Assembly: GCA_947625255.1 (NCBI GenBank) | Contig: CANQNT010000006.1 | Span: forward strand, 80,963 to 144,962 | Length of the DNA stretch: 64,000 bases | From: an uncultured Acetatifactor sp. | GTDB lineage: Bacteria > Bacillota > Clostridia > Lachnospirales > Lachnospiraceae | Direction: 5' to 3' | Part shown: piece after piece, positions 1-64,000 of the stretch | How the letters are laid out: the number at the start of each line of letters is the position of its first letter | How positions within the stretch are numbered: position 1 is the stretch's first letter | The notes under the pieces: model-generated | The model's input: the letters and a program-made list of their open reading frames with translations, nothing else | Database searches by the model: none | Told to the model about the DNA's origin: nothing | Made by a program: the position numbers and the translations under genes

Positions 1-79
1 CAGGGGCCGCGCCTTATGGCAGGGAGGGCGGATTTTAGCGGATTTTTTAATAAAAGTCCGGTCTAAACTGACAAAAATC

Positions 80-108
80 TTGACAAACCATGGAAAAGCG
101 GATATATA
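80..108 (+). promoter_or_regulatory. Sigma-A-type promoter of the HU gene
   Basis: TTGACA at 80-85 and TATATA at 103-108 are separated by 17 bp. This is the only strong promoter-like match between the window edge and the HU start at 216, so it implies a leader of roughly 100 nt. Bases 1-79 show no gene that can be called. Confidence 0.65.
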
Positions 109-215
109 TATGTATAGATGTTTTGATGGAGCGCTCTTTTGAAATAAGAATACGGACATATCAGAACAATCTGGTAAAATACAAACAAGAAAACTCAGTA
201 AGGAGGAGTTCAATT

Positions 216-491
216 ATGAACAGAACAGAATTGGTTGCAGCCGTGGCAGAGCAGGCCGGAATTTCCAGAAAAGATGCAGAGAGGGCTATGAAAGCTTTTA
301 CAGAGGTTGTTACTGAAGAATTGAAAAATGGCGGAAAGGTTCAGCTCGTTGGTTTTGGTACCTTTGAAGTGTCTGACAGAGTTGCCAGGGTAGGCATCAA
401 TCCCCAGACCAAGAAGACCATTAATATCGCGGCTTCCAAGGCCCCTAAGTTCAAGGCCGGCAAAGCGCTTAAGGATGCCGTAAACGCTTGA
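216..491 (+). CDS. hup: HU family DNA-binding protein
   Basis: This is a 91-residue histone-like protein that binds and bends DNA as a dimer and helps compact the nucleoid. The N-terminal helices (MNRTELVAAVAEQAG) and the signature GFGTFEV region at residues 48-54, followed by the basic beta-arm, match the HU family at its usual length. The frame is open further upstream, but the start at 216 is preceded at 201-206 by AGGAGG and gives a normal HU N-terminus. A hairpin terminator follows directly. The order HU then S4-domain protein then YabP is common in Firmicutes. Confidence 0.95.
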   Translation: MNRTELVAAVAEQAGISRKDAERAMKAFTEVVTEELKNGGKVQLVGFGTFEVSDRVARVGINPQTKKTINIAASKAPKFKAGKALKDAVNA

Positions 492-516
492 TTTTCAGAC
501 CCAAAACCAATTGCTT

Positions 517-545
517 CAGAGAACCTGAAAGGGTTCTCTGTTTTT
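517..545 (+). terminator. Rho-independent terminator after HU
   Basis: A 9-bp perfect stem (517-525 with 532-540) has a six-base loop and is followed by five T residues. It lies between the HU stop and the S4-domain gene. Confidence 0.85.
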
Positions 546-566
546 GTGTATGGGAAGGAAGAAAAA

Positions 567-806
567 ATGAGGTTAGATAAGTATTTAAAAGTGTCGCGGC
601 TGATCAAGCGGCGTACAGTGGCCAATGAGGCCTGCGACAGCGGCAGGGTTTTGATCAACGACAAGCCAGCTAAGGCTTCGGCTAACGTAAAAGAGGGAGA
701 CATCATTACCATTTCCTTTGGCAACAAGGAAGTAAAGGTGGAAGTTTTGGACGTACAGGAAACGGTGCGCAAGGAGGAGGCCAGAGAGCTTTTCCGTTAT
801 TTGTAA
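567..806 (+). CDS. rqcP: RqcP/YabO-type S4-domain RNA-binding protein
   Basis: This small protein of 79 residues is built almost entirely of an S4 RNA-binding domain (MRLDKYLKVSRLIKRR... with GRVLINDKPAKAS). In Bacillus the homologue RqcP (YabO) works with RqcH on stalled 50S subunits in ribosome quality control and C-terminal alanine tailing. The ATG at 567 follows GGAAGGAAG and places the S4 fold at residue 1; an upstream GTG at 546 overlaps the T-run of the preceding terminator and is unlikely. It sits just ahead of yabP as in other spore formers. Confidence 0.9.
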   Translation: MRLDKYLKVSRLIKRRTVANEACDSGRVLINDKPAKASANVKEGDIITISFGNKEVKVEVLDVQETVRKEEARELFRYL

Positions 807-889
807 GGCGAAAAGGATAGGGTTTGTGTCATAAAGGTTTTTCCCGCCTCATATACTGTAAGAGAAAAGGCAGTATCAAGGAGGGGCTT

Positions 890-1180
890 ATGGAGGATTT
901 AAACAACGCGGGAACGCGTACGCATAAAGTGACCATGCTGAATCGTAGGACATGTACCATCAGCGGTGTAAATGATGTGCTTTCCTTTGATGTACATGAG
1001 GTTCTCCTGGAGACCGAGCAGGGGATGCTGATGATCAAGGGAGAAGATCTGCATGTGAGTCGTCTGACGCTGGATAAGGGCGAGGTGGACATTGATGGCA
1101 AAATCGATGGATTTACTTATTCTGACGTGGCAGGCGGCAGTACGAAGAGCGAGTCCCTGTTCTCCAGACTGTTTCGGTGA
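890..1180 (+). CDS. yabP: Sporulation protein YabP
   Basis: This 96-residue protein matches YabP, a short protein needed for spore cortex or coat assembly in Bacillus. Visible family features are the HKVTMLNRRTCTISGV opening and the repeated beta-strand pattern with LLETEQGMLMIKGEDLHV. The start at 890 is preceded by AAGGAGGGG (878-886). A longer frame opens at 824 but has no ribosome site. It is followed by yabQ and divIC, the classical Firmicutes order, so it is probably expressed during sporulation in the mother cell. Confidence 0.9.
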   Translation: MEDLNNAGTRTHKVTMLNRRTCTISGVNDVLSFDVHEVLLETEQGMLMIKGEDLHVSRLTLDKGEVDIDGKIDGFTYSDVAGGSTKSESLFSRLFR

Positions 1181-1209
1181 GCGGCCGGCTTTGGGAGTGA
1201 AAAGGCAGA

Positions 1210-1686
1210 ATGGCGGATGAGAACCTTTTTTTGTTTCATGCGTTTTTGTTGGGAATCTTTGTGACCTTTGTGTACGATTGGTTTCGTATTCTGCGCCGGG
1301 TTCTGCGGCACAATGGGTTTGCGGTAGCCGCGGAGGATCTGGGCTTTTGGACATTTTGTGCCATCGAGGTTTTCCTTTTAATGTACCGTGAGAGCAATGG
1401 CACGCTGCGTTGGTTCGCCGTACTGGGCGCGTTGGCCGGGATGCTCCTTTATCATAAGACCCTCAGTCCCTTATTCGTGAAATATGTATCTTTGTTGCTG
1501 GGCAGGCTTCTGAGAATCCTGGGTAAGATTTTGGGCTTTTTCTGGAAACCGGTGGTGGCCGCGGGCAGGGGTGTGGGACGCATCCATGATAAGGCAAAAA
1601 GCGGAAGAAAAAGATTTGCGTCTTTTCTCAAAAAAAGATTGACGGTAAGGCTGAAAATGCTTAAAATGATAGGTACGAGACATTAG
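1210..1686 (+). CDS. yabQ: Spore cortex biosynthesis protein YabQ
   Basis: This is a 158-residue membrane protein. Hydrophobic segments lie near residues 5-22, 43-60 and 62-85, and the second half is basic and rich in Lys and Arg. In Bacillus YabQ is a mother-cell membrane protein required for spore cortex formation. Position between yabP and divIC and the motif FVTFVYDWFRILRRVLRH support the call. The ribosome site is a modest AAAAGG close to the start. Confidence 0.88.
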   Translation: MADENLFLFHAFLLGIFVTFVYDWFRILRRVLRHNGFAVAAEDLGFWTFCAIEVFLLMYRESNGTLRWFAVLGALAGMLLYHKTLSPLFVKYVSLLLGRLLRILGKILGFFWKPVVAAGRGVGRIHDKAKSGRKRFASFLKKRLTVRLKMLKMIGTRH

Positions 1687-1774
1687 TCAGCATGAGACCG
1701 TCGTATGGTACAACCGTAGGCCACAGGCGTGGCAGCAGCCGGATGGCTGTAATAGCAGTGGGAAAGGAGTCGCC

Positions 1775-2086
1775 ATGGCAAGGAGTAGGAGTAAGGCCGC
1801 TTATCGCAGGAAACGGAAGAATCGTTTCAGTATGTTCCTTGTGTTTTTGGTAGTGATGTTTATTATGGCGGCGGTATCGGTAAAGAGCATAGGACTGAGG
1901 GCGCAGCTTGACGCTTACACGGAGCAGGCGGCACAGCTGGATCAGCAGATCGAGGCGGAGAAAAAACGGACCGAGGAGATTGAGGAGTATCGGAAGTACA
2001 CCCAGACAAAGAAATACGCGGAGGAAGTGGCCAAGGATAAGTTAGGATTGGTGTATGAGGATGAAATCCTCTTCCAGCAGGAGTAG
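1775..2086 (+). CDS. divIC: Septum formation initiator DivIC/FtsB family
   Basis: This 103-residue bitopic protein has a very basic N-terminus (SRSKAAYRRKRKNR), one membrane segment at about residues 20-38, and an extracellular coiled coil (AQLDQQIEAEKKRTEEIEEY). This is the layout of DivIC/FtsB, which joins FtsL and DivIB in the divisome. AAAGGAG precedes the ATG. A hairpin terminator after the gene separates it from spoIIE. Confidence 0.9.
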   Translation: MARSRSKAAYRRKRKNRFSMFLVFLVVMFIMAAVSVKSIGLRAQLDAYTEQAAQLDQQIEAEKKRTEEIEEYRKYTQTKKYAEEVAKDKLGLVYEDEILFQQE

Positions 2087-2134
2087 GAGATTTCCGAGTA
2101 TCGGAGTAACGGACAATTGAGTGAATAGTGAGGA

Positions 2135-2160
2135 AAGCAGGCGAAGAGCCTGCTTTTTTT
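2135..2160 (+). terminator. Rho-independent terminator after divIC
   Basis: The stem AAGCAGGC (2135-2142) pairs with GCCTGCTT, has a five-base loop and is followed by a run of T residues. Confidence 0.85.
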
Positions 2161-2192
2161 GTCAGCAAAAATATGGAATTCCGTTCCTCTTT

Positions 2193-2225
2193 TTGACAAA
2201 AATTATGGGATGGACAAGTTATACT
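2193..2225 (+). promoter_or_regulatory. Probable Spo0A-activated promoter of spoIIE (21-bp spacer)
   Basis: A perfect TTGACA (2193-2198) and TATACT (2220-2225) are separated by 21 bp rather than 17. In Bacillus the spoIIE and spoIIG promoters share this long spacing and need Spo0A. The -35 is overlapped on the minus strand by TTGTCAAA (2192-2199), one mismatch from the 0A-box consensus TTGTCGAA, and CTTGTCCA (minus strand, 2211-2218) is a weaker second candidate. Activation by Spo0A is inferred. Confidence 0.6.
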
Positions 2226-2312
2226 GTAAAAGATGGAAACCACGGGGGATGGTGTGTAAAATAAGCCTGATAGCTTTTGGGGTAATGAAATGGATAGAAG
2301 GAGTAAAGAGAA

Positions 2313-3494
2313 TTGAAGGTGAAAACAGATAAGTATACAGGAGATGCATTGGAAATATTGGATTATGGAAAAAGGAGGCTGCTGACCTATGCGGACTCAT
2401 TCCGCGAGCTGGCAAAGAGTCTGGATGGGGAGTTTTGCCAGGAGGCCCGGAACAGAGAGCAAATGCTGTTGGCAAGAAGTCATTGGGAAAGCAGGCAGAC
2501 TTTGTGTGAAAATCTGCAGGAAATGGCCCAGATCATGACACGGGCGGCCTCGGAGGTATATCTTCATCGTCCTATTGAAGAGCGCAGGCGCAGGGTGATT
2601 CTGCATACCCTCAGGCAGGAGGGCATACAGGGGTCGGAGATTTCTTACATAGAAAAACAAGGACAGCGGGTCGGCATCAGTCTTACCATGCACGTTCCCA
2701 AGGGGGATGCCCGCAAATCCGGGGAGGTGGCGGATTTGCTTTCCGTGGCGCTGAACAAGAGGTTTTCCATGTCGGTGTCCAGTCCTTATCAGGTGGACGG
2801 TGTCAAGCGCGGCTTTGTGCTGGTGGAAGAAGCGGACTATGTGGTAATGACTGGAGTGGCGCGGGCCATCCAGGAAAACGAAAAAACCTCCGGGGATAAC
2901 TATGCCTTTATTGAATCGGAACGTGGCAGATTTACCGCGCTTTTGTCAGACGGCACGGGTTCCGGGGAAAAAGCCGGAGAGGACAGCGGCCGGGTGTTGG
3001 ATCTGATGGAGAAAATGATCGAGGCGGATTTCGATAGGGAAAGTGCGGTAAATTTGTTAAACAGCGCGGTTCTGGCCCAGGGCTCCGAGCAGAGTCTGGC
3101 CACATTGGACATCTGCGACCTGGATCTTTACGAGGGAACTTGTGAGTTCCGTAAGATCGGGGCGGCGGCTTCGTTTATCAAGCGGGATTATCTGGTGGAG
3201 CAGATCGATTCCCATTGTCTGCCGCTGGGGGTTTTTCATACACTGGAGTCAGAGGTGATCACCTGTGAATTAATGGACGGGGATTATATTATTATGATGA
3301 CGGACGGTGTTCTGGATGCTTTGGAACAGAACCAATATGAGGAAACCATGAAGCGCGTGATTATGGATATGAAAGAGCGCAATCCCAGGGAAATGGCGGA
3401 AAGGCTTCTTCAATTTGTCCTGCACTGCAGTGGGGGACGAATCGCGGATGATATGACAATTCTGGTGATTGGCGTGTGGGAAAAAAACTCTTGA
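2313..3494 (+). CDS. spoIIE: SpoIIE-type PP2C protein phosphatase, without membrane domain
   Basis: A protein of 393 residues starting at TTG 2313, with AGAAGGAGT upstream. The C-terminal half is a PP2C/SpoIIE catalytic domain: LLSDGTGSGEKA (metal ligand D213), MMTDGVLDAL and ADDMTILVI. In Bacillus SpoIIE dephosphorylates SpoIIAA to release sigma-F in the forespore and also acts at the polar septum. Family members usually exceed 750 residues with about ten membrane helices; here no membrane segment is visible, only a soluble regulatory region of about 190 residues. Its place between divIC and tilS matches spoIIE synteny, so it is probably the orthologue rather than a paralogue. Confidence 0.85.
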   Translation: MKVKTDKYTGDALEILDYGKRRLLTYADSFRELAKSLDGEFCQEARNREQMLLARSHWESRQTLCENLQEMAQIMTRAASEVYLHRPIEERRRRVILHTLRQEGIQGSEISYIEKQGQRVGISLTMHVPKGDARKSGEVADLLSVALNKRFSMSVSSPYQVDGVKRGFVLVEEADYVVMTGVARAIQENEKTSGDNYAFIESERGRFTALLSDGTGSGEKAGEDSGRVLDLMEKMIEADFDRESAVNLLNSAVLAQGSEQSLATLDICDLDLYEGTCEFRKIGAAASFIKRDYLVEQIDSHCLPLGVFHTLESEVITCELMDGDYIIMMTDGVLDALEQNQYEETMKRVIMDMKERNPREMAERLLQFVLHCSGGRIADDMTILVIGVWEKNS

Positions 3495-3525
3495 TTTTCC
3501 GGTTGGGATTGTCTATAGTAAGAAT

Positions 3526-4998
3526 ATGGATGATATTAGACAGATTGAACGGAAGGTTTTTGAATTCATAGAGAAGTACCGGCTTCTGCGGCCCGGCGAC
3601 AGAGTGGTGGTCGGTGTTTCGGGAGGGGCAGACTCTGTTTGCCTCTTATTTGTATTGTCTGAATGGGCCGCGAAATATGGGCTGGAGCTTTACGTGGTGC
3701 ATGTCAATCACGGCATTCGCAAAGAAGCGGGGGAGGATGCGGCTTTTGTGAGGCGGCTTTGTGAAAAGCGGAACCTGCCCTTTGCTTTGGTGGAAGCCGA
3801 TGTGCCTGGGAGAGCCGCGCGGGAGCGCGTTTCCGTGGAAGAGATGGGCAGGACGGTACGATATGAAGCTTTTGAAGCGGAGGCAAGGCGAGTGGCTGCG
3901 GATCATGTGGCTGTTGCCCATAATGCCAATGACCAGGCGGAGACGATGCTGTTCCATTTATTCCGTGGAAGCGGTCTGACAGGGCTGGGAGGGATCCGCC
4001 CCTTGCGCGGGAAACTGATCCGTCCTATTTTATGCCTGGAACGAGAGGAGATTGAACGATATTTGCGGGAGAAAGGTGTCGAATATTGTCAGGATTCCAC
4101 GAATGAAGAGGATCACTACGCGCGCAATCGGATTCGTCACCATCTGCTTCCCTATGCGGAGGAGCAAATTTCCAAAGGCAGCGTGGCGCACATGAGCCAA
4201 ACGGCTTTGATGCTGCAGGAAGTGGAGGAATATCTTCTCCGGCAGGTGCGGGAAGCGCGGGAAAAGGCTGTAAGGGAAGATACCGGGGAAGACGTTCCTT
4301 GTATTCGGATAGATTGCCAGGCGTTCCATGCTTTGGACCCGGTAATCGGGAAGCGCCTTTTGCTTCAGTTATTGCAGGAAATCAGTCCCACGGGCAAGGA
4401 TCTTGCCCGGATCCATGTGGAGGAGGTTTTCACCCTGTTCCGGAAAGAGGGCGGGGCTTTCAGTCTCCCTTGCGGTGTGGAAGCAAGGCGGCAATACGGG
4501 ACGGTTATTTTGGAGCGGGCACATGAAAGGTCCATGGAAAGAGCAATGCCGGTTTTTTCTCCGGTGAAGCTGGACGCCGCGGGATTGACCGAAGAGGAGA
4601 CAAGGATTCCCCTTGGCAATGGATATGCTTTAAGTTTTAAGGCTTTTTCCTGTCAGGCATCTCATAAAAAAAGTGAAAATATTCCGAGAAATCAGTGTAC
4701 GAAATGGTTTGATTGTGATAAAATGAATAAGCCGCTGATCATCAGGACGCGGCGGACAGGGGATTACCTGGAAATCAGGCAAAATGGGGGGAAACGGATT
4801 CATCAGACGATCAAACAATACATGATCAATGAAAAGATTCCCCGGGAAGAAAGGGATCGTATCCTGCTGTTGGCGGAGGAGAGCCACGTCCTTTGGGTGT
4901 TGGGATGCCGCATCAGTGAGCATTACAAGGTTGATCAGGATACAAAGCGTATTTTGCAAGTGCAGTTAAAGGAAAACGAAAGAGAAAGTATGTGCTGA
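3526..4998 (+). CDS. tilS: tRNA(Ile)-lysidine synthetase
   Basis: TilS converts C34 of the CAU-anticodon tRNA-Ile to lysidine, changing both codon reading and charging identity. The PP-loop ATP site VSGGADS is at residues 31-37, and HNANDQAETMLFHLFRGSGLTGL follows in the N-terminal domain. The C-terminal TilS substrate-binding domain (GDYLEIRQNGGKRIHQTIKQYM) is complete. The 490-residue length is normal. The ATG at 3526 is chosen because it puts the PP-loop at the usual distance; a TTG at 3469 would overlap spoIIE. The next gene follows within 15 bases of the stop, so tilS-hpt-ftsH is likely one operon. Confidence 0.93.
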   Translation: MDDIRQIERKVFEFIEKYRLLRPGDRVVVGVSGGADSVCLLFVLSEWAAKYGLELYVVHVNHGIRKEAGEDAAFVRRLCEKRNLPFALVEADVPGRAARERVSVEEMGRTVRYEAFEAEARRVAADHVAVAHNANDQAETMLFHLFRGSGLTGLGGIRPLRGKLIRPILCLEREEIERYLREKGVEYCQDSTNEEDHYARNRIRHHLLPYAEEQISKGSVAHMSQTALMLQEVEEYLLRQVREAREKAVREDTGEDVPCIRIDCQAFHALDPVIGKRLLLQLLQEISPTGKDLARIHVEEVFTLFRKEGGAFSLPCGVEARRQYGTVILERAHERSMERAMPVFSPVKLDAAGLTEEETRIPLGNGYALSFKAFSCQASHKKSENIPRNQCTKWFDCDKMNKPLIIRTRRTGDYLEIRQNGGKRIHQTIKQYMINEKIPREERDRILLLAEESHVLWVLGCRISEHYKVDQDTKRILQVQLKENERESMC

Positions 4999-5012
4999 AA
5001 CGGAGGTTAAGG

Positions 5013-5537
5013 ATGTCGGAGCATATTAGAGTACTTTTATCGGAGGAAGAGGTAGATGCCAGGATACAGCAGATTGGCGACCAGATCAGTAAAGACTATG
5101 AGGGTGGTCAGGTGCATTTGGTGTGCGTGCTGAAAGGCGGAAGTTTCTTTATGTGTGAGCTGGCGAAGCGGATCACGGTGCCGGTATCATTGGATTTCAT
5201 GTCGGTGTCCAGCTATGGCAAGGATACCAAGTCCAGCGGCGTGGTAAAGATCGTCAAGGATTTGGACGAATCCATCAAGGGTAAGGATGTGCTGGTAGTG
5301 GAGGATATCGTGGATTCCGGCAGGACTTTAAGTTATCTGCTGGAAATGCTCCGTGACAGAGGACCGAAGTCTTTGCGCCTTTGTACTTTGCTGGATAAGC
5401 CGGACAGACGCGTGGTGGATGTACATGTGGACTATACCGGATTTGCCATTCCGGATGAGTTCGTGGTAGGATATGGGCTGGATTATGATCAAAAATACCG
5501 CAATCTTCCCTTTATTGGTGTCGTGGAATTCGAGTAA
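5013..5537 (+). CDS. hpt: Hypoxanthine phosphoribosyltransferase
   Basis: This 174-residue purine-salvage enzyme uses PRPP to convert hypoxanthine or guanine to IMP or GMP. The PRPP-binding signature [12 protein letters not shown] and the LKGGSFF loop are clear, and the length is typical. The ATG at 5013 is preceded by CGGAGG (5001-5006), which also separates it from the tilS stop. The tilS-hpt-ftsH order is conserved across Firmicutes. Confidence 0.95.
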
Positions 5538-5554
5538 GCTTTAGGAGGCTCAAA

Positions 5555-7363
5555 TTGAGACAAAACAACAGAAGCATTTTTTCATTGATTTTTTTCGTGC
5601 TGATTATTTTGATGATCGTCAGCGCGTTAGGACTGTTCCAGAATCAGGAATATGATTATACCCAGGAGCAGCTGGTTCAGGACGCGGATAACGGCAAGAT
5701 TCGTTCCGTGGAGATCACGCCCAATCGCGAGACCCCCACGGGATACCTTACCGTGGTCCGGACCAGCGGCGATGTGAAGACCCTTTATGTGACGGATGTG
5801 CGGGTGGCGGAAAGCCTGGTTCGTTCCCTTGGCATCGCGCCTGTCATTAATCAGGTGGAGCGGGAGAGCTGGCTGCTGACCACGCTGCTTCCCATGGGTA
5901 TTGTGCTGATGATCGGCTTTTTCCTCTTCATGATGTTTAACGCCCAGAACGTGAACAATGGAGCCAACGGCAGGATGATGAATTTTGGCAAAAGCCGAGC
6001 CAAGCTGTCCGTGGGCGATAATCATGTGAATTTCCAGATGGTGGCGGGTCTGAAAGAGGAAAAGGAGGAGCTGGAGGAAATCGTGGATTTCCTGAAGGAG
6101 CCCGGAAAGTTTACCAAGGTGGGCGCCAGAATTCCCAAGGGCGTGCTTTTGGAGGGCCCTCCCGGAACCGGTAAGACTTTGCTTGCCAAGGCGGTGGCCG
6201 GAGAGGCGGGAGTGCCGTTCTTCAGTATTTCCGGTTCGGATTTCGTGGAGATGTTCGTCGGCGTGGGCGCTTCCCGTGTCCGCGATCTCTTTGAAGAGGC
6301 CAAAAGGAACGCGCCCTGTATTGTTTTCATAGATGAAATAGACGCGGTGGCAAGACGCCGCGGTACCGGTATGGGCGGCGGTCATGATGAAAGGGAGCAG
6401 ACCCTGAATCAGCTGCTGGTGGAAATGGATGGCTTTGGCGTCAATGAGGGAATCATCGTGATGGCGGCTACCAACCGTGTGGACATTCTGGATCCCGCGA
6501 TCCTGCGTCCCGGCCGTTTTGACCGTAAAGTGGCGGTCAACGCTCCTGACGTAGGCGGCCGGGAGGAGATTCTCAAGGTACACGCCAGGAACAAGCCCCT
6601 CAGGGATGATGTGGATCTCAAGCAGGTAGCCCAGACCACGGCCGGCTTTACCGGAGCGGACCTGGAGAATCTGCTGAACGAGGCGGCCATTGTGGCGGCC
6701 AAGGAGGACAGACCGTTCATCATTCCCGAGGATATCAATCGTTCCTTTGTAAAGGTAGGGATCGGCGCGGAGAAGAAGAGCCGTATCATTTCCGAGAAAG
6801 AGAAGCGGATTACCGCTTATCACGAGGCCGGACACGCGATTTTGTTCCATGTGCTGCCGGATGTGGGGCCCGTCTATACGGTGTCCATTATTCCCACGGG
6901 AGTAGGAGCGGCCGGTTATACCATGCCGCTGCCGGAGAAGGATGAGATGTTCCTCACCAAGGGTAAAATGCTGCAGGATATTATGGTGTCCCTGGGCGGA
7001 AGAATCGCGGAGGAGCTGATCTTCGGCGACATTACCACGGGCGCGTCCAGCGATATTAAGAAAGCGACCAAGGTGGCTCGCCGCATGGTGACCCGTTTCG
7101 GTATGAGTGAAAATATCGGCGTGATCTGCTATGATGACGATGACGACGAAGTGTTTATCGGCCGCGATCTGGCTCACGCCAAGTCCCATAGCGAAAAAGT
7201 TGCCGGGGAGATTGATCGCGAGGTCAAATCCATTATTGACGACTGCTATGCCAAAGCCAAGGAAATTATTACGGCTCATGAAAACGTTCTTCACAGCTGC
7301 GCAAAGCTTCTATTGGAAAAGGAAAAGATTGGAAGAGAAGAGTTCGAACAACTGTTTGCGTAA
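5555..7363 (+). CDS. ftsH: ATP-dependent zinc metalloprotease FtsH
   Basis: A membrane-anchored AAA+ protease of 602 residues that degrades misfolded membrane proteins and some regulators. Membrane segments lie at about residues 7-27 and 108-128, flanking the extracellular domain. Walker A GPPGTGKT is at 201-208, Walker B IVFIDEID at 256-263, followed by the second region of homology and the zinc site HEAGH at 423-427. The start is TTG 5555, with AGGAGG at 5543-5548. The acidic run DDDDDE near residue 528 is a local curiosity. It is the last gene of the block and is followed by a terminator. Confidence 0.97.
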
Positions 7364-7511
7364 TTTTTAACAAAAACTATTGGGGTTTTTTGTGAAGTTT
7401 GTGAATTTTGAGAATAGCCAAAAAATAAGACTCATGATATTATAATACTCGTAACCCCCCAATACATTATATAGTTTTTGCTATACCCCATAAGAAAGAA
7501 ATACCTTCTCT

Positions 7512-7543
7512 AAAAAGGACAGCTTGTAAAGGCTGTCTTTTTT
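7512..7543 (+). terminator. Rho-independent terminator after ftsH
   Basis: GGACAGC (7517-7523) pairs with GCTGTC (7532-7537) and is extended by A-T pairs, with a T-run immediately after. It ends the housekeeping block about 150 bases past ftsH. The rest of 7364-7626 is AT-rich and shows no gene. Confidence 0.8.
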
Positions 7544-7626
7544 AGTTATGTGAAGTGACTGCCTTGTAAATGTGTTAAGGGCCGAAATTATTCTGTGGCC
7601 CTCATAAGCCCTATCGGTTCCGGACT

Positions 7627-7950
7627 GTGTTTGGCGGCTTTTCGGGCGCCAGGTTCAGTTTGTTGATTGGCCAGCCGGGCGTTCCCTGGCGTTATCTGGG
7701 CTTAAACGGAGCGGGAAAGACGACCTTGGTGAAGCTGCTCTGCGGTTTCCTGGACCCCACAGAAGGCCGGGTGTTTCTGGACGGCCGGGATATCCGGGAG
7801 TTTAACCGCGCTGATTATTATGAGATGTTCTCGGCGGTGTTCCAGAGCTTTTCCCTTATGGCGGGAACAATCGCGGTCAATGTCGCGCAGGATGAGGAGA
7901 ACATTGATATGGAACGGGTGAAGGTATGTGTGGAAAATGAAGAAAGATAA
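7627..7950 (+). pseudogene. ABC transporter ATPase fragment (first of a decayed pair)
   Basis: Only part of an ABC nucleotide-binding domain remains: Walker A GLNGAGKTTLVKLL, then GFLDPTEGRVFLDGRDIREFNRADYY and the Q-loop region FSAVFQSF. No membrane domain precedes it. The normal lead-in to Walker A (GRSLAL) can be read only in another frame just upstream, which shows a frameshift near 7693-7700. The signature motif, Walker B and the usual C-terminus are missing, and the frame ends soon after NIDMERVKVCVENEER. It overlaps the next ABC gene start by 14 bases, as intact tandem ABC exporter pairs often do. Confidence 0.8.
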
Positions 7951-8539
7951 AAAGCTGAAATCATGGGGCGAAGCGGCAGGGCTTAATTGGCGCGCGTTGG
8001 GTATTTTCTATAAGTATTGTCCGCAGAGGGTGGTTTCCGGTTTTGTCTGTATCTTTTGGAATGCGATTACTCCGTATGTGGGGATTTATCTCTCCGCGCT
8101 CTTGATCGATGAACTGGCAGGTCCCAGAGATCCGGAGCGTCTGCGGTTCCTTGTGCTCGTGATCGCTGTCATGCTGGCCATCACTTACATCGCTCCGGCA
8201 CTCTCCAATAAAGCGAGCGGCTACTGGGCTATCAATGCGGATTCCCATGAATTGGCAAATCGTTTATTCGGATTTTTTGCTTTCTCGGCTATCATCCGCA
8301 GTTGGCGCTGATGCGAGGATGTATCGGCAGGATAAGATATGTAAGAGGTATGGTTCAAATAAGAAAGACATCTTTAACTCCCGGGGGTCGCCTATACCTT
8401 CGTCTGTCTGAAAGCCTGGGCGGGCGCTTTTGGTCTGGGAGCCGTGATCCAACAGGGAACCCATGCCGGATTGCTGGCGGATAAACACGGGAAATATTAT
8501 GAACTCTGGAACGCCCAGGCCCAATATTATACGGAATGA
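7937..8539 (+). pseudogene. ABC exporter remnant with internal deletion and frameshifts
   Basis: The ATG at 7937 opens an ABC exporter membrane domain (LNWRALGIFYKYCPQRVV..., about 117 codons), but the frame breaks near 8280. The continuation is found in other frames: a region resembling ADARMYRQDKICKRYG around 8290-8350, then PGVAYTFVCLKAWAGAFGLG at 8381-8440. That segment runs without a break into GTHAGLLADKHGKYYELWNA and a stop at 8537-8539, which is the extreme C-terminus of an ABC ATPase. The rest of the membrane domain and almost the entire ATPase domain are therefore deleted. It cannot make a working transporter. Confidence 0.8.
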
Positions 8540-8588
8540 GTGGGAAAAGCTTCCTCCCGCGGTAATCGCGTCGCGCGATGATTTTCCA

Positions 8589-8617
8589 TTGAAAAGATGG
8601 TGCTCTTGTGGTATGAT
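8589..8617 (+). promoter_or_regulatory. Sigma-A-type promoter upstream of mecA
   Basis: TTGAAA (8589-8594), a 17-bp spacer and TATGAT (8612-8617) lie about 135 bases ahead of the mecA start. Confidence 0.6.
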
Positions 8618-8649
8618 ATCTATAAAGGGCAGAGCCAAGTCAATGAAAG

Positions 8650-8686
8650 AGCAGATGCCGGGCTGGCCCGGGCAGCTGCTTTTTCT
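8650..8686 (+). terminator. Terminator-like hairpin in the mecA leader
   Basis: AGCAG (8650-8654) pairs with CTGCT (8676-8680), and an inner CCGGG/CCCGG stem (8658-8662, 8667-8671) has a four-base loop; TTTTCT follows. It sits between the predicted promoter and mecA, so it may act as a leaky terminator or attenuator, or it may be the relic terminator of the decayed ABC operon. Confidence 0.4.
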
Positions 8687-8750
8687 GCCATTTACAGGCG
8701 AAGCGCTTTTGGCACAATTGTAAACAGTTGGATAAGAAAGGGTGAAGAAT

Positions 8751-9596
8751 ATGAGGATCGAGAGAATCGATGACAAAACTGTAAAGTGCTTTCTTTCCAA
8801 TGAAGAATTGGAGGAATATGACATTTCGTATAAAGATTTTGTAATGCGGAGTGATAAGGCGCGGGAGGTGGTGGAAGACATCATCGAGCAGGCGGAAGAG
8901 GAAGTGGGTTATCAGCCGCCGCGGTTTGCCTTTGATCTGCAGATTATGGTGGTGCAGCAGGGGATGCTGCTAACCTTTTCGGAGCGGGACGCGGAAGCGG
9001 ATACTTTTGAAAAGGAGTTGCTGGATTGCTTTAGAAATATGAAAGATTTCTTCGCGAATGGAGCAAAGGCCGGATGGGCCGGGGATCCGAGGATGAAAGC
9101 GTGGTTCGAGGGCCTGGCCCGGTTCGGTGGTCTGGGCAAGGGGATTGCCCAGAAGCAGGCCGGGGAGCAAGGGTACATAGAGAATCACCAGGAGCAAGGG
9201 GCGTCAGAGAGCGGAGAACAAGCATTGTCAGGCAGCGGGGAACAGGCAGCGTCAGACGGCGGAGAACAGGCAGCGTCAGGCAGCGGGGGACAGGCGCCGG
9301 AGGATAAAAGGCCGGAGTTTGTGGTATTTTGCTTTTCCAGTCTCCGCAATGTGTGCAGATTTGCCAAGGCGGTGCCGGCGGAGCTGGGGATAAAGAGCGC
9401 CTTGTATTGCCTGGAGGATTACTACTATCTGTATCTGGAAAGAGGAGAAGTCCCCTACGAGAGCTATAGCCATGCCTGTATTCAGGCCCTGGAGTTTTCG
9501 GCGATTTTCACGGCAGATCCTAATGATACGGGTTATCTGGAGGAGCACGGGGAATGTCTCATTGCCCAGGACGCGCTGCGGAAGCTGGGATTCTGA
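8751..9596 (+). CDS. mecA: Adaptor protein MecA
   Basis: MecA targets substrates such as ComK to the ClpC-ClpP protease. The N-terminal domain (MRIERIDDKTVKCFLSNEELEEYDI) recognises substrates. The C-terminal domain (residues about 185-281, PEFVVFCFSSLRNVCRFAKAV through YLEEHGECLIAQDAL) docks on ClpC. Between them lies a linker of about 60 residues made of imperfect 10-residue units such as SGSGEQAASD, encoded by 30-bp tandem repeats around 9203-9297. ATG 8751 is used; GTG 8742 in the same frame overlaps the ribosome site. At 281 residues it is longer than most MecA proteins because of the linker. Confidence 0.92.
   Translation: MRIERIDDKTVKCFLSNEELEEYDISYKDFVMRSDKAREVVEDIIEQAEEEVGYQPPRFAFDLQIMVVQQGMLLTFSERDAEADTFEKELLDCFRNMKDFFANGAKAGWAGDPRMKAWFEGLARFGGLGKGIAQKQAGEQGYIENHQEQGASESGEQALSGSGEQAASDGGEQAASGSGGQAPEDKRPEFVVFCFSSLRNVCRFAKAVPAELGIKSALYCLEDYYYLYLERGEVPYESYSHACIQALEFSAIFTADPNDTGYLEEHGECLIAQDALRKLGF
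9203..9300 (+). repeat. 30-bp imperfect tandem repeats in mecA
   Basis: About three copies of a 30-bp unit encode the Gly/Ser/Glu/Gln/Ala linker (GEQALSGSGEQAASDGGEQA). They stay in frame and fall between the two MecA domains, so copy-number change would alter only linker length. Confidence 0.8.
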
Positions 9597-9625
9597 TGGT
9601 ATGTCGTTTGATTATTCGCTCCATA

Positions 9626-9668
9626 GGATGGTGGTCTGGCCGGATTGGCAGACACCATCCTTTCTTTT
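9626..9668 (+). terminator. Terminator after mecA
   Basis: GGATGGTGGTCTG (9626-9638) pairs with CAGACACCATCC (9649-9660) with one bulged base, followed by TTTCTTTT. Confidence 0.75.
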
Positions 9669-9826
9669 ATAATAGCTGCTGAGGCTTTCGTTTTCCTTTT
9701 GAAAAATTGTCCGTTTATGAAGCCCGTTCCCCCGGAGATCTCAATAATTTTTTTACTGGACAGATAGGAGTAAAAGATGTATACTATTTCCCAGTAAACT
9801 ACTATAAAATGAAACGGGGTAGAGAA

Positions 9827-11332
9827 ATGCATATTACTGGAACTTTCTGGGCGTTGGTTCCCTCCATTGTCACGATCATCATGGGCTTGAAGACGAAGAA
9901 AGTGAATTTGTCGCTGATTACCGGTCTGCTTTTGGGTGTGCTGCTTTATTGCGGTTTTGCTCCGGGGACTTCCCTGGTGACGGCGGTGACTGTCATCTGT
10001 GACAGCGTGTCCAGCCATATCGGCCATTTGTTGTTCGCGGTGCTGCTGGGGATGTTCGTATATTTGATCACGCAGTCCGGCGCGTCCCAGAGCTACGGCG
10101 AGTGGGCGTCACGCAGGATCAAGACCAAGAGGGCGTCGCTCTTAGCTACGGCAGGACTGGGAATTCTGATTTTCGTGGACGACTATTTTAACTGTCTGAC
10201 AGTCGGCACTGTGATGCGGCCGCTGACGGACCGCAACAAGATTTCCCGCGAGAAGCTGGCTTATATCATCGACACCACGGCGGCTCCGGTATGTATCCTG
10301 GCCCCGATTTCCAGCTGGGCAGCGGGAGTCAGCTCTTCCTTGCCGCCGGATTCGGGTATTGATGGGTTTCAGCTTTTCCTGCGCACCATGCCTAATAACT
10401 ATTATGCGCTGCTTTCCATCTTCATGGTGTTTCTGCTCATTTTACTGAACTTTGACTTTGGGAAGATGAAGCAGTATGAGACCTATACGCAGACCCATCC
10501 CAGGATTGAGGATGTGGCTCCTATGAGTGAGGGAAAGGGCCGGGCAAAGGTTTTTGATCTGTTGCTGCCGGTGATTTTCCTGGTTGCTGCCTGTGTATTT
10601 TTCATGGCATATACGGGCGGTTTTTTTACCGGGGAAGTGAGTCTGGTAGACGCCTTTGCCAACTGTGACGCGGTGGCGGCCTGTTGTATCGGGACGTTTT
10701 TGGCGGATTTGTTTATGCTGTTTCTCTATGTGCCTCGTAAGATTTATACCTTTGAACAGTGCATGGACGCGTTGGAAAAGGGATTTCACAATATGGTGCC
10801 CGCCATGCTTCTGCTGAGCCTGGCCTGGTCTCTGGGCAGTGTCTGCAGCGGGGAATATCTGGATACGGGAGGATTCATCGCGGGAGTTGTTGAAGAGTTT
10901 CACGTCTCTCTGAATTTGATGCCCATGTTCTTCTTCCTGGCGGCGTTGGTGCTGTCTTTCTCCATCGGAACCTCCTGGGGAACCTTTGTCATCCTGATTC
11001 CTATGGAGGTCAGCGTGTTTGCGGGAGCGGATTCTGCGTTGATGGTGCTGACGACCGCGGCAGTGCTGGGCGGAAGCGTCTGCGGCGATCACCTTTCGCC
11101 GATTTCCGACACAACGATCTTAAGCTCCGCGGGAGCGCAGTGCGACCACCTCAATCATGTGCGCAGCCAGTTGGTCTATGGCGCGTTGGTGGCGGCAATC
11201 TCATTTGTGTGCTACATATTGGCGGGCGCCACCGGAAACGGGGCGCTGGGCCTGGTGACGGGCGCGGTGATGCTGACGGCGGTGCTTGCGGTGTTGAAGC
11301 TGCGTGACCGGGGATGGAAAACGGCGGGTTAA
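9827..11332 (+). CDS. NhaC-type Na+/H+ antiporter family protein
   Basis: A polytopic membrane protein of 501 residues with about a dozen hydrophobic segments. It matches the NhaC ion-transporter superfamily: FVDDYFNCLTVGTVMRPL, GTSWGTFVILIPM and VCGDHLSPISDTTILSS, the last being the conserved D-H-x-SPISDT element of this family. Members exchange sodium or protons, sometimes with amino or organic acids such as malate/lactate or lysine. ATG 9827 begins the first membrane helix; the frame is open further upstream, but that part is hydrophilic and has no better ribosome site. The substrate is unknown. Confidence 0.85.
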   Translation: MHITGTFWALVPSIVTIIMGLKTKKVNLSLITGLLLGVLLYCGFAPGTSLVTAVTVICDSVSSHIGHLLFAVLLGMFVYLITQSGASQSYGEWASRRIKTKRASLLATAGLGILIFVDDYFNCLTVGTVMRPLTDRNKISREKLAYIIDTTAAPVCILAPISSWAAGVSSSLPPDSGIDGFQLFLRTMPNNYYALLSIFMVFLLILLNFDFGKMKQYETYTQTHPRIEDVAPMSEGKGRAKVFDLLLPVIFLVAACVFFMAYTGGFFTGEVSLVDAFANCDAVAACCIGTFLADLFMLFLYVPRKIYTFEQCMDALEKGFHNMVPAMLLLSLAWSLGSVCSGEYLDTGGFIAGVVEEFHVSLNLMPMFFFLAALVLSFSIGTSWGTFVILIPMEVSVFAGADSALMVLTTAAVLGGSVCGDHLSPISDTTILSSAGAQCDHLNHVRSQLVYGALVAAISFVCYILAGATGNGALGLVTGAVMLTAVLAVLKLRDRGWKTAG

Positions 11333-11490
11333 TGGGAGGAAGGACACAAACACTTCACAGTTTAAACATTTTTTCTTGACAAATTTTTTTTATATTGTTC
11401 TTACAGAGTTGGAACGAGGATGGTTCCGCTCCTAATCTAAATAATAACGAGGCATTCTATAGATAGAATCATTGAAAGGAGATTGGGATT

Positions 11491-12993
11491 ATGTACGAAG
11501 AGCAATATAATGAGAATCAGGGAAGCGCATGGCAGAGCGATTCTGCCCAGCAGGCCGGTCAGGCACAGCAGAGCCAGGGAAGCGCATGGCAGAGCGATTC
11601 TGCCCAGCAGGCCGGTCAGACACAGCAGAGCCAGGGAAGCGCCTGGCAGAGCAATTATAGTCAGCAGTCCAATGGACAACAGACCTGGCATACTTCCGAG
11701 CAGCAGGCGTGGAAAGCGCAGGGAGAACCCGTTTCGGGGCATCGTCGTTCGCGTAAGGAGCGGAAAGCGTCCTCTCATGGATTTGGCGCGGGCAAGGCGG
11801 TGGCCATCGCTCTTTGTTGTTCCCTGCTGGGAGGTGTTGTAGGAGCCGGCGGCGTTTTATTGGGAAGCAATTATTTGAATTCCCGGGAGGTATCCGGCAA
11901 CAGTACAGTGATTATGCAGGGAAGCCGTCCGAAGTCCGCGATTCAGGTGGCTAATATAGATACCAGCAAGGTGATGAATGCGGCGGAGGTTTATGCTGCC
12001 AATGTGAATTCCACCGTAGGAATCACTACCTCCATAACGACGAACTATTGGGGCTATGTGACCACGACGCCCGCGTCCGGTTCTGGCTTTATCCTGACCG
12101 AGGACGGTTATATTGTGACCAATGAGCACGTTATCGAAGATGCCAGCACCATTCAGGTAACGACTTATGATGGTACTTCCTATGATGCGGAGCTGATCGG
12201 TTATGATGAAAGCAATGACGTGGCCGTGCTGAAGATCGACGCCCAGGGTTTGAGTCCGGTGGTGCTGGGAGATTCCGATTCGGCGAATGTAGGAGACAGC
12301 GTTGTGGCAATCGGCAATCCTCTTGGAGAACTGACCTTTTCCCTTTCCTCCGGTGCAATCAGCGCTCTGGACCGCAGCGTTACCTTTTCCACGGGAACCA
12401 CGTTGGATCTGATGCAGGTGGATTGTGCGATCAATGCCGGTAATTCGGGTGGACCGTTGTTCAATATGTACGGCGAGGTCATCGGCATCACCAATGCGAA
12501 ATATTCCAACAATGGCCAGTCCAGTCAGGCGTCCATTGAAAATATCGGTTTTGCCATTCCCATCAACAATGTGCGCGGCATCATCGAAAGCCTGATCAAA
12601 AATGGCTATATTTCCAAGCCCTATATCGGCGTGAGCATCAACGATGTAAGCAGCCAGCTGCAGGCTTACGGGATTCCTCAGGGAGCGGCAGTGGTAAGCA
12701 TTGTGGAGAACAGTCCGGCCGAGAAAGCAGGTTTGCGGGCCAATGATATTATCACCAGGATCAATGACGTGGAGATTACGAAAGCGCAGGATTTGGTGGA
12801 TTATGTGGGAAAGGCCGCTATCGGTGATGAGTTGGTAATGACCGTATACCGCCAGGGCGGTACCACGGAGATCACTGTGGTTGTAGAGGAAAACAAGCAG
12901 TCCGGCCTTGCCAGGGAAGAAAAGGCACAGCAGGAACAGCAATCCCAGGAACAGGAGAGTGATCTGTTCCGTTTCCCCTGGTTTGGATTCTGA
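11491..12993 (+). CDS. htrA: HtrA/DegP-like trypsin-type serine protease with PDZ domain
   Basis: A membrane-anchored extracytoplasmic protease for protein quality control, 500 residues long. Residues 1-95 are a cytoplasmic Gln/Ser-rich tail containing 19-residue tandem repeats, and a membrane segment spans about 101-124. The protease domain carries the triad His213 (TNEHVIE), Asp243 (SNDVAVLKID) and Ser319 (GNSGGPL). A PDZ domain follows (IGVSINDVSSQLQAYG... GLRANDIITRINDVEI), then a Gln/Glu-rich tail ending DLFRFPWFGF. GAAAGGAG precedes the ATG, and a strong terminator follows. Stress control is likely, but no operator was recognised. Confidence 0.95.
   Translation: MYEEQYNENQGSAWQSDSAQQAGQAQQSQGSAWQSDSAQQAGQTQQSQGSAWQSNYSQQSNGQQTWHTSEQQAWKAQGEPVSGHRRSRKERKASSHGFGAGKAVAIALCCSLLGGVVGAGGVLLGSNYLNSREVSGNSTVIMQGSRPKSAIQVANIDTSKVMNAAEVYAANVNSTVGITTSITTNYWGYVTTTPASGSGFILTEDGYIVTNEHVIEDASTIQVTTYDGTSYDAELIGYDESNDVAVLKIDAQGLSPVVLGDSDSANVGDSVVAIGNPLGELTFSLSSGAISALDRSVTFSTGTTLDLMQVDCAINAGNSGGPLFNMYGEVIGITNAKYSNNGQSSQASIENIGFAIPINNVRGIIESLIKNGYISKPYIGVSINDVSSQLQAYGIPQGAAVVSIVENSPAEKAGLRANDIITRINDVEITKAQDLVDYVGKAAIGDELVMTVYRQGGTTEITVVVEENKQSGLAREEKAQQEQQSQEQESDLFRFPWFGF
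11521..11655 (+). repeat. 57-bp tandem repeats in the htrA N-terminal region
   Basis: Units start at 11521, 11578 and 11635. The first two are almost identical over 57 bp, and the third is partial. They encode GSAWQSDSAQQAGQAQQSQ and variants in the cytoplasmic tail, in frame. Confidence 0.9.
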
Positions 12994-13045
12994 TATCCGT
13001 TCCCGATTAAAAAAAGAACATGAGTGAAAGATTGGAATTATCGTG

Positions 13046-13080
13046 GAGCCGGACTTTTATAAAGTCCGGCTCTTCGTTTT
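13046..13080 (+). terminator. Terminator after htrA
   Basis: The 12-bp perfect stem (13046-13057 with 13061-13072) has a short loop and is followed by TTCGTTTT. Confidence 0.9.
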
Positions 13081-13107
13081 GACTTTTTTCCGGTTCTTGT
13101 GTATAAT
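13079..13107 (+). promoter_or_regulatory. Sigma-A-type promoter of the thioesterase gene
   Basis: TTGACT (13079-13084) and a perfect TATAAT (13102-13107) are separated by 17 bp, directly after the htrA terminator. Confidence 0.75.
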
Positions 13108-13224
13108 ATCTTTCAATGAGAACCGCGCGCAACAAAAACTTGGACGAAGTCATTGCGGATGATGACGGGTTTGGGTCATGGATGCGGAAGATCCTCGCTG
13201 CGGAAGAATGATGGGGGAAAAGTG

Positions 13225-13725
13225 ATGGCACAAGAAAAACGGGAATATCAAGGACAACAGGTACGGCAGGATCGGCAGGTTCAATCGGACTTTCAGGACC
13301 GGCTGGCGCAGATTCTGCGGGAGCGGATTTCGGAGAATTTATTTGTGCGCCATTTGGGGATTGAATTCTTGGAGCTTGCCGAGGGTTACGCCAGGGCCCG
13401 TATGCCTTATAAGGCGGAATTATTGAATCCATACGGCTTTATTCACGGAGGCTGTCTGTATTCCCTGGCGGATATTGTGGCCGGAAACGCGGCTTGTATG
13501 AGCGGACGGTATGCGACGACGGTTTCCGGTATTATGAATTATCTGGAGCCTGCGGTTTCATCGGAATTTGTCTATTGTGAGGCCGGAAAACTTCGAGTGG
13601 GTGCGCATCTGGCGGTCTTTGAGGTGCGGATTTGGGATGAACGGGGCAAATTGTTGGACAGCGGAGAGTTCACGTTTTTCTTGTCGGATCAAAAAGTATT
13701 GAGTGTCCCTCCTCATCCGCTTTAA
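13225..13725 (+). CDS. PaaI-type hotdog-fold thioesterase
   Basis: A 166-residue acyl-CoA thioesterase-like protein. The hotdog core contains LNPYGFIHGGCLYSLADIVAGNAA, where the HGG(x)xxxLAD pattern is the PaaI/YdiI signature, and then VSGIMNYLEPA. The first 30 residues are hydrophilic and Gln/Arg-rich. ATG 13225 follows GGGGGAAAA; an open frame from 13153 has no ribosome site. It converges with ytaF and overlaps its 3' end by four bases. The physiological substrate cannot be told from sequence. Confidence 0.85.
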   Translation: MAQEKREYQGQQVRQDRQVQSDFQDRLAQILRERISENLFVRHLGIEFLELAEGYARARMPYKAELLNPYGFIHGGCLYSLADIVAGNAACMSGRYATTVSGIMNYLEPAVSSEFVYCEAGKLRVGAHLAVFEVRIWDERGKLLDSGEFTFFLSDQKVLSVPPHPL

Positions 13726-14294
13726 AGCAGCCCCAGCCCGATCAGGAGCAGGCCCGACAGCGGTTCGGCATAGCGCTCGGCTTTTTGCAGCAGACGTGCC
13801 TGCCCCAGCCGATTCCCCAATGCCAGCAGCGTTACGGAAAAGAGCATTGTCAGCGCGGCGGAGGGCAGCAGGGAAAGTCCGGCGATGCTTGCGCTGATGC
13901 CAATGCCCACATTGTTGATGGACAGCGTAAAGCCCAGAAGAAGCACTGCCCATAGATTGGTCAGGGTCTCGGGCTCTTTTTTGGCGCAAGAATTCACTTC
14001 CGCGCCGGAGGACTGGCATTTTGGGAGGAAACGCAGCATAAATTTTATCAAATAAAAGCTTCCCATCAGGATCAGAAGAGCGTTTCCGGCCCGGCCCGCG
14101 TATCCCGGGGGAAGCAGGGGAGCCAGCGTCTGCCCGAAAAGAATGGAAAACACGGTTCCCAGAAGCGTGATAAGGCTGATCAGGAGGTTTTGGAGAAAAG
14201 GGATGTGAACTTTCCTGATGCCATAGCCAATGCCTACGATAAAGGCATCCAGGCTGGCGGAAATCGCGAATAATGCGGAGGAAAGTAGAATCAT
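13722..14294 (-). CDS. ytaF: YtaF/MntP-like sporulation membrane protein
   Basis: A 190-residue protein with about six membrane helices. SASLDAFIVGIGYGIRKVHIP near the N-terminus and GFTLSINNVGIGISASIAGL in the second half form the paired LDAF(x)VG / SxNN(x)xG repeats of the MntP/YtaF superfamily. MntP members export manganese, while YtaF is a sporulation-associated relative. The KVHIP element favours YtaF. It is transcribed towards the thioesterase gene and away from the transporter at 14371. Confidence 0.8.
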   Translation of the reverse strand: MILLSSALFAISASLDAFIVGIGYGIRKVHIPFLQNLLISLITLLGTVFSILFGQTLAPLLPPGYAGRAGNALLILMGSFYLIKFMLRFLPKCQSSGAEVNSCAKKEPETLTNLWAVLLLGFTLSINNVGIGISASIAGLSLLPSAALTMLFSVTLLALGNRLGQARLLQKAERYAEPLSGLLLIGLGLL

Positions 14295-14370
14295 GGCGAA
14301 CCCCGGTCTGAGTTATTTTACTTTTACTATATTCTGAGGGATAAAAAATGGTGAGGGAGAAACGAAAGAT

Positions 14371-15507
14371 ATGAAAAAATGCCTGGAATTTGTCAAAAAA
14401 GAAACGGTGCTGAGCGCGGCGCTGTTATTGGCCTTGCTTTCTTCCTGCGTGGTACTGCCGGACCGGGAGTATCTGGACTATATCGATTTTCGTACGTTGG
14501 CGATTTTGTTCGGTTTGATGACTGTCATGGCCGGGCTGCAGAAGCTGGGATTGTTCCGCCGGATTGCGGAGGGAATGCTGAAAAAGGTGAGCAATGTGCG
14601 CCAGTTGACGCTGATTTTAGTGATGCTGTGCTTCTTTTTCAGTATGGTGATTACCAATGATGTGGCGCTGATCACCTTTGTGCCCTTTACCTTTACCATC
14701 CTGCATATGCTGGAGACTGGCCAGGCGGAAAAGCTGATCATTCCCGTGGTGGTGATGCAGACGGTGGCCGCTAACCTGGGCAGTATGCTCACGCCGATCG
14801 GAAATCCGCAGAATCTCTATCTTTATGGAAAGGCCGGCATGGGCGTGGGAGCCTTTCTGCTTCTGATGCTGCCCTTTTCCGCCGTTTCTTTTGTGCTTTT
14901 GGCGGCATGGTGCCTGACCCGGGGGCGGGGAGGGGAAAGGGCTTCGGGAAAGCTGACTGTCCGATTTGACCAAGTGACAGACTTAAAAGGCAAGGAGAAG
15001 CTGCTGGTCGTTTATCTGGTTTTGTTCCTGATTTGTCTGCTTACCGTGGCGCGCCTGCTTCCTTACGGCGTCATGCTGACGGTGGTGGCGGTTACGGTAT
15101 TTCTGGCGGACCGTCCCGTGCTGGGGAGGGTGGATTATTCTCTTTTGCTTACCTTTGTGGGATTTTTCATCTTTATCGGGAATATGGGGAGGGTCGAGGT
15201 TTTCCGACAATTTTTGGAGCACATTATTCAGGGGAATGAGGCGGTGACCGCGGTGGCGTCCAGCCAGGTCATCAGTAACGTACCGGCGGCGCTTTTGCTT
15301 TCCGGCTTCAGCAGACGCTATGAGGCGCTGATCGTGGGAACCAATCTGGGCGGCCTGGGAACCCTGATCGCTTCTATGGCCAGCCTGATTTCCTTTAAGT
15401 ATCTCTCAAGGGAGGACAAGCGTCTGCGGGGGAAATATTTGGTGTATTTTACTGAAGTTAATGTCATTTTTTTGGCAGTACTGCTCACCCTTTATTTTTG
15501 CATGTAA
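14371..15507 (+). CDS. ArsB/NhaD (SLC13-like) superfamily anion or cation transporter
   Basis: A 378-residue polytopic membrane protein. Two family motifs stand out: FSMVITNDVALITFVPF, with NDVA in a re-entrant region, and GSMLTPIGNPQNLYLYGKAGM, the TPIGNPQNL element of the citrate/arsenite/NhaD superfamily. A second half-repeat ends with SQVISNVPAALLLSGFS and GTNLGGLGTLIASMASLISF. These pairs are typical of inverted-repeat transporters of this group. The transported ion is not evident. GGGAG precedes the ATG. Confidence 0.85.
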   Translation: MKKCLEFVKKETVLSAALLLALLSSCVVLPDREYLDYIDFRTLAILFGLMTVMAGLQKLGLFRRIAEGMLKKVSNVRQLTLILVMLCFFFSMVITNDVALITFVPFTFTILHMLETGQAEKLIIPVVVMQTVAANLGSMLTPIGNPQNLYLYGKAGMGVGAFLLLMLPFSAVSFVLLAAWCLTRGRGGERASGKLTVRFDQVTDLKGKEKLLVVYLVLFLICLLTVARLLPYGVMLTVVAVTVFLADRPVLGRVDYSLLLTFVGFFIFIGNMGRVEVFRQFLEHIIQGNEAVTAVASSQVISNVPAALLLSGFSRRYEALIVGTNLGGLGTLIASMASLISFKYLSREDKRLRGKYLVYFTEVNVIFLAVLLTLYFCM

Positions 15508-15546
15508 AGTTTTGTTCCCGGCGCATAGTTTGATTTTGGACATGAA

Positions 15547-15598
15547 AATACCTCTTAAGCGGATTTGGACGCTTTCTGACGTCTGCTTAAGAGGTATT
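15547..15598. terminator. Long inverted repeat between convergent genes
   Basis: The 14-bp perfect arms (15547-15560 and 15585-15598) enclose a partly self-complementary loop. On the minus strand TTTTC follows the stem, just past the murG stop at 15602, so it most likely terminates murG and may also stop readthrough from the transporter. Confidence 0.65.
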
Positions 15599-15601
15599 AT
15601 G

Positions 15602-16672
15602 TTATTCCGTTCCTGCCGCTTCCTTGATGAGGCCTATGATCTTGCGGATGGAATCCATCTGACCGCTCTTATTCATGGCATCATAATAGGATTGTCTGGT
15701 AAAAAACAATTCATGCACCTTATCTACCAAAAGATTGGCGGAAAGGTCGTCCTCGTTGATCACGATGGAAAACCCCTGTGCCTCAAAGGATTTGGCGTTT
15801 AATAGCTGGTCCCCCCGGCTGCTGGAGGAGGGAAGCGGAATCAGGATGTTGGGCTTTTTCAGGGCCAACAGCTCGCAGATGGCATTGGCTCCCGCCCGTG
15901 AAATCACCAGATCCGCCATGGCAAACAAATCTTTCAGTTCCGTTTTAATATATTCAAACTGCTTGTAACCTGGAGTATTCAGGAGTAAATTGTCCATTTT
16001 ATCCTTACCGCACAAATGAACAACCTGAAAATCCTCCAGGAGCCGCGGCAGAGCGCTCCGAACCGCTTTGTTGACGTTGGCCGCGCCCTGACTGCCGCCG
16101 ATCACCATGATGACGGGCTTGTTGGCGCTGAAACCGCACAGCTTCAATCCCGCCAGCTTGTTTCCCCTGGAAAGCTCTTCCCGGATGGGTGTGCCCGTGA
16201 GCACTGCCTTGTTTTCCGGAAGCAAACGCAGGGTTTCGGGAAAATTGCAGCATACTTTCTTTGCCACGGGGATACACAGCTTGTTGGCCAGTCCCGGCGT
16301 CATGTCCGATTCATGGATGATACAGGGTATGTTCAGCGTTGCCGCGGCCCGTACCACGGGAACGCTGACAAAGCCCCCTTTGGAAAACACCACGTCCGGC
16401 TGAAATTCTTTTAAGTAGCTTCTGGCCTCTGAAAAGCCTTTCAATACCCGGAAAGGGTCCGTCAGATTCTTCACGTCCAGGTAGCGGCGGAACTTGCCGG
16501 TGGCGATTCCATAATAGGGAATGCCGAAATCTCCGATCAGCTTTTTCTCGATACCGTCGTAGGATCCCATGTATGCAATTTCAAAGCTTTCCTCGCGCAG
16601 GCCGGGGAGCAGCGCGATGTTCGGAGTAACATGTCCGGCGGTTCCCCCGCCGGTCAATAGGATTTTTTTCAT
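15602..16672 (-). CDS. murG: UDP-GlcNAc:lipid I N-acetylglucosaminyltransferase MurG
   Basis: MurG makes lipid II on the inner membrane face, the last cytoplasmic step of peptidoglycan precursor synthesis. The N-terminal loop ILLTGGGTAGHVTPNIAL, the IIHESDMTPGLANK region, and the C-terminal donor site VIGGSQGAANVNKAV and ISRAGANAICELLALKKPNILIPLP are all present in 356 residues. It lies 12 bases after the TSCPD-domain gene and is probably co-transcribed with it, away from the usual division cluster. Confidence 0.95.
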   Translation of the reverse strand: MKKILLTGGGTAGHVTPNIALLPGLREESFEIAYMGSYDGIEKKLIGDFGIPYYGIATGKFRRYLDVKNLTDPFRVLKGFSEARSYLKEFQPDVVFSKGGFVSVPVVRAAATLNIPCIIHESDMTPGLANKLCIPVAKKVCCNFPETLRLLPENKAVLTGTPIREELSRGNKLAGLKLCGFSANKPVIMVIGGSQGAANVNKAVRSALPRLLEDFQVVHLCGKDKMDNLLLNTPGYKQFEYIKTELKDLFAMADLVISRAGANAICELLALKKPNILIPLPSSSSRGDQLLNAKSFEAQGFSIVINEDDLSANLLVDKVHELFFTRQSYYDAMNKSGQMDSIRKIIGLIKEAAGTE

Positions 16673-16684
16673 AATACTGCCTCT

Positions 16685-16921
16685 TTAAATCATACTTTCC
16701 AGCGCGCGGGCGAGCTGGTCCGGGCAAGAGGTCTGCTTAAAGCCGCAGCGGATTCCCTTTAATCGACTGATGGCTTCTTCCGGGGTCATTCCCTTGACCA
16801 GGGCGCTGATGCCTTTCAAATTCCCGTTGCATCCGCCGGTGAAAACGACGGAATCGATGACGCCGTCTTTCAGTTCCACGTCAATGGCCGTAGAGCAGGT
16901 TCCTTTTGTCTGATATCTCAT
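16685..16921 (-). CDS. TSCPD-domain protein (TIGR03905-like)
   Basis: A 78-residue protein with MRYQTKGTCSTAIDVELKDG at the start and a C-terminal TSCPDQLARAL motif, which gives the TSCPD family its name. GGCNGNLKGIS is the other conserved stretch. Such domains occur alone or at the end of class II ribonucleotide reductases; the function of the stand-alone form is not established. ATG 16921 is used because AGGTGG lies nine bases upstream; a TTG at 16930 abuts the ribosome site. It is likely co-transcribed with murG. Confidence 0.85.
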   Translation of the reverse strand: MRYQTKGTCSTAIDVELKDGVIDSVVFTGGCNGNLKGISALVKGMTPEEAISRLKGIRCGFKQTSCPDQLARALESMI

Positions 16922-17094
16922 GTGCTTCAACCACCTTTCTTAGATTATATTTTCATAGAGCTTATTCTATAACGGTTTTTTCAGAAAGTCAATTCTCTTG
17001 CAGTTCCTTGAATGTGTAAAATTGCAGACCAAGTTCTTTGGCCTTTTCAAAGAGAAAAATCTGTTTTTCTTCACTGACGCTTTTCTGATTCCCC

Positions 17095-17123
17095 ATTTTA
17101 TATCAAGCAAAAACGTTTGTCAA
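17095..17123 (-). promoter_or_regulatory. Promoter for the TSCPD-murG operon
   Basis: On the minus strand TTGACA (17118-17123) and TAAAAT (17095-17100) are 17 bp apart. The leader to 16921 would be about 165 nt. Within it the minus-strand frame from 17096 to 16989 reads ...LFEKAKELGLQFYTFKELQEN then stop; it looks like a gene tail but has no ribosome site. Nothing else is seen between 16922 and 17311. Confidence 0.55.
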
Positions 17124-17311
17124 CGGAGGGAAAAACATTTCCGCATAGAAATCTTTTGCGATTGTCCTTTGTTGTGGAAAAAGGTGAAAACGAGTAGAAA
17201 ATAAGGGGAATTTATCGACGAAATAGCGATAAACAATATTGAACTTAAAGTTTATTCTTATTATAATCAGTTTAGAACCTGAAAAAAACACTGGAAACGG
17301 GGGTAATTGGA

Positions 17312-18082
17312 ATGTTTGCTATTTTTAAGGAAGAAATGGGCGTCACAATATGCATGGTTGGATTTTTTCTGCTGAGCATCCTTAGCAGGATTCTGCTGGG
17401 GCGTTTATACCGCGGCATGATCCGGGAGACGGACAATATGGCTACCACGAAAAACAAGCTTTTAAAGCAGTGCAAGCTGAAATTTACCAATTGCTATCAG
17501 ATGAACAAGGGAGTGCCCAACATTCCCATATTTGTGGACAAGTTTCTGAGCAGGTTGTCCGTAGGACCCTTTTCTTTCGAATTTCTCTATCATTTGTCGG
17601 GACAGTTGATGCTGCTGTCAGTGGTGTGCTCCGGGATCGGTGTGGGGCGAAGTATTCTGGCAGGTAGGCTGTTGGGCGAGATCCTGCCATTTTACATAGC
17701 CAGTTTTCTGGGGCTGTATCTCTACTTTTCCATAACGTCCCTGGTGGATATTAAAAATGACCGGAGGGTATTGAAAATCAATCTGGTGGATTATCTGGAG
17801 AATCATCTGTCCAGCCGGATCGAGGTTACGGAAAAGGACGTGGAAAGGTTGTTTGGCAGACAGCTACAGTTAATGCCTATCGGAAAGGAAAGCAAGGCTG
17901 ACAAGGAAAACCGGATGGCAGAGCCGTCCGCGGAACGAAAGAAAGCGGCCCAGGAGGCGGCCGTGGAACGGCGGCGGGCCGTGCAGGAAGCGGCAGAGGC
18001 CGGGCAAAAGGGAGGCTTTACCGAGGAGCAGGAACAAGAGCTGGGCGCGCTTCTGTCAGAGTTTTTGACCTCGGAGGGTTAA
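17312..18082 (+). CDS. Membrane protein of unknown function
   Basis: This 256-residue protein was not recognised. Hydrophobic segments lie near residues 11-31, 97-112 and 120-146, separated by a basic stretch (RETDNMATTKNKLLKQCKLK) that should be cytoplasmic. The last 60 residues are a charged, Ala/Glu/Arg-rich helix (SAERKKAAQEAAVERRRAVQEAAEAGQ) with a short internal repeat, ending in a Glu-rich stretch. GGGGG lies ahead of the ATG. It is followed after 100 bases by pgi with its own promoter. The layout is reminiscent of a membrane-anchored scaffold, but no function can be assigned. Confidence 0.75.
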   Translation: MFAIFKEEMGVTICMVGFFLLSILSRILLGRLYRGMIRETDNMATTKNKLLKQCKLKFTNCYQMNKGVPNIPIFVDKFLSRLSVGPFSFEFLYHLSGQLMLLSVVCSGIGVGRSILAGRLLGEILPFYIASFLGLYLYFSITSLVDIKNDRRVLKINLVDYLENHLSSRIEVTEKDVERLFGRQLQLMPIGKESKADKENRMAEPSAERKKAAQEAAVERRRAVQEAAEAGQKGGFTEEQEQELGALLSEFLTSEG

Positions 18083-18096
18083 TTGGCAAAATGTTC

Positions 18097-18125
18097 TTGA
18101 ATTTGCCGTATAAGTTTGATACACT
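18097..18125 (+). promoter_or_regulatory. Promoter of pgi
   Basis: TTGAAT (18097-18102), 17 bp, TACACT (18120-18125), with the pgi start 59 bases downstream. Confidence 0.55.
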
Positions 18126-18183
18126 AGGGTTAGGCAAAAATTGGACGGATTTCCGGTGAGCGCAAACAAAGGAGGCAAATAAA

Positions 18184-19533
18184 ATGAGCAAGAAAGTGAC
18201 TTTTGATTATTCCAAGACAAGTTCTTTTATTTCCGCGGAGGAAGTGGGTTATATGAGCAAGCTGGCCCAGGATGCCAAGGATGTATTGGTTTCCAGGTCC
18301 GGCGCGGGCAATGATTTCCTGGGGTGGATCGATCTTCCGGTGGACTATGACAAAGATGAGTTTACCAGGATCAAAGAAGCGGCGAGAAAGATTCAGAACG
18401 ATTCTGAGGTACTGTTGGTCATCGGCATCGGCGGTTCTTATCTGGGCGCGCGGGCTGCCATTGAATTCTTGTCCCACAGCTTTTATAACGTGGTGGACAA
18501 GAACATCCGCAAAGCGCCGGAGATTTATTTCTGCGGCAACTCCATCAGTTCCACTTATTTAAAGCATCTGATGGATGTGGTAGGAGACAGGGATTTTTCC
18601 ATCAACATGATTTCCAAGTCCGGCACCACCACGGAGCCGGCTATCGCGTTTCGGGTGTTCAAGGCCAAGCTGGAAGAGAAGTACGGCAAGAGCGAGGCGG
18701 CGAAGAGAATTTATGCCACCACCGATAAGGCGAGAGGCGCCCTGAAGCATGTGGCGGATGAAGAGGGTTACCAGACCTTTGTGGTGCCTGACGACGTAGG
18801 GGGACGCTTTTCCGTGCTGACGGCCGTGGGTCTGCTTCCCATCGCGGTCAGCGGGGCGGATATCGACAAGCTGATGGAGGGCGCGGCCAGCGGCAGAAAG
18901 CGCGCCCTGGAGAATGGTTTCGCGGAGAATGACGCCCTGCAGTATGCGGCAATCCGCAACATCCTGTTGAGAAAGGGTAAGAGTATCGAGATTCTGGCCA
19001 ATTATGAGCCCAGCGTGCATTATGTTTCCGAATGGTGGAAGCAGCTGTACGGCGAGAGCGAGGGCAAGGATCAGAAAGGAATTTTCCCTGCCAGCGTGGA
19101 TCTGACCACGGATCTGCATTCCATGGGACAGTTTATTCAGGATGGCGCAAGGATTTTGTTTGAGACCGTGTTGAACGTGGAAACCTCCCGTGAGGAGATC
19201 GTGATCGGTGAGGAGCCGGTGGATTTGGACGGCCTGAATTATCTGGCCGGCAAGACCGTGGACTTCGTCAATAAGAGCGCGATGAACGGAACCATTTTGG
19301 CTCATACGGACGGCCATGTGCCGAATCTGATGGTCAATATTCCGGAAGTGAACGAGTTCTATTTGGGAGAGCTGTTCTACTTCTTTGAATTCGCCTGCGG
19401 CGTCAGCGGATATCTGTTGGGTGTGAATCCGTTCAACCAGCCCGGCGTGGAGAGCTACAAGAAGAATATGTTCGCGCTGCTCGGCAAGCCCGGGTACGAG
19501 GCGCAGAGGGAAGTACTTTTGAAGAGATTATAA
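18184..19533 (+). CDS. pgi: Glucose-6-phosphate isomerase
   Basis: Interconverts glucose 6-phosphate and fructose 6-phosphate in glycolysis. The sugar-phosphate isomerase core shows [18 protein letters not shown], the phosphate-binding [14 protein letters not shown] and the C-terminal signature [22 protein letters not shown]. At 449 residues it belongs to the shorter Firmicutes-type PGI group. A near-perfect AAAGGAGG precedes the ATG. The dehydrogenase at 19557 follows 23 bases after the stop and may be co-transcribed. Confidence 0.97.
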
Positions 19534-19556
19534 GATACGCGAGTAGGAGACGTTAT

Positions 19557-20519
19557 ATGAAAATCGTAGTGTTAGAGAGAAACAGCGTAGGTACGGACGT
19601 ATCGGTCTCCAGCCTGGAGGAGCTGGGAGAGGTGACCTATTATCCCAATACCGTCACATCGGAGGAGGTGCGCGGGCGGATCAGGGACGCGGATATCGTG
19701 GTAGCCAACAAGGCTCCTCTCCGGGAGGAGGAACTCAGGGACGCTCCAAATGTGAAGCTGATCTGTGAGTTCGCCACGGGGTATGATAATGTGGATATTG
19801 CCTACTGTAAGAGCCGTGGGATCAAGGTTTGCAACGTGGTGGACTATTGCACCGGAATGGTGACGCAGCATACGTTTGCGCTGGCTCTGGCTTTGTCCGA
19901 AAAGCTGCCTCATTATGATGCCTATGTGAAGTCCGGCGAATATGCGTCCCAGGATCGTTTCTCCAACTTTGACGTGCCGTTTCGCGAGTTGGAGGGCAAG
20001 ACCTGGGGAATCGTGGGGATGGGAAACATCGGAAAACGAGTGGCCGGGATCGCCCGGATGTTCGGCTGCAGGGTGATTTTTCATTCGATCACGGGGAAAA
20101 GTGCCTGCACGGATTACGAGCAGGTGGATAAGGAGACGCTGCTGGCGGAGAGCGATTTTCTCTCCCTGCATTGTCCCCTGAGCGACCTGTCCCGGAACTT
20201 TATCGACGCCCAGGCCCTGAAAAAGATGAAGAAGACGGCGGTGTTGGTGAACGTGGCCAGAGGCCCCGTAGTGAACAATGCGGATCTTTACGAGGCCCTG
20301 GTGACCGGGGAGATCGCGGCCGCCGGTCTGGACGTGCTGGAAAAAGAACCGATTCAGGCTTCCAACCCCCTAAGCAGGCTCCAGGATTCCGACAAGCTCA
20401 TCATTACGCCCCATCTGGCCTGGGCCAGCGTGGAAGCCCGCATGAGATGCGTGGCCGGCGTGTATGAGAATATCGCGGCCTTCCAGAACGGGGAAGCGAA
20501 ACATGTGGTGAACCCGTAG
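19557..20519 (+). CDS. D-isomer-specific 2-hydroxyacid dehydrogenase
   Basis: An NAD(P)-dependent dehydrogenase of 320 residues in the glycerate/phosphoglycerate dehydrogenase superfamily. The Rossmann motif GIVGMGNIGKRVAGIA lies at about 152-167, followed by the substrate-site segment NVARGPVVNNADLYEAL, the catalytic Glu region GLDVLEKEP and the catalytic His in ITPHLAWAS. The exact substrate (hydroxypyruvate, glyoxylate, a branched 2-oxoacid) cannot be fixed from these motifs. Short spacing links it to pgi and the GtrA gene. Confidence 0.9.
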   Translation: MKIVVLERNSVGTDVSVSSLEELGEVTYYPNTVTSEEVRGRIRDADIVVANKAPLREEELRDAPNVKLICEFATGYDNVDIAYCKSRGIKVCNVVDYCTGMVTQHTFALALALSEKLPHYDAYVKSGEYASQDRFSNFDVPFRELEGKTWGIVGMGNIGKRVAGIARMFGCRVIFHSITGKSACTDYEQVDKETLLAESDFLSLHCPLSDLSRNFIDAQALKKMKKTAVLVNVARGPVVNNADLYEALVTGEIAAAGLDVLEKEPIQASNPLSRLQDSDKLIITPHLAWASVEARMRCVAGVYENIAAFQNGEAKHVVNP

Positions 20520-20531
20520 GGAGGACGAGCG

Positions 20532-20960
20532 ATGGCAGAACGGATAAAGCAGCTTTGGTTTAAGTATGAAGAGATCATTACCTATCTGATCGTGGGCGGT
20601 ATTACGACCGTGATCTCCAACGGCGCCATGTTCCTATGGAATTTTGCCTTTTTTGAGAATACCCTGTATCCCACGCCGGCGCAGAATATCGTCCTGAGCG
20701 CGGTCAACTGGGTAACGGGCGTGATCTCCGCGTATTTCATGAACCGCAGATATGTGTTCAAAAGTCACGCGCCGATGTTAGAGGAAGCGATCAAGTTCGT
20801 GGTTTCCAGGATTTCCACGTTCGTGCTGGACCTTGTCATCCGACAGGCGTTCGGTCTTTTGGGCGTGGACGTGGTGATTACCTCCGTCTTCTCCGCGGTG
20901 CTGGTAGTCATCGGAAACTATGTATTCAGCAAACTGTTTGTGTTTAAAAAGAAGAAATAG
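20532..20960 (+). CDS. GtrA-family membrane protein
   Basis: A 142-residue protein with four membrane helices and the GtrA signature YLIVGGITTVISNGAMFLW near the N-terminus, plus AYFMNRRYVFK in the middle. GtrA-like proteins are thought to help move or use polyprenyl-linked sugars in cell-surface polysaccharide glycosylation. GGGAGG is placed well before the ATG, 12 bases after the dehydrogenase stop. It converges with mtnN, leaving two bases between the stops. Confidence 0.88.
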   Translation: MAERIKQLWFKYEEIITYLIVGGITTVISNGAMFLWNFAFFENTLYPTPAQNIVLSAVNWVTGVISAYFMNRRYVFKSHAPMLEEAIKFVVSRISTFVLDLVIRQAFGLLGVDVVITSVFSAVLVVIGNYVFSKLFVFKKKK

Positions 20961-20962
20961 GC

Positions 20963-21661
20963 TCAGATCGATCGCACCATATCCTCCACCAATCGCGCGG
21001 AATGTCTTGCGGCAGCCTGTTCGAACACGGGATATTCCATTTCGGAGGTGTCGTCCGCCTTGTCTGAGATGGCTCGGATGATTACGAAGGGAATATGGTT
21101 CAAGTATGCGCCGTGGGCGATGGAAGCGCCTTCCATTTCCGCGCAGTCACCCTGGAAGCACTGGATCAGGCGGGCCTTGACGGCCTTGTCGGAGATGAAT
21201 TGGTCGCCGCTGACCACGCGGCCGGTCAGAACCCGCAGATCGGGATTGACACGGCGGCAGGATTCCGTCGCCAGGGCGATCAGGCGCTCGTCGGCCTGAA
21301 ATTCCCGGAAACCCATCTGAGGCACTTCTCCGGGTTGATATCCGAAAATCGTGACATCCAAGTCATGATGGACCGCGTCCCTGGACACCAGAATGTCGCC
21401 AATGTCCAGACTGGCGTTCAGGGAACCGGCCACGCCGGTATTGATGATATGAGTTACTTGGAACAGATCGGCAAGGATCTGGGTACATAAGGCCGCGTTG
21501 ACCTTGCCGATCCCACATTTTACCACTACCACGTTGGCCCCGTTCAGGGTTCCTTCATGGAATTCCATGCCTGCTTTCGTCAGGATGCGGACGGAGGTCA
21601 TTTTTTCTTGCAGCTGCGCCACTTCCAGTTCCATGGCGCCGATGATTCCTATTTTTGTCAT
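20963..21661 (-). CDS. mtnN: 5'-methylthioadenosine/S-adenosylhomocysteine nucleosidase
   Basis: Hydrolyses MTA and SAH to adenine and the thio-ribose product, clearing inhibitors of SAM-dependent reactions. The N-terminal GIIGAMELEV (Glu11), the TGVAGSL turn, the FQGDCAEMEGASIAHGAY region and the catalytic Asp in IRAISDKADD are all present in 232 residues. It lies 57 bases after luxS on the same strand, so the two successive enzymes of SAH recycling are encoded together. Confidence 0.95.
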   Translation of the reverse strand: MTKIGIIGAMELEVAQLQEKMTSVRILTKAGMEFHEGTLNGANVVVVKCGIGKVNAALCTQILADLFQVTHIINTGVAGSLNASLDIGDILVSRDAVHHDLDVTIFGYQPGEVPQMGFREFQADERLIALATESCRRVNPDLRVLTGRVVSGDQFISDKAVKARLIQCFQGDCAEMEGASIAHGAYLNHIPFVIIRAISDKADDTSEMEYPVFEQAAARHSARLVEDMVRSI

Positions 21662-21718
21662 GAGAATGTCCTTTCTGTGTTTTTTTGCGGAGAGCCCAGC
21701 CTTGGAAATGCCCGGAGC

Positions 21719-22198
21719 TTATTCCGGATAATTCAGTCTCTCCTCCGTAATTCTATATAGTACCTGTTCAAGATAGCGTCCGGCCAGCAGTTTAGCCATG
21801 GGGAGGTTCATGTCCAGATAGTTTCCGCAGTCCATTGGAGAAGCTCCCGGCACTTCGCCCTCGTAATCCCGGATAAATTCATACATCTCGATCATCAGGG
21901 GAACGATGTCCCTGGAAAGATAATCTCCCGCCAGCAGCAGATAAAAGCCGGTACGGCAGCCCATGGGACCGAAATAAAGGATCTTGTCCTTATACAGGGG
22001 ATGGTTCCGCAGGAACGTGGCCCCCAGGTGCTCGATGGTGTGTACCTCCGCGGTATTCATCACCGGTTCCTCGTTAGGGCTGGTCATACGCAGGTCAAAG
22101 GTGGTGATCACCTCTCGGCCCGCCGTATCCTTGCGGGAAACATAAATGCCCGGCTGCAGTTTGATGTGATTGATGGTGAAACTGGCTATTTTTTCCAT
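21719..22198 (-). CDS. luxS: S-ribosylhomocysteine lyase LuxS
   Basis: Cleaves S-ribosylhomocysteine to homocysteine and DPD, the precursor of autoinducer-2. The metal site is visible as His53 and His57 (HTIEH) with Cys124 (PMDCGNY), and the catalytic Cys is Cys81 (GPMGCRTGFYL). At 159 residues the protein is full length. GAAAGGA precedes the ATG. An AI-2E family permease lies elsewhere in the window (31904), but that family is not specifically tied to AI-2 export in every member. Confidence 0.97.
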   Translation of the reverse strand: MEKIASFTINHIKLQPGIYVSRKDTAGREVITTFDLRMTSPNEEPVMNTAEVHTIEHLGATFLRNHPLYKDKILYFGPMGCRTGFYLLLAGDYLSRDIVPLMIEMYEFIRDYEGEVPGASPMDCGNYLDMNLPMAKLLAGRYLEQVLYRITEERLNYPE

Positions 22199-22250
22199 AA
22201 TATCATCCTTTCTACGAGGTATCCGCGCCTTTATGCGGATCCAAGAATCT

Positions 22251-22278
22251 AAAAAAGCAGCCCCCTGCGAGGCTGCTT
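22251..22278 (-). terminator. Terminator after rubrerythrin
   Basis: On the minus strand AAGCAGCC pairs with GGCTGCTT around an eight-base loop and six T residues follow (plus-strand stem 22255-22262 and 22271-22278). Confidence 0.85.
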
Positions 22279-22301
22279 CTTTATGTAAGGAATCTCCTCA
22301 A

Positions 22302-22841
22302 TTAACCGAAATATCTCTTTAACAGCCCCTCAAATGCCTTTCCATGTCGGGCCTCGTCGCGGGCCATCTCGTGTACAGTGTCATGTATGGCATCCAGACC
22401 CAGTTCCTTGGCCCTCTTAGCCAGATCAGCCTTGCCGGCGGTGGCGCCATTCTCGGCTTCCACTCTCATCTCCAGGTTCTTCTTGGTGGAATCGGTAACA
22501 ACCTCGCCCAACAGCTCGGCGAACTTGGCAGCGTGCTCGGCTTCTTCATAAGCGGCCTTTTCCCAATACAGACCGATCTCGGGATAACCTTCCCTATGAG
22601 CAACTCTGGCCATTGCGAGATACATACCGACCTCAGAGCACTCGCCCGCGAAGTTGGCTCTCAAATCAGCGAGGATATCCTCTCTTACGCCCTTTGCAAC
22701 GCCTACGACATGCTCGGCGGCCCAGGTCTTCTCGGAGTCCTGAGCGGTGAATTTCTCAGCGGGGGCCTTACAGATGGGACAGGATTCGGGAGCACTGTCT
22801 CCCTCGTAAACGTAACCGCATACCTGACATACAAATTTCAT
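22302..22841 (-). CDS. rbr: Reverse rubrerythrin (rubredoxin domain first)
   Basis: A 179-residue non-heme iron peroxidase that protects anaerobes from hydrogen peroxide and oxygen. The rubredoxin-like module is at the N-terminus ([23 protein letters not shown], iron ligands in the two CxxC pairs), followed by a four-helix ferritin-like domain with [34 protein letters not shown] and [15 protein letters not shown]. This inverted order is the reverse rubrerythrin form found in Clostridia, which acts as an NADH-dependent peroxidase with partner reductases. It lies 76 bases downstream of the PerR-type gene. Confidence 0.93.
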
Positions 22842-22881
22842 GATCTTCGTCTCCTTTTCTTAGATGGATTTTAATATCTTA

Positions 22882-22897
22882 TGATTCGACTGAATCA
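22882..22897. promoter_or_regulatory. Perfect inverted repeat ahead of rubrerythrin
   Basis: The arms TGATTC and GAATCA are separated by four bases, between perR and rbr. It could be an operator for a Fur/PerR-type repressor, but it does not match the classic PerR box well. Confidence 0.35.
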
Positions 22898-22917
22898 AAT
22901 CATCAAAAAATTTCGGC

Positions 22918-23313
22918 TTAAGAGGTGGTACCCGGCTTCTTGCAGTTGCCGCAGACTCCGTAAAAATAAGTGACGTGTCCGGCAATCTGCCCGTCAAAGT
23001 TGGCGCCTGCCAGGGTTACGATCTCTTCCAGATTCTTCATCTGCAGATCCATAACGCGGCCGCATTCCGTACAGACAAAATGATAGTGCGGGCTGGTATC
23101 CGCGTCAAAATGGTCCACGCCGTCGCCCACCCGGATCCGCTTGATCTCTCCCAGATCCGCAAGGAGGGTCAGGTTGCGGTACACGGTCCCCAGGCTGATA
23201 TTCGGATTCTGCCGCCGCACGTTGACATATACCTCGTCCGCCGTGGGATGGTCGGTGCGCGTCATCAGAAATTCTTTTATCATTTCACGCTGTTTGCTGT
23301 GCTTTAAGGCCAT
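22918..23313 (-). CDS. perR: Fur-family peroxide-type repressor (PerR-like)
   Basis: A 131-residue metalloregulator with a winged helix (HPTADEVYVNVRRQNPNISLGTVYRNL) and a dimerisation domain carrying HFDADTSPHYHFVCTECG and GVCGNC, giving the two CxxC zinc pairs. The Asp in HFDAD and the HYH cluster resemble PerR regulatory metal ligands more than Fur or Zur. ATG 23313 is preceded by AAGGAGAGG; an upstream in-frame ATG at 23349 has no ribosome site. The neighbouring rubrerythrin supports a role in peroxide response. Confidence 0.88.
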   Translation of the reverse strand: MALKHSKQREMIKEFLMTRTDHPTADEVYVNVRRQNPNISLGTVYRNLTLLADLGEIKRIRVGDGVDHFDADTSPHYHFVCTECGRVMDLQMKNLEEIVTLAGANFDGQIAGHVTYFYGVCGNCKKPGTTS

Positions 23314-23498
23314 CCGGTTTTCCTCTCCTTTTAATAAAATAGGAATCATTACTATTTTAATTATACAGATTTTTTAGATCAAGTCAAGACATTTTCCCTA
23401 CTTTATATTTTTTTTATGAGAAAGTTCTTTACATTTAACACAATTTTAGTAAGAAATATGTTATACTGATATGTACGATAAAAGTGGGGAGGGGCAAT

Positions 23499-24971
23499 AT
23501 GAAATTTAGGACACGTCTGCAAGTGACTTTTATTACGATCATTCTATTGCCCATGGTGCTGACTTCGTTTGCGTTTATCGGGATCGGTATTTATCTGATG
23601 AATTCCCAGTGGGGGTTCCCGATTCAGGATTTGGATTATTCCCAGATGTCAGATTCCATGGATTCTTTTGTCGAAGCAACGGACAGGGTCTATGGGCTTT
23701 TGCTGCAGCAGACCAGGGAAGATGTCTCGAAGCTGGAGGATCTTTCCTATCTTGAAGAGATCAACAGACTGACACGGAGAAGCACCTATATTTTGGTACG
23801 TAAGGATGATGAGATTTATTATTCCGGCAATGAGGCGGCATCGGAAGTGATTTTTGATAAATTGCCGGCTTATGGAGAACGGGAGATTCCTGAGGGATTC
23901 AGTTATTACAATGATAATATGCGGAAGTTCGTCCGCCAGATTGATTTCGTATTCAGTGACGGCTCCAAGGGCAGCGCGTTTGTTATCACCATGGTGAACA
24001 CGCTGATTTCCAAGGATTTTTTGGTCTATATGTTTATCGCGATTCTTGCCATTTTGATTTTCACCAGCATCACCTTGACCAAATGGATTCAAAAAGGCGT
24101 GTTTATACCGATTGACAATCTGAATCTGGCGCTGCTGAAGATCAAGGAGGGGAATTTTGACTATGCCCTCCAGACGGATACCAAGGGGGAAATCGGTGAT
24201 TTGTACCGGAATTACGAGGAGATGCGGCTCCGTCTGAAAGAGTCCACGGAGGATGAGGAACGGCAGGAGCAGCAGAACCGGGAGCTGATCAGTAATATTT
24301 CCCATGACTTGAAGACTCCGATTACCGCCATCAAGGGATATGTGGAGGGCATTATGGACGGTGTGGCGGATACGCCGGAGAAAATGGACCGCTATCTGAA
24401 AACGATATCAGCCAAGGCGGAGGATATGCAGAGGCTGATCAATGAACTGACGGTTTACTCCAATGTGGAAAATAACCGGATTCCCTACAATTTTCGCCGG
24501 ATCAATTTGTCGGATTATTTTGATGACTGCGTGGAGGAAGTGGGTTTAGACCTGGACAATCTCCATATCAAGCTGAACTATACCAATATGGTGTCGCCTG
24601 ACACGATGGTGATCGCGGACCCGGAGCAGCTGAAAAAGGTGATCAATAACATCATCAACAACAGTGTGAAATATATGGATAAGAGTGAGGGAGTGATCAA
24701 TATCCGGATTCTGGACGAGGTGGATTCCGTCCATGTGGAGATCGAGGACAATGGCAGGGGCATTCCGCAAAAAGATTTACCGAGGATATTCGAACGTTTC
24801 TTCCGTTCGGATTCTTCCAGAAATACGGCGCAGGGAGGCAGTGGTATCGGCTTGTCCATCGTGCGCAAGATCATAGAGGATCATGGAGGCTATGTTTGGG
24901 CTACCAGTAAGGAGGGAGATGGAACTTGCATCCATTTTGTGATACGTAAATATAAAGAGCTACAGGAATAA
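23499..24971 (+). CDS. Sensor histidine kinase
   Basis: A membrane-bound kinase of 490 residues. A membrane helix at about 9-33, an extracellular sensor of about 140 residues, a second helix near 176-198 and a HAMP-like linker lead to the phosphoacceptor His269 (NISHDLKTPITAIKG). The ATPase domain shows NNIINNSVKYM, DNGRGIPQ and GGSGIGLSIVRKIIEDHGG. ATG 23499 follows GGGGAGGGG. The partner regulator begins 43 bases later. The sensor domain was not recognised, so the signal is unknown. Confidence 0.93.
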   Translation: MKFRTRLQVTFITIILLPMVLTSFAFIGIGIYLMNSQWGFPIQDLDYSQMSDSMDSFVEATDRVYGLLLQQTREDVSKLEDLSYLEEINRLTRRSTYILVRKDDEIYYSGNEAASEVIFDKLPAYGEREIPEGFSYYNDNMRKFVRQIDFVFSDGSKGSAFVITMVNTLISKDFLVYMFIAILAILIFTSITLTKWIQKGVFIPIDNLNLALLKIKEGNFDYALQTDTKGEIGDLYRNYEEMRLRLKESTEDEERQEQQNRELISNISHDLKTPITAIKGYVEGIMDGVADTPEKMDRYLKTISAKAEDMQRLINELTVYSNVENNRIPYNFRRINLSDYFDDCVEEVGLDLDNLHIKLNYTNMVSPDTMVIADPEQLKKVINNIINNSVKYMDKSEGVINIRILDEVDSVHVEIEDNGRGIPQKDLPRIFERFFRSDSSRNTAQGGSGIGLSIVRKIIEDHGGYVWATSKEGDGTCIHFVIRKYKELQE

Positions 24972-25014
24972 TGGAACTGCGAGGCCGCGCGTTAAGCGGA
25001 AGAATGGAGGAACT

Positions 25015-25707
25015 ATGAGCAGGATACTAATCATTGAGGACGAAGTTGCGATTGCGGATCTGGAAAAGGATTATCTGGAGCTGAGTGATTTCCAGGTGGA
25101 GATCTGTCATACCGGGGACGAAGGCCTGAAATTGGCCCTGAAAGAAAATTTCGACCTGATTATTTTGGACTTGATGCTGCCGGAAATGGACGGTTTCGAG
25201 GTCTGTAAGAAGATCAGGGAGCAAAAAAATATCCCCATCCTCATGGTTTCCGCGAAAAAGGACGATATTGACAAGATCCGGGGCCTGGGTCTGGGAGCGG
25301 ATGATTATTTGACCAAGCCGTTCAGTCCCAGCGAACTGGTAGCCAGGGTCAAGGCTCACTTGGCCCGATATGAGAGGTTGGTTGGCGTCAATGCCAAGCC
25401 TCGTAATGATATCGTGGAGATTCGCGGCATCCGTATCGATAAAACAGCCCGCCGCGTTTACGTGGAAGGAAAGGAAAAGACTTTTACCACCAAGGAATTT
25501 GATCTTTTGACCTTTCTGGCGGAGAACCCGAACCATGTATTTACCAAGGAAGAATTGTTCCGGCATATTTGGGACATGGATTCCATCGGTGATATTGCCA
25601 CGGTTACCGTGCATATTAAGAAGATCCGAGAGAAGATCGAGACGGATACGTCCAAGCCCCAGTACATTGAGACCATATGGGGTGTGGGGTACCGCTTTAA
25701 AGTTTAA
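25015..25707 (+). CDS. OmpR/PhoB-family response regulator
   Basis: A 230-residue two-component regulator. The receiver domain has the acidic pocket IIEDEVAI, the phosphoacceptor Asp52 in ILDLMLPEMDG, and the conserved Lys in DDYLTKPFSP. The C-terminal winged helix (FTTKEFDLLTFLAENPNHVFTKEELFRHIW... VHIKKIREKIE... GVGYRFKV) binds DNA. It is encoded just after its kinase. No target promoter can be named. Confidence 0.95.
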   Translation: MSRILIIEDEVAIADLEKDYLELSDFQVEICHTGDEGLKLALKENFDLIILDLMLPEMDGFEVCKKIREQKNIPILMVSAKKDDIDKIRGLGLGADDYLTKPFSPSELVARVKAHLARYERLVGVNAKPRNDIVEIRGIRIDKTARRVYVEGKEKTFTTKEFDLLTFLAENPNHVFTKEELFRHIWDMDSIGDIATVTVHIKKIREKIETDTSKPQYIETIWGVGYRFKV

Positions 25708-25716
25708 TTCATTTTT

Positions 25717-25760
25717 TACGGCATTCCGGACGCGTTTGCAGATTCGTCGGGAATGCCGTA
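25717..25760. terminator. Inverted repeat after the response regulator
   Basis: The 11-bp arms (25717-25727 and 25750-25760) sit between the convergent response regulator and YbjQ genes, so they could end transcription from both sides. The downstream T content is only moderate. Confidence 0.55.
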
Positions 25761-25780
25761 ATTGTTGTTAAAGAATGCGG

Positions 25781-26092
25781 CTAAATAAATTTCACCGCCG
25801 TACCGTAAGCGATCACTTCGGCGGCGCCCTGCATGACAGAAGAGGAGCCAAAGCGAATATTGACGATGGCATCCGCACCCATGGCCTGGGCTTCGTCCAC
25901 CATTCTCTTGGTGGCAATCTGGCGGGCTTCGATCAGCATTTCCGTGTAGCCTTTGATCTCGCCGCCTACCAGCGTCTTCATTCCGGCCATAAAGTCCTTG
26001 CCGAAGTTCTTGGATTGTACGATGGTTCCTTTTACCAGGCCAAGGGCTGTTATTTCCTTGCCGGGTACGTGGTCGATGTTGAGCAGTAACAT
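25781..26092 (-). CDS. YbjQ/UPF0145 family protein
   Basis: A 103-residue protein with the family features MLLLNIDHVPGKEITALGLVKGTIVQSK and EAQAMGADAIVNIRFGSSSVMQG. YbjQ proteins form pentameric rings and are sometimes called heavy-metal-binding, but no reaction is established. The ATG at 26092 follows GGAGGG on the minus strand; a longer frame from 26203 runs into the neighbouring gene and is not used. Confidence 0.88.
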   Translation of the reverse strand: MLLLNIDHVPGKEITALGLVKGTIVQSKNFGKDFMAGMKTLVGGEIKGYTEMLIEARQIATKRMVDEAQAMGADAIVNIRFGSSSVMQGAAEVIAYGTAVKFI

Positions 26093-26123
26093 GTTTTTTC
26101 CCTCCATTAATAGTTTTTTTGTG

Positions 26124-26405
26124 TCAATATTTGCTGGCCGCTTCTTCCTCTCCGCCGTCGATTTCCCTGAGACGTTGGTGCAGGGCGAAAAGGATGCCCG
26201 CAATAACCACCCCGCCTACGAAAGTGTAGATCAATAGAAACGGAACCGTCAGAAACGATTCCATCGGGGAGGTTCTTCCCAGATGGAAAAAGACTCCGAC
26301 TGCCAGCAAAATTAAGGAAACCATATAGGCTACCACGATGACCGTTATGATAATGGGCGCGATTTTCTTCGAGCCTTTTTTTCTTTCAGTAGTTTCTTGC
26401 ATCAT
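26124..26405 (-). CDS. Small two-helix membrane protein of the YhfC/MerR locus
   Basis: A 93-residue protein with helices at about 17-40 and 52-73. It ends ALHQRLREIDGGEEEAASKY, closely resembling the tail of the broken MerR gene next to it (ALWQRIREIAKGEMDDARNY). The function is unknown. The shared tail suggests that both descend from one duplicated membrane module. The start ATGATG at 26405/26402 follows AAAGGAGAG and lies inside the end of the MerR remnant, so the two are translationally coupled. Confidence 0.7.
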   Translation of the reverse strand: MMQETTERKKGSKKIAPIIITVIVVAYMVSLILLAVGVFFHLGRTSPMESFLTVPFLLIYTFVGGVVIAGILFALHQRLREIDGGEEEAASKY

Positions 26406-26650
26406 CCATCTCTCCTTTCGCAATTTCCCTGATACGCTGCCATAGGGCCGGCAATACGCTGATTACGACAAAAATCGGCAGCACCAGTAAGATAAAGACA
26501 ACCGCCGCCGGAGTGTTTCCACATCTTCCAGCCCATACTCCCGATAGCCGTTTTCGCTGTTGCGACTGGGAGAAAGCAGACCTTTTCCTCATAAAATCGG
26601 ATGTTTTTCTTGGTGATGCCGACCAGGGACTCCACTTCGTTAATTTTCAT
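26386..26650 (-). pseudogene. MerR-family regulator with frameshift and internal deletion
   Basis: The ATG at 26650 begins a normal MerR DNA-binding domain (MKINEVESLVGITKKNIRFYEEK). One base is then missing, and the expected GLLSPSRNSENGYREYGLEDV continues in the next frame until LRRR. The third segment, in yet another frame, is a membrane helix and tail (VVFILLVLPIFVVISV... ALWQRIREIAKGEMDDARNY). Related clostridial regulators carry an N-terminal HTH, a central region of over 100 residues and a C-terminal membrane tail; here the centre is deleted. It is very likely non-functional unless the frameshift is an assembly error. Confidence 0.75.
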
Positions 26651-26759
26651 CCTTAATTCCTCCACCGTGTTTGTATGCCTGTCTGTCTATTTGCATATTG
26701 AGGTGAAACGAAAGCCAATTGTGTGGCGGTTGTGGTTTCAAGCCATGCGCGCCGCGTCT

Positions 26760-27509
26760 TTATGCGGTTTGCGCCTGCATGGAACGATAGACCGTGAGGG
26801 CCCGGGAGGCAATCAGGAGGGCTGCTAAAAGCGCCAAAATTTCCGTGAGGGCAATGGGCAGGTAGTTGCTGGCAATTACCGTTATGATGTTGACGGCGGC
26901 GTGAGTGCCAATCGCCGCATAGAAAAGCCAGGGCTTTCCGTACCGATTTACCGCGGCAAAGACGAAGACGGAATTCGACAAATGAACGATCATGGCAGTC
27001 ACGCGCTCCACTCCGGACCAAAGGTAGAGAACGGGCGAGGAGGCAAGCAGGGTATCCACTACCGCCTGAAAGTCCGCGGGAAAGCTCATTCCGCTCATTG
27101 CCAGAAGTAAAACCACAAGATTCGCCAGCATCGTAAAGCCGATTAAGAGAATGGATTCCGCGCCGCCGTGCCCGATGCCGTAGCTTAAGGCTGTTATCGG
27201 CTGCGTTTGGCCTTTCAGAAGATAGCGGAAAGCCAGAAACCGTCCCGTTTCTTCAAATAACCCCGCCGTCAGGCTTCCATAGAAAGTATACAGCCAGATA
27301 TTGCTTTGGATTGTTTTCCCAAAGGAGCTCATTAAGATCAGGCTGTGCAGCAGGGATTCCAGAATCATTGCGAACAGGATAAAGATTGCCGCGCCGATGA
27401 AAAAGGCGCGCCATTTTCCGCCCCGCTTATGCAGGGCCGCCATAATGCCGATAGGCAGCGCAACTGTGAGAATCAAGGTAAATAGCATTGCAAGCATGGA
27501 AAGAATCAT
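26760..27509 (-). CDS. YhfC-type glutamic intramembrane protease
   Basis: A 249-residue polytopic membrane protein with about seven helices. Residues 84-91 (LFEETGRF, Glu86-Glu87-x-x-Arg) with His114 (GIGHGGAES), His176 and His203 (GTHAAVN) match the YhfC family, which is related to CPBP-type intramembrane proteases. The biological substrate is unknown. AAGGAGGAGG precedes the ATG. The promoter is of MerR type, and the decayed MerR gene lies downstream on the same strand, so regulator and target were probably one operon. Confidence 0.8.
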   Translation of the reverse strand: MILSMLAMLFTLILTVALPIGIMAALHKRGGKWRAFFIGAAIFILFAMILESLLHSLILMSSFGKTIQSNIWLYTFYGSLTAGLFEETGRFLAFRYLLKGQTQPITALSYGIGHGGAESILLIGFTMLANLVVLLLAMSGMSFPADFQAVVDTLLASSPVLYLWSGVERVTAMIVHLSNSVFVFAAVNRYGKPWLFYAAIGTHAAVNIITVIASNYLPIALTEILALLAALLIASRALTVYRSMQAQTA

Positions 27510-27539
27510 GATGGAAAACCTCCTCCTTTCTTAATAATT

Positions 27540-27570
27540 ATTATAGTACTTCCATCAGGTGGAAGGTCAA
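27540..27570 (-). promoter_or_regulatory. MerR-type promoter with 19-bp spacer and dyad operator
   Basis: On the minus strand TTGACC (27565-27570) and TATAAT (27540-27545) are 19 bp apart. The spacer carries a perfect dyad, CTTCCA (27549-27554) with TGGAAG (27560-27565). Overlong spacers with a central dyad are the hallmark of promoters twisted into an active form by MerR-family activators. Confidence 0.75.
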
Positions 27571-27688
27571 GGGGTTTTTGAAAAAAAACAAAATAAAGTT
27601 GCTTTCGGATAAGTTTCATAATAAAATAGTGATACGAAGCGTGGGGAAAAAAAGAAAAAGAGAAGCCGTATCGGAGGAAGAGGATGTA

Positions 27689-29185
27689 ATGCTGCCGGAG
27701 AAGTTCATGGAAAGAATGCGGAATCTGTTAGGAGAAGAAGCGGAAGCGTTTTTGGAGAGTCTGAAAGGGACGCCATACCAGGCGCTGCGGCTGAATCCGG
27801 CAAAGACGGGAACGGAAGAGTTTTTGTCTAAATCTGTGTTTCATTTAACGCCGGTTCCGTGGGAGCGGAATGGGTTTTATTATGAAGCATCGGATCAGCC
27901 CGGGAAGCATCCCTACCATGAGGCGGGAGTCTACTACATTCAGGAGCCCAGCGCCATGGCTCCTGCAGGACTTTTGGAGGCGAGGCCGGGAGAAAAGGTG
28001 TTGGATCTGTGCGCGGCGCCAGGTGGGAAAACCACGCAGCTGGCAGCGGCCATGAAAGGGCTGGGGCTTCTGGTGAGCAACGAGATTCATCCCGCCAGGG
28101 CCAAGATTTTGTCGGAAAATGTCGAACGGATGGGAATTTCCAATTGTCTGGTGACCAACGAAACGCCGCAGAAATTGTCGGAGGTTTTCGCGGATTATTT
28201 TGACCGGATTCTGGTGGATGCGCCTTGCTCCGGGGAAGGAATGTTCCGCAAGAACGAAGAGGCCGCGGAGGAATGGAGCCCTGAGAATGTGCGGATGTGC
28301 GCCGAACGGCAGGACGGGATTCTGGACTGCGCGGCACGTTTGCTGCGGGCGGGCGGCCGGCTGGTTTATTCCACTTGTACGTTTGCCCCGGCGGAGGACG
28401 AGGGGACGGTGGCGCGGTTTTTGATGAGACATCCCGAGTTCCGGACGGTGAGGGCGACGGGATTTGGCGTGGCGGAGGAATCGGCCGGTGATGCGGATTG
28501 TGAAAGCGCGGCGGGTGGATTGGCCGGTACGCCGGTTTCCAGGGCCTTATTTTCTCCTGGCAGACGGGAATGGGCGGTGGAAGTGGACGGAACACCACTG
28601 AAGTGTGACGAAGAGATTCTGGACAGCCTTTCGAACGCGATTCGGCTATGGCCCCATAAGCTGCAGGGCGAGGGTCATTTCGCCGCGGTCCTGCAAAAGG
28701 ACGGGGGAGAAAGCGCCGGTTATCGAAGCTTGTGCAGAAATGGGCTGCAAAAGGGAATATCCGAGAAAGAATGCGGGGATTATTTTGTATTCGAGGCGGA
28801 AACCCTGAGGGGGCCTTTGCGGAAACTTTTACCTCAGGCCGGATGCTTGTTGAAATTTGGCGACCAATTGTTTTTGTGTCCGGAAGAGATGCCCGCGATT
28901 AAGGGTTTGAAAGTGCTTCGGCCGGGGCTGCATCTGGGGACGTTGAAGAAGAATCGTTTTGAACCGTCTCATGCACTGGCACTGGCGCTTCGGCCGGAGA
29001 TGGTGATGCGGTACGATCTGGGTGCGGAGGATCCCAGGACACAGGACTATTTGAACGGACTTACTTTTCCGGCGCAGGGGCCGAAGGGATGGTACCTGAT
29101 TACCGTGGACGGTTACGGGCTGGGCTGGGGAAAGCTGACCGGCGGGACGATGAAGAACCATTATCCCAAGGGGCTGAGAAAGTAA
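27689..29185 (+). CDS. RsmF/RsmB-type rRNA m5C methyltransferase (NOL1/NOP2/Sun family)
   Basis: A SAM-dependent RNA cytosine-5 methyltransferase of 498 residues. SAM-binding motif I is VLDLCAAPGGKTTQLAA, and the two catalytic cysteines lie in VDAPCSGEGMFRKN and YSTCTFAPAEDEG. The C-terminal part (RFEPSHALALAL... GWYLITVDGYGLGWGK) resembles the RsmF-type RNA-binding module. ATG 27689 follows GGAGGAAGAGGA. The frame is open to 27578, but the extra residues are lysine-rich and precede the ribosome site. It ends GLRK just before a tandem repeat array. Confidence 0.88.
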   Translation: MLPEKFMERMRNLLGEEAEAFLESLKGTPYQALRLNPAKTGTEEFLSKSVFHLTPVPWERNGFYYEASDQPGKHPYHEAGVYYIQEPSAMAPAGLLEARPGEKVLDLCAAPGGKTTQLAAAMKGLGLLVSNEIHPARAKILSENVERMGISNCLVTNETPQKLSEVFADYFDRILVDAPCSGEGMFRKNEEAAEEWSPENVRMCAERQDGILDCAARLLRAGGRLVYSTCTFAPAEDEGTVARFLMRHPEFRTVRATGFGVAEESAGDADCESAAGGLAGTPVSRALFSPGRREWAVEVDGTPLKCDEEILDSLSNAIRLWPHKLQGEGHFAAVLQKDGGESAGYRSLCRNGLQKGISEKECGDYFVFEAETLRGPLRKLLPQAGCLLKFGDQLFLCPEEMPAIKGLKVLRPGLHLGTLKKNRFEPSHALALALRPEMVMRYDLGAEDPRTQDYLNGLTFPAQGPKGWYLITVDGYGLGWGKLTGGTMKNHYPKGLRK

Positions 29186-29215
29186 GCAAGGGCAAGGCGC
29201 GAGGTCCGAGGGAGG

Positions 29216-29330
29216 CAGGGGCCAAGGGAAGCAAGGCCAAAAGAAGCAAGGCCAAGGGAAGCAAGGCCAAAAGAAGCAAGGCCAAGGGAAGCAAGGCCAA
29301 AAGAAGCAAGGCCAAAAGACGCAAGGGAAA
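29216..29330 (+). repeat. Tandem 30-bp repeats after the methyltransferase gene
   Basis: A 30-bp unit made of two similar 15-bp halves (GGAAGCAAGGCCAA and AAGAAGCAAGGCCAA types) repeats about three times from 29221 to 29310, with degenerate units at both ends. It lies between the methyltransferase stop and the alpha-galactosidase ribosome site. In one plus frame it would encode Lys/Ala/Ser-rich SKAKRSKAKG repeats, but no start of its own is evident. Confidence 0.9.
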
Positions 29331-29389
29331 AAGAAATCAGGACAAGACAAGAAAAGACAAAACACAAGTAAGAATGGGAGGATGAATTT

Positions 29390-30523
29390 ATGGTAAAATT
29401 GACACCGCCGATGGGGTGGAATTCGTGGAACACTTTTGGACCGAACATTAATGAGCAGGTGATTTTGGAAATCGCGGATGCCATGGTGGAAAAGGGACTG
29501 CTTGCGAAGGGTTATGAATATCTGGTAGTTGACGATTGCTGGTCGTTAAAAGAACGGGATGCCAACAGACGCCTGGTGCCTGATCCTGAGAAGTTTCCGC
29601 ATGGAATGAAAGCGGTGGCGGATTATGTGCATTCCAAGGGATTGAAATTCGGGATGTATTCCTGCGCCGGGAATCTGACCTGCGCGGGTTATCCGGGAAG
29701 CTTTGAGCATGAATTTATAGACGCGAAGACCTTTGCGGAGTGGGGCGTGGATTTTTTGAAATACGATTATTGTTATCATAGCCCGATCATCCCTGGAGAA
29801 AATCTTTACCGCCGGATGGGGCTGGCCTTGGACAACAGCGGCAGAGATATTTTATTCAGTGCCTGTTCCTGGGGCGTGGACGAGACGCATGAATGGGTGA
29901 AGAGCACGGGCGCCTCCATGTGGAGATCCACGGGAGATATTTTTGATACCTGGCAGTCCATCAAGGATTTGGCAAAGCAGCAGGAGAAGCTGCATCCTTA
30001 TAATGGCGTTGGCTGCTTTAACGATATGGATATGCTGGTTGTGGGAATGTATGGCAAGGGCAATGTGGGTCTGCAGGGCTGCAATGATATCCAGTACAAA
30101 AACCATTTTTCCATGTGGGCGTTCTTTGGCTCTCCGCTGATGATTGGTTGTGACATCCGTAACATGAGCCAGGCAGCGCTGGATATTTTGACCAATGAAG
30201 AAGTCATCCGCATCAATCAGGATCCGGTTTGTCGTCAGCCCGTGAAGCTGCAGGGTATATGGTCGGGGGATGATTTGCTGATTTACGCAAGACACCTGGC
30301 CAACGGGGACCTGGCCATTGGCGTATTTAATCTGGGCGATGGAAATGCCACTTGCAGATTAAATTTGGATCAGCTGGGGCTGCCCGTCAGTACCGGCAAG
30401 ACCCTGGAACTGCATGAAGTCTGGACGGGAGAGGTATCCTATGTGAAAAACGCTACCATGTTCAAGGATTTGGCGCCTTACGACTGCGCGTTGTATCGGG
30501 CTAAGGTGATAGATTTATTATGA
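29390..30523 (+). CDS. GH27 alpha-galactosidase
   Basis: A 377-residue TIM-barrel glycosidase that removes terminal alpha-galactose (alpha-N-acetylgalactosamine is possible). The family opening TPPMGWNSWNTFG and the nucleophile Asp126 in FLKYDYC are clear, with Asp183 in RSTGDIFDTW as the likely acid/base. A C-terminal beta-domain (DLAIGVFNLGDGNATCRLNLD) follows. There is no signal peptide, so it probably acts in the cytoplasm on imported oligosaccharides. Its stop overlaps the next start (ATGA). Confidence 0.93.
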   Translation: MVKLTPPMGWNSWNTFGPNINEQVILEIADAMVEKGLLAKGYEYLVVDDCWSLKERDANRRLVPDPEKFPHGMKAVADYVHSKGLKFGMYSCAGNLTCAGYPGSFEHEFIDAKTFAEWGVDFLKYDYCYHSPIIPGENLYRRMGLALDNSGRDILFSACSWGVDETHEWVKSTGASMWRSTGDIFDTWQSIKDLAKQQEKLHPYNGVGCFNDMDMLVVGMYGKGNVGLQGCNDIQYKNHFSMWAFFGSPLMIGCDIRNMSQAALDILTNEEVIRINQDPVCRQPVKLQGIWSGDDLLIYARHLANGDLAIGVFNLGDGNATCRLNLDQLGLPVSTGKTLELHEVWTGEVSYVKNATMFKDLAPYDCALYRAKVIDLL

Positions 30524-30711
30524 ATGTTTGCATGAAATGCGGCAAGCCATTGACCCGGATTGATATCGGAGCATATAAGAAATTTATTAACAGAGGAAGC
30601 ACCCGCTTCCTCTGTAAGCAATGTCTGGCCGATCATTTGGGTGTTTCGGTGGAATTAATTGATCGGAAAATTGAAGAATTTCGGCAGCAGGGGTGTACGT
30701 TGTTTCTATAA
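30520..30711 (+). CDS. Small CxxC/CxxC zinc-finger protein
   Basis: A 63-residue protein. Cys4-Cys7 (CMKCGKP) and Cys32-Cys35 (LCKQCLADHL) form a likely zinc knuckle, followed by a helical tail (VSVELIDRKIEEFRQQG). It overlaps the alpha-galactosidase stop by four bases, so translation is coupled. The function is unknown; similar small proteins appear in related clostridia as far as I recall. The 203 bases after it, to 30914, hold no gene that I can support. Confidence 0.75.
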   Translation: MNVCMKCGKPLTRIDIGAYKKFINRGSTRFLCKQCLADHLGVSVELIDRKIEEFRQQGCTLFL

Positions 30712-30914
30712 TAAGGGGATAAGTGGAATTTTTAAAGGGAAGCGAAGCTACAGGGATGCCGTAGGGATATTTTTTCTGAAGAAGCCTCCTGAGGGAGCAC
30801 AGCCATTGGGGTTTATAGGTACTATGAAAGTTTTCGCTTTGTTCGAAAAAATGAAATTTGTTTTATAGGATGAGAGCGTTTGGATTTACATTGGGATAAA
30901 GGAGACGATTTGCC

Positions 30915-31742
30915 TTGCAGACCAGAATCATCTACGAGGACAATCATATATTGGTAGTTCACAAGCCGGCGGGACTGGCAACGCAGACGGCCAGGGTAGG
31001 GCGGCGGGACGTGGTGAGTGAATTGCGGAATTATTTGAGCCAACAAGGGTTGGAGGGAAAAGAGAGAGCTTTCAAGGGAACAAGAGAAATTTCCGGGGGA
31101 TCGAAAAGAAGTTCCGTGGCATCGAAAGGAAGCTCTACGGGATATCTGGGGATTATTCACAGATTGGACCAGCCGGTGGAGGGGTTATTGGTTTTTGCAA
31201 AGGACAATGCTTCAGCCGCCAGGCTTTCCGCGCAGCTGGGCGGAGGGACGCTGAACAAGCGCTATTATGCGGTGGTCAGCGGTGTGCCTGAGGAAGACCA
31301 GGGAGAATTGGCGGATTGGCTGGTCCGAGATCCGCAGACCCAGACGGCAAGGGTGGTGACTGCCCCGCGGGCTCAGGGGGTACCAGTGGCATCGGACCCG
31401 CAAACCCCTGTGGCGCGAGATCCGAAAAAAGCTGTGCTGCAATATCGGGTATTAGAAAAGTTATTCACGCCGGTTCCTTATTCTCTGCTGGATATCCACA
31501 TTGATACGGGGCGTTTTCACCAGATTCGTGTACAATTGTCCCATGCGGGGATGCCGATTTTGGGAGATCATAAATATGGGGATTCCGTTTCTCAGGAGAG
31601 GAGCCGTCAATTGATGGTGGGAAATATTGCGTTGTGCGCATATTACTTAGAATTTCGTCATCCCAGAACGGGGAAAAGGATGGAGTTTATTGTAGAGCCT
31701 GAGGGAGAGATTTTTCCGCGGAGGAATTATGAGCGGCACTGA
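30915..31742 (+). CDS. RluA-family pseudouridine synthase
   Basis: A 275-residue RNA modification enzyme that isomerises uridine in rRNA or tRNA. The N-terminal IIYEDNHILVVHKPAGLATQ, the catalytic Asp in IIHRLDQPVEGLLVFAKD, and the C-terminal GRFHQIRVQLSHAGMPILGDHKYG are the RluA signatures. A Lys/Ser-rich insert of about 40 residues (ERAFKGTREISGGSKRSS) precedes the HRLD motif, and another low-complexity stretch lies near residues 150-170. The start is TTG 30915 after AAAGGAG. The target site is unknown. Confidence 0.9.
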   Translation: MQTRIIYEDNHILVVHKPAGLATQTARVGRRDVVSELRNYLSQQGLEGKERAFKGTREISGGSKRSSVASKGSSTGYLGIIHRLDQPVEGLLVFAKDNASAARLSAQLGGGTLNKRYYAVVSGVPEEDQGELADWLVRDPQTQTARVVTAPRAQGVPVASDPQTPVARDPKKAVLQYRVLEKLFTPVPYSLLDIHIDTGRFHQIRVQLSHAGMPILGDHKYGDSVSQERSRQLMVGNIALCAYYLEFRHPRTGKRMEFIVEPEGEIFPRRNYERH

Positions 31743-31903
31743 AAGAGAATCGGATTCTGTCTATACAGCTCTGGAAAAAGTCAGGGAAAATACATAAAAC
31801 CCACAAATATGTCCCATACTATTCTCATATTGGTGCGTTCAGGCATCTATACGGAGGCTGGCCGGAAGCGTATTTCCATTCTCCCTCGGAAAGGCGAACC
31901 ATA

Positions 31904-32980
31904 ATGGAAGAGTATGGACAAGGTGAAAATCACGGATTTCAAAAGTGGAAAGGCAATCGTTTATTGACACTGCTCGCTATTATAGGAGTGGTGTATTTTT
32001 TCTTGCGGTATTTGTCGCCTTTGGTGGCGCCGGTCCTGATCGCGATGCTTTTCGTGACGATTTTTGGGCCAACTTTGAAAAAAATGCAGGAAAAGCTGCA
32101 TATTCATCGCCAAATTGGAGCGATTCTCCTATTATTGGTGGGGTGCGCGGTGACAGCCTTGTTGGCGTGGGTGTTGTTTTCCTGGATCGTGGGAAGTCTG
32201 CCAAAGTGGATCGGGCGGATGGATGAGTTGGAGCAGAGAATCGGGCGTATTGTTTACAACGGCAGTCAGCTGGCCAGTCACGCGCTTCGGATTGATGGGG
32301 AATATTTGAGTGAAACCTTGCTGCGGTATGTAGAGGACGGATTTCAATATCTGCAAAATAAAGCGGTGCCCGGAATGCTGGCGCAGTCGTTGACTTATGC
32401 GAAGTGCCTGGCCGCGGTGGGGGCCTTTCTGGTGACATTTTTTATCGCGGCGGTGCTGCTGGCCAAGGATTATGACCGCATTATGAATAATTTGCTGGAC
32501 CGGGAGGAGTTTCATGTCGTGCTGGAAGTGATTTGCGGCGTGATCCGTTATCTTGCCACTTTCGTGCGGGCGCAGCTTGTGATCATGTGCCTGATCGGAG
32601 GGCTTTCTGCCTTTGTACTGACAGTGGCCGGAATTGAGCATGGGGTATTGTGGGGACTGCTGGCGGGGCTGTTGGACGCGCTTCCTTTTGTGGGAACGGG
32701 AATTGTATTGGTGCCATTGGCGATTACCAGGGTATTTTGCGGGCGACTGGGGCAGGCGGCAATCTGCCTGGTGGTGTATGGGTGCTGTGCCTTTTTGCGG
32801 GAAATGATGGAGCCGCGTCTGATTGGCAGCCGCATCGGCGTGCCGCCCATTGCCGTGCTGGTCAGCGTGTACGCGGGAATTCGGCTCTTCGGTCTGTGGG
32901 GCATCGTGAAAGGTCCGTTGGGTTTTGTTATGATTTATCAGATTTATTTAAGTCTTGTGAGACGCAGTGCGGAAAAGTGA
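31904..32980 (+). CDS. AI-2E family permease
   Basis: A 358-residue membrane protein with about seven or eight helices, in the AI-2E (PF01594-type) transporter family. The N-terminal FLRYLSPLVAPVLIAMLFVTIFGPTLKKMQ and C-terminal GLLDALPFVGTGIVLVPLAI, plus EPRLIGSRIGVPPIAVLVSVYAG, are the conserved elements. Members export varied substrates, including Na+/H+ exchange in some; YtvI-like proteins in spore formers are relatives. A link with luxS in this window is only suggestive. Confidence 0.88.
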   Translation: MEEYGQGENHGFQKWKGNRLLTLLAIIGVVYFFLRYLSPLVAPVLIAMLFVTIFGPTLKKMQEKLHIHRQIGAILLLLVGCAVTALLAWVLFSWIVGSLPKWIGRMDELEQRIGRIVYNGSQLASHALRIDGEYLSETLLRYVEDGFQYLQNKAVPGMLAQSLTYAKCLAAVGAFLVTFFIAAVLLAKDYDRIMNNLLDREEFHVVLEVICGVIRYLATFVRAQLVIMCLIGGLSAFVLTVAGIEHGVLWGLLAGLLDALPFVGTGIVLVPLAITRVFCGRLGQAAICLVVYGCCAFLREMMEPRLIGSRIGVPPIAVLVSVYAGIRLFGLWGIVKGPLGFVMIYQIYLSLVRRSAEK

Positions 32981-33160
32981 GACGCAATATGGGAGTAGGG
33001 GAGGTGGAAGTCACAGGCTTTGTAAAATGCCGAAAAAATTCTCTCGCAAGATCTGGAAATCCATATGGTTTTGTGATATGCTGATTTTAATTCAGTCTTT
33101 TTTGGCCTGGCTTATCTTATCGGTACCCGTTCCGGTACAAATTGACGTTTCATAAGGGAC

Positions 33161-33337
33161 GTTATTGAGCCGTTGAAAAAGGCTGAGTTGGAACGAATCA
33201 AGGAAGATTATGAGCCGTGGCTGGGAAATGTACATAGGGAGCTTTTGGCAAAGGGGTTCCGCGTCTTCTATGGCAGGAAGGCTCTGGCGGTGATCCCTAA
33301 GCCGGAGAAGGAGCCATATATTTTTTCGGCTGGGTGA
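33161..33337 (+). pseudogene. Possible gene remnant
   Basis: The interval 32981-33403 holds no clear gene. A protein-like frame ends at 33337 and reads VIEPLKKAELERIKEDYEPW...GNVHRELLAKGFRVFYGRKALAVIP. It has no ATG and only an internal TTG at 33173 without a ribosome site. It was not recognised, and is probably the tail of a lost gene. Confidence 0.3.
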
Positions 33338-33403
33338 ATATGGCGGCGGCACAATCATAATACTAAACTGCTATGGAAAATAGAATCGTGAGGAGATGGA
33401 AGA

Positions 33404-34561
33404 ATGGCTATTTTTGATGTAATCAAATGTGAGGCGCCGGTCCATACTTTGGTGTGGAAGCATCCGGCAGAAGATTTTAATACGAGCTCCACCTTGATCG
33501 TGGACGAATCCCAGGCTGCCGTTTTCTATAAAAACGGGAAAGTGGCGGATATCTTTACTGCCGGCAGGTATGTTTTGTCTACCCAGAATATACCTCTTTT
33601 AAGAAAGCTGATCGAGCTTCCGACCGGGGGAATTTCCAGCTTTAGCTGTAAGGTGTACTTTGTCAATTTGGTAGAGGCCATGAACCTTAAGTGGGGCTTG
33701 AATTCCAAGGTGTCCTACATGGAGCCGATTTACCAGATCCCGATTTCTATTGGAATGCGGGGAGCTATGAGCATACAGGTTGGAGATCCGGGACATCTCA
33801 TTGTCAATCTTATCGGCACGGAGCATGGCCTTACAGCCGAGGAACTCACCAGTTATTTCCGCTCACTGATCGTGATGCGGGTGAAAACCCATGTTGTGAA
33901 AGTCATAGCGGAACAGCAAATCAGTATCTTTACGATTGACGCGGAGCTTGAGACGTTGGCTGAGGCGTTGAAGGCAAAGCTTGCCCCTGATCTTGAGAAG
34001 TACGGAATTCGGCTGAAGATGTTTACTGTGGATGAGGTTGTCAAGCCGGAGGATGACCCGCTGTATTTAAGAGTAAAGCGCTCCTTAAGCGAACGCTCCA
34101 CCGGACTTTTTGAGGCGGAGACGAAACGCCAGGCAGCGAGAATTGCAGCCCAGGCAAACGCCGAGACTGAGGTTATTGGCGCGCAGGGTCATAAGGCCGC
34201 GCTTGATACTCTGGGCACCAGCTACCAGCAGGAGCGGCAATTTGATATTTCCGAAACAATGGCGGCGAATCAGGGTTTCGGCGGTTTTACCGGTCTTGCG
34301 GGAAGTATGGCGATGATGCCGGGAGCCATCGCTATGGGCAATATGGCTGCCGGAGCAATGAATTTTGCGTCAAGTGCTCCCGCAAACAGCGTGGAGACTT
34401 CACCGAAAACGAAAAAATGCAGCAATTGCGGAGCGGAACTTCCAATTGCCGCAAAGTTCTGCTTTCAGTGCGGACAACAGCAGCCAAAGGTGTGTCCGAA
34501 CTGTGGAAAAGAAGTGCCTGACGGATCAAAGTTCTGCCTTGAATGCGGCACAAAACTATAG
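33404..34561 (+). CDS. SPFH-domain protein with C-terminal double zinc ribbon
   Basis: A 385-residue cytoplasmic protein resembling the YdjI-type SPFH (stomatin/prohibitin/flotillin-like) group. The SPFH region covers about residues 20-230 (TLIVDESQAAVFYKNGKVADIFTAG... VDEVVKPEDDPLYLRVK), followed by an Ala/Glu-rich helix, a Gly/Met-rich stretch (GFGGFTGLAGSMAMMPGAIAMGNMAAGAMN) and two C4 zinc ribbons (CSNCG...CFQCG and CPNCG...CLECG). Relatives are recruited to stressed membranes. The ribosome site GAGGAG precedes the ATG. A small membrane protein follows closely and is a candidate membrane partner. Confidence 0.85.
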   Translation: MAIFDVIKCEAPVHTLVWKHPAEDFNTSSTLIVDESQAAVFYKNGKVADIFTAGRYVLSTQNIPLLRKLIELPTGGISSFSCKVYFVNLVEAMNLKWGLNSKVSYMEPIYQIPISIGMRGAMSIQVGDPGHLIVNLIGTEHGLTAEELTSYFRSLIVMRVKTHVVKVIAEQQISIFTIDAELETLAEALKAKLAPDLEKYGIRLKMFTVDEVVKPEDDPLYLRVKRSLSERSTGLFEAETKRQAARIAAQANAETEVIGAQGHKAALDTLGTSYQQERQFDISETMAANQGFGGFTGLAGSMAMMPGAIAMGNMAAGAMNFASSAPANSVETSPKTKKCSNCGAELPIAAKFCFQCGQQQPKVCPNCGKEVPDGSKFCLECGTKL

Positions 34562-34578
34562 GAAAGGGGGGAATATTT

Positions 34579-34953
34579 GTGATTGGAATTTTTATACTGA
34601 TTCTCATCCATATTATTATCATGGCAGGCGGGATAGCGGTTACTCTGCTTCTTCCTGCAAAGATCACGTCCGCGCTGATCGTATCGCTGGTTTTTTGTGT
34701 GATAGCTTATCTGGTATTTGCGGCAATGACAGTACTTGCTGCAATTCAGTCGAAACAAAAGACAATGCAGAATGGTGGGATGATAATCGCTTCTCTTATC
34801 TATTTTATCGTTGCCTTTTTGGGTTCTTTGATCTTTACGGTTCTTCACTTGCCGATAAAGATTCATATTTTGCTGGAGATCGTCATTCTGATTTTGGGCA
34901 TTGTCCTGCTGCTGGTCATGCTAATGGCAAAGCTGCACATTGAAAAGCAATGA
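34579..34953 (+). CDS. Small four-helix membrane protein
   Basis: A 124-residue protein of four hydrophobic helices with almost no soluble loops. Nothing in it identifies a family. The GTG start at 34579 follows GAAAGGGGGG; an ATG earlier in the frame at 34543 lies inside the zinc-ribbon gene. The tight spacing (17 bases) implies co-expression with the SPFH gene, so a membrane-docking role is a reasonable guess. Confidence 0.65.
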   Translation: MIGIFILILIHIIIMAGGIAVTLLLPAKITSALIVSLVFCVIAYLVFAAMTVLAAIQSKQKTMQNGGMIIASLIYFIVAFLGSLIFTVLHLPIKIHILLEIVILILGIVLLLVMLMAKLHIEKQ

Positions 34954-35194
34954 GATGCCGCGTTATCCAGGTATTTGTAACCACAATATTGGAATGGAGA
35001 AATCGGACATCTTCCTTGTCGTAGGCGACTGCGTGTATAGACATCTCTTCCAACGAGTTTAATAAAGCTTTATCCGGATGCTCCGTCCAGAAAGTGTTTG
35101 CCTGAAGCCGAGCGGCAAGATTGTACTGCGGCTCTTCATCCGAGGGAAATTCCGCCGCCTGTCTGCAAATTTCCTCCGACGTTTCAACAACGCA
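34954..35194 (-). pseudogene. Degraded coding remnant
   Basis: A minus-strand frame without a start reads VVETSEEICRQAAEFPSDEE...YNLAARLQANTFWTEHPDKALLNSLEEMS and runs into the end of the small membrane protein gene. On the plus strand 35190-35348 another protein-like stretch (DLQDAFERMRVYYDRMNKTRQ) appears. Neither was recognised. The interval looks like a scrap heap of broken genes. Confidence 0.35.
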
Positions 35195-35363
35195 TGATTA
35201 TAGCCTCCCGCCGGAAATATGCTTCGCCAAAGAATGCGGCGATTTGCAGGACGCGTTTGAGCGAATGCGCGTATATTATGATAGGATGAATAAAACCCGG
35301 CAAAAGACCGGCCATTCCCATGATCGGGCGGTGTATATGATATTTTAGAAAGGTGGGAAAGCG

Positions 35364-35924
35364 ATGAAGAGTCTAAAACTGATAGGACAAAGCGGATTCG
35401 CTTTGATTGAGATGTTGGTTGTAATTGCGATAATTGCAATTCTTGTCGCGGTGTCAATCCCTGCGGTAAATAATGCACTTGAAAAAGCAAGAATTGCCGC
35501 TGATACAGCCAATGAAAGAGCGGCGAAAGCTGCTGCCGCAATTCAATATTATAGTGATGAGGTGGACTGGGATAAGGATTCTGATTTAAATGTTGATACG
35601 GCAATTTATTATTATGACGCGGAAAATGGTACATTGGTTCCTATGTGGGATACTGTTGTAAGAAAAGATGGCAGTCTGCCGATAGCGTCAAAGCCGGAAG
35701 GATATGGAAAATGTTCGCGTCATAAGGGAAAATGCATTGTAGTTGAGGTTAAAAAAGATGGAAAAATAAAAATTTCCTGGGAGTGGGATGATGAGAATCC
35801 GCCTCATGACTTTCCCACGCCTCATCTCGTCCAAACCTTGGCAGGCTGCGCCTCGGTAGTGGGACAGCGGAAAAGCAGGGTGCGGAGCGCTTTCCAGTTA
35901 AAGGGAAAGAGGGGCCAGAAGTAG
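35364..35924 (+). CDS. Type IV pilin-like protein with antisense C-terminal overlap
   Basis: A 186-residue protein with a class III (prepilin) signal: a short basic leader, then G-F-A-L-I-E and the hydrophobic helix MLVVIAIIAILVAVSIPAV. Cleavage would fall after Gly11, and the +5 Glu is present. The globular part is acidic and includes CSRHKGKC. The last 35 codons, from 35822, are antisense to the SpoVAF-like gene, and their product (GCASVVGQRKSRVRSAFQ) does not look like pilin sequence, so the original 3' end was probably lost in a rearrangement. No pilus assembly genes are nearby. Confidence 0.7.
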   Translation: MKSLKLIGQSGFALIEMLVVIAIIAILVAVSIPAVNNALEKARIAADTANERAAKAAAAIQYYSDEVDWDKDSDLNVDTAIYYYDAENGTLVPMWDTVVRKDGSLPIASKPEGYGKCSRHKGKCIVVEVKKDGKIKISWEWDDENPPHDFPTPHLVQTLAGCASVVGQRKSRVRSAFQLKGKRGQK

Positions 35925-37255
35925 CTCATCCTGGCAAAGGTCGGGGTAGTAAAAGCTGAGAGGAGTACCAGAAACAGTCCGACGCCGAAGCCCCAGATGC
36001 CCCAGAAAGCCGTGGCGACGATCAGAAAAATCCGATAAACCCGAAGCCCGTCCGCAAATTCCGTGCTGGACAGGGCCAGGGTGGTAAGAAGCGTGATTGC
36101 CGCATAAAACAGAATTTCCACCGAGGCCCAATGCAGTTCCACGGCAATATCCCCGATGATCAGACCGCCCACGATGGAGAGGGAACCGGAAAAGCGGCTG
36201 GAACTGACGGAAGCGGAGTAGCGAAAAAGGTCCAGCAGGAATTCTACCGCGAATACATAGAAAATAAGGGTGGGTCCCGGCAGTATTCCTGTGGATAACA
36301 AGTTCCATTCTTCACAAAGCCGTGGATAATGGACCGTGATCAGCAGAAAAAAGGGCATCAGCAATAGGCTGATGGGAATGCAGAGAAAGCGCACCAGTCG
36401 AAAATAGGTGCCTACAAGAGGACTTTTATAATAATCTTCAGGACTCTGTGTAAATTGAAAAATCGTGCAGGGTAAAATCAGGACCGTGGGAGAATTGTCA
36501 ACGATGATCGCGATATGGCCCTCCTCCAAAAAGCTGCAGGCCACGTCCGGTCGTTCCGTTAAATGGAAGCTGGGCAGAGGATGCAGCCATTTTTTGGGCA
36601 CCAGCAATTCTTCCAGACTTTTGGAACCCATGGTCAGCGAAGTGATCTCCAGATCGTTTAAGGCCTTTTTGATCCGGGCAATCAGTTCCCGGTCAGCGTG
36701 GTCATCCAAATAGGCCACCGCCACATCCGTTTTACTTTCCTCGCCCACGGACAGAATCTCAAATGTGAGCCGGGGAGAGCGAATGCGGCGTCGGATCAGG
36801 TTGGCGTTAAAGAGCATGGTTTCCACAAAGCCGTCCCGGGATCCGCGGCTGACGCGCTCTGTATCCGGTTCTCCCACGCTTCTGGCGGGATAGGTGCGCA
36901 CGTCCATCAGGATGGCCTGGTCGAAGCCGTCAATGAACAGTACGGACGGACCGCTGCAGACATTGCGCAGAATCACGTCCCAGTCATCGGTCAGACTGGT
37001 CTGTGCGTAACCGATTTTGGCGTTCATGTACCGCTCGATGGATTCCACCTTGTCGTCTTTCATGTACAAGGGATTCTGAAGGTCTGAGAAAATCTGCTGC
37101 AGAATCTCGGTCTTACAGAATCCGTTGATTCCTATCCAATAAGCGCGTGTCTGGCCCAGGTAGAGATCTCTCGTCACCACGTCAAAGCTTTTGGAAATCG
37201 GGAGCATGGTCCTGGCCTGGGCGATATTTTCAGTCAGATTGCGGGATATGCGCAT
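35822..37255 (-). CDS. SpoVAF/GerA-family spore germination protein
   Basis: A 477-residue protein with a cytoplasmic N-terminal half (about 1-270, including SSVGEES-like and PDTERVSRGSRDGFVETMLFNANLIRRRIRSP) and a C-terminal half with about five membrane helices. ...PDTERVSRGSRDGFVE is the GerAA/SpoVAF hallmark. Members act in nutrient-receptor or dipicolinate-channel complexes at the spore inner membrane. It stands alone, without GerB or GerC partners or other spoVA genes, which favours SpoVAF. The end overlaps the pilin-like gene on the other strand. Confidence 0.9.
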   Translation of the reverse strand: MRISRNLTENIAQARTMLPISKSFDVVTRDLYLGQTRAYWIGINGFCKTEILQQIFSDLQNPLYMKDDKVESIERYMNAKIGYAQTSLTDDWDVILRNVCSGPSVLFIDGFDQAILMDVRTYPARSVGEPDTERVSRGSRDGFVETMLFNANLIRRRIRSPRLTFEILSVGEESKTDVAVAYLDDHADRELIARIKKALNDLEITSLTMGSKSLEELLVPKKWLHPLPSFHLTERPDVACSFLEEGHIAIIVDNSPTVLILPCTIFQFTQSPEDYYKSPLVGTYFRLVRFLCIPISLLLMPFFLLITVHYPRLCEEWNLLSTGILPGPTLIFYVFAVEFLLDLFRYSASVSSSRFSGSLSIVGGLIIGDIAVELHWASVEILFYAAITLLTTLALSSTEFADGLRVYRIFLIVATAFWGIWGFGVGLFLVLLSAFTTPTFARMSYFWPLFPFNWKALRTLLFRCPTTEAQPAKVWTR

Positions 37256-37319
37256 GGGATCACCTCTTCTACCATATTTGACGTATAGTGTATGTCATTT
37301 TAAAAAGGAATATTCTTCT

Positions 37320-37378
37320 AATCAAAAAACAACGGAAACCGCGTTTGTGTACGCAGAATCCGTTGCTTGCGTTTCCGT
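37320..37378 (-). terminator. Terminator after the glycoside hydrolase gene
   Basis: On the minus strand ACGGAAAC (37371-37378) pairs with GTTTCCGT (37332-37339) and TGTTTTTTG follows. It lies just beyond the stop at 37397. Confidence 0.65.
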
Positions 37379-37396
37379 GTGTTTTAAGATTTTATT

Positions 37397-39931
37397 CTAT
37401 TCTGTCTGTAGGCGCAGCCTGATCGGCCCTAAAAGTCCGGAGGGCCTGCTGTGCTGCATCATGGCATTGGCCAGGGAATTGACAATTTCCAGGTGCAAAA
37501 GATTGTCCCCGGCTGTCAGGTAATCTGTCACGTCAAATCCATAGGGAGCCCACATTCTGACACCCGCAAAATGTCCGTTGACTGTCAGACGGGCCAGCTC
37601 ATGGACCTCTCCAAGATCCAAATAGATCGGGCCCGCCGGAAGCTTTTCCAGGGAAAGCGTGGTTTCGTACTGGACGGAGCCGGAAAAATGTTCCATCCCC
37701 GGCCAAGTAGTCCAATCGGAAAGAGCGGCGCCGGCAATCTCCGGGGTTGCTTTAGCCAGACCGGCTTCTATAACCGCGGGGAAAATCCGCGCGTCAGAAA
37801 TGTGCCATTTTAAATCCTTTAATTCTACGGCGGTCCAGGCGGGAAACCGGAACCGTTCCGGCGAAACCGGAGGTTCCGCATCCGCGGAGGCCGGATCAAA
37901 AGCCAGAATCATACTTTCCCTGCGTTCCAGTTGAATGGGAACGAGGCAATGACCATCCTGAATCGCGTAAGGGGTGGGCGCGCAAGTCCCTTTCCAAGGA
38001 TCCCATTTCTCCACAAGGAGCCTGGAAGTAAGGTCATCTTGTGCAAGAAGAGCCATCGGTATGGCGGCCTGGCCGATATAAGGTGTTTCCGCTTCATTCA
38101 CCAGGAGGAAGAGGCTTTGGCCCCCTTTGACGATGTGACTGACACGGATTCCATCGCGGGCAGGCGCCAGCTTCACCTCGCGGAAAGTCACATTTTCCTG
38201 TGTTCCCAGGCGTTCTATCGTGGGTACCAAGTCGGAAAGTGCCGAAATGCGGATCAGGTTTTTCGTCTCAGGAATGTTTTCGCCCTCTTTTTCCTCCAAT
38301 AGCAGAAGATGCCCCCCCTGGTCGAGAAAAGGCTTCAGAATCTGCAGCAGCTCGGGGGTCAGGAAACTCGCGGACTCCACCAAAAGCAGTCGGTACGCTT
38401 GCCGGACAATGTGAAGCTCCCCATTGACACAGGAAAGCGGCGCGGCGGCTTTCCCCGGCCCGCCCAGGATCAGTCCATCTTCCAAATAGTTGAATTCGAT
38501 CTGGCTGCGGAACAACTCTGCCGCCATTTTCCAGGGGAGGTTGCTTTCCTCACAAAGGATGGCGATGGGAGTGGTGTTGAACCCGTCCGTCATCAGCCAG
38601 CACATTCTCTTCATGTAGTCGGAAAACAAGCGATAGTCCTGCCACCAGATATTATTGGGACCAACGTCTGGGGGTCTCTCCCCGTAGCGCAGTTTTCCGT
38701 CAATGGAATAGAAAAACGCATGAGGGTATAGCATATTGACTCCGCGCACGAACAGCCAGTCCAGAAACCATTTCATGTCGTCCGCGCTAAAGAGCCATTG
38801 ATTTTCTTTGAAGCCGCAGCAGCCAAAGCATTCGTTGGCATTGCGCCGCTTGCCGCTGTGTCTGGCGGCATCCGAGGAGCACTTTGCCATGGTGGCATCG
38901 GGGCCGATCAGGGCCGAATCTCCCTCCGGGGCCACCCAACGATATACCAGGTCCTGCCCGGGAATCTGGAAATAAGAAAGAAAACCGATATCATAGCTCT
39001 TGGCGGGGTGACCCGTCAGGGCAATGCCGTGGGATGCGCACCAATCCGACAATTGAGCATAATAGCTTTGCCCCAGAAGCTTGTTGACGGCCTTGTTAAA
39101 CTGATGGCGCACGGATTCGCTCTTTTCCTTATCGAAATCCGCGGTTCTGTCCAGCCAGAGAAGGGGAAGAAATTTTTCATCCCCGCCGAAGGAACGCCAC
39201 CAGTCCATAAATCCTTTCGTCCAGGGAACCACGCCCCTGCGGTGATTCCGCCCGAGAACGTCCGGTTCATCCGTAAAAAAGGCAATGACGGTACTGCCAA
39301 AATATTCTCTCAGCACTTCATAATACCGGTCATGGGTCAGGTGAATAAATCTCTTCATGGCCTCGGGATTCAAAAGATCCGCGGAAGCGGGAGCATGGGG
39401 CTGCCTATCGTCTTCTCCCTCGTGAATGCCGCGAATGGTCCCTTTGGAATAGCATTCAATAAAGAAAAGCCGCCGCTCGAGCGCTTCCCCTGTAGCGGCA
39501 TCGGGGAAACGCACCGTCTGGGCCGAGAGAAGCGTTTCTCCCTCCTCCAGGGGCGGACAGTCCGCGTCCGGGGGACATTCCTCCATCCGCAGCGCCCGCG
39601 TGGCGTATTCCGGATGTCCCTGAATGACCATGCCGTGCGCGGAACCGGAAGGGTACATCGCCTCGTCATACAGCACGACTAACATCTCCCGTTTCCGGGC
39701 TTCTTCCACGGCATATTTTACATAATGCATATAACAATCCGAAAGGTAGGGAATGTCAAGAGGAACTCCGATTCTGGGATGAATGACGAATCCGCAGACA
39801 CCTTTCTCATAAAAATCCTCTATCTGCTTTGTGATAGTCGCTTCATCCAACTTGTCATTCCAGAACCAAAAAGGCAGGGGACTGAACTCGTTGGGCGGTG
39901 TGATAAAAGTTTGCTTCATTGTCTGGTTCAT
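37397..39931 (-). CDS. Large glycoside hydrolase, GH106-like or unclassified
   Basis: An 844-residue enzyme without a signal peptide. The N-terminal barrel-like region begins FITPPNEFSPLPFWFWNDKL and carries FVIHPRIGVP, VLYDEAMYPSGSAHG and a possible acidic catalytic site in AFFTDEPDVLG. The last 120 residues form a GH2-like sugar-binding jelly roll (LDLGEVHELARLTVNGHFAGV). This layout recalls rhamnosidase-type families such as GH106, but the substrate is uncertain. ATG 39931 follows CGGAGA; it is 23 bases after nagB, so the two genes likely form an operon for amino-sugar glycans. Confidence 0.75.
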   Translation of the reverse strand: MNQTMKQTFITPPNEFSPLPFWFWNDKLDEATITKQIEDFYEKGVCGFVIHPRIGVPLDIPYLSDCYMHYVKYAVEEARKREMLVVLYDEAMYPSGSAHGMVIQGHPEYATRALRMEECPPDADCPPLEEGETLLSAQTVRFPDAATGEALERRLFFIECYSKGTIRGIHEGEDDRQPHAPASADLLNPEAMKRFIHLTHDRYYEVLREYFGSTVIAFFTDEPDVLGRNHRRGVVPWTKGFMDWWRSFGGDEKFLPLLWLDRTADFDKEKSESVRHQFNKAVNKLLGQSYYAQLSDWCASHGIALTGHPAKSYDIGFLSYFQIPGQDLVYRWVAPEGDSALIGPDATMAKCSSDAARHSGKRRNANECFGCCGFKENQWLFSADDMKWFLDWLFVRGVNMLYPHAFFYSIDGKLRYGERPPDVGPNNIWWQDYRLFSDYMKRMCWLMTDGFNTTPIAILCEESNLPWKMAAELFRSQIEFNYLEDGLILGGPGKAAAPLSCVNGELHIVRQAYRLLLVESASFLTPELLQILKPFLDQGGHLLLLEEKEGENIPETKNLIRISALSDLVPTIERLGTQENVTFREVKLAPARDGIRVSHIVKGGQSLFLLVNEAETPYIGQAAIPMALLAQDDLTSRLLVEKWDPWKGTCAPTPYAIQDGHCLVPIQLERRESMILAFDPASADAEPPVSPERFRFPAWTAVELKDLKWHISDARIFPAVIEAGLAKATPEIAGAALSDWTTWPGMEHFSGSVQYETTLSLEKLPAGPIYLDLGEVHELARLTVNGHFAGVRMWAPYGFDVTDYLTAGDNLLHLEIVNSLANAMMQHSRPSGLLGPIRLRLQTE

Positions 39932-39954
39932 ACTTGTCTCCGTTTCACACCCAA

Positions 39955-40692
39955 TCAAAGCTTGTCCTGAACGAGCGCCATGGCGGCCTTGTCCGCAATG
40001 ATGGTCACGTCTCCGTGGAGCTGCAGGATGGAAGCGGGAACCTTGGGATCTATCGGTCCGAAAATCGTGTCGTATATAGCCTGTGCCTTGTTGGAACCAC
40101 TGGCTAACAAAAGTACCTTACGGGCAGACATAATGTTGCCTACACCCATGGTGTATGCATGCGTGGGAACCTCGTCAATGGAAGAAAAGAAGCGTGCATT
40201 GGCCTCTCTCGTTTCCTGGGTCAGAGTAACCATATGGGTTCCCTTTGTAAAAATCCCGGCGGGCTCGTTGAAGCCAATGTGTCCATTGCCGCCGATCCCC
40301 AATAGCTGCAGATCCACTCCGCCCAGAGACTCGATCAGCTGATCGTAACGGGCACATTCCTTGGCGCCGTCCTCCTCCAGACCGTTGGGAACAAAGGTAC
40401 ACTCCTTGCGGATGTTGACGTGATTGAAGAGATTGGCATTCATAAAATACCGATAGCTTTGGTCATGCTCTCCGGAAAGTCCCTTATACTCGTCCAGATT
40501 CACACTGGTTACCTTGGAAAAGTCCAGATCCCCCTTTTTGTATGCGTCCACCAGCAGCTGATAAGCGCCTACGGGCGTGGAACCGGTAGCCAGACCCAGA
40601 ACGGAATTGGGTTTCAAAATAACTTGCGCGGAAATGATGCCTGCCGCCTTACGGCTCATTTCCTGATAGTCTTTTACGCCATAAATAACCAT
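39955..40692 (-). CDS. nagB: Glucosamine-6-phosphate deaminase
   Basis: Converts glucosamine 6-phosphate to fructose 6-phosphate and ammonia. GLATGSTPVGAYQLL, the catalytic NLDEYKGL, and GIGGNGHIGFNEPAG are the family signatures, in 245 residues. AGGAGGA precedes the ATG. The glycoside hydrolase follows on the same strand; no nagA is seen nearby. Confidence 0.96.
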   Translation of the reverse strand: MVIYGVKDYQEMSRKAAGIISAQVILKPNSVLGLATGSTPVGAYQLLVDAYKKGDLDFSKVTSVNLDEYKGLSGEHDQSYRYFMNANLFNHVNIRKECTFVPNGLEEDGAKECARYDQLIESLGGVDLQLLGIGGNGHIGFNEPAGIFTKGTHMVTLTQETREANARFFSSIDEVPTHAYTMGVGNIMSARKVLLLASGSNKAQAIYDTIFGPIDPKVPASILQLHGDVTIIADKAAMALVQDKL

Positions 40693-40733
40693 AATGCAGT
40701 TCCTCCTATCGTATTGCGATATAAACTAATGCT

Positions 40734-40762
40734 ACTATATCATTCTATGGACAGAAAAACAA
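40734..40762 (-). promoter_or_regulatory. Promoter of nagB
   Basis: On the minus strand TTGTTT (40757-40762), 17 bp, TATAGT (40734-40739), about 40 bases before the nagB ATG. Confidence 0.5.
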
Positions 40763-40786
40763 GCATAAAAAATTACAGAAAACCCC

Positions 40787-40815
40787 TTGACTTTTAAGGC
40801 GGTATCGTGTAAGAT
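40787..40815 (+). promoter_or_regulatory. Promoter of the tRNA-Phe/tRNA-Gly unit
   Basis: TTGACT (40787-40792) and TAAGAT (40810-40815) are 17 bp apart and point to the tRNA genes 60 bases downstream. Confidence 0.65.
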
Positions 40816-40875
40816 ACGATTGTCGTGATACAAGACATTGCGTGTTACATAAAATGTCAGGATTTGCAGTTAGAG

Positions 40876-40948
<73 letters not shown>

Positions 40949-40952
40949 TTAT

Positions 40953-41023
40953 GCGGGTGTAGTTCAATGGTAGAACACCAGCCTTCCAAGCTGGATACGT
41001 GGGTTCGATTCCCATCACCCGCT
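40953..41023 (+). tRNA. tRNA-Gly (UCC)
   Basis: The acceptor arms GCGGGTG (40953-40959) and CACCCGC (41016-41022) pair fully, with discriminator T41023. The anticodon stem CCAGC/GCTGG encloses CTTCCAA, giving anticodon TCC. It lies four bases after tRNA-Phe, so both belong to one transcript. Confidence 0.97.
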
Positions 41024-41051
41024 TCCTTGCGAGTGATTGCATACGGCTTTA

Positions 41052-41076
41052 GCGGGTGATGGCACCCGTTTTTTTA
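41052..41076 (+). terminator. Terminator of the tRNA unit
   Basis: CGGGTG (41053-41058) pairs with CACCCG (41063-41068) around a four-base loop, with TTTTTTT after it. Confidence 0.85.
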
Positions 41077-41080
41077 TTTA

Positions 41081-41118
41081 TAAGGAAGTCGCATTTTCAG
41101 CGGCTTCCTTACTTTTTT
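41081..41118 (+). terminator. Second terminator hairpin
   Basis: A 12-bp stem with one G-T pair (41081-41092 with 41100-41111) is followed by CTTTTTT. It may be the original terminator of a lost neighbour. Confidence 0.75.
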
Positions 41119-41496
41119 GCCCGCAATCTCGACTCTTCCGGCCTGCACGTATCGGAAGTCGCCAATGGCATTTTCCCAAAAGAATTCCCGAGTATTCCGG
41201 ACGTGCCGGATCATCCCGATATGACGGCAGGGCCGGTCAGCATACACCGTTATCCCAAGGGCCCGAACGAGTTGTATGATCTTGGAGCCGATCCGTCGGA
41301 AAATATTAATCTCTATGGCTCGCCCCGGTTTGAAGCGGTGATTCGGGAAACGAAGCGTCGAATGGAAAGCTGGTTTTCAGCATATGTTGTCAATCCCGAT
41401 ATCGATGGTGTAAAGGAAGAAGCGAGAGGTTACGGACAACGCAAAAAGGCCGCCAAAATATGGGAGAAAATAAGGCGGACATTGTCGCAGATTTAA
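41119..41496 (+). pseudogene. C-terminal remnant of a sulfatase
   Basis: The frame ending at 41496 reads HRYPKGPNELYDLGADPSEN...INLYGSPRFEAVIRETKRRMESW, which is the typical end of an alkaline-phosphatase-superfamily sulfatase (NELYDLxxDPxExxNL). The catalytic N-terminal two-thirds, including the formylglycine motif, is absent, because the sequence to the left is tRNA and terminator. No ribosome site or credible start exists; an ATG at 41056 lies inside the terminator hairpin. Confidence 0.7.
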
Positions 41497-41508
41497 CAAC
41501 TCTGCGAA
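41482..41508 (+). repeat. Left copy of a 27-bp inverted repeat
   Basis: It matches the reverse complement of 41884-41910 at 25 of 27 positions. It is itself nearly palindromic: TCGCAGA (41485-41491) and TCTGCGA (41501-41507). It overlaps the stop of the sulfatase remnant. Confidence 0.8.
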
Positions 41509-41883
41509 AAATATATCCGCCTTATAATGCATCATTTTATCTCAAAAAAAAGTTAAGTTCAAGAGAATTTAAAAAATATTTATTCTGTAATTATAAAAAA
41601 AAATATAAAATATTATTATGGATTATATTTTTGTGTTCGATTTTATCTGATTTTTTCGCGTCAATTTCTCTTAGGACAAGATAATCCTCTTTTGTTTCCA
41701 TCCATCTTCAGCTTATTTTCGTCAAAAAAGAGTCAAACCGAATCCCTTGTTTTCTCGATAAAATAGCGCACTGCACGCTTCTTTTGGTTTAATTTTCCGG
41801 TTTTTTTCGCAGTCAGACATTTTTGTCAGATTTTTCCCTATGGGTCATTTTGTAATCTCTTATACTGAATATTTCTCTTTTAC
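41509..41883. other. AT-rich segment between inverted repeats
   Basis: About 375 bases, far richer in A and T than the surroundings, with long A and T runs and no convincing gene. A TATACT at 41861-41866 faces the giant gene but lacks a good -35 at 17 bp. Candidate invertible regulatory segment; see the matching finding. Confidence 0.5.
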
Positions 41884-41910
41884 TTCGCAGAGTTGTTAAC
41901 TCTGCGAAAA
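41884..41910 (-). repeat. Right copy of a 27-bp inverted repeat
   Basis: Inverted relative to the left copy. Here the inner palindrome is perfect: an 11-bp arm (41884-41894), a three-base centre and its complement (41898-41908). It has no T-run on either side, so it is not an ordinary terminator. Confidence 0.8.
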
Positions 41911-42086
41911 GTCTGCGCTGGATTTTTGTTTCCGTTTTTCCGAATATTTGAGATGTGAGAGGCGGAAATGTGAAAGATGGACTTTGTGGGAGGGTAAATA
42001 AAATGAAGAAGCTGAACAGTGGGTGAGACTGTCTGCCGCAGTGCAGCGTCAGAATAATCAAAGAATATGCAGCAAAATGATTTTTT

Positions 42087-42149
42087 GACTGTCCGCGTCG
42101 GCAGTCGGACATCCGTAAAGATGCCGCAGATACGACTGTTGCGGCTTTT
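42087..42149 (+). promoter_or_regulatory. Two hairpins in the leader of the giant gene
   Basis: GTCCG (42091-42095) with CGGAC (42106-42110), or alternatively GACTG with CAGTC, gives the first. GCCGCA (42123-42128) with TGCGGC (42140-42145) followed by TTTTC gives a terminator-like second. They lie 60-120 bases ahead of the start codon and could be a regulatory leader. No known riboswitch class was recognised. Apart from these and the inverted repeats, 41497-42210 holds no gene that I can support. Confidence 0.35.
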
Positions 42150-42210
42150 CTTGATGTTTTCAAAGGAATTTGTCGTCGGAAAAAGACATTTTTTCCAGGA
42201 GGAAATGGTT

Positions 42211-45200
42211 ATGAGAGGAGTTAAAACAAACGGATTCATACGCAAATTCATGGCGATTCTGCTGTGCTTGTGCATGCTCACTTCTATGGTCAGCAGCGTC
42301 GGAACGATATCGGCGCGTGCGACAGAAGGGACGTCGACTGGGGCGTCTGCCGGCTATACGGAGGACATTTTGCCTGGCAGCCGTGTGGCCGATCCTACCA
42401 CCATGGACGACTACAGAAACAGGCTATTGAATACGACGAATGGTTCCAGATACGCCGGACGTGTCTGGACGGATAAAACTGTGTTTGCCTATGACGCTGA
42501 TGCAGGTAAGGGAGGCACGGAAGCTACGGAAGGCACGGGAAGCGCGAAAAAAAATTACATTCCGCTTGATATGTCTACAGACGGCTATGATGGATCTGTG
42601 GGCTTCAATTCCGACTTCGCTCATGTTTTTAGCGCCCTGGCCAGTTCACAGGTGGTCAACGAGTATCCGCCCAGCCCTGTAGACCTGGTGATCGTGTTCG
42701 ATATGTCAGGATCTATGGGACAGGATACCAGGTATGGGATTGATGCGGGGGGAAATGCATATGTGGAGCATAACTCAAACGGTGATAATGCGAGCAATCC
42801 ATGGCCTGGGACTGGTGTACCCATGTCTGAGCGTATCCAATATTCCAGGATTCAGGTTACCTTGGAGGCTATCAATCAGACCATTGACACTCTGATGGCC
42901 CAGAATCCGCAGAACCGGGTAGCGGTATGTGGTTATGGGGCTAATGCCGTGGTGCTTATGCCTTTGGGTCATTATATGCGGAACGGGGGTGCACCTTACC
43001 TTTCTGTGGGCGGTATGGAGACCTTATACCATCCTAGTGACTTGGTGTATAGGGAGCCTAGCGATGGTCTTACTAGTACCCTTGGCGCTGTCACGACAGC
43101 GGACTGGTACTGGATGAACAACCGTGATACCTGTTACACCGTGGTCGTAAACGCGAAGATGAACAATTATACAGATTCTGCTTTGGATTCTGATGGAAGT
43201 GGAAAAACTCATGGATCTGAATACGCTTGGCAAGTGGTAAACAAGACCGTCAGCAATAACATAAAAAGTGATGGAGTAAAAGCATTCCCGGGTGCTTGGA
43301 ATACAGACGGAAAAACGCCTGAAGGCACTTATGGAGAAGCGAGTCGGACAGTATATTCTGGAAGCAAGTCAACATCATATTCTCCCGGAAGTGATGAACT
43401 GATAAACGCTATGAACCCTACCGTGGAACTTAATGCTGACGATTATGTGGGCTATTTCACCAATACCCAAGGAGGCATCTACCTGGCCTATAAGCAGTTG
43501 GCGGATTCACAGGCTACTACCTATTCAGAACGACTTTCTAATGGTGTCATGTCCACCGTGGCGCGAATCCCGGCAGCTATCATCATGTCCGATGGTGGGG
43601 CCAACTTCGCGTTCAATGAAATGGGACCAGATACTGGAGATTACACGGTAGATGATTGGAATAGCCGTTACGGACAAAAAACGGCGGGCGGTACCAGGGG
43701 ACCGGATGTGGAAGGTTACGAGAGTAACCCGGACGATTGGTATATGAACGATAATAGCTGGGATGCTGCTGCCTGGATTGATGAAAAAGACCATGTTGGT
43801 TCTGAAGGCCACAATAAGGATTACTCGCATCGTCTTAACGAAAATATTGGAGATGAGTGGTACAATGTCTATCTTCCTGGAGATGACACGCTCAAGCCAG
43901 GAGGACAACAATATGACGAGGGTAAATATTATACTTCTGGTCCAGGTGGTAGCTGGGATGGTTTGCATGGTATGTACAACACCGGTGCAGACTATTATCA
44001 AGATGGTACCCTGACTACCGCTCCGGCCTGGAATCATGCGGGGGTATTGTACAGTAGTGATAGTGATCTGTCTGGAACGGGCGGTACTATAATGGAGGTG
44101 TTGCTCACTGCCTCCTATATGAATCAAGTAGTGAAAAAACACTACGAGTACGGGTGGCAATCCAAGAATGCTACCATGGACAGTAGGGTTCCTCTTTCTA
44201 CCTACACAATGAATGTGGACACAGAACACGTGCCTCAGTGGGGACGTTGGAGGCTTTTCCCGACTCTTGACCCGAAAGAATACGCTCTTGACGACATTGG
44301 CAACACTGACAGCACCGGTTGGGGGGCCGCGGAACCCAAAGAAAAAGATAAAAAACTTGCAGAAACGTATAACGGAAATACTTGGGGTTCAGGAGGCGTG
44401 TATATTGGTGCTGGTGCCTTTACAAGTTTGAAAACTTCTTGGGAAACATGGAAAAATGGCACTCCCTCCCCAGTTTCTTTTTCAATGGGAGGCAACGGTA
44501 GTATTAGGATAAATATCAACCGGCTTGAAGAGAGCGGCCATACCTATACCGCCGGCGGCGGTGATACGGTCACGGTCACCAATCAGGATGTCATTGACAA
44601 CATCGCTTATAACGATCAGTTTTACGACGTGACCTCCACCAATCTAAATAATATTTTTGATGAGATTTTGGATTTAATCTTAGGAAAAGTATTCGTACCC
44701 GTTTCCGGCGACAATGACGCGGGCGTGGGAGATTCCATTACATATCAGGATCCCCTGGGCGAGTATATGGAGATTAAGAACCAATCCATCATGGCAACGC
44801 CTTTGCATACAAATGGGGATCTTGTGAATGTGAGTGAGACTACCTATGATATGGCCCTGCTTCTCTTTGGCGAGATGCATGGCCTGGTTCGCACGGGCGT
44901 GTATGATTATCACTGGAATAATACCTATATGTCCGAGAACACAACAAAAGAGGGATATATTGGTCCGGAACTGACTGCTGGCATAGACGCCTTGCCTATC
45001 GGTTGGTATCTGGGAGATCCCCAAAATGCGAAATATTCCTATGTGAATGGTCTGCCTGCTGGATATACTTCTGCTGAAAAAGCCTGGGCGGACGGATGGG
45101 TACTTCGAATCAATTATAAAACACTGGCAGAGTATGTGCCCATCGTGGGTATAAATGAGAATACGATGCCTACCGAAGTCCCTGATCAGATCAAAAATGT

Positions 45201-48200
45201 AGTTTATACCGTGTACCGTTTCTCCTGTAATCAGGAGGATCGCAATACTCTGCGCCGTAACCCCATTTTCGGGGCGGTGCCTAGGGATCTGCAGGAACAG
45301 TGGAGTGATACTTACACAAAAAATGGTGGATATCCGGATACTAATGAAATGTACAGAGACACGCCGGGTGTGTATCGCCTTTCCGATATCCGTGTTTGGG
45401 TAGAGGATTCCGGCGACTATGTGGATGAGACGGGTGCCATTGCCCCCGAGAGCGGTTATGATCGGTCCCTATACCTGAATATTCCGGCGGCGGCCGTGCC
45501 CACCGAACTTGCTACGATTACTCTCGGTAAAGACGGCGTTCTCTCCTACAAGACGAACTTGGGCAGCGACCATCTTGAAGGGTCCTCAGACACGGATGCA
45601 GATGGAAATTCCATAACCGTTAGTAAGGAAATGCATAAAAATTATTGCTACCAGTCCACCCCTCTGCGGCTCTTTTATGCCGTGGGCCTGGAAGATGATC
45701 TGATTCTTCGGGATGAGGATGGCAAACAGAAAGGCGTGGATATTGCTGCTCTTTCAGAGGAATACGTGGCAGCTCATACCGACGAGAATAACAACATTTG
45801 GTTTATCTCCAATTATTATTCAAATACAAGATATGACAACTATGCAACAGATGAAACTGCCTATACCCAGGGCGACCCGACGGTGACTTTCTCCCCCAGT
45901 CAGGATAACCGTTACTATGTGTTCCAGAAACCCCTGCCCCTTTATGCCCATGCCTATCGTTTGAAACCTGGTAGCGACGGGGATATTGCGCCTGTTGACA
46001 ATCAAACGGGCACGTTCTGGTCAGGGGACAAAAGCGGCAATGGCAATAAAGATATCATCTGGGAAACGACAAAGGATCAAGCGGGAAATGATGTTCAGCA
46101 GCAGCCCGGTTCGTGGATCGGCGGTACATACATGGGTGTGTATAAGAGCGCTGATGCTTTCAAAAATGCCTACAAGACTGCTAAGGATAATGGCGGAACA
46201 CTTACAGACAGCCTTGGTGCTCAATATCCGTTGGTGGAAGATGGCATTGTGTTCCTGGCGGATGATCTGTTGGAACATGTGACCACTGATCCCGAAGATG
46301 AGAGCAAATATGCGGAAGGTTCCATTTCGTTCTCCTCTGACGATTACTTCTTCATCCTTGTGGAGTATTATTTGCCGAATGGAGAGATTGGCAAAGACAA
46401 TAATAACAAAGAAGTTCCCGGCACGACCGGAGGACATTTGGTTCAGCATGTTGCGGCCCGTAAAGGCAGTGAGTTCGGTTCCGGTTTTCATTCGGAACAG
46501 ATCGATAACGGCAGTATGCTTTGCTGGACGGATACCAATAGTCATCTGAACCTTGAGATCGACTACCTCTCTCGTTCTGTCACTGGCGACGATACCAGAG
46601 GCGAGCCGACATTCGAGAAGCTGACGTATCAAGATGAGGATTTAAGGACCTACTTAGAGGGACTTGGTATTAAAGAAGAGCTTATAGACAAACAGGTAGA
46701 ATACTGGGAAAACTTGCAGGCTAATCCTCTTGTCAAGACTGCCTTAAATGCTGCGAAAACTAACGAAAGCGACTCGCTGAGTAAATACGAATTTGAAAAA
46801 TATTTCAAATTCGCCGTTGCCGCACGCCCCGGCGGGATCCGTACCGGCGACATGGCCAACAACCGACAACCCAAAACCCAAAACGTTACAGGAACCGCGT
46901 ACAGTTACTATCTTCCTACGGTATCCAGCAATTCCGGTACCGATGACAACGTGGTTATCAATAATTACCTGGGCAACAACGGCATCTTGAAAGTGGCGAA
47001 CCAGAGTCTGTTGGTTACGAAGCTATTTGAAGCGCCGGAAGGCTTCATGCTCACGCCAAGCCAGAAGGAAGAATCGTTCTTGTATCAGTTGTTTGTGGAG
47101 GATCTTGTTGGAGATGTGAATGCCACGATGGTACACTACAATCCGTTCTCCGGCACCTGGCAGCGACAGCTGGCTTATATCGACGTACTCACTGATAATA
47201 GCAGTCTGTTGCTGGACAGCAGCAGTCAGCGCGCGCTGTTTGCCAGAGAAGTTAACGGTGAGGGAACGACTATTGGAGCCAGACAGGTAGTGGCCGTGAC
47301 AGAAGATGGCAAAACGGTATACTACTTTGCCAATGAGGACGGCACGGCCAGCAAAGAATCTTTTGATGGAACTGCCCTTTATTATCTCTACCTGCCATCC
47401 AACAGAACGGAGGAAAATGCAGAAAATCTGGTTCGTCGACTATATCAGGACCCTGCCTATAGCGATGGGGCGGAATATGATACGAACAAAAATTCCTTGA
47501 CTATCTATTGCAAGGAAACGTCGGGTCTGAAAGATACGGATAACATCAACTATAACGAAGTAACCGAGAATCGACCTGCTGGTACTTTTGCCTACTGGGC
47601 CCAGGATGCGGAACTGATTCCCGTTAACGTGGTGAAATATGCTGAAGAAAAGGGCAGTGAGGGATCGGAAGCTGCTGGCGGTTCATCTTGGCAGCATGAT
47701 CGCGATGGCACAGAAGCACATTATGGGCTGGGATATTTCACTCTCGTGGTCAGCAAACCGTTGAATGCCACCAGCGAGAACGCCATCTCGTCTCCGTTCA
47801 GTACCCGTACCATGTACATGACGAAGACGCTGACTTTCGGTAAGAACGCGGCGGAGAACTCCGGGGATCATGGGGACGGCAGTGAGTCAGGTACGTCACT
47901 TACAGAAAATGACCTTTACGACAAGATCATCCCTAAGGCGGACCGGCCGGATTTTAATGATTCCAAATACACAGCAGACTATATCGCTAAGCACACCGCC
48001 GAGTTTGCTTTGAAGAGTGGAGAGGGTCTGTTGCTGACGGGACTGCAGGATCGGATCGATTACCGTTTCACAGAGAAGCTCACGCAGGAGCAGATGGAAA
48101 AGGGTTATGTCTTAAAAGAGGTTGAGCATATCCAGCAGATCGGAAGCTCAAGCGTATATCGTCCTGGTACACAGCAGATTCCCGTGTATACCAAAGAAGG

Positions 48201-51200
48201 GGCGACCTATGGCACAAGCTATCCCGCGTCTGAGTCTGGCAAGAAGACCCAGAATAACCTTACTTGGAAGTACAATGCGGACAAATCGGTGAATACGGAC
48301 GCGACGGTACAGTATGAGCCGTTTAACCACACCAACGCTATTATGTGGGAATCCTATGCCACCATGGGAGCAGGTCAGTTGGGCAACCATCATCATCCGG
48401 AGGATAGTCTTGATGAAACCGCGGACTTTTATGATGGGGATACGAATACGGGAATAAAACAAACCGTGCAGATCAATCCCAGCTGTGCCACATGTGATGT
48501 GAAGCAGGAGGACGACAGTATCATTCACTATATTTACAGGGACGGTGAACTCGTCGATCCTCATTATGAGGGCGAATGGTCTGCATACCTGCGGGATGCT
48601 TACCGTTACATAGTGGGACCTACCGTCCACTTCGGCATGGATGGTGAAACACAAGCGGATGCGAACGCAGGTCAGAGTCTGCCCGCAAAAACCTTTGAGA
48701 AATCTAACGGCGTCTATTCCGTATTCGGCAATACCGGATACTTTGAGGAGCAGGCTCATTTCATCAATACCTACGAACCCCTGCCTTCTGAAAAGACGGA
48801 GACTACTCCTGGTGACGGCGAATTGGTGGGAGTCGGCGATTCTATCACGTATGAGATTCATTGGGAGAACTACTCTGATGAAAAAGAACATATCATCGTG
48901 ATGGATACGCTGGATCCGGGCGTGACTTTCATAAGCAGCACTGGTAATTATACAAAGGACGCCACTGGTCAGCCCGATGTTTCGGTGACTGGAGACGGAG
49001 AGGATCCCGCTACTGGACAATATTTCAAAGAGTCGGGAATCTATACTTATGAAATGGAATGCATCTTGGACGATGGTACTAGGGGCACCAAAAAAGAGCA
49101 GCTTGATGTTCCTGCCCACACAGTGGTTTGGGATTTGAAGACTCAGGCTGCCCTGACAGACGGCTATGTAAGTTTGACCGTTCAGGTTAATGAAAATGCA
49201 CGCCTTGATTACAGTTACAATGAGGAAGCAACAGGCTTTGTGTCTGACAAGGATGAATCCGGCAATCCCAAAAACGATTACGAGGTATTCAATCAGGCTC
49301 GTGTCAAGGTAGGAAATAACTCGTTCCTTAAGACCGAAATCGTGGAGAACCCGGTGCCCGACAAGACGGAGAGTACCCCTGGCGACGGAAAACTGGTGGG
49401 TCTGGGAGAAGAGATCACCTATAAGATACACTGGGAGAACTCTCACGACAAAAAAGCGGACGTGATCATTACCGATCCCCTGGATCCTGGTGTGGACTTC
49501 GTGTCCGCGTCCTTTGACGGCGTGACGCTTCCCGCTGCGGCTGACGGGGAAAGTACGTGGATTGACAACGTGGGCATTGGAAGCGACACGGGAGACGATT
49601 TCGTGGTGGCCGACGGGAACGGCCAGATAAAGATTAGCATCGCGTATGACAAGGACAGTCACACGGTGACCTGGACCTTTACCGCCCAGGCCCTGGCAAA
49701 CACCGAACCTGACAAAAGCGGCGTGTTTGTGGGCGACGTGGAGTTGAAGGTCAGAGTCAATGAAAACGCGGTGAAGAAATGGAGTTATGGTTTCGGCGAC
49801 ACCCCCGATGTGGACGACACCAAGGATTACGAGGTTCAGAACCGTGCCAAGGTGGAAGTGGACAACAAGTCAGTTTACACGGAGATCGTGGAAAACCCGG
49901 TGCCCGAGAAGACGGAGAGTGATCCCGGGGACGGTGAGATCGTGGGAATCGGGGACCAGATCACCTATCAGATTGGTTGGGCCAATACCAAGGACCAGCC
50001 CGCCACCGTGGTGATTACCGATCCCTTGGATCCGGGTGTGGACTTTGTCTCCGCGTCTTATAAGGGTGTGACGCTTTACGCGGCCACCGTGGGCGGCCAC
50101 GTGGATTCCGGGGACGGTGATTCGGCTGTCGGAAAGCTTCTGACAATTGAAATCGACTACGATGATGCTGACAAGCATATCGTGACCTGGACGCTCCGCA
50201 ACGTGGAAGCGGGCAGCACGGGAACCGTGGAACTAAAGGTCAGTGTCAACAAAAATGCGATGAAGAGTTGGAGCTATGGAGATTCAAATGGCTCGACCCC
50301 GGATACACCGATCGAGAATGATACCATCAAAGATTACGAGGTTCAGAACCGCGCCAAGGTGGAGGTGGACAACAAGCCGGTTTACACGGAGATCGTGGAG
50401 AACCCGGTGCCCGAGAAGACAGAAAGTGATCCCGGGGACGGTGAGATCGTGGGAATCGGGGACGAGATCACCTATCAGATCGATTGGGCCAATACCAAGG
50501 ACCAGCCCGCCACCGTTGTGATTACCGATCCCTTGGATCCGGGAGTGGACTTTGTCTCCGCGTTCTATGGTGGTGGTGCTAGTGGCATTACACTTAACGC
50601 GGACTCTGAAAGTGGCCACGTGGATTCCGGGGACGGCGACGTGCTTACCGATACGTCTCCATCGATCGAAATCGACTACGATGCCGGCAAGCATACCGTG
50701 ACCTGGACGCTCCGCAACGTGGAAGAGAACAGCAAGGGAACCGTGAAATTAACGGTCAGAGTCAATGAAAACGCTGTGAAGGACTGGCACTATGGCTCCG
50801 GCGACGATCTCGTTGCGGGTACCGACAAGGATTACAAGGTTCAGAACCGCGCCAAGGTCCAAATAGACGACCGTTCGGAGTATACCGATATCGTGGAGAA
50901 CCCGGTGCCCGAGAAGACGGAAAGTGATCCCGGGGACGGTGAGATTGTGGGAATCGGGGACCAGATCACTTATCAGATTGATTGGGCCAATACCAAGGAC
51001 CAGCCCGCCACCGTGGTGATCACCGATCCCTTGGATCCGGGCGTGGACTTTGTCTCCGCGTCCTTTGGCGGTGGCATTAGTGACATTACGCTTAATGCGG
51101 ACACCCCGGACGGCCATGTGGATTCCGGGGACGGCGATTCGGCTGCCGAAACGCCTCCGACGCTTGAGATCAGCTACGACCCCACCACACATACCGTGAC

Positions 51201-54200
51201 CTGGACGCTCCGCAACGTGGGAGCGGGCAGCACGGGAACCGTAGAACTAACGGTTCGTGTCAACGAAAACGCAGTGAAGAGCTGGAACTCCGGCGACGAT
51301 CCCGTTGTGGATAACAACAGCAAGGATTACGAGGTGCAGAACCGCGCCCAGGTGAAAGTGGACGACAATTCCGCTTACACGGAGATCGTGGAGAACCCCG
51401 TACCCGAGAAGACGGAAAGTGATCCCGGTGACGGAGACCTGGTCGGCGTGGGTGACGAGATCACCTACAAGATCCACTGGGAGAACCCCCATGACCAAAA
51501 GGCGGCCGTGACCATTACCGATCCCCTGGACTGGGGCGTGGACTTCGTGTCCGCATCCCTTGGAAACGTGACGCTTACGGCGGCGGCCGACGGGGGAAGC
51601 GTGCAAGTTGACGGCGTCAGCGTTGGAAACGGCCCGGAGAACGGGTTCGTGGAAGCCGACGGAAACGGACAAAAGAACATCTCCATCACATATGACAAGA
51701 ACAGCCATACGGTCACCTGGACTTTCACCGCCAGTGCCCTGGCGAACACCGAACCTGACGGCAGCGGCGTGTTTGTAGGCGACGTGGAACTTAAGGTCAA
51801 GGTCAACGAGAGCGCGATCGAGACCTGGAAATATCACGACTCCGACAACAAGGACCATCCCGAAGGATACCCCGGCACCGGCAAGGACTACGAGGTGGTC
51901 AACCGCGCCCTGGTGCAGGTGGGAAATGACGCCGCCTACACCAACGAGGTGGAGAACCCGATCCCCGAGAAGACGGAGAGTACCCCCGGCGACGGAAGCC
52001 TGGTGGGCGTGGGCGACGAGATCGCCTACAAGGTCCACTGGGAGAATCTTCACGAGGAAAAAACGGTCGTGACCATTACCGATCCCCTGGACCAGGGCGT
52101 GGACTTCGTGTCCGCATCCCTTGGCGAAGTGACGCTTCCCGCGGCGGCTGACGGAGGAAGCACGGGGATCGAGGGGGATGCCGCCATTGCCTCGATCGAG
52201 GGGGATGTGACCATCCTCTATGACAAGGACAGCCACGCGGTGACCTGGATCTTTACCGCGGACGCCCTGGCGAACACGAAACCTGACAGTGACGGTACCT
52301 TTGCCGCCGACGTGGAGCTTAAAGTCAAGGTCAATGAAAACGCGGCCAGGACCTGGACGTACGGAGATACCGCCGACAAAACCCAGCCCGGCGGCAATTA
52401 CGGCGAGGGCGAGGATTACGAGGTGGTCAACCGCGCCCTGGTGCAGGTGGGGGACAACGCCGCCTACACCGACGAGGTGGAGAACCCTGTGCCCGGCAAG
52501 ACGGAGGAGAAGCCCGGCGACGGCGAGGTGGTCGGCGTGGGCGACGAGATCACCTACAAGGTCCACTGGGAAAACACGAATGACGAGGAGGCCGACGTGA
52601 CCATCACGGATCCCCTTGACGACGGCGTGGACTTCCTGTCCGCGTCCTTAGGCAGCGTGTTCCTGACGGCCGGGCATGCCGGCGGCACCAGGACCGGCGC
52701 CCCGGGCGGTTCCGAGCCCGTGATCGGAGATGTCACGATCACCTATGCCGGACACGTGGTCACCTGGACGTTCCGGGCGGAACCCCATTCCAGCGGCGAC
52801 GTGACGCTTGAGGTCAAGGTGAACGAGAGGGCGGCCAAGGACTGGAAATACAACGAAACGACTGACAGCGGCCAGAGCGGAACGGGCCGGGACTTCAAGG
52901 TCCTGAACCGCGCCGGGGTAAAAGTGAATGACAAGTCCGTCTATACCGCCGTTGTGGAGAACCCCGTGCCTGAAAAGGAGGAGGTGGATCCCGGTGACGG
53001 CTTCATGGTGGGCCTGGGAGATAAGATCACCTACAAGGTCCACTGGGAGAACCTTCATGACCAAAAAGCGGTCGTGACGATTACCGACCCCCTGGATAAA
53101 GGTGTGGACTTCGTGTCCGCGTCCTTTGACGGCGTGACGCTTACCGCGGCGGCCGACGGGGGAAGCACGCGGATTGACAGCACGGGCATTGGAAACGGGG
53201 CGGAAGACGCCCTCGTGGAGGCCGACGGGAACGGACAGCGGAAGATCAGCATCGCGTATGACAAGGAAAGCCACACGGTGACCTGGACCTTTACCGCCCG
53301 TGCCCTGGCGAACACCGTGCCTGACGGCGACGCCTATGCCGGCGACGTGGAACTGATCGTCAGTGTCAACGAGAACGCCTTTGCGGCCTGGAACTATGGA
53401 AGCACCGCTGACAAAACGCGGCCCGAAGGAAAGGACGGCTTCGGAAAGGACTACGAGGTCCGCAACCGCGCCCTGGTGCAGGTGGGGAACAACGCCGCCT
53501 ACACCGACGAGGTGGAGAACCCCGTGCCCGAAAAACGGGAAATCACTCCCGGCTCCGGCAAGCTCGTGGAGGTGGGCGACACCATTAACTATGAGATCCA
53601 CTGGACCAACGGCCACGACGAGGCCGCCACGGTCGTCGTCACGGACGCGCTGGATCAAGGCGTGGACTTCGTGTCCGCGAGCTACGAAAGCGTGACCCTG
53701 TCCAAGGACGAGAACGCAGAGAATAAAAAGACGGGAGAAGGCGTTACGATCACCTATGCCGGACACGTGGTTACCTGGACGTTCCAGGCGGAGCCCAATT
53801 CCAGCGGCGACGTAGCGCTGGTGGTCAGAGTGAACGAGAATGCCAAGCCTGAGGGCGTCGTGAAGAACCAAGCCGGCGTAAAGGTGGGCAACGACTTCGA
53901 GGTCAAGACCCAGATCATCCCGAATCCCACGGGTCCTACCAAGACGGAAACGAAAGTGAACGACAAGGACTTGACCGACAAGGACGTGACCGTGTCCCCT
54001 GAGGGCGGTTACCAGGGACCCGAGGTCAAGGTGGGCGACACCGTCACCTACCGGATCACCTGGGTCAACAGCGCCGAGGAGAACGGGGAGCTGGTTCCCG
54101 CGACGGTCACCGTGCGGGATCCCCTTGACGAGGGCGTGGATTTCGAGTCCGCAATCTTCACGGAGAAAAACGGCGTGAAGCTGGAGCTGGGAGCGAATGA

Positions 54201-57200
54201 ACCAGATGACGATAAAGACGGTATCCTTAGCAAGGAGCAGGGATCTGCGGCCATCGTGTACGACAAAAACACCCGCACCGTGACCTGGACGCTGCAGGAC
54301 AGGGAACCCGGGGAGACGGGGACAGTGGAACTGACGGTACGCGTCAACCAGAACGCCTATTACGAATGGACGTATGGCGAGGGGAACACCCCGGACACGC
54401 CGACCTCCAGTGACAAGAGGGACGACCAGATTGTTGACCGTGCCAGCGTCCGGGTGGGGAACAATCCCTGGATTTATACGGAGACCATCCACAACCCGCT
54501 TGAAACGGGCAGCCTGAAGATCAAAAAGGTCGTTGCGGAAGAGGTCGCCGAACCCGCGGAGGGCGGCGATGAGACCGACACCGATCCGAAGTTTACATTC
54601 CAGATTGACCTGAAGGCCAAGAACTGGGACGACACCATGACGTCGCTGAGAGGCACGCTTACCTATACCGTTTATAACTCTGACGGAACAGTAAAGAAAG
54701 GGCCGGTGACCTTTGACGCGGATGAGTCCGTTGAGGTCCAGCTGGCGCAGGACGAGTATGTCCTCTTTGACAATCTGCCCATTGTGACAGAATACACCGT
54801 CAGTGAAGAGTGGACGGACGACTACCATCTTGGTTCCGTCACGATAGACGGAAAACCCGTCGAGTGTGACGCCGCTAAGAATAGTTACAGCGTAAGCGGC
54901 TCCATTGAAGCGGAAGCAGAGGTGGCGGTGGAGTATAAGAATAAGAAGCTGGACCTGAACCAGAAGACGGAAACGGATCCCGGAGAAGACCATCAGGTTA
55001 CGGTCGGAGACCAGATCACTTACCAGATCAACTGGTCCAACGACCAGCATGCCGCCGCGAATGTCAAGGTGACCGACTACCTTGACAAGGGCGTGGACTT
55101 TGTCTCCGCCTCCTTTGGCGGTACGACGCTTACCGCGGACGCAGCGGGAGGCAGCGTCAGTACCGGCGACGGCGACCTGACCATCGGAAAGCCTTCCACA
55201 TTCACCATCAGTTATGACGCGGAGAACCGCACCGTGACCTGGGATCTGGGCCAGCGGCCGGACGGTGCCCATGGTACCGTGACCCTGACGGTGGTGGTCA
55301 ACGAGAACGCGGTGAAGAGCTGGAGCTATGGAACCGACGACGTTCCCGAGGAGGACGACGGCAGCAAGGATTACGAGGTGCAGAACCGTGCCAAGATCGA
55401 GGTGGGCAACCACTCCGAATATACTAACGTGGTGGAGAACCCGGTGCCTGAGAAAGAGGAAGTGGCGCCCGGCGATAGTGAACTCGTAGGCGTGGGCGAC
55501 ACCATCGACTATCAGATTAGCTGGGCCAACACCAAGGACCAGACGGCCGAAGTGGTGGTCATCGATCCTTTGGACCAGGGCGTGGACTTTGTTTCCGCCT
55601 CCCTTGGGGACACGACGCTTACCGCGGACGCCGCGGGAGGCAGCGTCAGTATCAGCGACGGCGGTGACCTGACCGTTGGAAAGCTTCCCACGTTTACCAT
55701 CAGTTATGACGCGGAGAACCATGTCGTGACCTGGAGGCTCCTTAAAGTGGAAGCGAACAGCACGGGAACCGTGAAACTGACGGTAAGAGTGAATGAAAAC
55801 GCCGTCAGGACCTGGACCTATGACGACAAGGAAAACCAGGGTGACTACAGCGATGGCAAGGATTACGAGGTCGTCAACCGCGCCCGGGTGAGAGTGGACA
55901 ATGATTCCGTTTACACGGAGATCGTGGAGAACCCGGTGCCCGGGAAAGAGGAGGTGACGCCCGGCGACGGAGTCCTGGTGGGTCTGGGAGACGAGATCTC
56001 CTACAAGATACACTGGGAGAACATTCATGAAAGGAAAGCGGTGGTGACCATTACCGACCCGCTGGACAAGGGCGTGGACTTCGTGTCCGCCTCCCTTGGT
56101 AGTGTGACGCTGAACGCGGCGGACGACGGAGGAAGCGTGCGGATTGACAGCGTGGGCATTGGAAACGGCGAGAAAGACTTCTTCGTGGAGCCCGACGGAA
56201 ACGGACAGCGGAAGATCAGCATTGTATATGACAAGGACAGCCACACGGTAACCTGGACCTTTACCGCCCGGGCCCTGGCGAACACCGAGCCTGACGGCAG
56301 CGGTCTGTTCCCGGATGACGCGGGGCTGACGGTCAGAGTCAACGAGAACGCCGCCAGAACCTGGGAGTATGGAGACACCACTGACAAGACCAAGCCCGAA
56401 GGCAAGTCCGGCGAGGGCGTGGACTACGAGGTTGTCAACCGCGCCCTGGTGAAGGTGGGGGACCATGCCGCCTTTACCGAGGAGGTGGAGAACCCCGTCC
56501 CTGAGAAGACGGAAAAAACGCCCGGAGAGGGCAAAGCGGTCGGCGTGGGTGAGGAGATCACCTACGACATTCACTGGACCAACGGCCATGACGAGGAAGC
56601 GAAGGTGACCGTCACCGATCCTCTGGATCAGGGCGTGGACTTCGCGGAGGCGTCCTACGGCAGCGTGGAACTGTCCGTTCAGAAAGACGCGCAGGGCAAG
56701 GCGGTTGACGGTTCGGCGACCGGCACGTTCCAGTACGACGACGGAACAACAGCCAACGTCACCATTACCTACAGCGCGGCCAACCACACCGTCACCTGGG
56801 AGATCGACGAGGCGCCCGCCAAGGCGGAGGGCGACGTTAGCCTGAAAGTGGCGGTGAACGAAAAGGCCAAAACTGCGGGCGGCGTGGAGAACCAGGCCGG
56901 CGTGCAGGTAGGCAACGACGCCCAGGTGGAGACAAGGATCATCCCGAATCCCACCCCCGGCAAGACGGAAACGGATCCCGGAGAGGACAGACAGGTAAAA
57001 GTCGGCGACCGGATCACCTACCAAATCACATGGTCCAACCAGCGGGAGGCCAACGCGGCGGTTAAGGTGACCGACCGTCTTGACAAGGGCGTGACCTTCG
57101 TGTCCGCCGACAACAACGGCCAGTATGACGAAGAGAACCATACCGTGACCTGGGATCTGGGGATCCAGCCGAAAGGCGCCCACGGCACCGTGACGCTGAC

Positions 57201-60200
57201 GGTGGAGGTCAACGAGAACGCGGTGAAGAGCTGGAGCTACGGAACCGGCGATGAAATCTCAGAAAGCGACGGCACCAAGGATTACGAGGTACGGAACCGC
57301 GCCAAGGTGACAGTGGGTAACCACTCCGATTACACCAACGAGGTGGAGAATCCCGTCCCTGAAAAGACGGAGCCCAACCCCGGCGACGGCAAGCCCACGG
57401 GCGTCGGAAAGGAGATTACCTATGAGATCGGCTGGGCCAATACCAATAACCAGTCGGCCATGGTGATCATTACCGATCCCCTGGACGTTGGCGTGGACTT
57501 CGTGTCCGCCGAGTATCTCACAACGACGCTGGATGCAGCGAAGCTGGATACGGAGTCGCAGACGGGCAAGGCCGGCTGGGTTCCGGACGAGGTCAACGGG
57601 GAAATAGATCCCGATGACCCGGAACATCCCAACGAAAAGGGATATTACACGATCACCTATAGTAACCATACCGTCGTATGGAAGTTCAATGCGGCGGCCC
57701 ATTCATCCGGCGTTGTGAAGCTGACGGTGCGGGTCAATGAAAATGCCGCCGTGGAATGGACCTACGAGGAGAACGAGAACCAGGGCAAGACCGGCACGGG
57801 CAAGGATTATGAGGTTGTAAACCGTGCGGAAGTAAAAGTGGGCAACAATCACGTTTACACGGACATCGTGGAGAACCCCGTCCCTGAGAAGAGCGAAACG
57901 CCCGTCACGGGAGGCCCTGAGGAAGGCGACCTTGTCGGAGTGGGCGATCAGATCACCTACACCGTTCACTGGTCCAATGACAAGAACAAGGAGGCCTCCG
58001 TCAAGGTGACCGACCAGCTCGACAAGGGAGTGGACTTTGTGTCCGCGTCCTATGGCGGAGTGACGCTTACCAGCGACGACGAGGACCTTGCGATCACGAA
58101 AGACGGAATCACGATCCGCTATACCAAGGACGCGCAGGGCTGCAAGACGGTGGAATGGGATCTGGGAACCAGAGAGGCCGGCGACGCGGGCGAAGTGACC
58201 CTGGTCGTCCGGGTGAACGAGGATGCCGTGAAGACCTGGAGTTATGGGGATCTGAACAGCGCGGACCCGGATGTGCCGGTCGTGAAGGACGAAAGCAAGG
58301 ATCATAAGGTTTGGAACCGCGCCAAGGTGACCGTGGACAATGAGTCCGGCTATACCAACGACGTGGAGAATCCCGTTCCTGACAAGGAGGAAACCGTTCC
58401 CGGAGAAGGGAACCTGGTGGGCGTGGGCGACACGATCACCTATGAGATTTACTGGGAGAACGACAAGGACAAGAAAGCTCAGGTAGTCGTCAGCGATCCG
58501 CTGGACATCGGCGTGGACTTTGTGTCCGCGACCTATGACGGAGTGACCCTGAATGGTTCGGACGGGAAAGAGGGTTCCGCCTCGGACGATGGGAAGGGAA
58601 TCACCGTCAGCTATACCGGCGACGACGCGGGACGCCTTGTGACCTGGAGCTTCAGCGCGGACCCGGGCACCCACGGCACGGTGACGCTGGTCGTAAGGGT
58701 CAACCGCAGCGCGGTTAAGGAGTGGACGTATGACCCCGCCGACAGCGTGGGCAATACGGAAGTGGCCGGAGGCGCGACGGGCACAGGCAAGGATTACGAG
58801 GTCCGCAACCGCGCCAAGGTGGAGGTGGACCATCACGCCGCCTATACCGCGGAGGTGGAGAATCCGGTGCCTGAAAAGAAAGAGGTTGAGAATGCTCCCG
58901 GCGCAGGCAAGATCGTAAAGGTCGGCGACGAGATCACCTATGAGATCCGCTGGACCAACGGACATGAATATGAGGCCCGGGTAGTCATTCTGGATACGCT
59001 GGATCCCGGCGTGGATTATGTGGATGCGACCGATAATGGCGTTTATTATGAGAACGGCACGACCCTGTCCTATGGCGAGGGAGAGAACGCCCGCCAGATT
59101 GAGGTTCCCAAGCGCACGGTCGTATGGGATCTGGGCGTACAGGCGGCGGGCGCCAGCGGCGTGGTGACATTGAAAGTAAAGGTCAACGCCAGCGCCAAGG
59201 CAAACAGCAAGGTGGAGAACGACGCGTCCGTCACCGTGGGCAACGACGCCGCCGTCATGACGGAAAAGGTCGACAATCCTACCGGGCCCAGCAAGACGGA
59301 ACGCCGTGTGAACGGAGAGGATGTACAAGACAAGCTGGAAAAACGTGAAGATGGCTACGATGGCCCTCGTGTGAATGTGAACGACACGATCACCTATGAG
59401 ATCACTTGGGTAAATAATGCGTCCAACGAGGACGGGGAGCTTGTGGCGGCCCATGTGGTTGTGCGGGATCCCCTGGATGAGGGCGTGGACTTTGTAGATG
59501 CCGATGAGGGAGGAACGTACAGCAGAAACGAACACATGGTGACCTGGGATCTGGGCGTACAGCCTGCCGGAGCCACCGGCAAGGTGACGCTTAACGTCAA
59601 GGTCAATGAGAAAGCGCACCAGCATTGGCAGTACGTGCCGGACGAATCGGACCATACAAGCGATTCGGCGCATAGTGACAGCGAGGTGGTCAACCGCGCG
59701 GAGGTAGGAGTGAAAGTGGAGAATCAGCCTGAGATCCTCACCTACACGGAAACCATCCATAACCCGCTTCTCGGAAACCTGAGCATTGAAAAGACCGTGA
59801 CGGGCGAGGGAGCGGACGTGACGAAGGAGTTTACCTTCCAGATCACTCTTAAGGATTCGTATGGAAAAGAGCTGGAGCAGGAGTTTGCCTACACCTATGA
59901 CGGCGACGCCGATGATTCCAGGAGCGGAAAGATTAAGAGCGGCGAAACGATCAAGTTAAAGGCCGGTGAAAAAGTCACCATCGCGGACATTCCCGCGGGA
60001 ACCCGGTACGCGGTCGAGGAATTGGAGGCGAACAAGAACGGCTATATTACGACCATGACCGGAGAAGAGGGCGTGATCGAAACCAATGCCGCCGTCAAGG
60101 CTTCGTTTGTCAACGCCAGGGGCGTTGGCGGGCTGAACATCAGCAAGACCGTGACGGGCGAGGAGAATTCCGATCAGGAGTTCCATTTCCTGCTGCACTT

Positions 60201-63200
60201 CGAAGGAACCTTTAACACAAGCGGGCTCACCCTTACAAAGAACAAAAAGGATGGCACGGAGTCTCTGACGATGGCCGGAAGCGACCTGGAGTTCACGCTG
60301 AAAGACGGAGAAGCCCTGAGTGTGCAGGGAATTCCGACGGGTACCAAATATACCGTCAGCGAGACAAAACGCGCCGACTACTTTACAAGCGCCAGCACCG
60401 GCCTTGGAAACGGTCCTATGAGCGACGCGGCGAACGAGTCGGCGGATGACGGACTGTATTCCGTAACCGGTGAAATCCTGGAGGGCAAAGAAAATACCGC
60501 CATGGTGAAGTACACTAATAAGTGGCTGCCCGACAACTACAAGGAGGAAACGGCGCCCGGCGAGGGACAGATGGTCGCCGTGGGTGACAAACTTCAGTTT
60601 ACGGTTACCTGGCGGAACGACCAATACAAAGAGGCGTTGGTCGTGGTGACGGACCAGCTGGATGCCGGGGTGGACTTCGTGTCCGCGCGCTTTGGAACGA
60701 ACGAAAATGAAGTGACCCTGAGCGCCGACGACGTGAAAGTCGGAAAGAACAGCGCGACAAAGAACGGAATTACGATTCGGTATGAGAACCATACCGTGAC
60801 CTGGGAACTTGGTATGCGCGAGGCCGGAGAGACCGGAAGCGTGGAACTGGAGGTCAGCGTGAACGGAAGCGCCGTCCAAAGCTGGGAGTACGGCAGTGAA
60901 GACGGGCCGGAAGCGGATATACCGAATGTAAAAGACGAGGAAAAGGATTACAGAGTCCGAAACCGCGCCAAGGTGACCGTGGACAATGAATCTGATTATA
61001 CCAACACCGTGGAGAACCCGGTGCCTGAAAAGGAGGAAACGACGCCCGGCGAGAACAAGCTTGTGGGAGTGGGCGACGAGATCACCTATGAGATCCACTG
61101 GACCAATGGTCATAAGGAAGCGGCTTACGTGGTTGTCCTGGATACGCTGGATCCCGGCCTGGATTATCTGGAAGAGGATGCGGCCAACACGGGCGTGTAT
61201 TACAAGGATGGCGGAACCCTGACCTATGGCGAGGGAGAAAACACGCATCAGATCCAGGTGCCCGCGCGCACAGTCGTGTGGAATCTGGGCGTACAGGCGG
61301 CAGACGCTGACGGCGTGGTGACCTTGAAGGTGCGTGTCAATGCCGATGCCAAGGCAAAGGGCAAGGTGGAGAACGACGCGTCCGTCACCGTGGGTAACGA
61401 TCCCGCCGTCATGACGGAAAAGGTCGTGAATCCTACCGGCCCCAGCAAGACGGAAACCAAGGTCGGAGACACGGATGTCAGGGGCAAGCTTACGGACTCC
61501 AACGTCGGCCCCGAGGTAAAGGTGGGCGATAGCATCACCTATGAGATCACCTGGGTAAATGACGCGGTGAATGAGGACGGGGAACTGGTTCCCGCGGTAA
61601 TCACCGTGCGCGACCCGCTTGACGCAGGCGTGGATTTTGCTTCCGCCAGCTTCGGAACGGGCGAGGACCAGGTACTCCTGCAAACCGAAGACTTAGAGAG
61701 CGGCAGGAACCAGGTGACGAAGAACGGAATCACGATTCGATATAACGGCCGGACGGATGGCCATACCGTGATCTGGGAACTGGGAGAGCAGCCCGCCGGA
61801 GCGTCGGGGACTGTGACCCTGGTGGTAAAGGTCAATCCGGACGCGTACCATTTCTGGCAGTATGGCAAGGGCGACGACCGGGTGACCAGCGACGTACTGG
61901 ATGACAACGAGGTGGTCGACAGGGCCGAAGTGGGAGTAAAGGTAGGAAATCAGCCCGAAGTGACGACCTATACGGATGTCATTCACAATCCTCTCGGAAC
62001 CGGGAACCTGGAAATCATCAAGACGGTGACCGGAAGCAGTGGAGAAATGGAGAGAGAGTTTACTTTCGTTGTGGAGCTGACGGACGAGGACGGCAATCCT
62101 CGGACGGAGGTGTTCAATTATACCTTGTCGGACGGCGACGTCCCCGGAGATAACGGGAGCGATACCGGCACCATTACCAGCGGCGGAACCGTCAGACTCA
62201 AAGACGGCCAGAGCGTGATTATCCGCGACATCCCCGTGGGAACGAGGTATAAGGTTACGGAGCTTGAGGCAGGACAGGATCACTACACGACCACCGTTAC
62301 GGGAGGAATCGGGGTGATCGGAGAGGGAAGCCTTGTGACGGCGGCTTTCACCAACCACCGTGCGGGATCCGCTTTCGTAAGCCTGGATCTGACCAAGAGA
62401 CTGGTGGATGCCAATGACGGAGGATACGCCTTGGAGGCCGGAATGTTCTCATTCCTGGTATCCCCCGCGGACGACAATCCTGCCGGCGATCCGGTTAGCG
62501 CGGCGTTCCGCGTGAAAAACGGCGAAAGCGCCGACGGAGAAACCGCGGGAGCGACCATCCTGGATCAGGCGGAATACCGCCTGGCGGGCACCTATCGTTA
62601 CACGGTGCGCGAGGAGATCCCCGCGTCCGGCATGACCGGCATGAAATTTGACCCGAAGGTCTACACGGTGACGGTCACCGTTACCGGAACGGAAGAGGAA
62701 GACCTGACGGCAGCCGTAAGCATTACGGACGGGGACGGAAGAACGGCGGACGAGATCCTGTTTACCAATGTGTTTACCACCGACGCCAGCGTCAACCTGC
62801 AGGCCCAGAAGGAGCTGAAAGGCGGAACGCTGAAAGAAGGTGAATTCAGCTTCGAGCTGCAGGGAGTGTCCGCGAAATACGAGGTGTCCGGCGGAGATGC
62901 GTCCGGCGGCGACGTAAGCGGCGGAGATGTTACCGGCGGCGAAGTATCCGACAACAATGTAACCGGCGGCGAAGTATCCGATGGCAACGGAGCCGACGGC
63001 AAGGGATCCGGCAGCAACGGAGCCGGCAGCAACGTATCCGGCAACAACGGAACCGGCGGCAAGGAATCCGGCGGCAACGGAACCGGCGGCAAGGAATCCG
63101 GCGGCGACGGAACCGGCGGCAAGGAATCCGGCGGAAACGGAACCGGCGGTAAGGAATTCGGCGGCAACGGAACCGGCAGCAAGGCGGCCGCGGGCGGAGC

Positions 63201-64000
63201 CCTGCTGGGAAGCCTGGTCGGCACGAACAGAAGCGTTGGGGATTATTTGGAAACGGCGGCCGTGGCCGGATTGCTGAAAGGAATTCTGGACGGCGGGACG
63301 CCTCCGATGCCGGCGGGCGGAACGGTTCGCACGAACGGGGCGGATGGGCATGTGGACTTCGGTTCCATTACTTATACTCATCCCGGAACCTATGTATATC
63401 GGATCACTGAGAAAAACGACGGTCGGCCGGGAGTGATCTATGACGGCACGGTTTATACGGTAACCGTCGTAGTGACCCGCAATACCGATACCGGCCTGCT
63501 GGAGACCGCCGTGACCTACGGCGGCGGAAGCTCGGCGGACGTTGCAAGGTTCGTTAATGAAGTCTCGGTCGGCGGTCTGACCGTCGCCAAGACGGTCAGT
63601 GGTACGGCGGGCGAGCGTACGAAGGATTTCTCCTTCGTGGTAACGCTCACCGGAGACAACGGAGAGATTCTGACCGGAATAAGCGGTCAGTACGGCGAGA
63701 TGACCTTTGACAAGGGTTTGGCATCCTTTACCTTGAGAGACGGCCAGAGTCTGACGGCGTCCGGTCTGCCCGCGGGCGCGCATTACGAGGTCGTTGAAGC
63801 GGAGGCTGACCGAAACGGATACACAACCAGCGTCACGGGCGAGGAAAATGGAACGATTCAAAAAGATACGAAAGCGCCAATTGTGTTCCATAATCATAAG
63901 GACGGCGAGAAACCGGAACCTGAAACGGGCAGCCTGACGGTGACTAAGACGGTGACGGGCAGCGCGGGAGAGAAAGACAAAGAGTTCCACTTCCGCGTGG
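42211..64000 (+). CDS. Giant secreted VWA / isopeptide-repeat surface protein (partial, open at the window edge)
   Basis: The frame opens at ATG 42211, with AGGAGG at 42197-42202, and I find no in-frame stop to 64000: 7,263 codons so far. Residues 1-36 are a signal peptide (basic start, hydrophobic MAILLCLCMLTSMVSSV, SARA cleavage region). A VWA domain follows, with MIDAS motif DMSGSMG at 164-170. Residues up to about 2190 are non-repetitive extracellular sequence; 2191 to about 6596 hold some 24 D2/isopeptide-type repeats interrupted by pilin-type domains; pilin-like domains and a Gly-rich insert follow. The architecture suggests a sortase-anchored adhesin or stalk, but the wall-sorting end is outside the window. 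Function is inferred only. Confidence 0.9.
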   Translation, partial: MRGVKTNGFIRKFMAILLCLCMLTSMVSSVGTISARATEGTSTGASAGYTEDILPGSRVADPTTMDDYRNRLLNTTNGSRYAGRVWTDKTVFAYDADAGKGGTEATEGTGSAKKNYIPLDMSTDGYDGSVGFNSDFAHVFSALASSQVVNEYPPSPVDLVIVFDMSGSMGQDTRYGIDAGGNAYVEHNSNGDNASNPWPGTGVPMSERIQYSRIQVTLEAINQTIDTLMAQNPQNRVAVCGYGANAVVLMPLGHYMRNGGAPYLSVGGMETLYHPSDLVYREPSDGLTSTLGAVTTADWYWMNNRDTCYTVVVNAKMNNYTDSALDSDGSGKTHGSEYAWQVVNKTVSNNIKSDGVKAFPGAWNTDGKTPEGTYGEASRTVYSGSKSTSYSPGSDELINAMNPTVELNADDYVGYFTNTQGGIYLAYKQLADSQATTYSERLSNGVMSTVARIPAAIIMSDGGANFAFNEMGPDTGDYTVDDWNSRYGQKTAGGTRGPDVEGYESNPDDWYMNDNSWDAAAWIDEKDHVGSEGHNKDYSHRLNENIGDEWYNVYLPGDDTLKPGGQQYDEGKYYTSGPGGSWDGLHGMYNTGADYYQDGTLTTAPAWNHAGVLYSSDSDLSGTGGTIMEVLLTASYMNQVVKKHYEYGWQSKNATMDSRVPLSTYTMNVDTEHVPQWGRWRLFPTLDPKEYALDDIGNTDSTGWGAAEPKEKDKKLAETYNGNTWGSGGVYIGAGAFTSLKTSWETWKNGTPSPVSFSMGGNGSIRININRLEESGHTYTAGGGDTVTVTNQDVIDNIAYNDQFYDVTSTNLNNIFDEILDLILGKVFVPVSGDNDAGVGDSITYQDPLGEYMEIKNQSIMATPLHTNGDLVNVSETTYDMALLLFGEMHGLVRTGVYDYHWNNTYMSENTTKEGYIGPELTAGIDALPIGWYLGDPQNAKYSYVNGLPAGYTSAEKAWADGWVLRINYKTLAEYVPIVGINENTMPTEVPDQIKNVVYTVYRFSCNQEDRNTLRRNPIFGAVPRDLQEQWSDTYTKNGGYPDTNEMYRDTPGVYRLSDIRVWVEDSGDYVDETGAIAPESGYDRSLYLNIPAAAVPTELATITLGKDGVLSYKTNLGSDHLEGSSDTDADGNSITVSKEMHKNYCYQSTPLRLFYAVGLEDDLILRDEDGKQKGVDIAALSEEYVAAHTDENNNIWFISNYYSNTRYDNYATDETAYTQGDPTVTFSPSQDNRYYVFQKPLPLYAHAYRLKPGSDGDIAPVDNQTGTFWSGDKSGNGNKDIIWETTKDQAGNDVQQQPGSWIGGTYMGVYKSADAFKNAYKTAKDNGGTLTDSLGAQYPLVEDGIVFLADDLLEHVTTDPEDESKYAEGSISFSSDDYFFILVEYYLPNGEIGKDNNNKEVPGTTGGHLVQHVAARKGSEFGSGFHSEQIDNGSMLCWTDTNSHLNLEIDYLSRSVTGDDTRGEPTFEKLTYQDEDLRTYLEGLGIKEELIDKQVEYWENLQANPLVKTALNAAKTNESDSLSKYEFEKYFKFAVAARPGGIRTGDMANNRQPKTQNVTGTAYSYYLPTVSSNSGTDDNVVINNYLGNNGILKVANQSLLVTKLFEAPEGFMLTPSQKEESFLYQLFVEDLVGDVNATMVHYNPFSGTWQRQLAYIDVLTDNSSLLLDSSSQRALFAREVNGEGTTIGARQVVAVTEDGKTVYYFANEDGTASKESFDGTALYYLYLPSNRTEENAENLVRRLYQDPAYSDGAEYDTNKNSLTIYCKETSGLKDTDNINYNEVTENRPAGTFAYWAQDAELIPVNVVKYAEEKGSEGSEAAGGSSWQHDRDGTEAHYGLGYFTLVVSKPLNATSENAISSPFSTRTMYMTKTLTFGKNAAENSGDHGDGSESGTSLTENDLYDKIIPKADRPDFNDSKYTADYIAKHTAEFALKSGEGLLLTGLQDRIDYRFTEKLTQEQMEKGYVLKEVEHIQQIGSSSVYRPGTQQIPVYTKEGATYGTSYPASESGKKTQNNLTWKYNADKSVNTDATVQYEPFNHTNAIMWESYATMGAGQLGNHHHPEDSLDETADFYDGDTNTGIKQTVQINPSCATCDVKQEDDSIIHYIYRDGELVDPHYEGEWSAYLRDAYRYIVGPTVHFGMDGETQADANAGQSLPAKTFEKSNGVYSVFGNTGYFEEQAHFINTYEPLPSEKTETTPGDGELVGVGDSITYEIHWENYSDEKEHIIVMDTLDPGVTFISSTGNYTKDATGQPDVSVTGDGEDPATGQYFKESGIYTYEMECILDDGTRGTKKEQLDVPAHTVVWDLKTQAALTDGYVSLTVQVNENARLDYSYNEEATGFVSDKDESGNPKNDYEVFNQARVKVGNNSFLKTEIVENPVPDKTESTPGDGKLVGLGEEITYKIHWENSHDKKADVIITDPLDPGVDFVSASFDGVTLPAAADGESTWIDNVGIGSDTGDDFVVADGNGQIKISIAYDKDSHTVTWTFTAQALANTEPDKSGVFVGDVELKVRVNENAVKKWSYGFGDTPDVDDTKDYEVQNRAKVEVDNKSVYTEIVENPVPEKTESDPGDGEIVGIGDQITYQIGWANTKDQPATVVITDPLDPGVDFVSASYKGVTLYAATVGGHVDSGDGDSAVGKLLTIEIDYDDADKHIVTWTLRNVEAGSTGTVELKVSVNKNAMKSWSYGDSNGSTPDTPIENDTIKDYEVQNRAKVEVDNKPVYTEIVENPVPEKTESDPGDGEIVGIGDEITYQIDWANTKDQPATVVITDPLDPGVDFVSAFYGGGASGITLNADSESGHVDSGDGDVLTDTSPSIEIDYDAGKHTVTWTLRNVEENSKGTVKLTVRVNENAVKDWHYGSGDDLVAGTDKDYKVQNRAKVQIDDRSEYTDIVENPVPEKTESDPGDGEIVGIGDQITYQIDWANTKDQPATVVITDPLDPGVDFVSASFGGGISDITLNADTPDGHVDSGDGDSAAETPPTLEISYDPTTHTVTWTLRNVGAGSTGTVELTVRVNENAVKSWNSGDDPVVDNNSKDYEVQNRAQVKVDDNSAYTEIVENPVPEKTESDPGDGDLVGVGDEITYKIHWENPHDQKAAVTITDPLDWGVDFVSASLGNVTLTAAADGGSVQVDGVSVGNGPENGFVEADGNGQKNISITYDKNSHTVTWTFTASALANTEPDGSGVFVGDVELKVKVNESAIETWKYHDSDNKDHPEGYPGTGKDYEVVNRALVQVGNDAAYTNEVENPIPEKTESTPGDGSLVGVGDEIAYKVHWENLHEEKTVVTITDPLDQGVDFVSASLGEVTLPAAADGGSTGIEGDAAIASIEGDVTILYDKDSHAVTWIFTADALANTKPDSDGTFAADVELKVKVNENAARTWTYGDTADKTQPGGNYGEGEDYEVVNRALVQVGDNAAYTDEVENPVPGKTEEKPGDGEVVGVGDEITYKVHWENTNDEEADVTITDPLDDGVDFLSASLGSVFLTAGHAGGTRTGAPGGSEPVIGDVTITYAGHVVTWTFRAEPHSSGDVTLEVKVNERAAKDWKYNETTDSGQSGTGRDFKVLNRAGVKVNDKSVYTAVVENPVPEKEEVDPGDGFMVGLGDKITYKVHWENLHDQKAVVTITDPLDKGVDFVSASFDGVTLTAAADGGSTRIDSTGIGNGAEDALVEADGNGQRKISIAYDKESHTVTWTFTARALANTVPDGDAYAGDVELIVSVNENAFAAWNYGSTADKTRPEGKDGFGKDYEVRNRALVQVGNNAAYTDEVENPVPEKREITPGSGKLVEVGDTINYEIHWTNGHDEAATVVVTDALDQGVDFVSASYESVTLSKDENAENKKTGEGVTITYAGHVVTWTFQAEPNSSGDVALVVRVNENAKPEGVVKNQAGVKVGNDFEVKTQIIPNPTGPTKTETKVNDKDLTDKDVTVSPEGGYQGPEVKVGDTVTYRITWVNSAEENGELVPATVTVRDPLDEGVDFESAIFTEKNGVKLELGANEPDDDKDGILSKEQGSAAIVYDKNTRTVTWTLQDREPGETGTVELTVRVNQNAYYEWTYGEGNTPDTPTSSDKRDDQIVDRASVRVGNNPWIYTETIHNPLETGSLKIKKVVAEEVAEPAEGGDETDTDPKFTFQIDLKAKNWDDTMTSLRGTLTYTVYNSDGTVKKGPVTFDADESVEVQLAQDEYVLFDNLPIVTEYTVSEEWTDDYHLGSVTIDGKPVECDAAKNSYSVSGSIEAEAEVAVEYKNKKLDLNQKTETDPGEDHQVTVGDQITYQINWSNDQHAAANVKVTDYLDKGVDFVSASFGGTTLTADAAGGSVSTGDGDLTIGKPSTFTISYDAENRTVTWDLGQRPDGAHGTVTLTVVVNENAVKSWSYGTDDVPEEDDGSKDYEVQNRAKIEVGNHSEYTNVVENPVPEKEEVAPGDSELVGVGDTIDYQISWANTKDQTAEVVVIDPLDQGVDFVSASLGDTTLTADAAGGSVSISDGGDLTVGKLPTFTISYDAENHVVTWRLLKVEANSTGTVKLTVRVNENAVRTWTYDDKENQGDYSDGKDYEVVNRARVRVDNDSVYTEIVENPVPGKEEVTPGDGVLVGLGDEISYKIHWENIHERKAVVTITDPLDKGVDFVSASLGSVTLNAADDGGSVRIDSVGIGNGEKDFFVEPDGNGQRKISIVYDKDSHTVTWTFTARALANTEPDGSGLFPDDAGLTVRVNENAARTWEYGDTTDKTKPEGKSGEGVDYEVVNRALVKVGDHAAFTEEVENPVPEKTEKTPGEGKAVGVGEEITYDIHWTNGHDEEAKVTVTDPLDQGVDFAEASYGSVELSVQKDAQGKAVDGSATGTFQYDDGTTANVTITYSAANHTVTWEIDEAPAKAEGDVSLKVAVNEKAKTAGGVENQAGVQVGNDAQVETRIIPNPTPGKTETDPGEDRQVKVGDRITYQITWSNQREANAAVKVTDRLDKGVTFVSADNNGQYDEENHTVTWDLGIQPKGAHGTVTLTVEVNENAVKSWSYGTGDEISESDGTKDYEVRNRAKVTVGNHSDYTNEVENPVPEKTEPNPGDGKPTGVGKEITYEIGWANTNNQSAMVIITDPLDVGVDFVSAEYLTTTLDAAKLDTESQTGKAGWVPDEVNGEIDPDDPEHPNEKGYYTITYSNHTVVWKFNAAAHSSGVVKLTVRVNENAAVEWTYEENENQGKTGTGKDYEVVNRAEVKVGNNHVYTDIVENPVPEKSETPVTGGPEEGDLVGVGDQITYTVHWSNDKNKEASVKVTDQLDKGVDFVSASYGGVTLTSDDEDLAITKDGITIRYTKDAQGCKTVEWDLGTREAGDAGEVTLVVRVNEDAVKTWSYGDLNSADPDVPVVKDESKDHKVWNRAKVTVDNESGYTNDVENPVPDKEETVPGEGNLVGVGDTITYEIYWENDKDKKAQVVVSDPLDIGVDFVSATYDGVTLNGSDGKEGSASDDGKGITVSYTGDDAGRLVTWSFSADPGTHGTVTLVVRVNRSAVKEWTYDPADSVGNTEVAGGATGTGKDYEVRNRAKVEVDHHAAYTAEVENPVPEKKEVENAPGAGKIVKVGDEITYEIRWTNGHEYEARVVILDTLDPGVDYVDATDNGVYYENGTTLSYGEGENARQIEVPKRTVVWDLGVQAAGASGVVTLKVKVNASAKANSKVENDASVTVGNDAAVMTEKVDNPTGPSKTERRVNGEDVQDKLEKREDGYDGPRVNVNDTITYEITWVNNASNEDGELVAAHVVVRDPLDEGVDFVDADEGGTYSRNEHMVTWDLGVQPAGATGKVTLNVKVNEKAHQHWQYVPDESDHTSDSAHSDSEVVNRAEVGVKVENQPEILTYTETIHNPLLGNLSIEKTVTGEGADVTKEFTFQITLKDSYGKELEQEFAYTYDGDADDSRSGKIKSGETIKLKAGEKVTIADIPAGTRYAVEELEANKNGYITTMTGEEGVIETNAAVKASFVNARGVGGLNISKTVTGEENSDQEFHFLLHFEGTFNTSGLTLTKNKKDGTESLTMAGSDLEFTLKDGEALSVQGIPTGTKYTVSETKRADYFTSASTGLGNGPMSDAANESADDGLYSVTGEILEGKENTAMVKYTNKWLPDNYKEETAPGEGQMVAVGDKLQFTVTWRNDQYKEALVVVTDQLDAGVDFVSARFGTNENEVTLSADDVKVGKNSATKNGITIRYENHTVTWELGMREAGETGSVELEVSVNGSAVQSWEYGSEDGPEADIPNVKDEEKDYRVRNRAKVTVDNESDYTNTVENPVPEKEETTPGENKLVGVGDEITYEIHWTNGHKEAAYVVVLDTLDPGLDYLEEDAANTGVYYKDGGTLTYGEGENTHQIQVPARTVVWNLGVQAADADGVVTLKVRVNADAKAKGKVENDASVTVGNDPAVMTEKVVNPTGPSKTETKVGDTDVRGKLTDSNVGPEVKVGDSITYEITWVNDAVNEDGELVPAVITVRDPLDAGVDFASASFGTGEDQVLLQTEDLESGRNQVTKNGITIRYNGRTDGHTVIWELGEQPAGASGTVTLVVKVNPDAYHFWQYGKGDDRVTSDVLDDNEVVDRAEVGVKVGNQPEVTTYTDVIHNPLGTGNLEIIKTVTGSSGEMEREFTFVVELTDEDGNPRTEVFNYTLSDGDVPGDNGSDTGTITSGGTVRLKDGQSVIIRDIPVGTRYKVTELEAGQDHYTTTVTGGIGVIGEGSLVTAAFTNHRAGSAFVSLDLTKRLVDANDGGYALEAGMFSFLVSPADDNPAGDPVSAAFRVKNGESADGETAGATILDQAEYRLAGTYRYTVREEIPASGMTGMKFDPKVYTVTVTVTGTEEEDLTAAVSITDGDGRTADEILFTNVFTTDASVNLQAQKELKGGTLKEGEFSFELQGVSAKYEVSGGDASGGDVSGGDVTGGEVSDNNVTGGEVSDGNGADGKGSGSNGAGSNVSGNNGTGGKESGGNGTGGKESGGDGTGGKESGGNGTGGKEFGGNGTGSKAAAGGALLGSLVGTNRSVGDYLETAAVAGLLKGILDGGTPPMPAGGTVRTNGADGHVDFGSITYTHPGTYVYRITEKNDGRPGVIYDGTVYTVTVVVTRNTDTGLLETAVTYGGGSSADVARFVNEVSVGGLTVAKTVSGTAGERTKDFSFVVTLTGDNGEILTGISGQYGEMTFDKGLASFTLRDGQSLTASGLPAGAHYEVVEAEADRNGYTTSVTGEENGTIQKDTKAPIVFHNHKDGEKPEPETGSLTVTKTVTGSAGEKDKEFHFRV
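42673..44700 (+). other. VWA-type domain region of the giant protein
   Basis: The first strand with the metal site is PVDLVIVFDMSGSMG (Asp164, Ser166, Ser168). A later strand with the matching acidic turn is IPAAIIMSDGGANFAF near residue 457. The gap of about 290 residues is much longer than in a compact VWA fold, so a large insertion, rich in Asn, Tyr and Gly, sits inside it. The domain probably ends with the helix LNNIFDEILDLILGK (about 811-826). Confidence 0.75.
54493..54954 (+). other. First interspersed pilin-type (Cna-B-like) domain
   Basis: After IHNPLETG the sequence changes to SLKIKKVVAEE...FTFQIDLKAKNWDD, with TEYTVSEEWTDDYHLG near the end. This is the pattern of Cna-B/SpaA-like pilin domains. 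It closes the first super-block of repeats. Confidence 0.7.
59776..60525 (+). other. Two adjacent pilin-type domains
   Basis: LSIEKTVTGEGADVTKEFTF and LNISKTVTGEENSDQEFHF open two successive domains of about 120 residues, each with a GTRYAVEE- or GTKYTVSE-like element. They close the second super-block. Confidence 0.7.
62002..64000 (+). other. C-terminal run of pilin-type domains (continues past the window)
   Basis: Domains start at about 62002 (LEIIKTVTGSSGEMEREFTF), 62371 (VSLDLTKRLVDANDGGYAL, FctA/Spy0128-like with YRLAGTYRYTVREEIP), 62782 (VNLQAQKELKGGTLKEGEFS, interrupted by the Gly-rich insert and resuming as YTHPGTYVYRITEKND), 63571 (LTVAKTVSGTAGERTKDFSF) and 63931 (LTVTKTVTGSAGEKDKEFHF). 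These are the kind of domains found near the wall-anchored end of Gram-positive pilins. Confidence 0.75.
62887..63186 (+). repeat. Gly-rich tandem repeat inside a pilin-type domain
   Basis: About 100 residues of decapeptide-like units: first SGGDxSGGDV types, then at least four near-identical 30-bp units encoding GTGGKESGGN (about 63049-63180). The array stays in frame and interrupts the domain that starts at 62782, and a non-repetitive, Ala/Leu-rich stretch (AAAGGALLGSLVG...) follows. Confidence 0.9.

Follow-up and report, generated by a model that had tools for sequence, protein, structure and literature searches.

The length of a pilus usually results from the polymerisation of pilin subunits by sortases, and in RrgA and PitA, as in PilB and SpaC, a CnaA-like domain is split by an inserted VWA domain. 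GBS104 is listed with the same layout, having a Lys before and an Asp after the insert (PMC12617251). Pili and single-polypeptide adhesins have been described in a review as the same three-module machine (PMC7616799), and very long single-chain proteins have been reported from several bacteria. An adhesin of Mobiluncus mulieris comprises 7,651 residues with 51 repeated Ig-like domains, intramolecular cross-links and an LPxTG anchor, and is presumed by its authors to have grown by domain duplication and recombination (PMC10619420). Apilactobacillus kunkeei is reported to encode in one genome the surface proteins Giant1-5, of 3,000-8,000 residues, which diversified largely by intragenic recombination (PMC12863079). 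DUF11 has been noted in huge proteins as one of their domains (PMC11573180), and the crystal structure 9IFR of such a domain, called CLIPPER, resolves a Lys-Asp-Asn isopeptide bond (PMC12617251).

The present work deals with a giant gene found in a stretch of 64,000 nucleotides (the window) of an uncultured Acetatifactor sp. (Lachnospiraceae). An earlier note on this DNA had proposed that the gene encodes, in effect, a single-chain pilus. The analysis described here favors its reading as a giant fibrillar adhesin that works in this way, with a probability of roughly 0.75. Single-chain giants of this size with cross-linked domains are already known; what seems to be new is that one head family serves both pili and single-chain giants, for which no precedent was found in the literature searched.

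The Mobiluncus adhesin resembles this giant in being a single chain of similar size with cross-linked repeats (predicted in our case). Its cross-links lie in ester-bond and Spy0128-type isopeptide domains and it adheres through a putative thioester domain (PMC10619420); in the window giant the repeats are 24 CLIPPER domains, and the VWA head has relatives in pilus operons. Like the CLIPPER (DUF11) fibrillar adhesins, this giant combines a signal peptide and a predicted adhesive head with a stalk of tandem CLIPPER domains, the Lys/Asp/Asn triad and a sorting signal; the accessible sections of that survey describe domain families, and no head common to pili and giants was found in them (PMC12617251). 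Several giant surface proteins occur together in A. kunkeei as they do in this genome, but the described heads are beta-solenoids, the stalks are other ones and the hosts are lactic acid bacteria (PMC12863079). The split-CnaA/VWA layout is shared with the tip adhesins GBS104, RrgA and PitA, and head-only relatives of the giant (loci L063, L116 and L130) adjoin class C sortases; unlike those tip adhesins, the giant has a stalk of its own, a PKTGD signal, no pilus operon and a VWA domain that scores below the Pfam cut-off. Another CLIPPER giant of similar size is the Bilifractor "Spy0128 family protein" P0084 (7,101 aa, VKTGD end), which gives no match to this head at E 1e-10.

The Open Frame and Its End

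The window corresponds to positions 80963-144962 of contig C6. As had been noticed before, a single frame opens at the ATG at 42211 on the forward strand and runs to 64000 (Table 1). Its 7,263 codons include zero stops and zero N. The good ribosome site and signal peptide claimed for it are an AGGAGG 8 bases before the ATG and a stretch of about 37 residues read by eye. The window part of the product has a computed mass of 783.6 kDa and a pI of 4.4; the earlier note had put the product at more than roughly 750 kDa.

Since the window ends where C6 ends (144,962 bases), the frame could not be extended directly. Assembly graphs built with k=77 leave exact 77-base overlaps at branch points, and the last 77 bases of C6 recur on contig C32 and at no other place in the genome. 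C32 keeps the frame of the giant for 254 further codons and then provides the stop for which the earlier note had suggested extending the contig. This part contains two DUF7601 domains, of which the first completes the domain truncated where C6 stops, and closes with TPKTGDSGSLGTWFALLAAS...RRTRGNGKRSGR; its sorting signal is TPKTGD, the earlier note having proposed a look for an LPxTG-type motif. The sum of both parts gives a minimum length of 7,517 residues (about 810.5 kDa). The first 77 bases of C32 are repeated inside C32, 336 bases further on; the contig therefore breaks at the end of C6 because of a near-identical tandem DUF7601 unit of 336 bases, whose copy number is not fixed by the assembly. 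The Gram-positive anchor profile PF00746 gave no match at the end of any giant of the genome, its matches being on contig C73 only (two).

Table 1. Positions of the features of the giant gene and of associated sequences (window numbering unless a locus or contig is named).
Feature	Position	Strand	Basis or remark
Giant gene	42211..64000	+	7,263 window codons; 254 more codons on C32; at least 7,517 residues
AGGAGG ribosome site	42197..42202	+	8 bases before ATG; sequence
Signal peptide, ~37 residues	42211..42321	+	read by eye from sequence
Head, residues 44-2190	42340..48780	+	conserved in relatives
Lys 89, predicted isopeptide Lys of split CnaA-like domain, N-terminal to VWA insert	42475..42477	+	20/20 lettered rows, 3 gaps
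VWA with large inserts, residues ~151-828	42661..44694	+	below Pfam cut-off; alignment; fold model
Asp 847, predicted catalytic Asp of split CnaA-like domain, C-terminal to VWA insert	44749..44751	+	23/23
CnaB-like pilin domain with large insert, residues 1595-2190	46993..48780	+	K1604, E1955, N2186 invariant in 20 heads
Stalk, 24 CLIPPER (DUF11) repeats, residues 2195-6594	48793..61992	+	interleaved with DUF7601 domains
~2,041 bases identical to C27a stalk	51607..53649	+	ends within 2 bases
DUF7601 (CnaB-like), residues 4100-4248	54508..54954	+	profile match, alignment
Two DUF7601, residues 5855-6105 (starts 5855, 5973)	59773..60525	+	profile match, alignment
DUF7601, residues 6598-6719	62002..62367	+	profile match, alignment
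FctA (Spy0128-like), best stretch residues 6727-6855	62389..62775	+	Pfam, two stretches
Gly/Ser-rich stretch within second FctA-type domain	62896..63180	+	sequence; ends approximate
TIGR03786 streptococcal pilin isopeptide linkage domain, end of second FctA-type domain	63358..63564	+	NCBIfam
DUF7601, residues 7121-7232	63571..63906	+	profile match, alignment
Further DUF7601, begins 63928 (residue 7240)	cut by contig end	+	profile match, alignment
Last 77 bases of C6	63924..64000	+	identical to C32:38-114, no other place in genome
Zinc-ribbon-like protein	L032:891-1907; L034:4888-5838; L035:12226-11204; L055:14830-15771		

The Head

The VWA domain with a MIDAS put forward in the earlier note stands on sequence and predicted fold. 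Among 23 aligned heads D461 never varies, and D164, S166 and S168 (DxSxS) as well as T417 hardly do; these five are the predicted MIDAS residues, their roles being assigned by eye. The Pfam VWA profiles remain under cut-off (PF13519, 20.7 vs 27 bits; PF00092, 18.3 vs 23.8 bits). Fold models of two head halves are mediocre (mean pLDDT 70 and 69) and barely cover the middle of the head (residues ~1130-1590); the resemblance to the VWA tip adhesins PitA, RrgA and GBS104 is weak by Foldseek, where neither half gives a match at E 0.001 or better, and clear by VIA-align. No match was obtained in a PDB sequence search with the head at E up to 0.1. The conserved residues and the fold models point to a VWA domain with a MIDAS, placed in a split CnaA-like domain of the GBS104/RrgA/PitA kind.

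The head contains large inserts of unknown fold and could accordingly be imagined as an enzyme or a delivered payload for which the stalk is a delivery arm. This is very improbable, as scans of the head with Pfam and NCBIfam at E 0.01 revealed no enzyme family and the fold matches, in a head that the models cover in part, are to VWA and pilin domains.

The Stalk and the Tail

Two dozen isopeptide-locked repeats had been postulated, and 24 are counted. CLIPPER/DUF11 (PF01345) reaches 144.3 and 205.7 bits in two pieces of the array (cut-off 24.6), and TIGR01451 of NCBIfam is above its cut-off. The Lys and the first Asp of TDPLD are present in all 24 repeats and the Asn of VxNxA in 22, being replaced by Asp in repeats 11 and 24. 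The only PDB match of the repeat profile is 9IFR; the repeat Asp aligns with an Asp of that structure which we take, by counting with an assumed numbering offset, for Asp 748.

Pilin-type domains do follow the repeats, as the earlier note had stated, but they are not confined to that place, since DUF7601 domains are also interleaved among the repeats. Two FctA-type domains lie between residues 6727 and 7118, and an alignment of seven DUF7601 domains (five of the window, two of C32) displays the CnaB-type Lys, Glu and Asn in 7/7 by eye, so that stalk and tail hold nine or more CnaB-type pilin domains (7 DUF7601 and 2 FctA counted). With the 24 CLIPPER repeats, 33 domains of stalk and tail are predicted to be self-locked. 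On the minus strand the array is overlapped by open frames (52648-57183 and 57703-61683), the longest having 1,511 codons, which are probably shadows of repeat codon use.

Sister Giants and Possible Exchange of Stalk DNA

The genome encodes other giants. One on contig C27 (C27a) is complete, with 6,532 residues and the end APKTGD. A second (C27b) reaches a contig end that has exactly 77 bases in common with the start of contig C8, which gives about 7,015 residues and a VPKTGD signal. The VWA heads of these two and of the window giant occupy three separate places on a head tree of 42 rows. A 3,896-residue giant of contig C16 (L035, L036) has a CLIPPER stalk, a PETGD signal and a different N-terminal part, which the head queries did not match. 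Of the four giants of the genome whose ends are known, three are directly followed by a zinc-ribbon-like repeat protein with an AP2-like end (features read by eye; no Pfam or NCBIfam match). Such a protein also comes after the head gene in L055, which belongs to a set of nine relatives for which the following genes were listed.

The stalks of the window giant and of C27a match over 4,383 bases at 93.8% identity, and within this match lies the identical tract of Table 1; between their heads no DNA match reaches 80%. The tract may stem either from a recent exchange of DNA between the two stalks or from ambiguous assembly. Contigs assembled with k=77 cannot phase 2,041 identical bases; were the two giants joined the other way across the tract, the products would by arithmetic have ~6,635 and ~7,414 residues.

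These repeats raise the question of whether the giant is an assembly artefact or a decaying gene, with head and stalk of different loci joined, or broken in most cells, so that no giant is made. The identical tract fits such an explanation, as do the contig ends caused by repeats (with the 336-base unit of open copy number at the start of C32) and P0026, a protein in public records with no stated source, which is identical to the giant for its first 2,839 residues, shifts out of frame there and ends 11 residues later; a truncated version is therefore present in some assembly. Nevertheless, it is improbable that no giant exists. The frame maintains 7,263 codons without a stop and 24 repeats that keep Lys and Asp, either pairing across the tract gives products of more than 6,500 residues, and complete frames occur elsewhere, of 6,532 aa (C27a) and, in another record, of 6,448 aa (P0079). 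Other records also hold four CLIPPER proteins of 7,071-7,264 aa, without this head.

Genomic Neighborhood and Sortases

The nearby sortase genes that the earlier note had suggested looking for were not found: a search with one Pfam family (E up to 0.001) gave no match on C6 or C32. Five matches were found in the rest of the genome, two on C73 and one each on C2, C5 and C8. Those on C2, C5 and C8 are class B-like (C8 alone above the NCBIfam cut-off, the other two below), and a class C sortase lies on C73 inside a separate pilus operon (L008). This operon comprises a 2,165-residue LPDSG protein, a signal-peptidase-like gene (by eye), an LPHTGG backbone, the class C sortase, an LPQTG pilin and a sortase-like protein; the LPDSG protein has no match to the head queries. 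At the giant itself the motif is TPKTGD, no class C pilus operon accompanies it, and no separate shaft pilin with a class C sortase lies next door: neither the four upstream genes (Pfam) nor the frame lists (by eye) contain a pilin, and the window part of the product lacks YPK/YPR motifs.

Upstream of the giant, a pseudopilin-like gene with an N-terminal methylation motif (35364-35924) resembles by eye one in a cluster on C8 that adjoins the class B sortase. Genes for tRNA-Phe and tRNA-Gly (40876-41023) are located 1.2 kb before its start, and tRNA genes are common sites for acquired genes. A search of five sources with Rfam at gathering score returned these two tRNAs and nothing else. Promoter-like sites upstream are no more numerous than in shuffles; terminator-like sites are commoner (5 vs 1.5).

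Distribution of the Head Family

All 19 head loci among the searched contigs carry rabbit metagenome titles ("Lapin", the French word for rabbit), in a scan that detects close relatives only and may omit the record of the window itself; the genome is likely from rabbit gut. These loci are assigned to Clostridia, Oscillospiraceae, Lachnospiraceae, Eisenbergiella and Eubacteriaceae. The distribution of the gene is patchy: the head occurs in 9 of 397 sampled genomes of the family and 12 of 391 of the class (own genome included in both), in neither of the two sampled genomes of the same genus, and in 6/38 and 5/21 genomes of the families of G446 and G470. A frame of 26,056 codons with the same head was discarded as an artefact, its contig being mostly masked and read as N. 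The head gene of L129 is split into two overlapping minus-strand frames of 2,066 and 696 codons (6402-12599 and 12556-14643) and is a broken or mis-assembled relative.

Two Apparent Modes of Delivery of the Head

Relatives of the head are encoded in two kinds of setting. The pilus operon L063, with all genes on one strand, contains a head of 2,272 residues ending in LPFTGG, and a backbone-pilin-like gene of 717 residues that also has LPFTGG (TIGR04226 over and NF033902 below cut-off). It further encodes an LPQTG protein of 310 residues, a sortase-like protein and two sortases that score above the class C cut-off. Head-only genes with class C sortases on the same strand are present in L116 and L130. 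L115 and L126 encode head and stalk with a TPKTGD end, followed immediately by a class B sortase (over cut-off). When four query sortases were used to search the flanks of the loci, which differ in length, loci of the LPxxG type had class C in 3/8 and class B in 0/8 cases, and those of the xPxTG type class B in 2/10 and class C in 0/10.

End motifs were tabulated for 104 rows that differ in the last 150 residues, with near-copies remaining; 61 have a motif and 43, mostly cut ends, do not. By our own regular expressions the LPxxG class has L, I, V, M, A or P before the P, and the xPxTG class includes PPQTND, PPTGI, PPTGN, SPQTGV, SPNTGA and TPNTGS. C27a is included; the window giant and C27b, split over contigs, are left out, as is L061 (open end, internal motif), which was dropped from the 32 LPxxG rows. 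CLIPPER repeats occur in 0/31 proteins of the LPxxG type and 14/29 of the xPxTG type with a readable motif (Fisher p 4.5e-6, a value that ignores relatedness), in a sample shaped by the search length limits. Median lengths are 2,262 (32 rows, before the removal of L061) and 3,510 residues, respectively. The family thus seems to have two delivery modes, LPxxG/class C pilus operons and xPxTG/CLIPPER giants.

SrtB of Clostridioides difficile is described as cutting (S/P)PXTG peptides such as PVPPKTGDS (PMC4155245). TPKTGD of the giant resembles this peptide, and class B-like sortases exist in the genome and beside two relatives.

The head tree (14 stalk, 9 tip and 19 unlabelled rows with a cut end) was labelled by end motif, and by eye for L136; its rows were of unequal length before trimming, and those with <=450 matched residues were left out. 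The starred branches force at least four stalk/tip changes, and 3 of 500 shuffles give a number as low as this. All three tips that are accompanied by a class C sortase fall in one clade, so the number of mode switches is not fixed by the tree. One tip head may have been traded between sortase-C pili and class B single-gene giants, with motif, sortase and stalk switching as a set several times, while within one genome the heads of three giants diverged and their stalks exchange DNA; we consider the chances of this scenario to be even.

The three loci with class C sortases, and the class C operon on C73 of the same genome, would also suit a giant that serves as an unusually long tip or shaft pilin and is polymerised onto other pilins in a sortase-C pilus of the ordinary kind. 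This is quite unlikely in view of the TPKTGD motif rather than LPxxGG, the lack of sortase matches on C6/C32 and of a pilin in the four upstream genes scanned, the window part of the product without YPK/YPR, and the class B sortases that adjoin two stalked relatives. The single-chain pilus proposed earlier gains support because relatives of the head occur in class C sortase operons; ligand binding and cross-linking are predictions.

Proposed Mechanism and Significance

The features of a fibrillar adhesin are recognizable by sequence and predicted fold, namely a signal peptide, an adhesive domain, a stalk and an anchor (on C32, through the 77-base overlap). The giant would be exported by Sec, and the predicted VWA tip carried outward by the 24 CLIPPER and several CnaB-type domains of the same frame. 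Self-formed isopeptide bonds in about 33 domains of stalk and tail and in two of the head may lock it into a rod of perhaps 150 nm (estimated at 4-5 nm per domain) that would resist pulling and gut proteases. A class B sortase would cut after TPKT and attach the giant covalently to the cell wall, and the VWA face and its inserts may bind a ligand in a metal-dependent manner, such as a mucus, plant or neighbour glycan or protein. The length of the fibre would be fixed in the gene, growing by duplication and exchange of stalk repeats.

The same fibre could also be directed at sister cells, acting in aggregation, biofilm cohesion or the masking of adhesins rather than on host or food. Functions of this kind have been suggested for stalked proteins of great length (PMC10619420; for SasG, PMC9210967), and they would suit one genome with three giants of diverged heads. 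That heads are recognizable over 2,000 residues in genomes of several families would be no less compatible with an external ligand common to them, and a sister-cell target appears possible, if somewhat unlikely.

For an adhesin acting as a single-chain pilus, the common head links multi-subunit pili and single-polypeptide adhesins, two textbook kinds of appendage, so that why bacteria choose either becomes testable with a near-constant head. Within the family the number of CLIPPER domains in the stalk ranges from 0 to at least 24, which amounts to a natural length series on one kind of head. The giants are moreover rich in domains predicted to cross-link themselves, and two of their genes may have exchanged stalk DNA recently.
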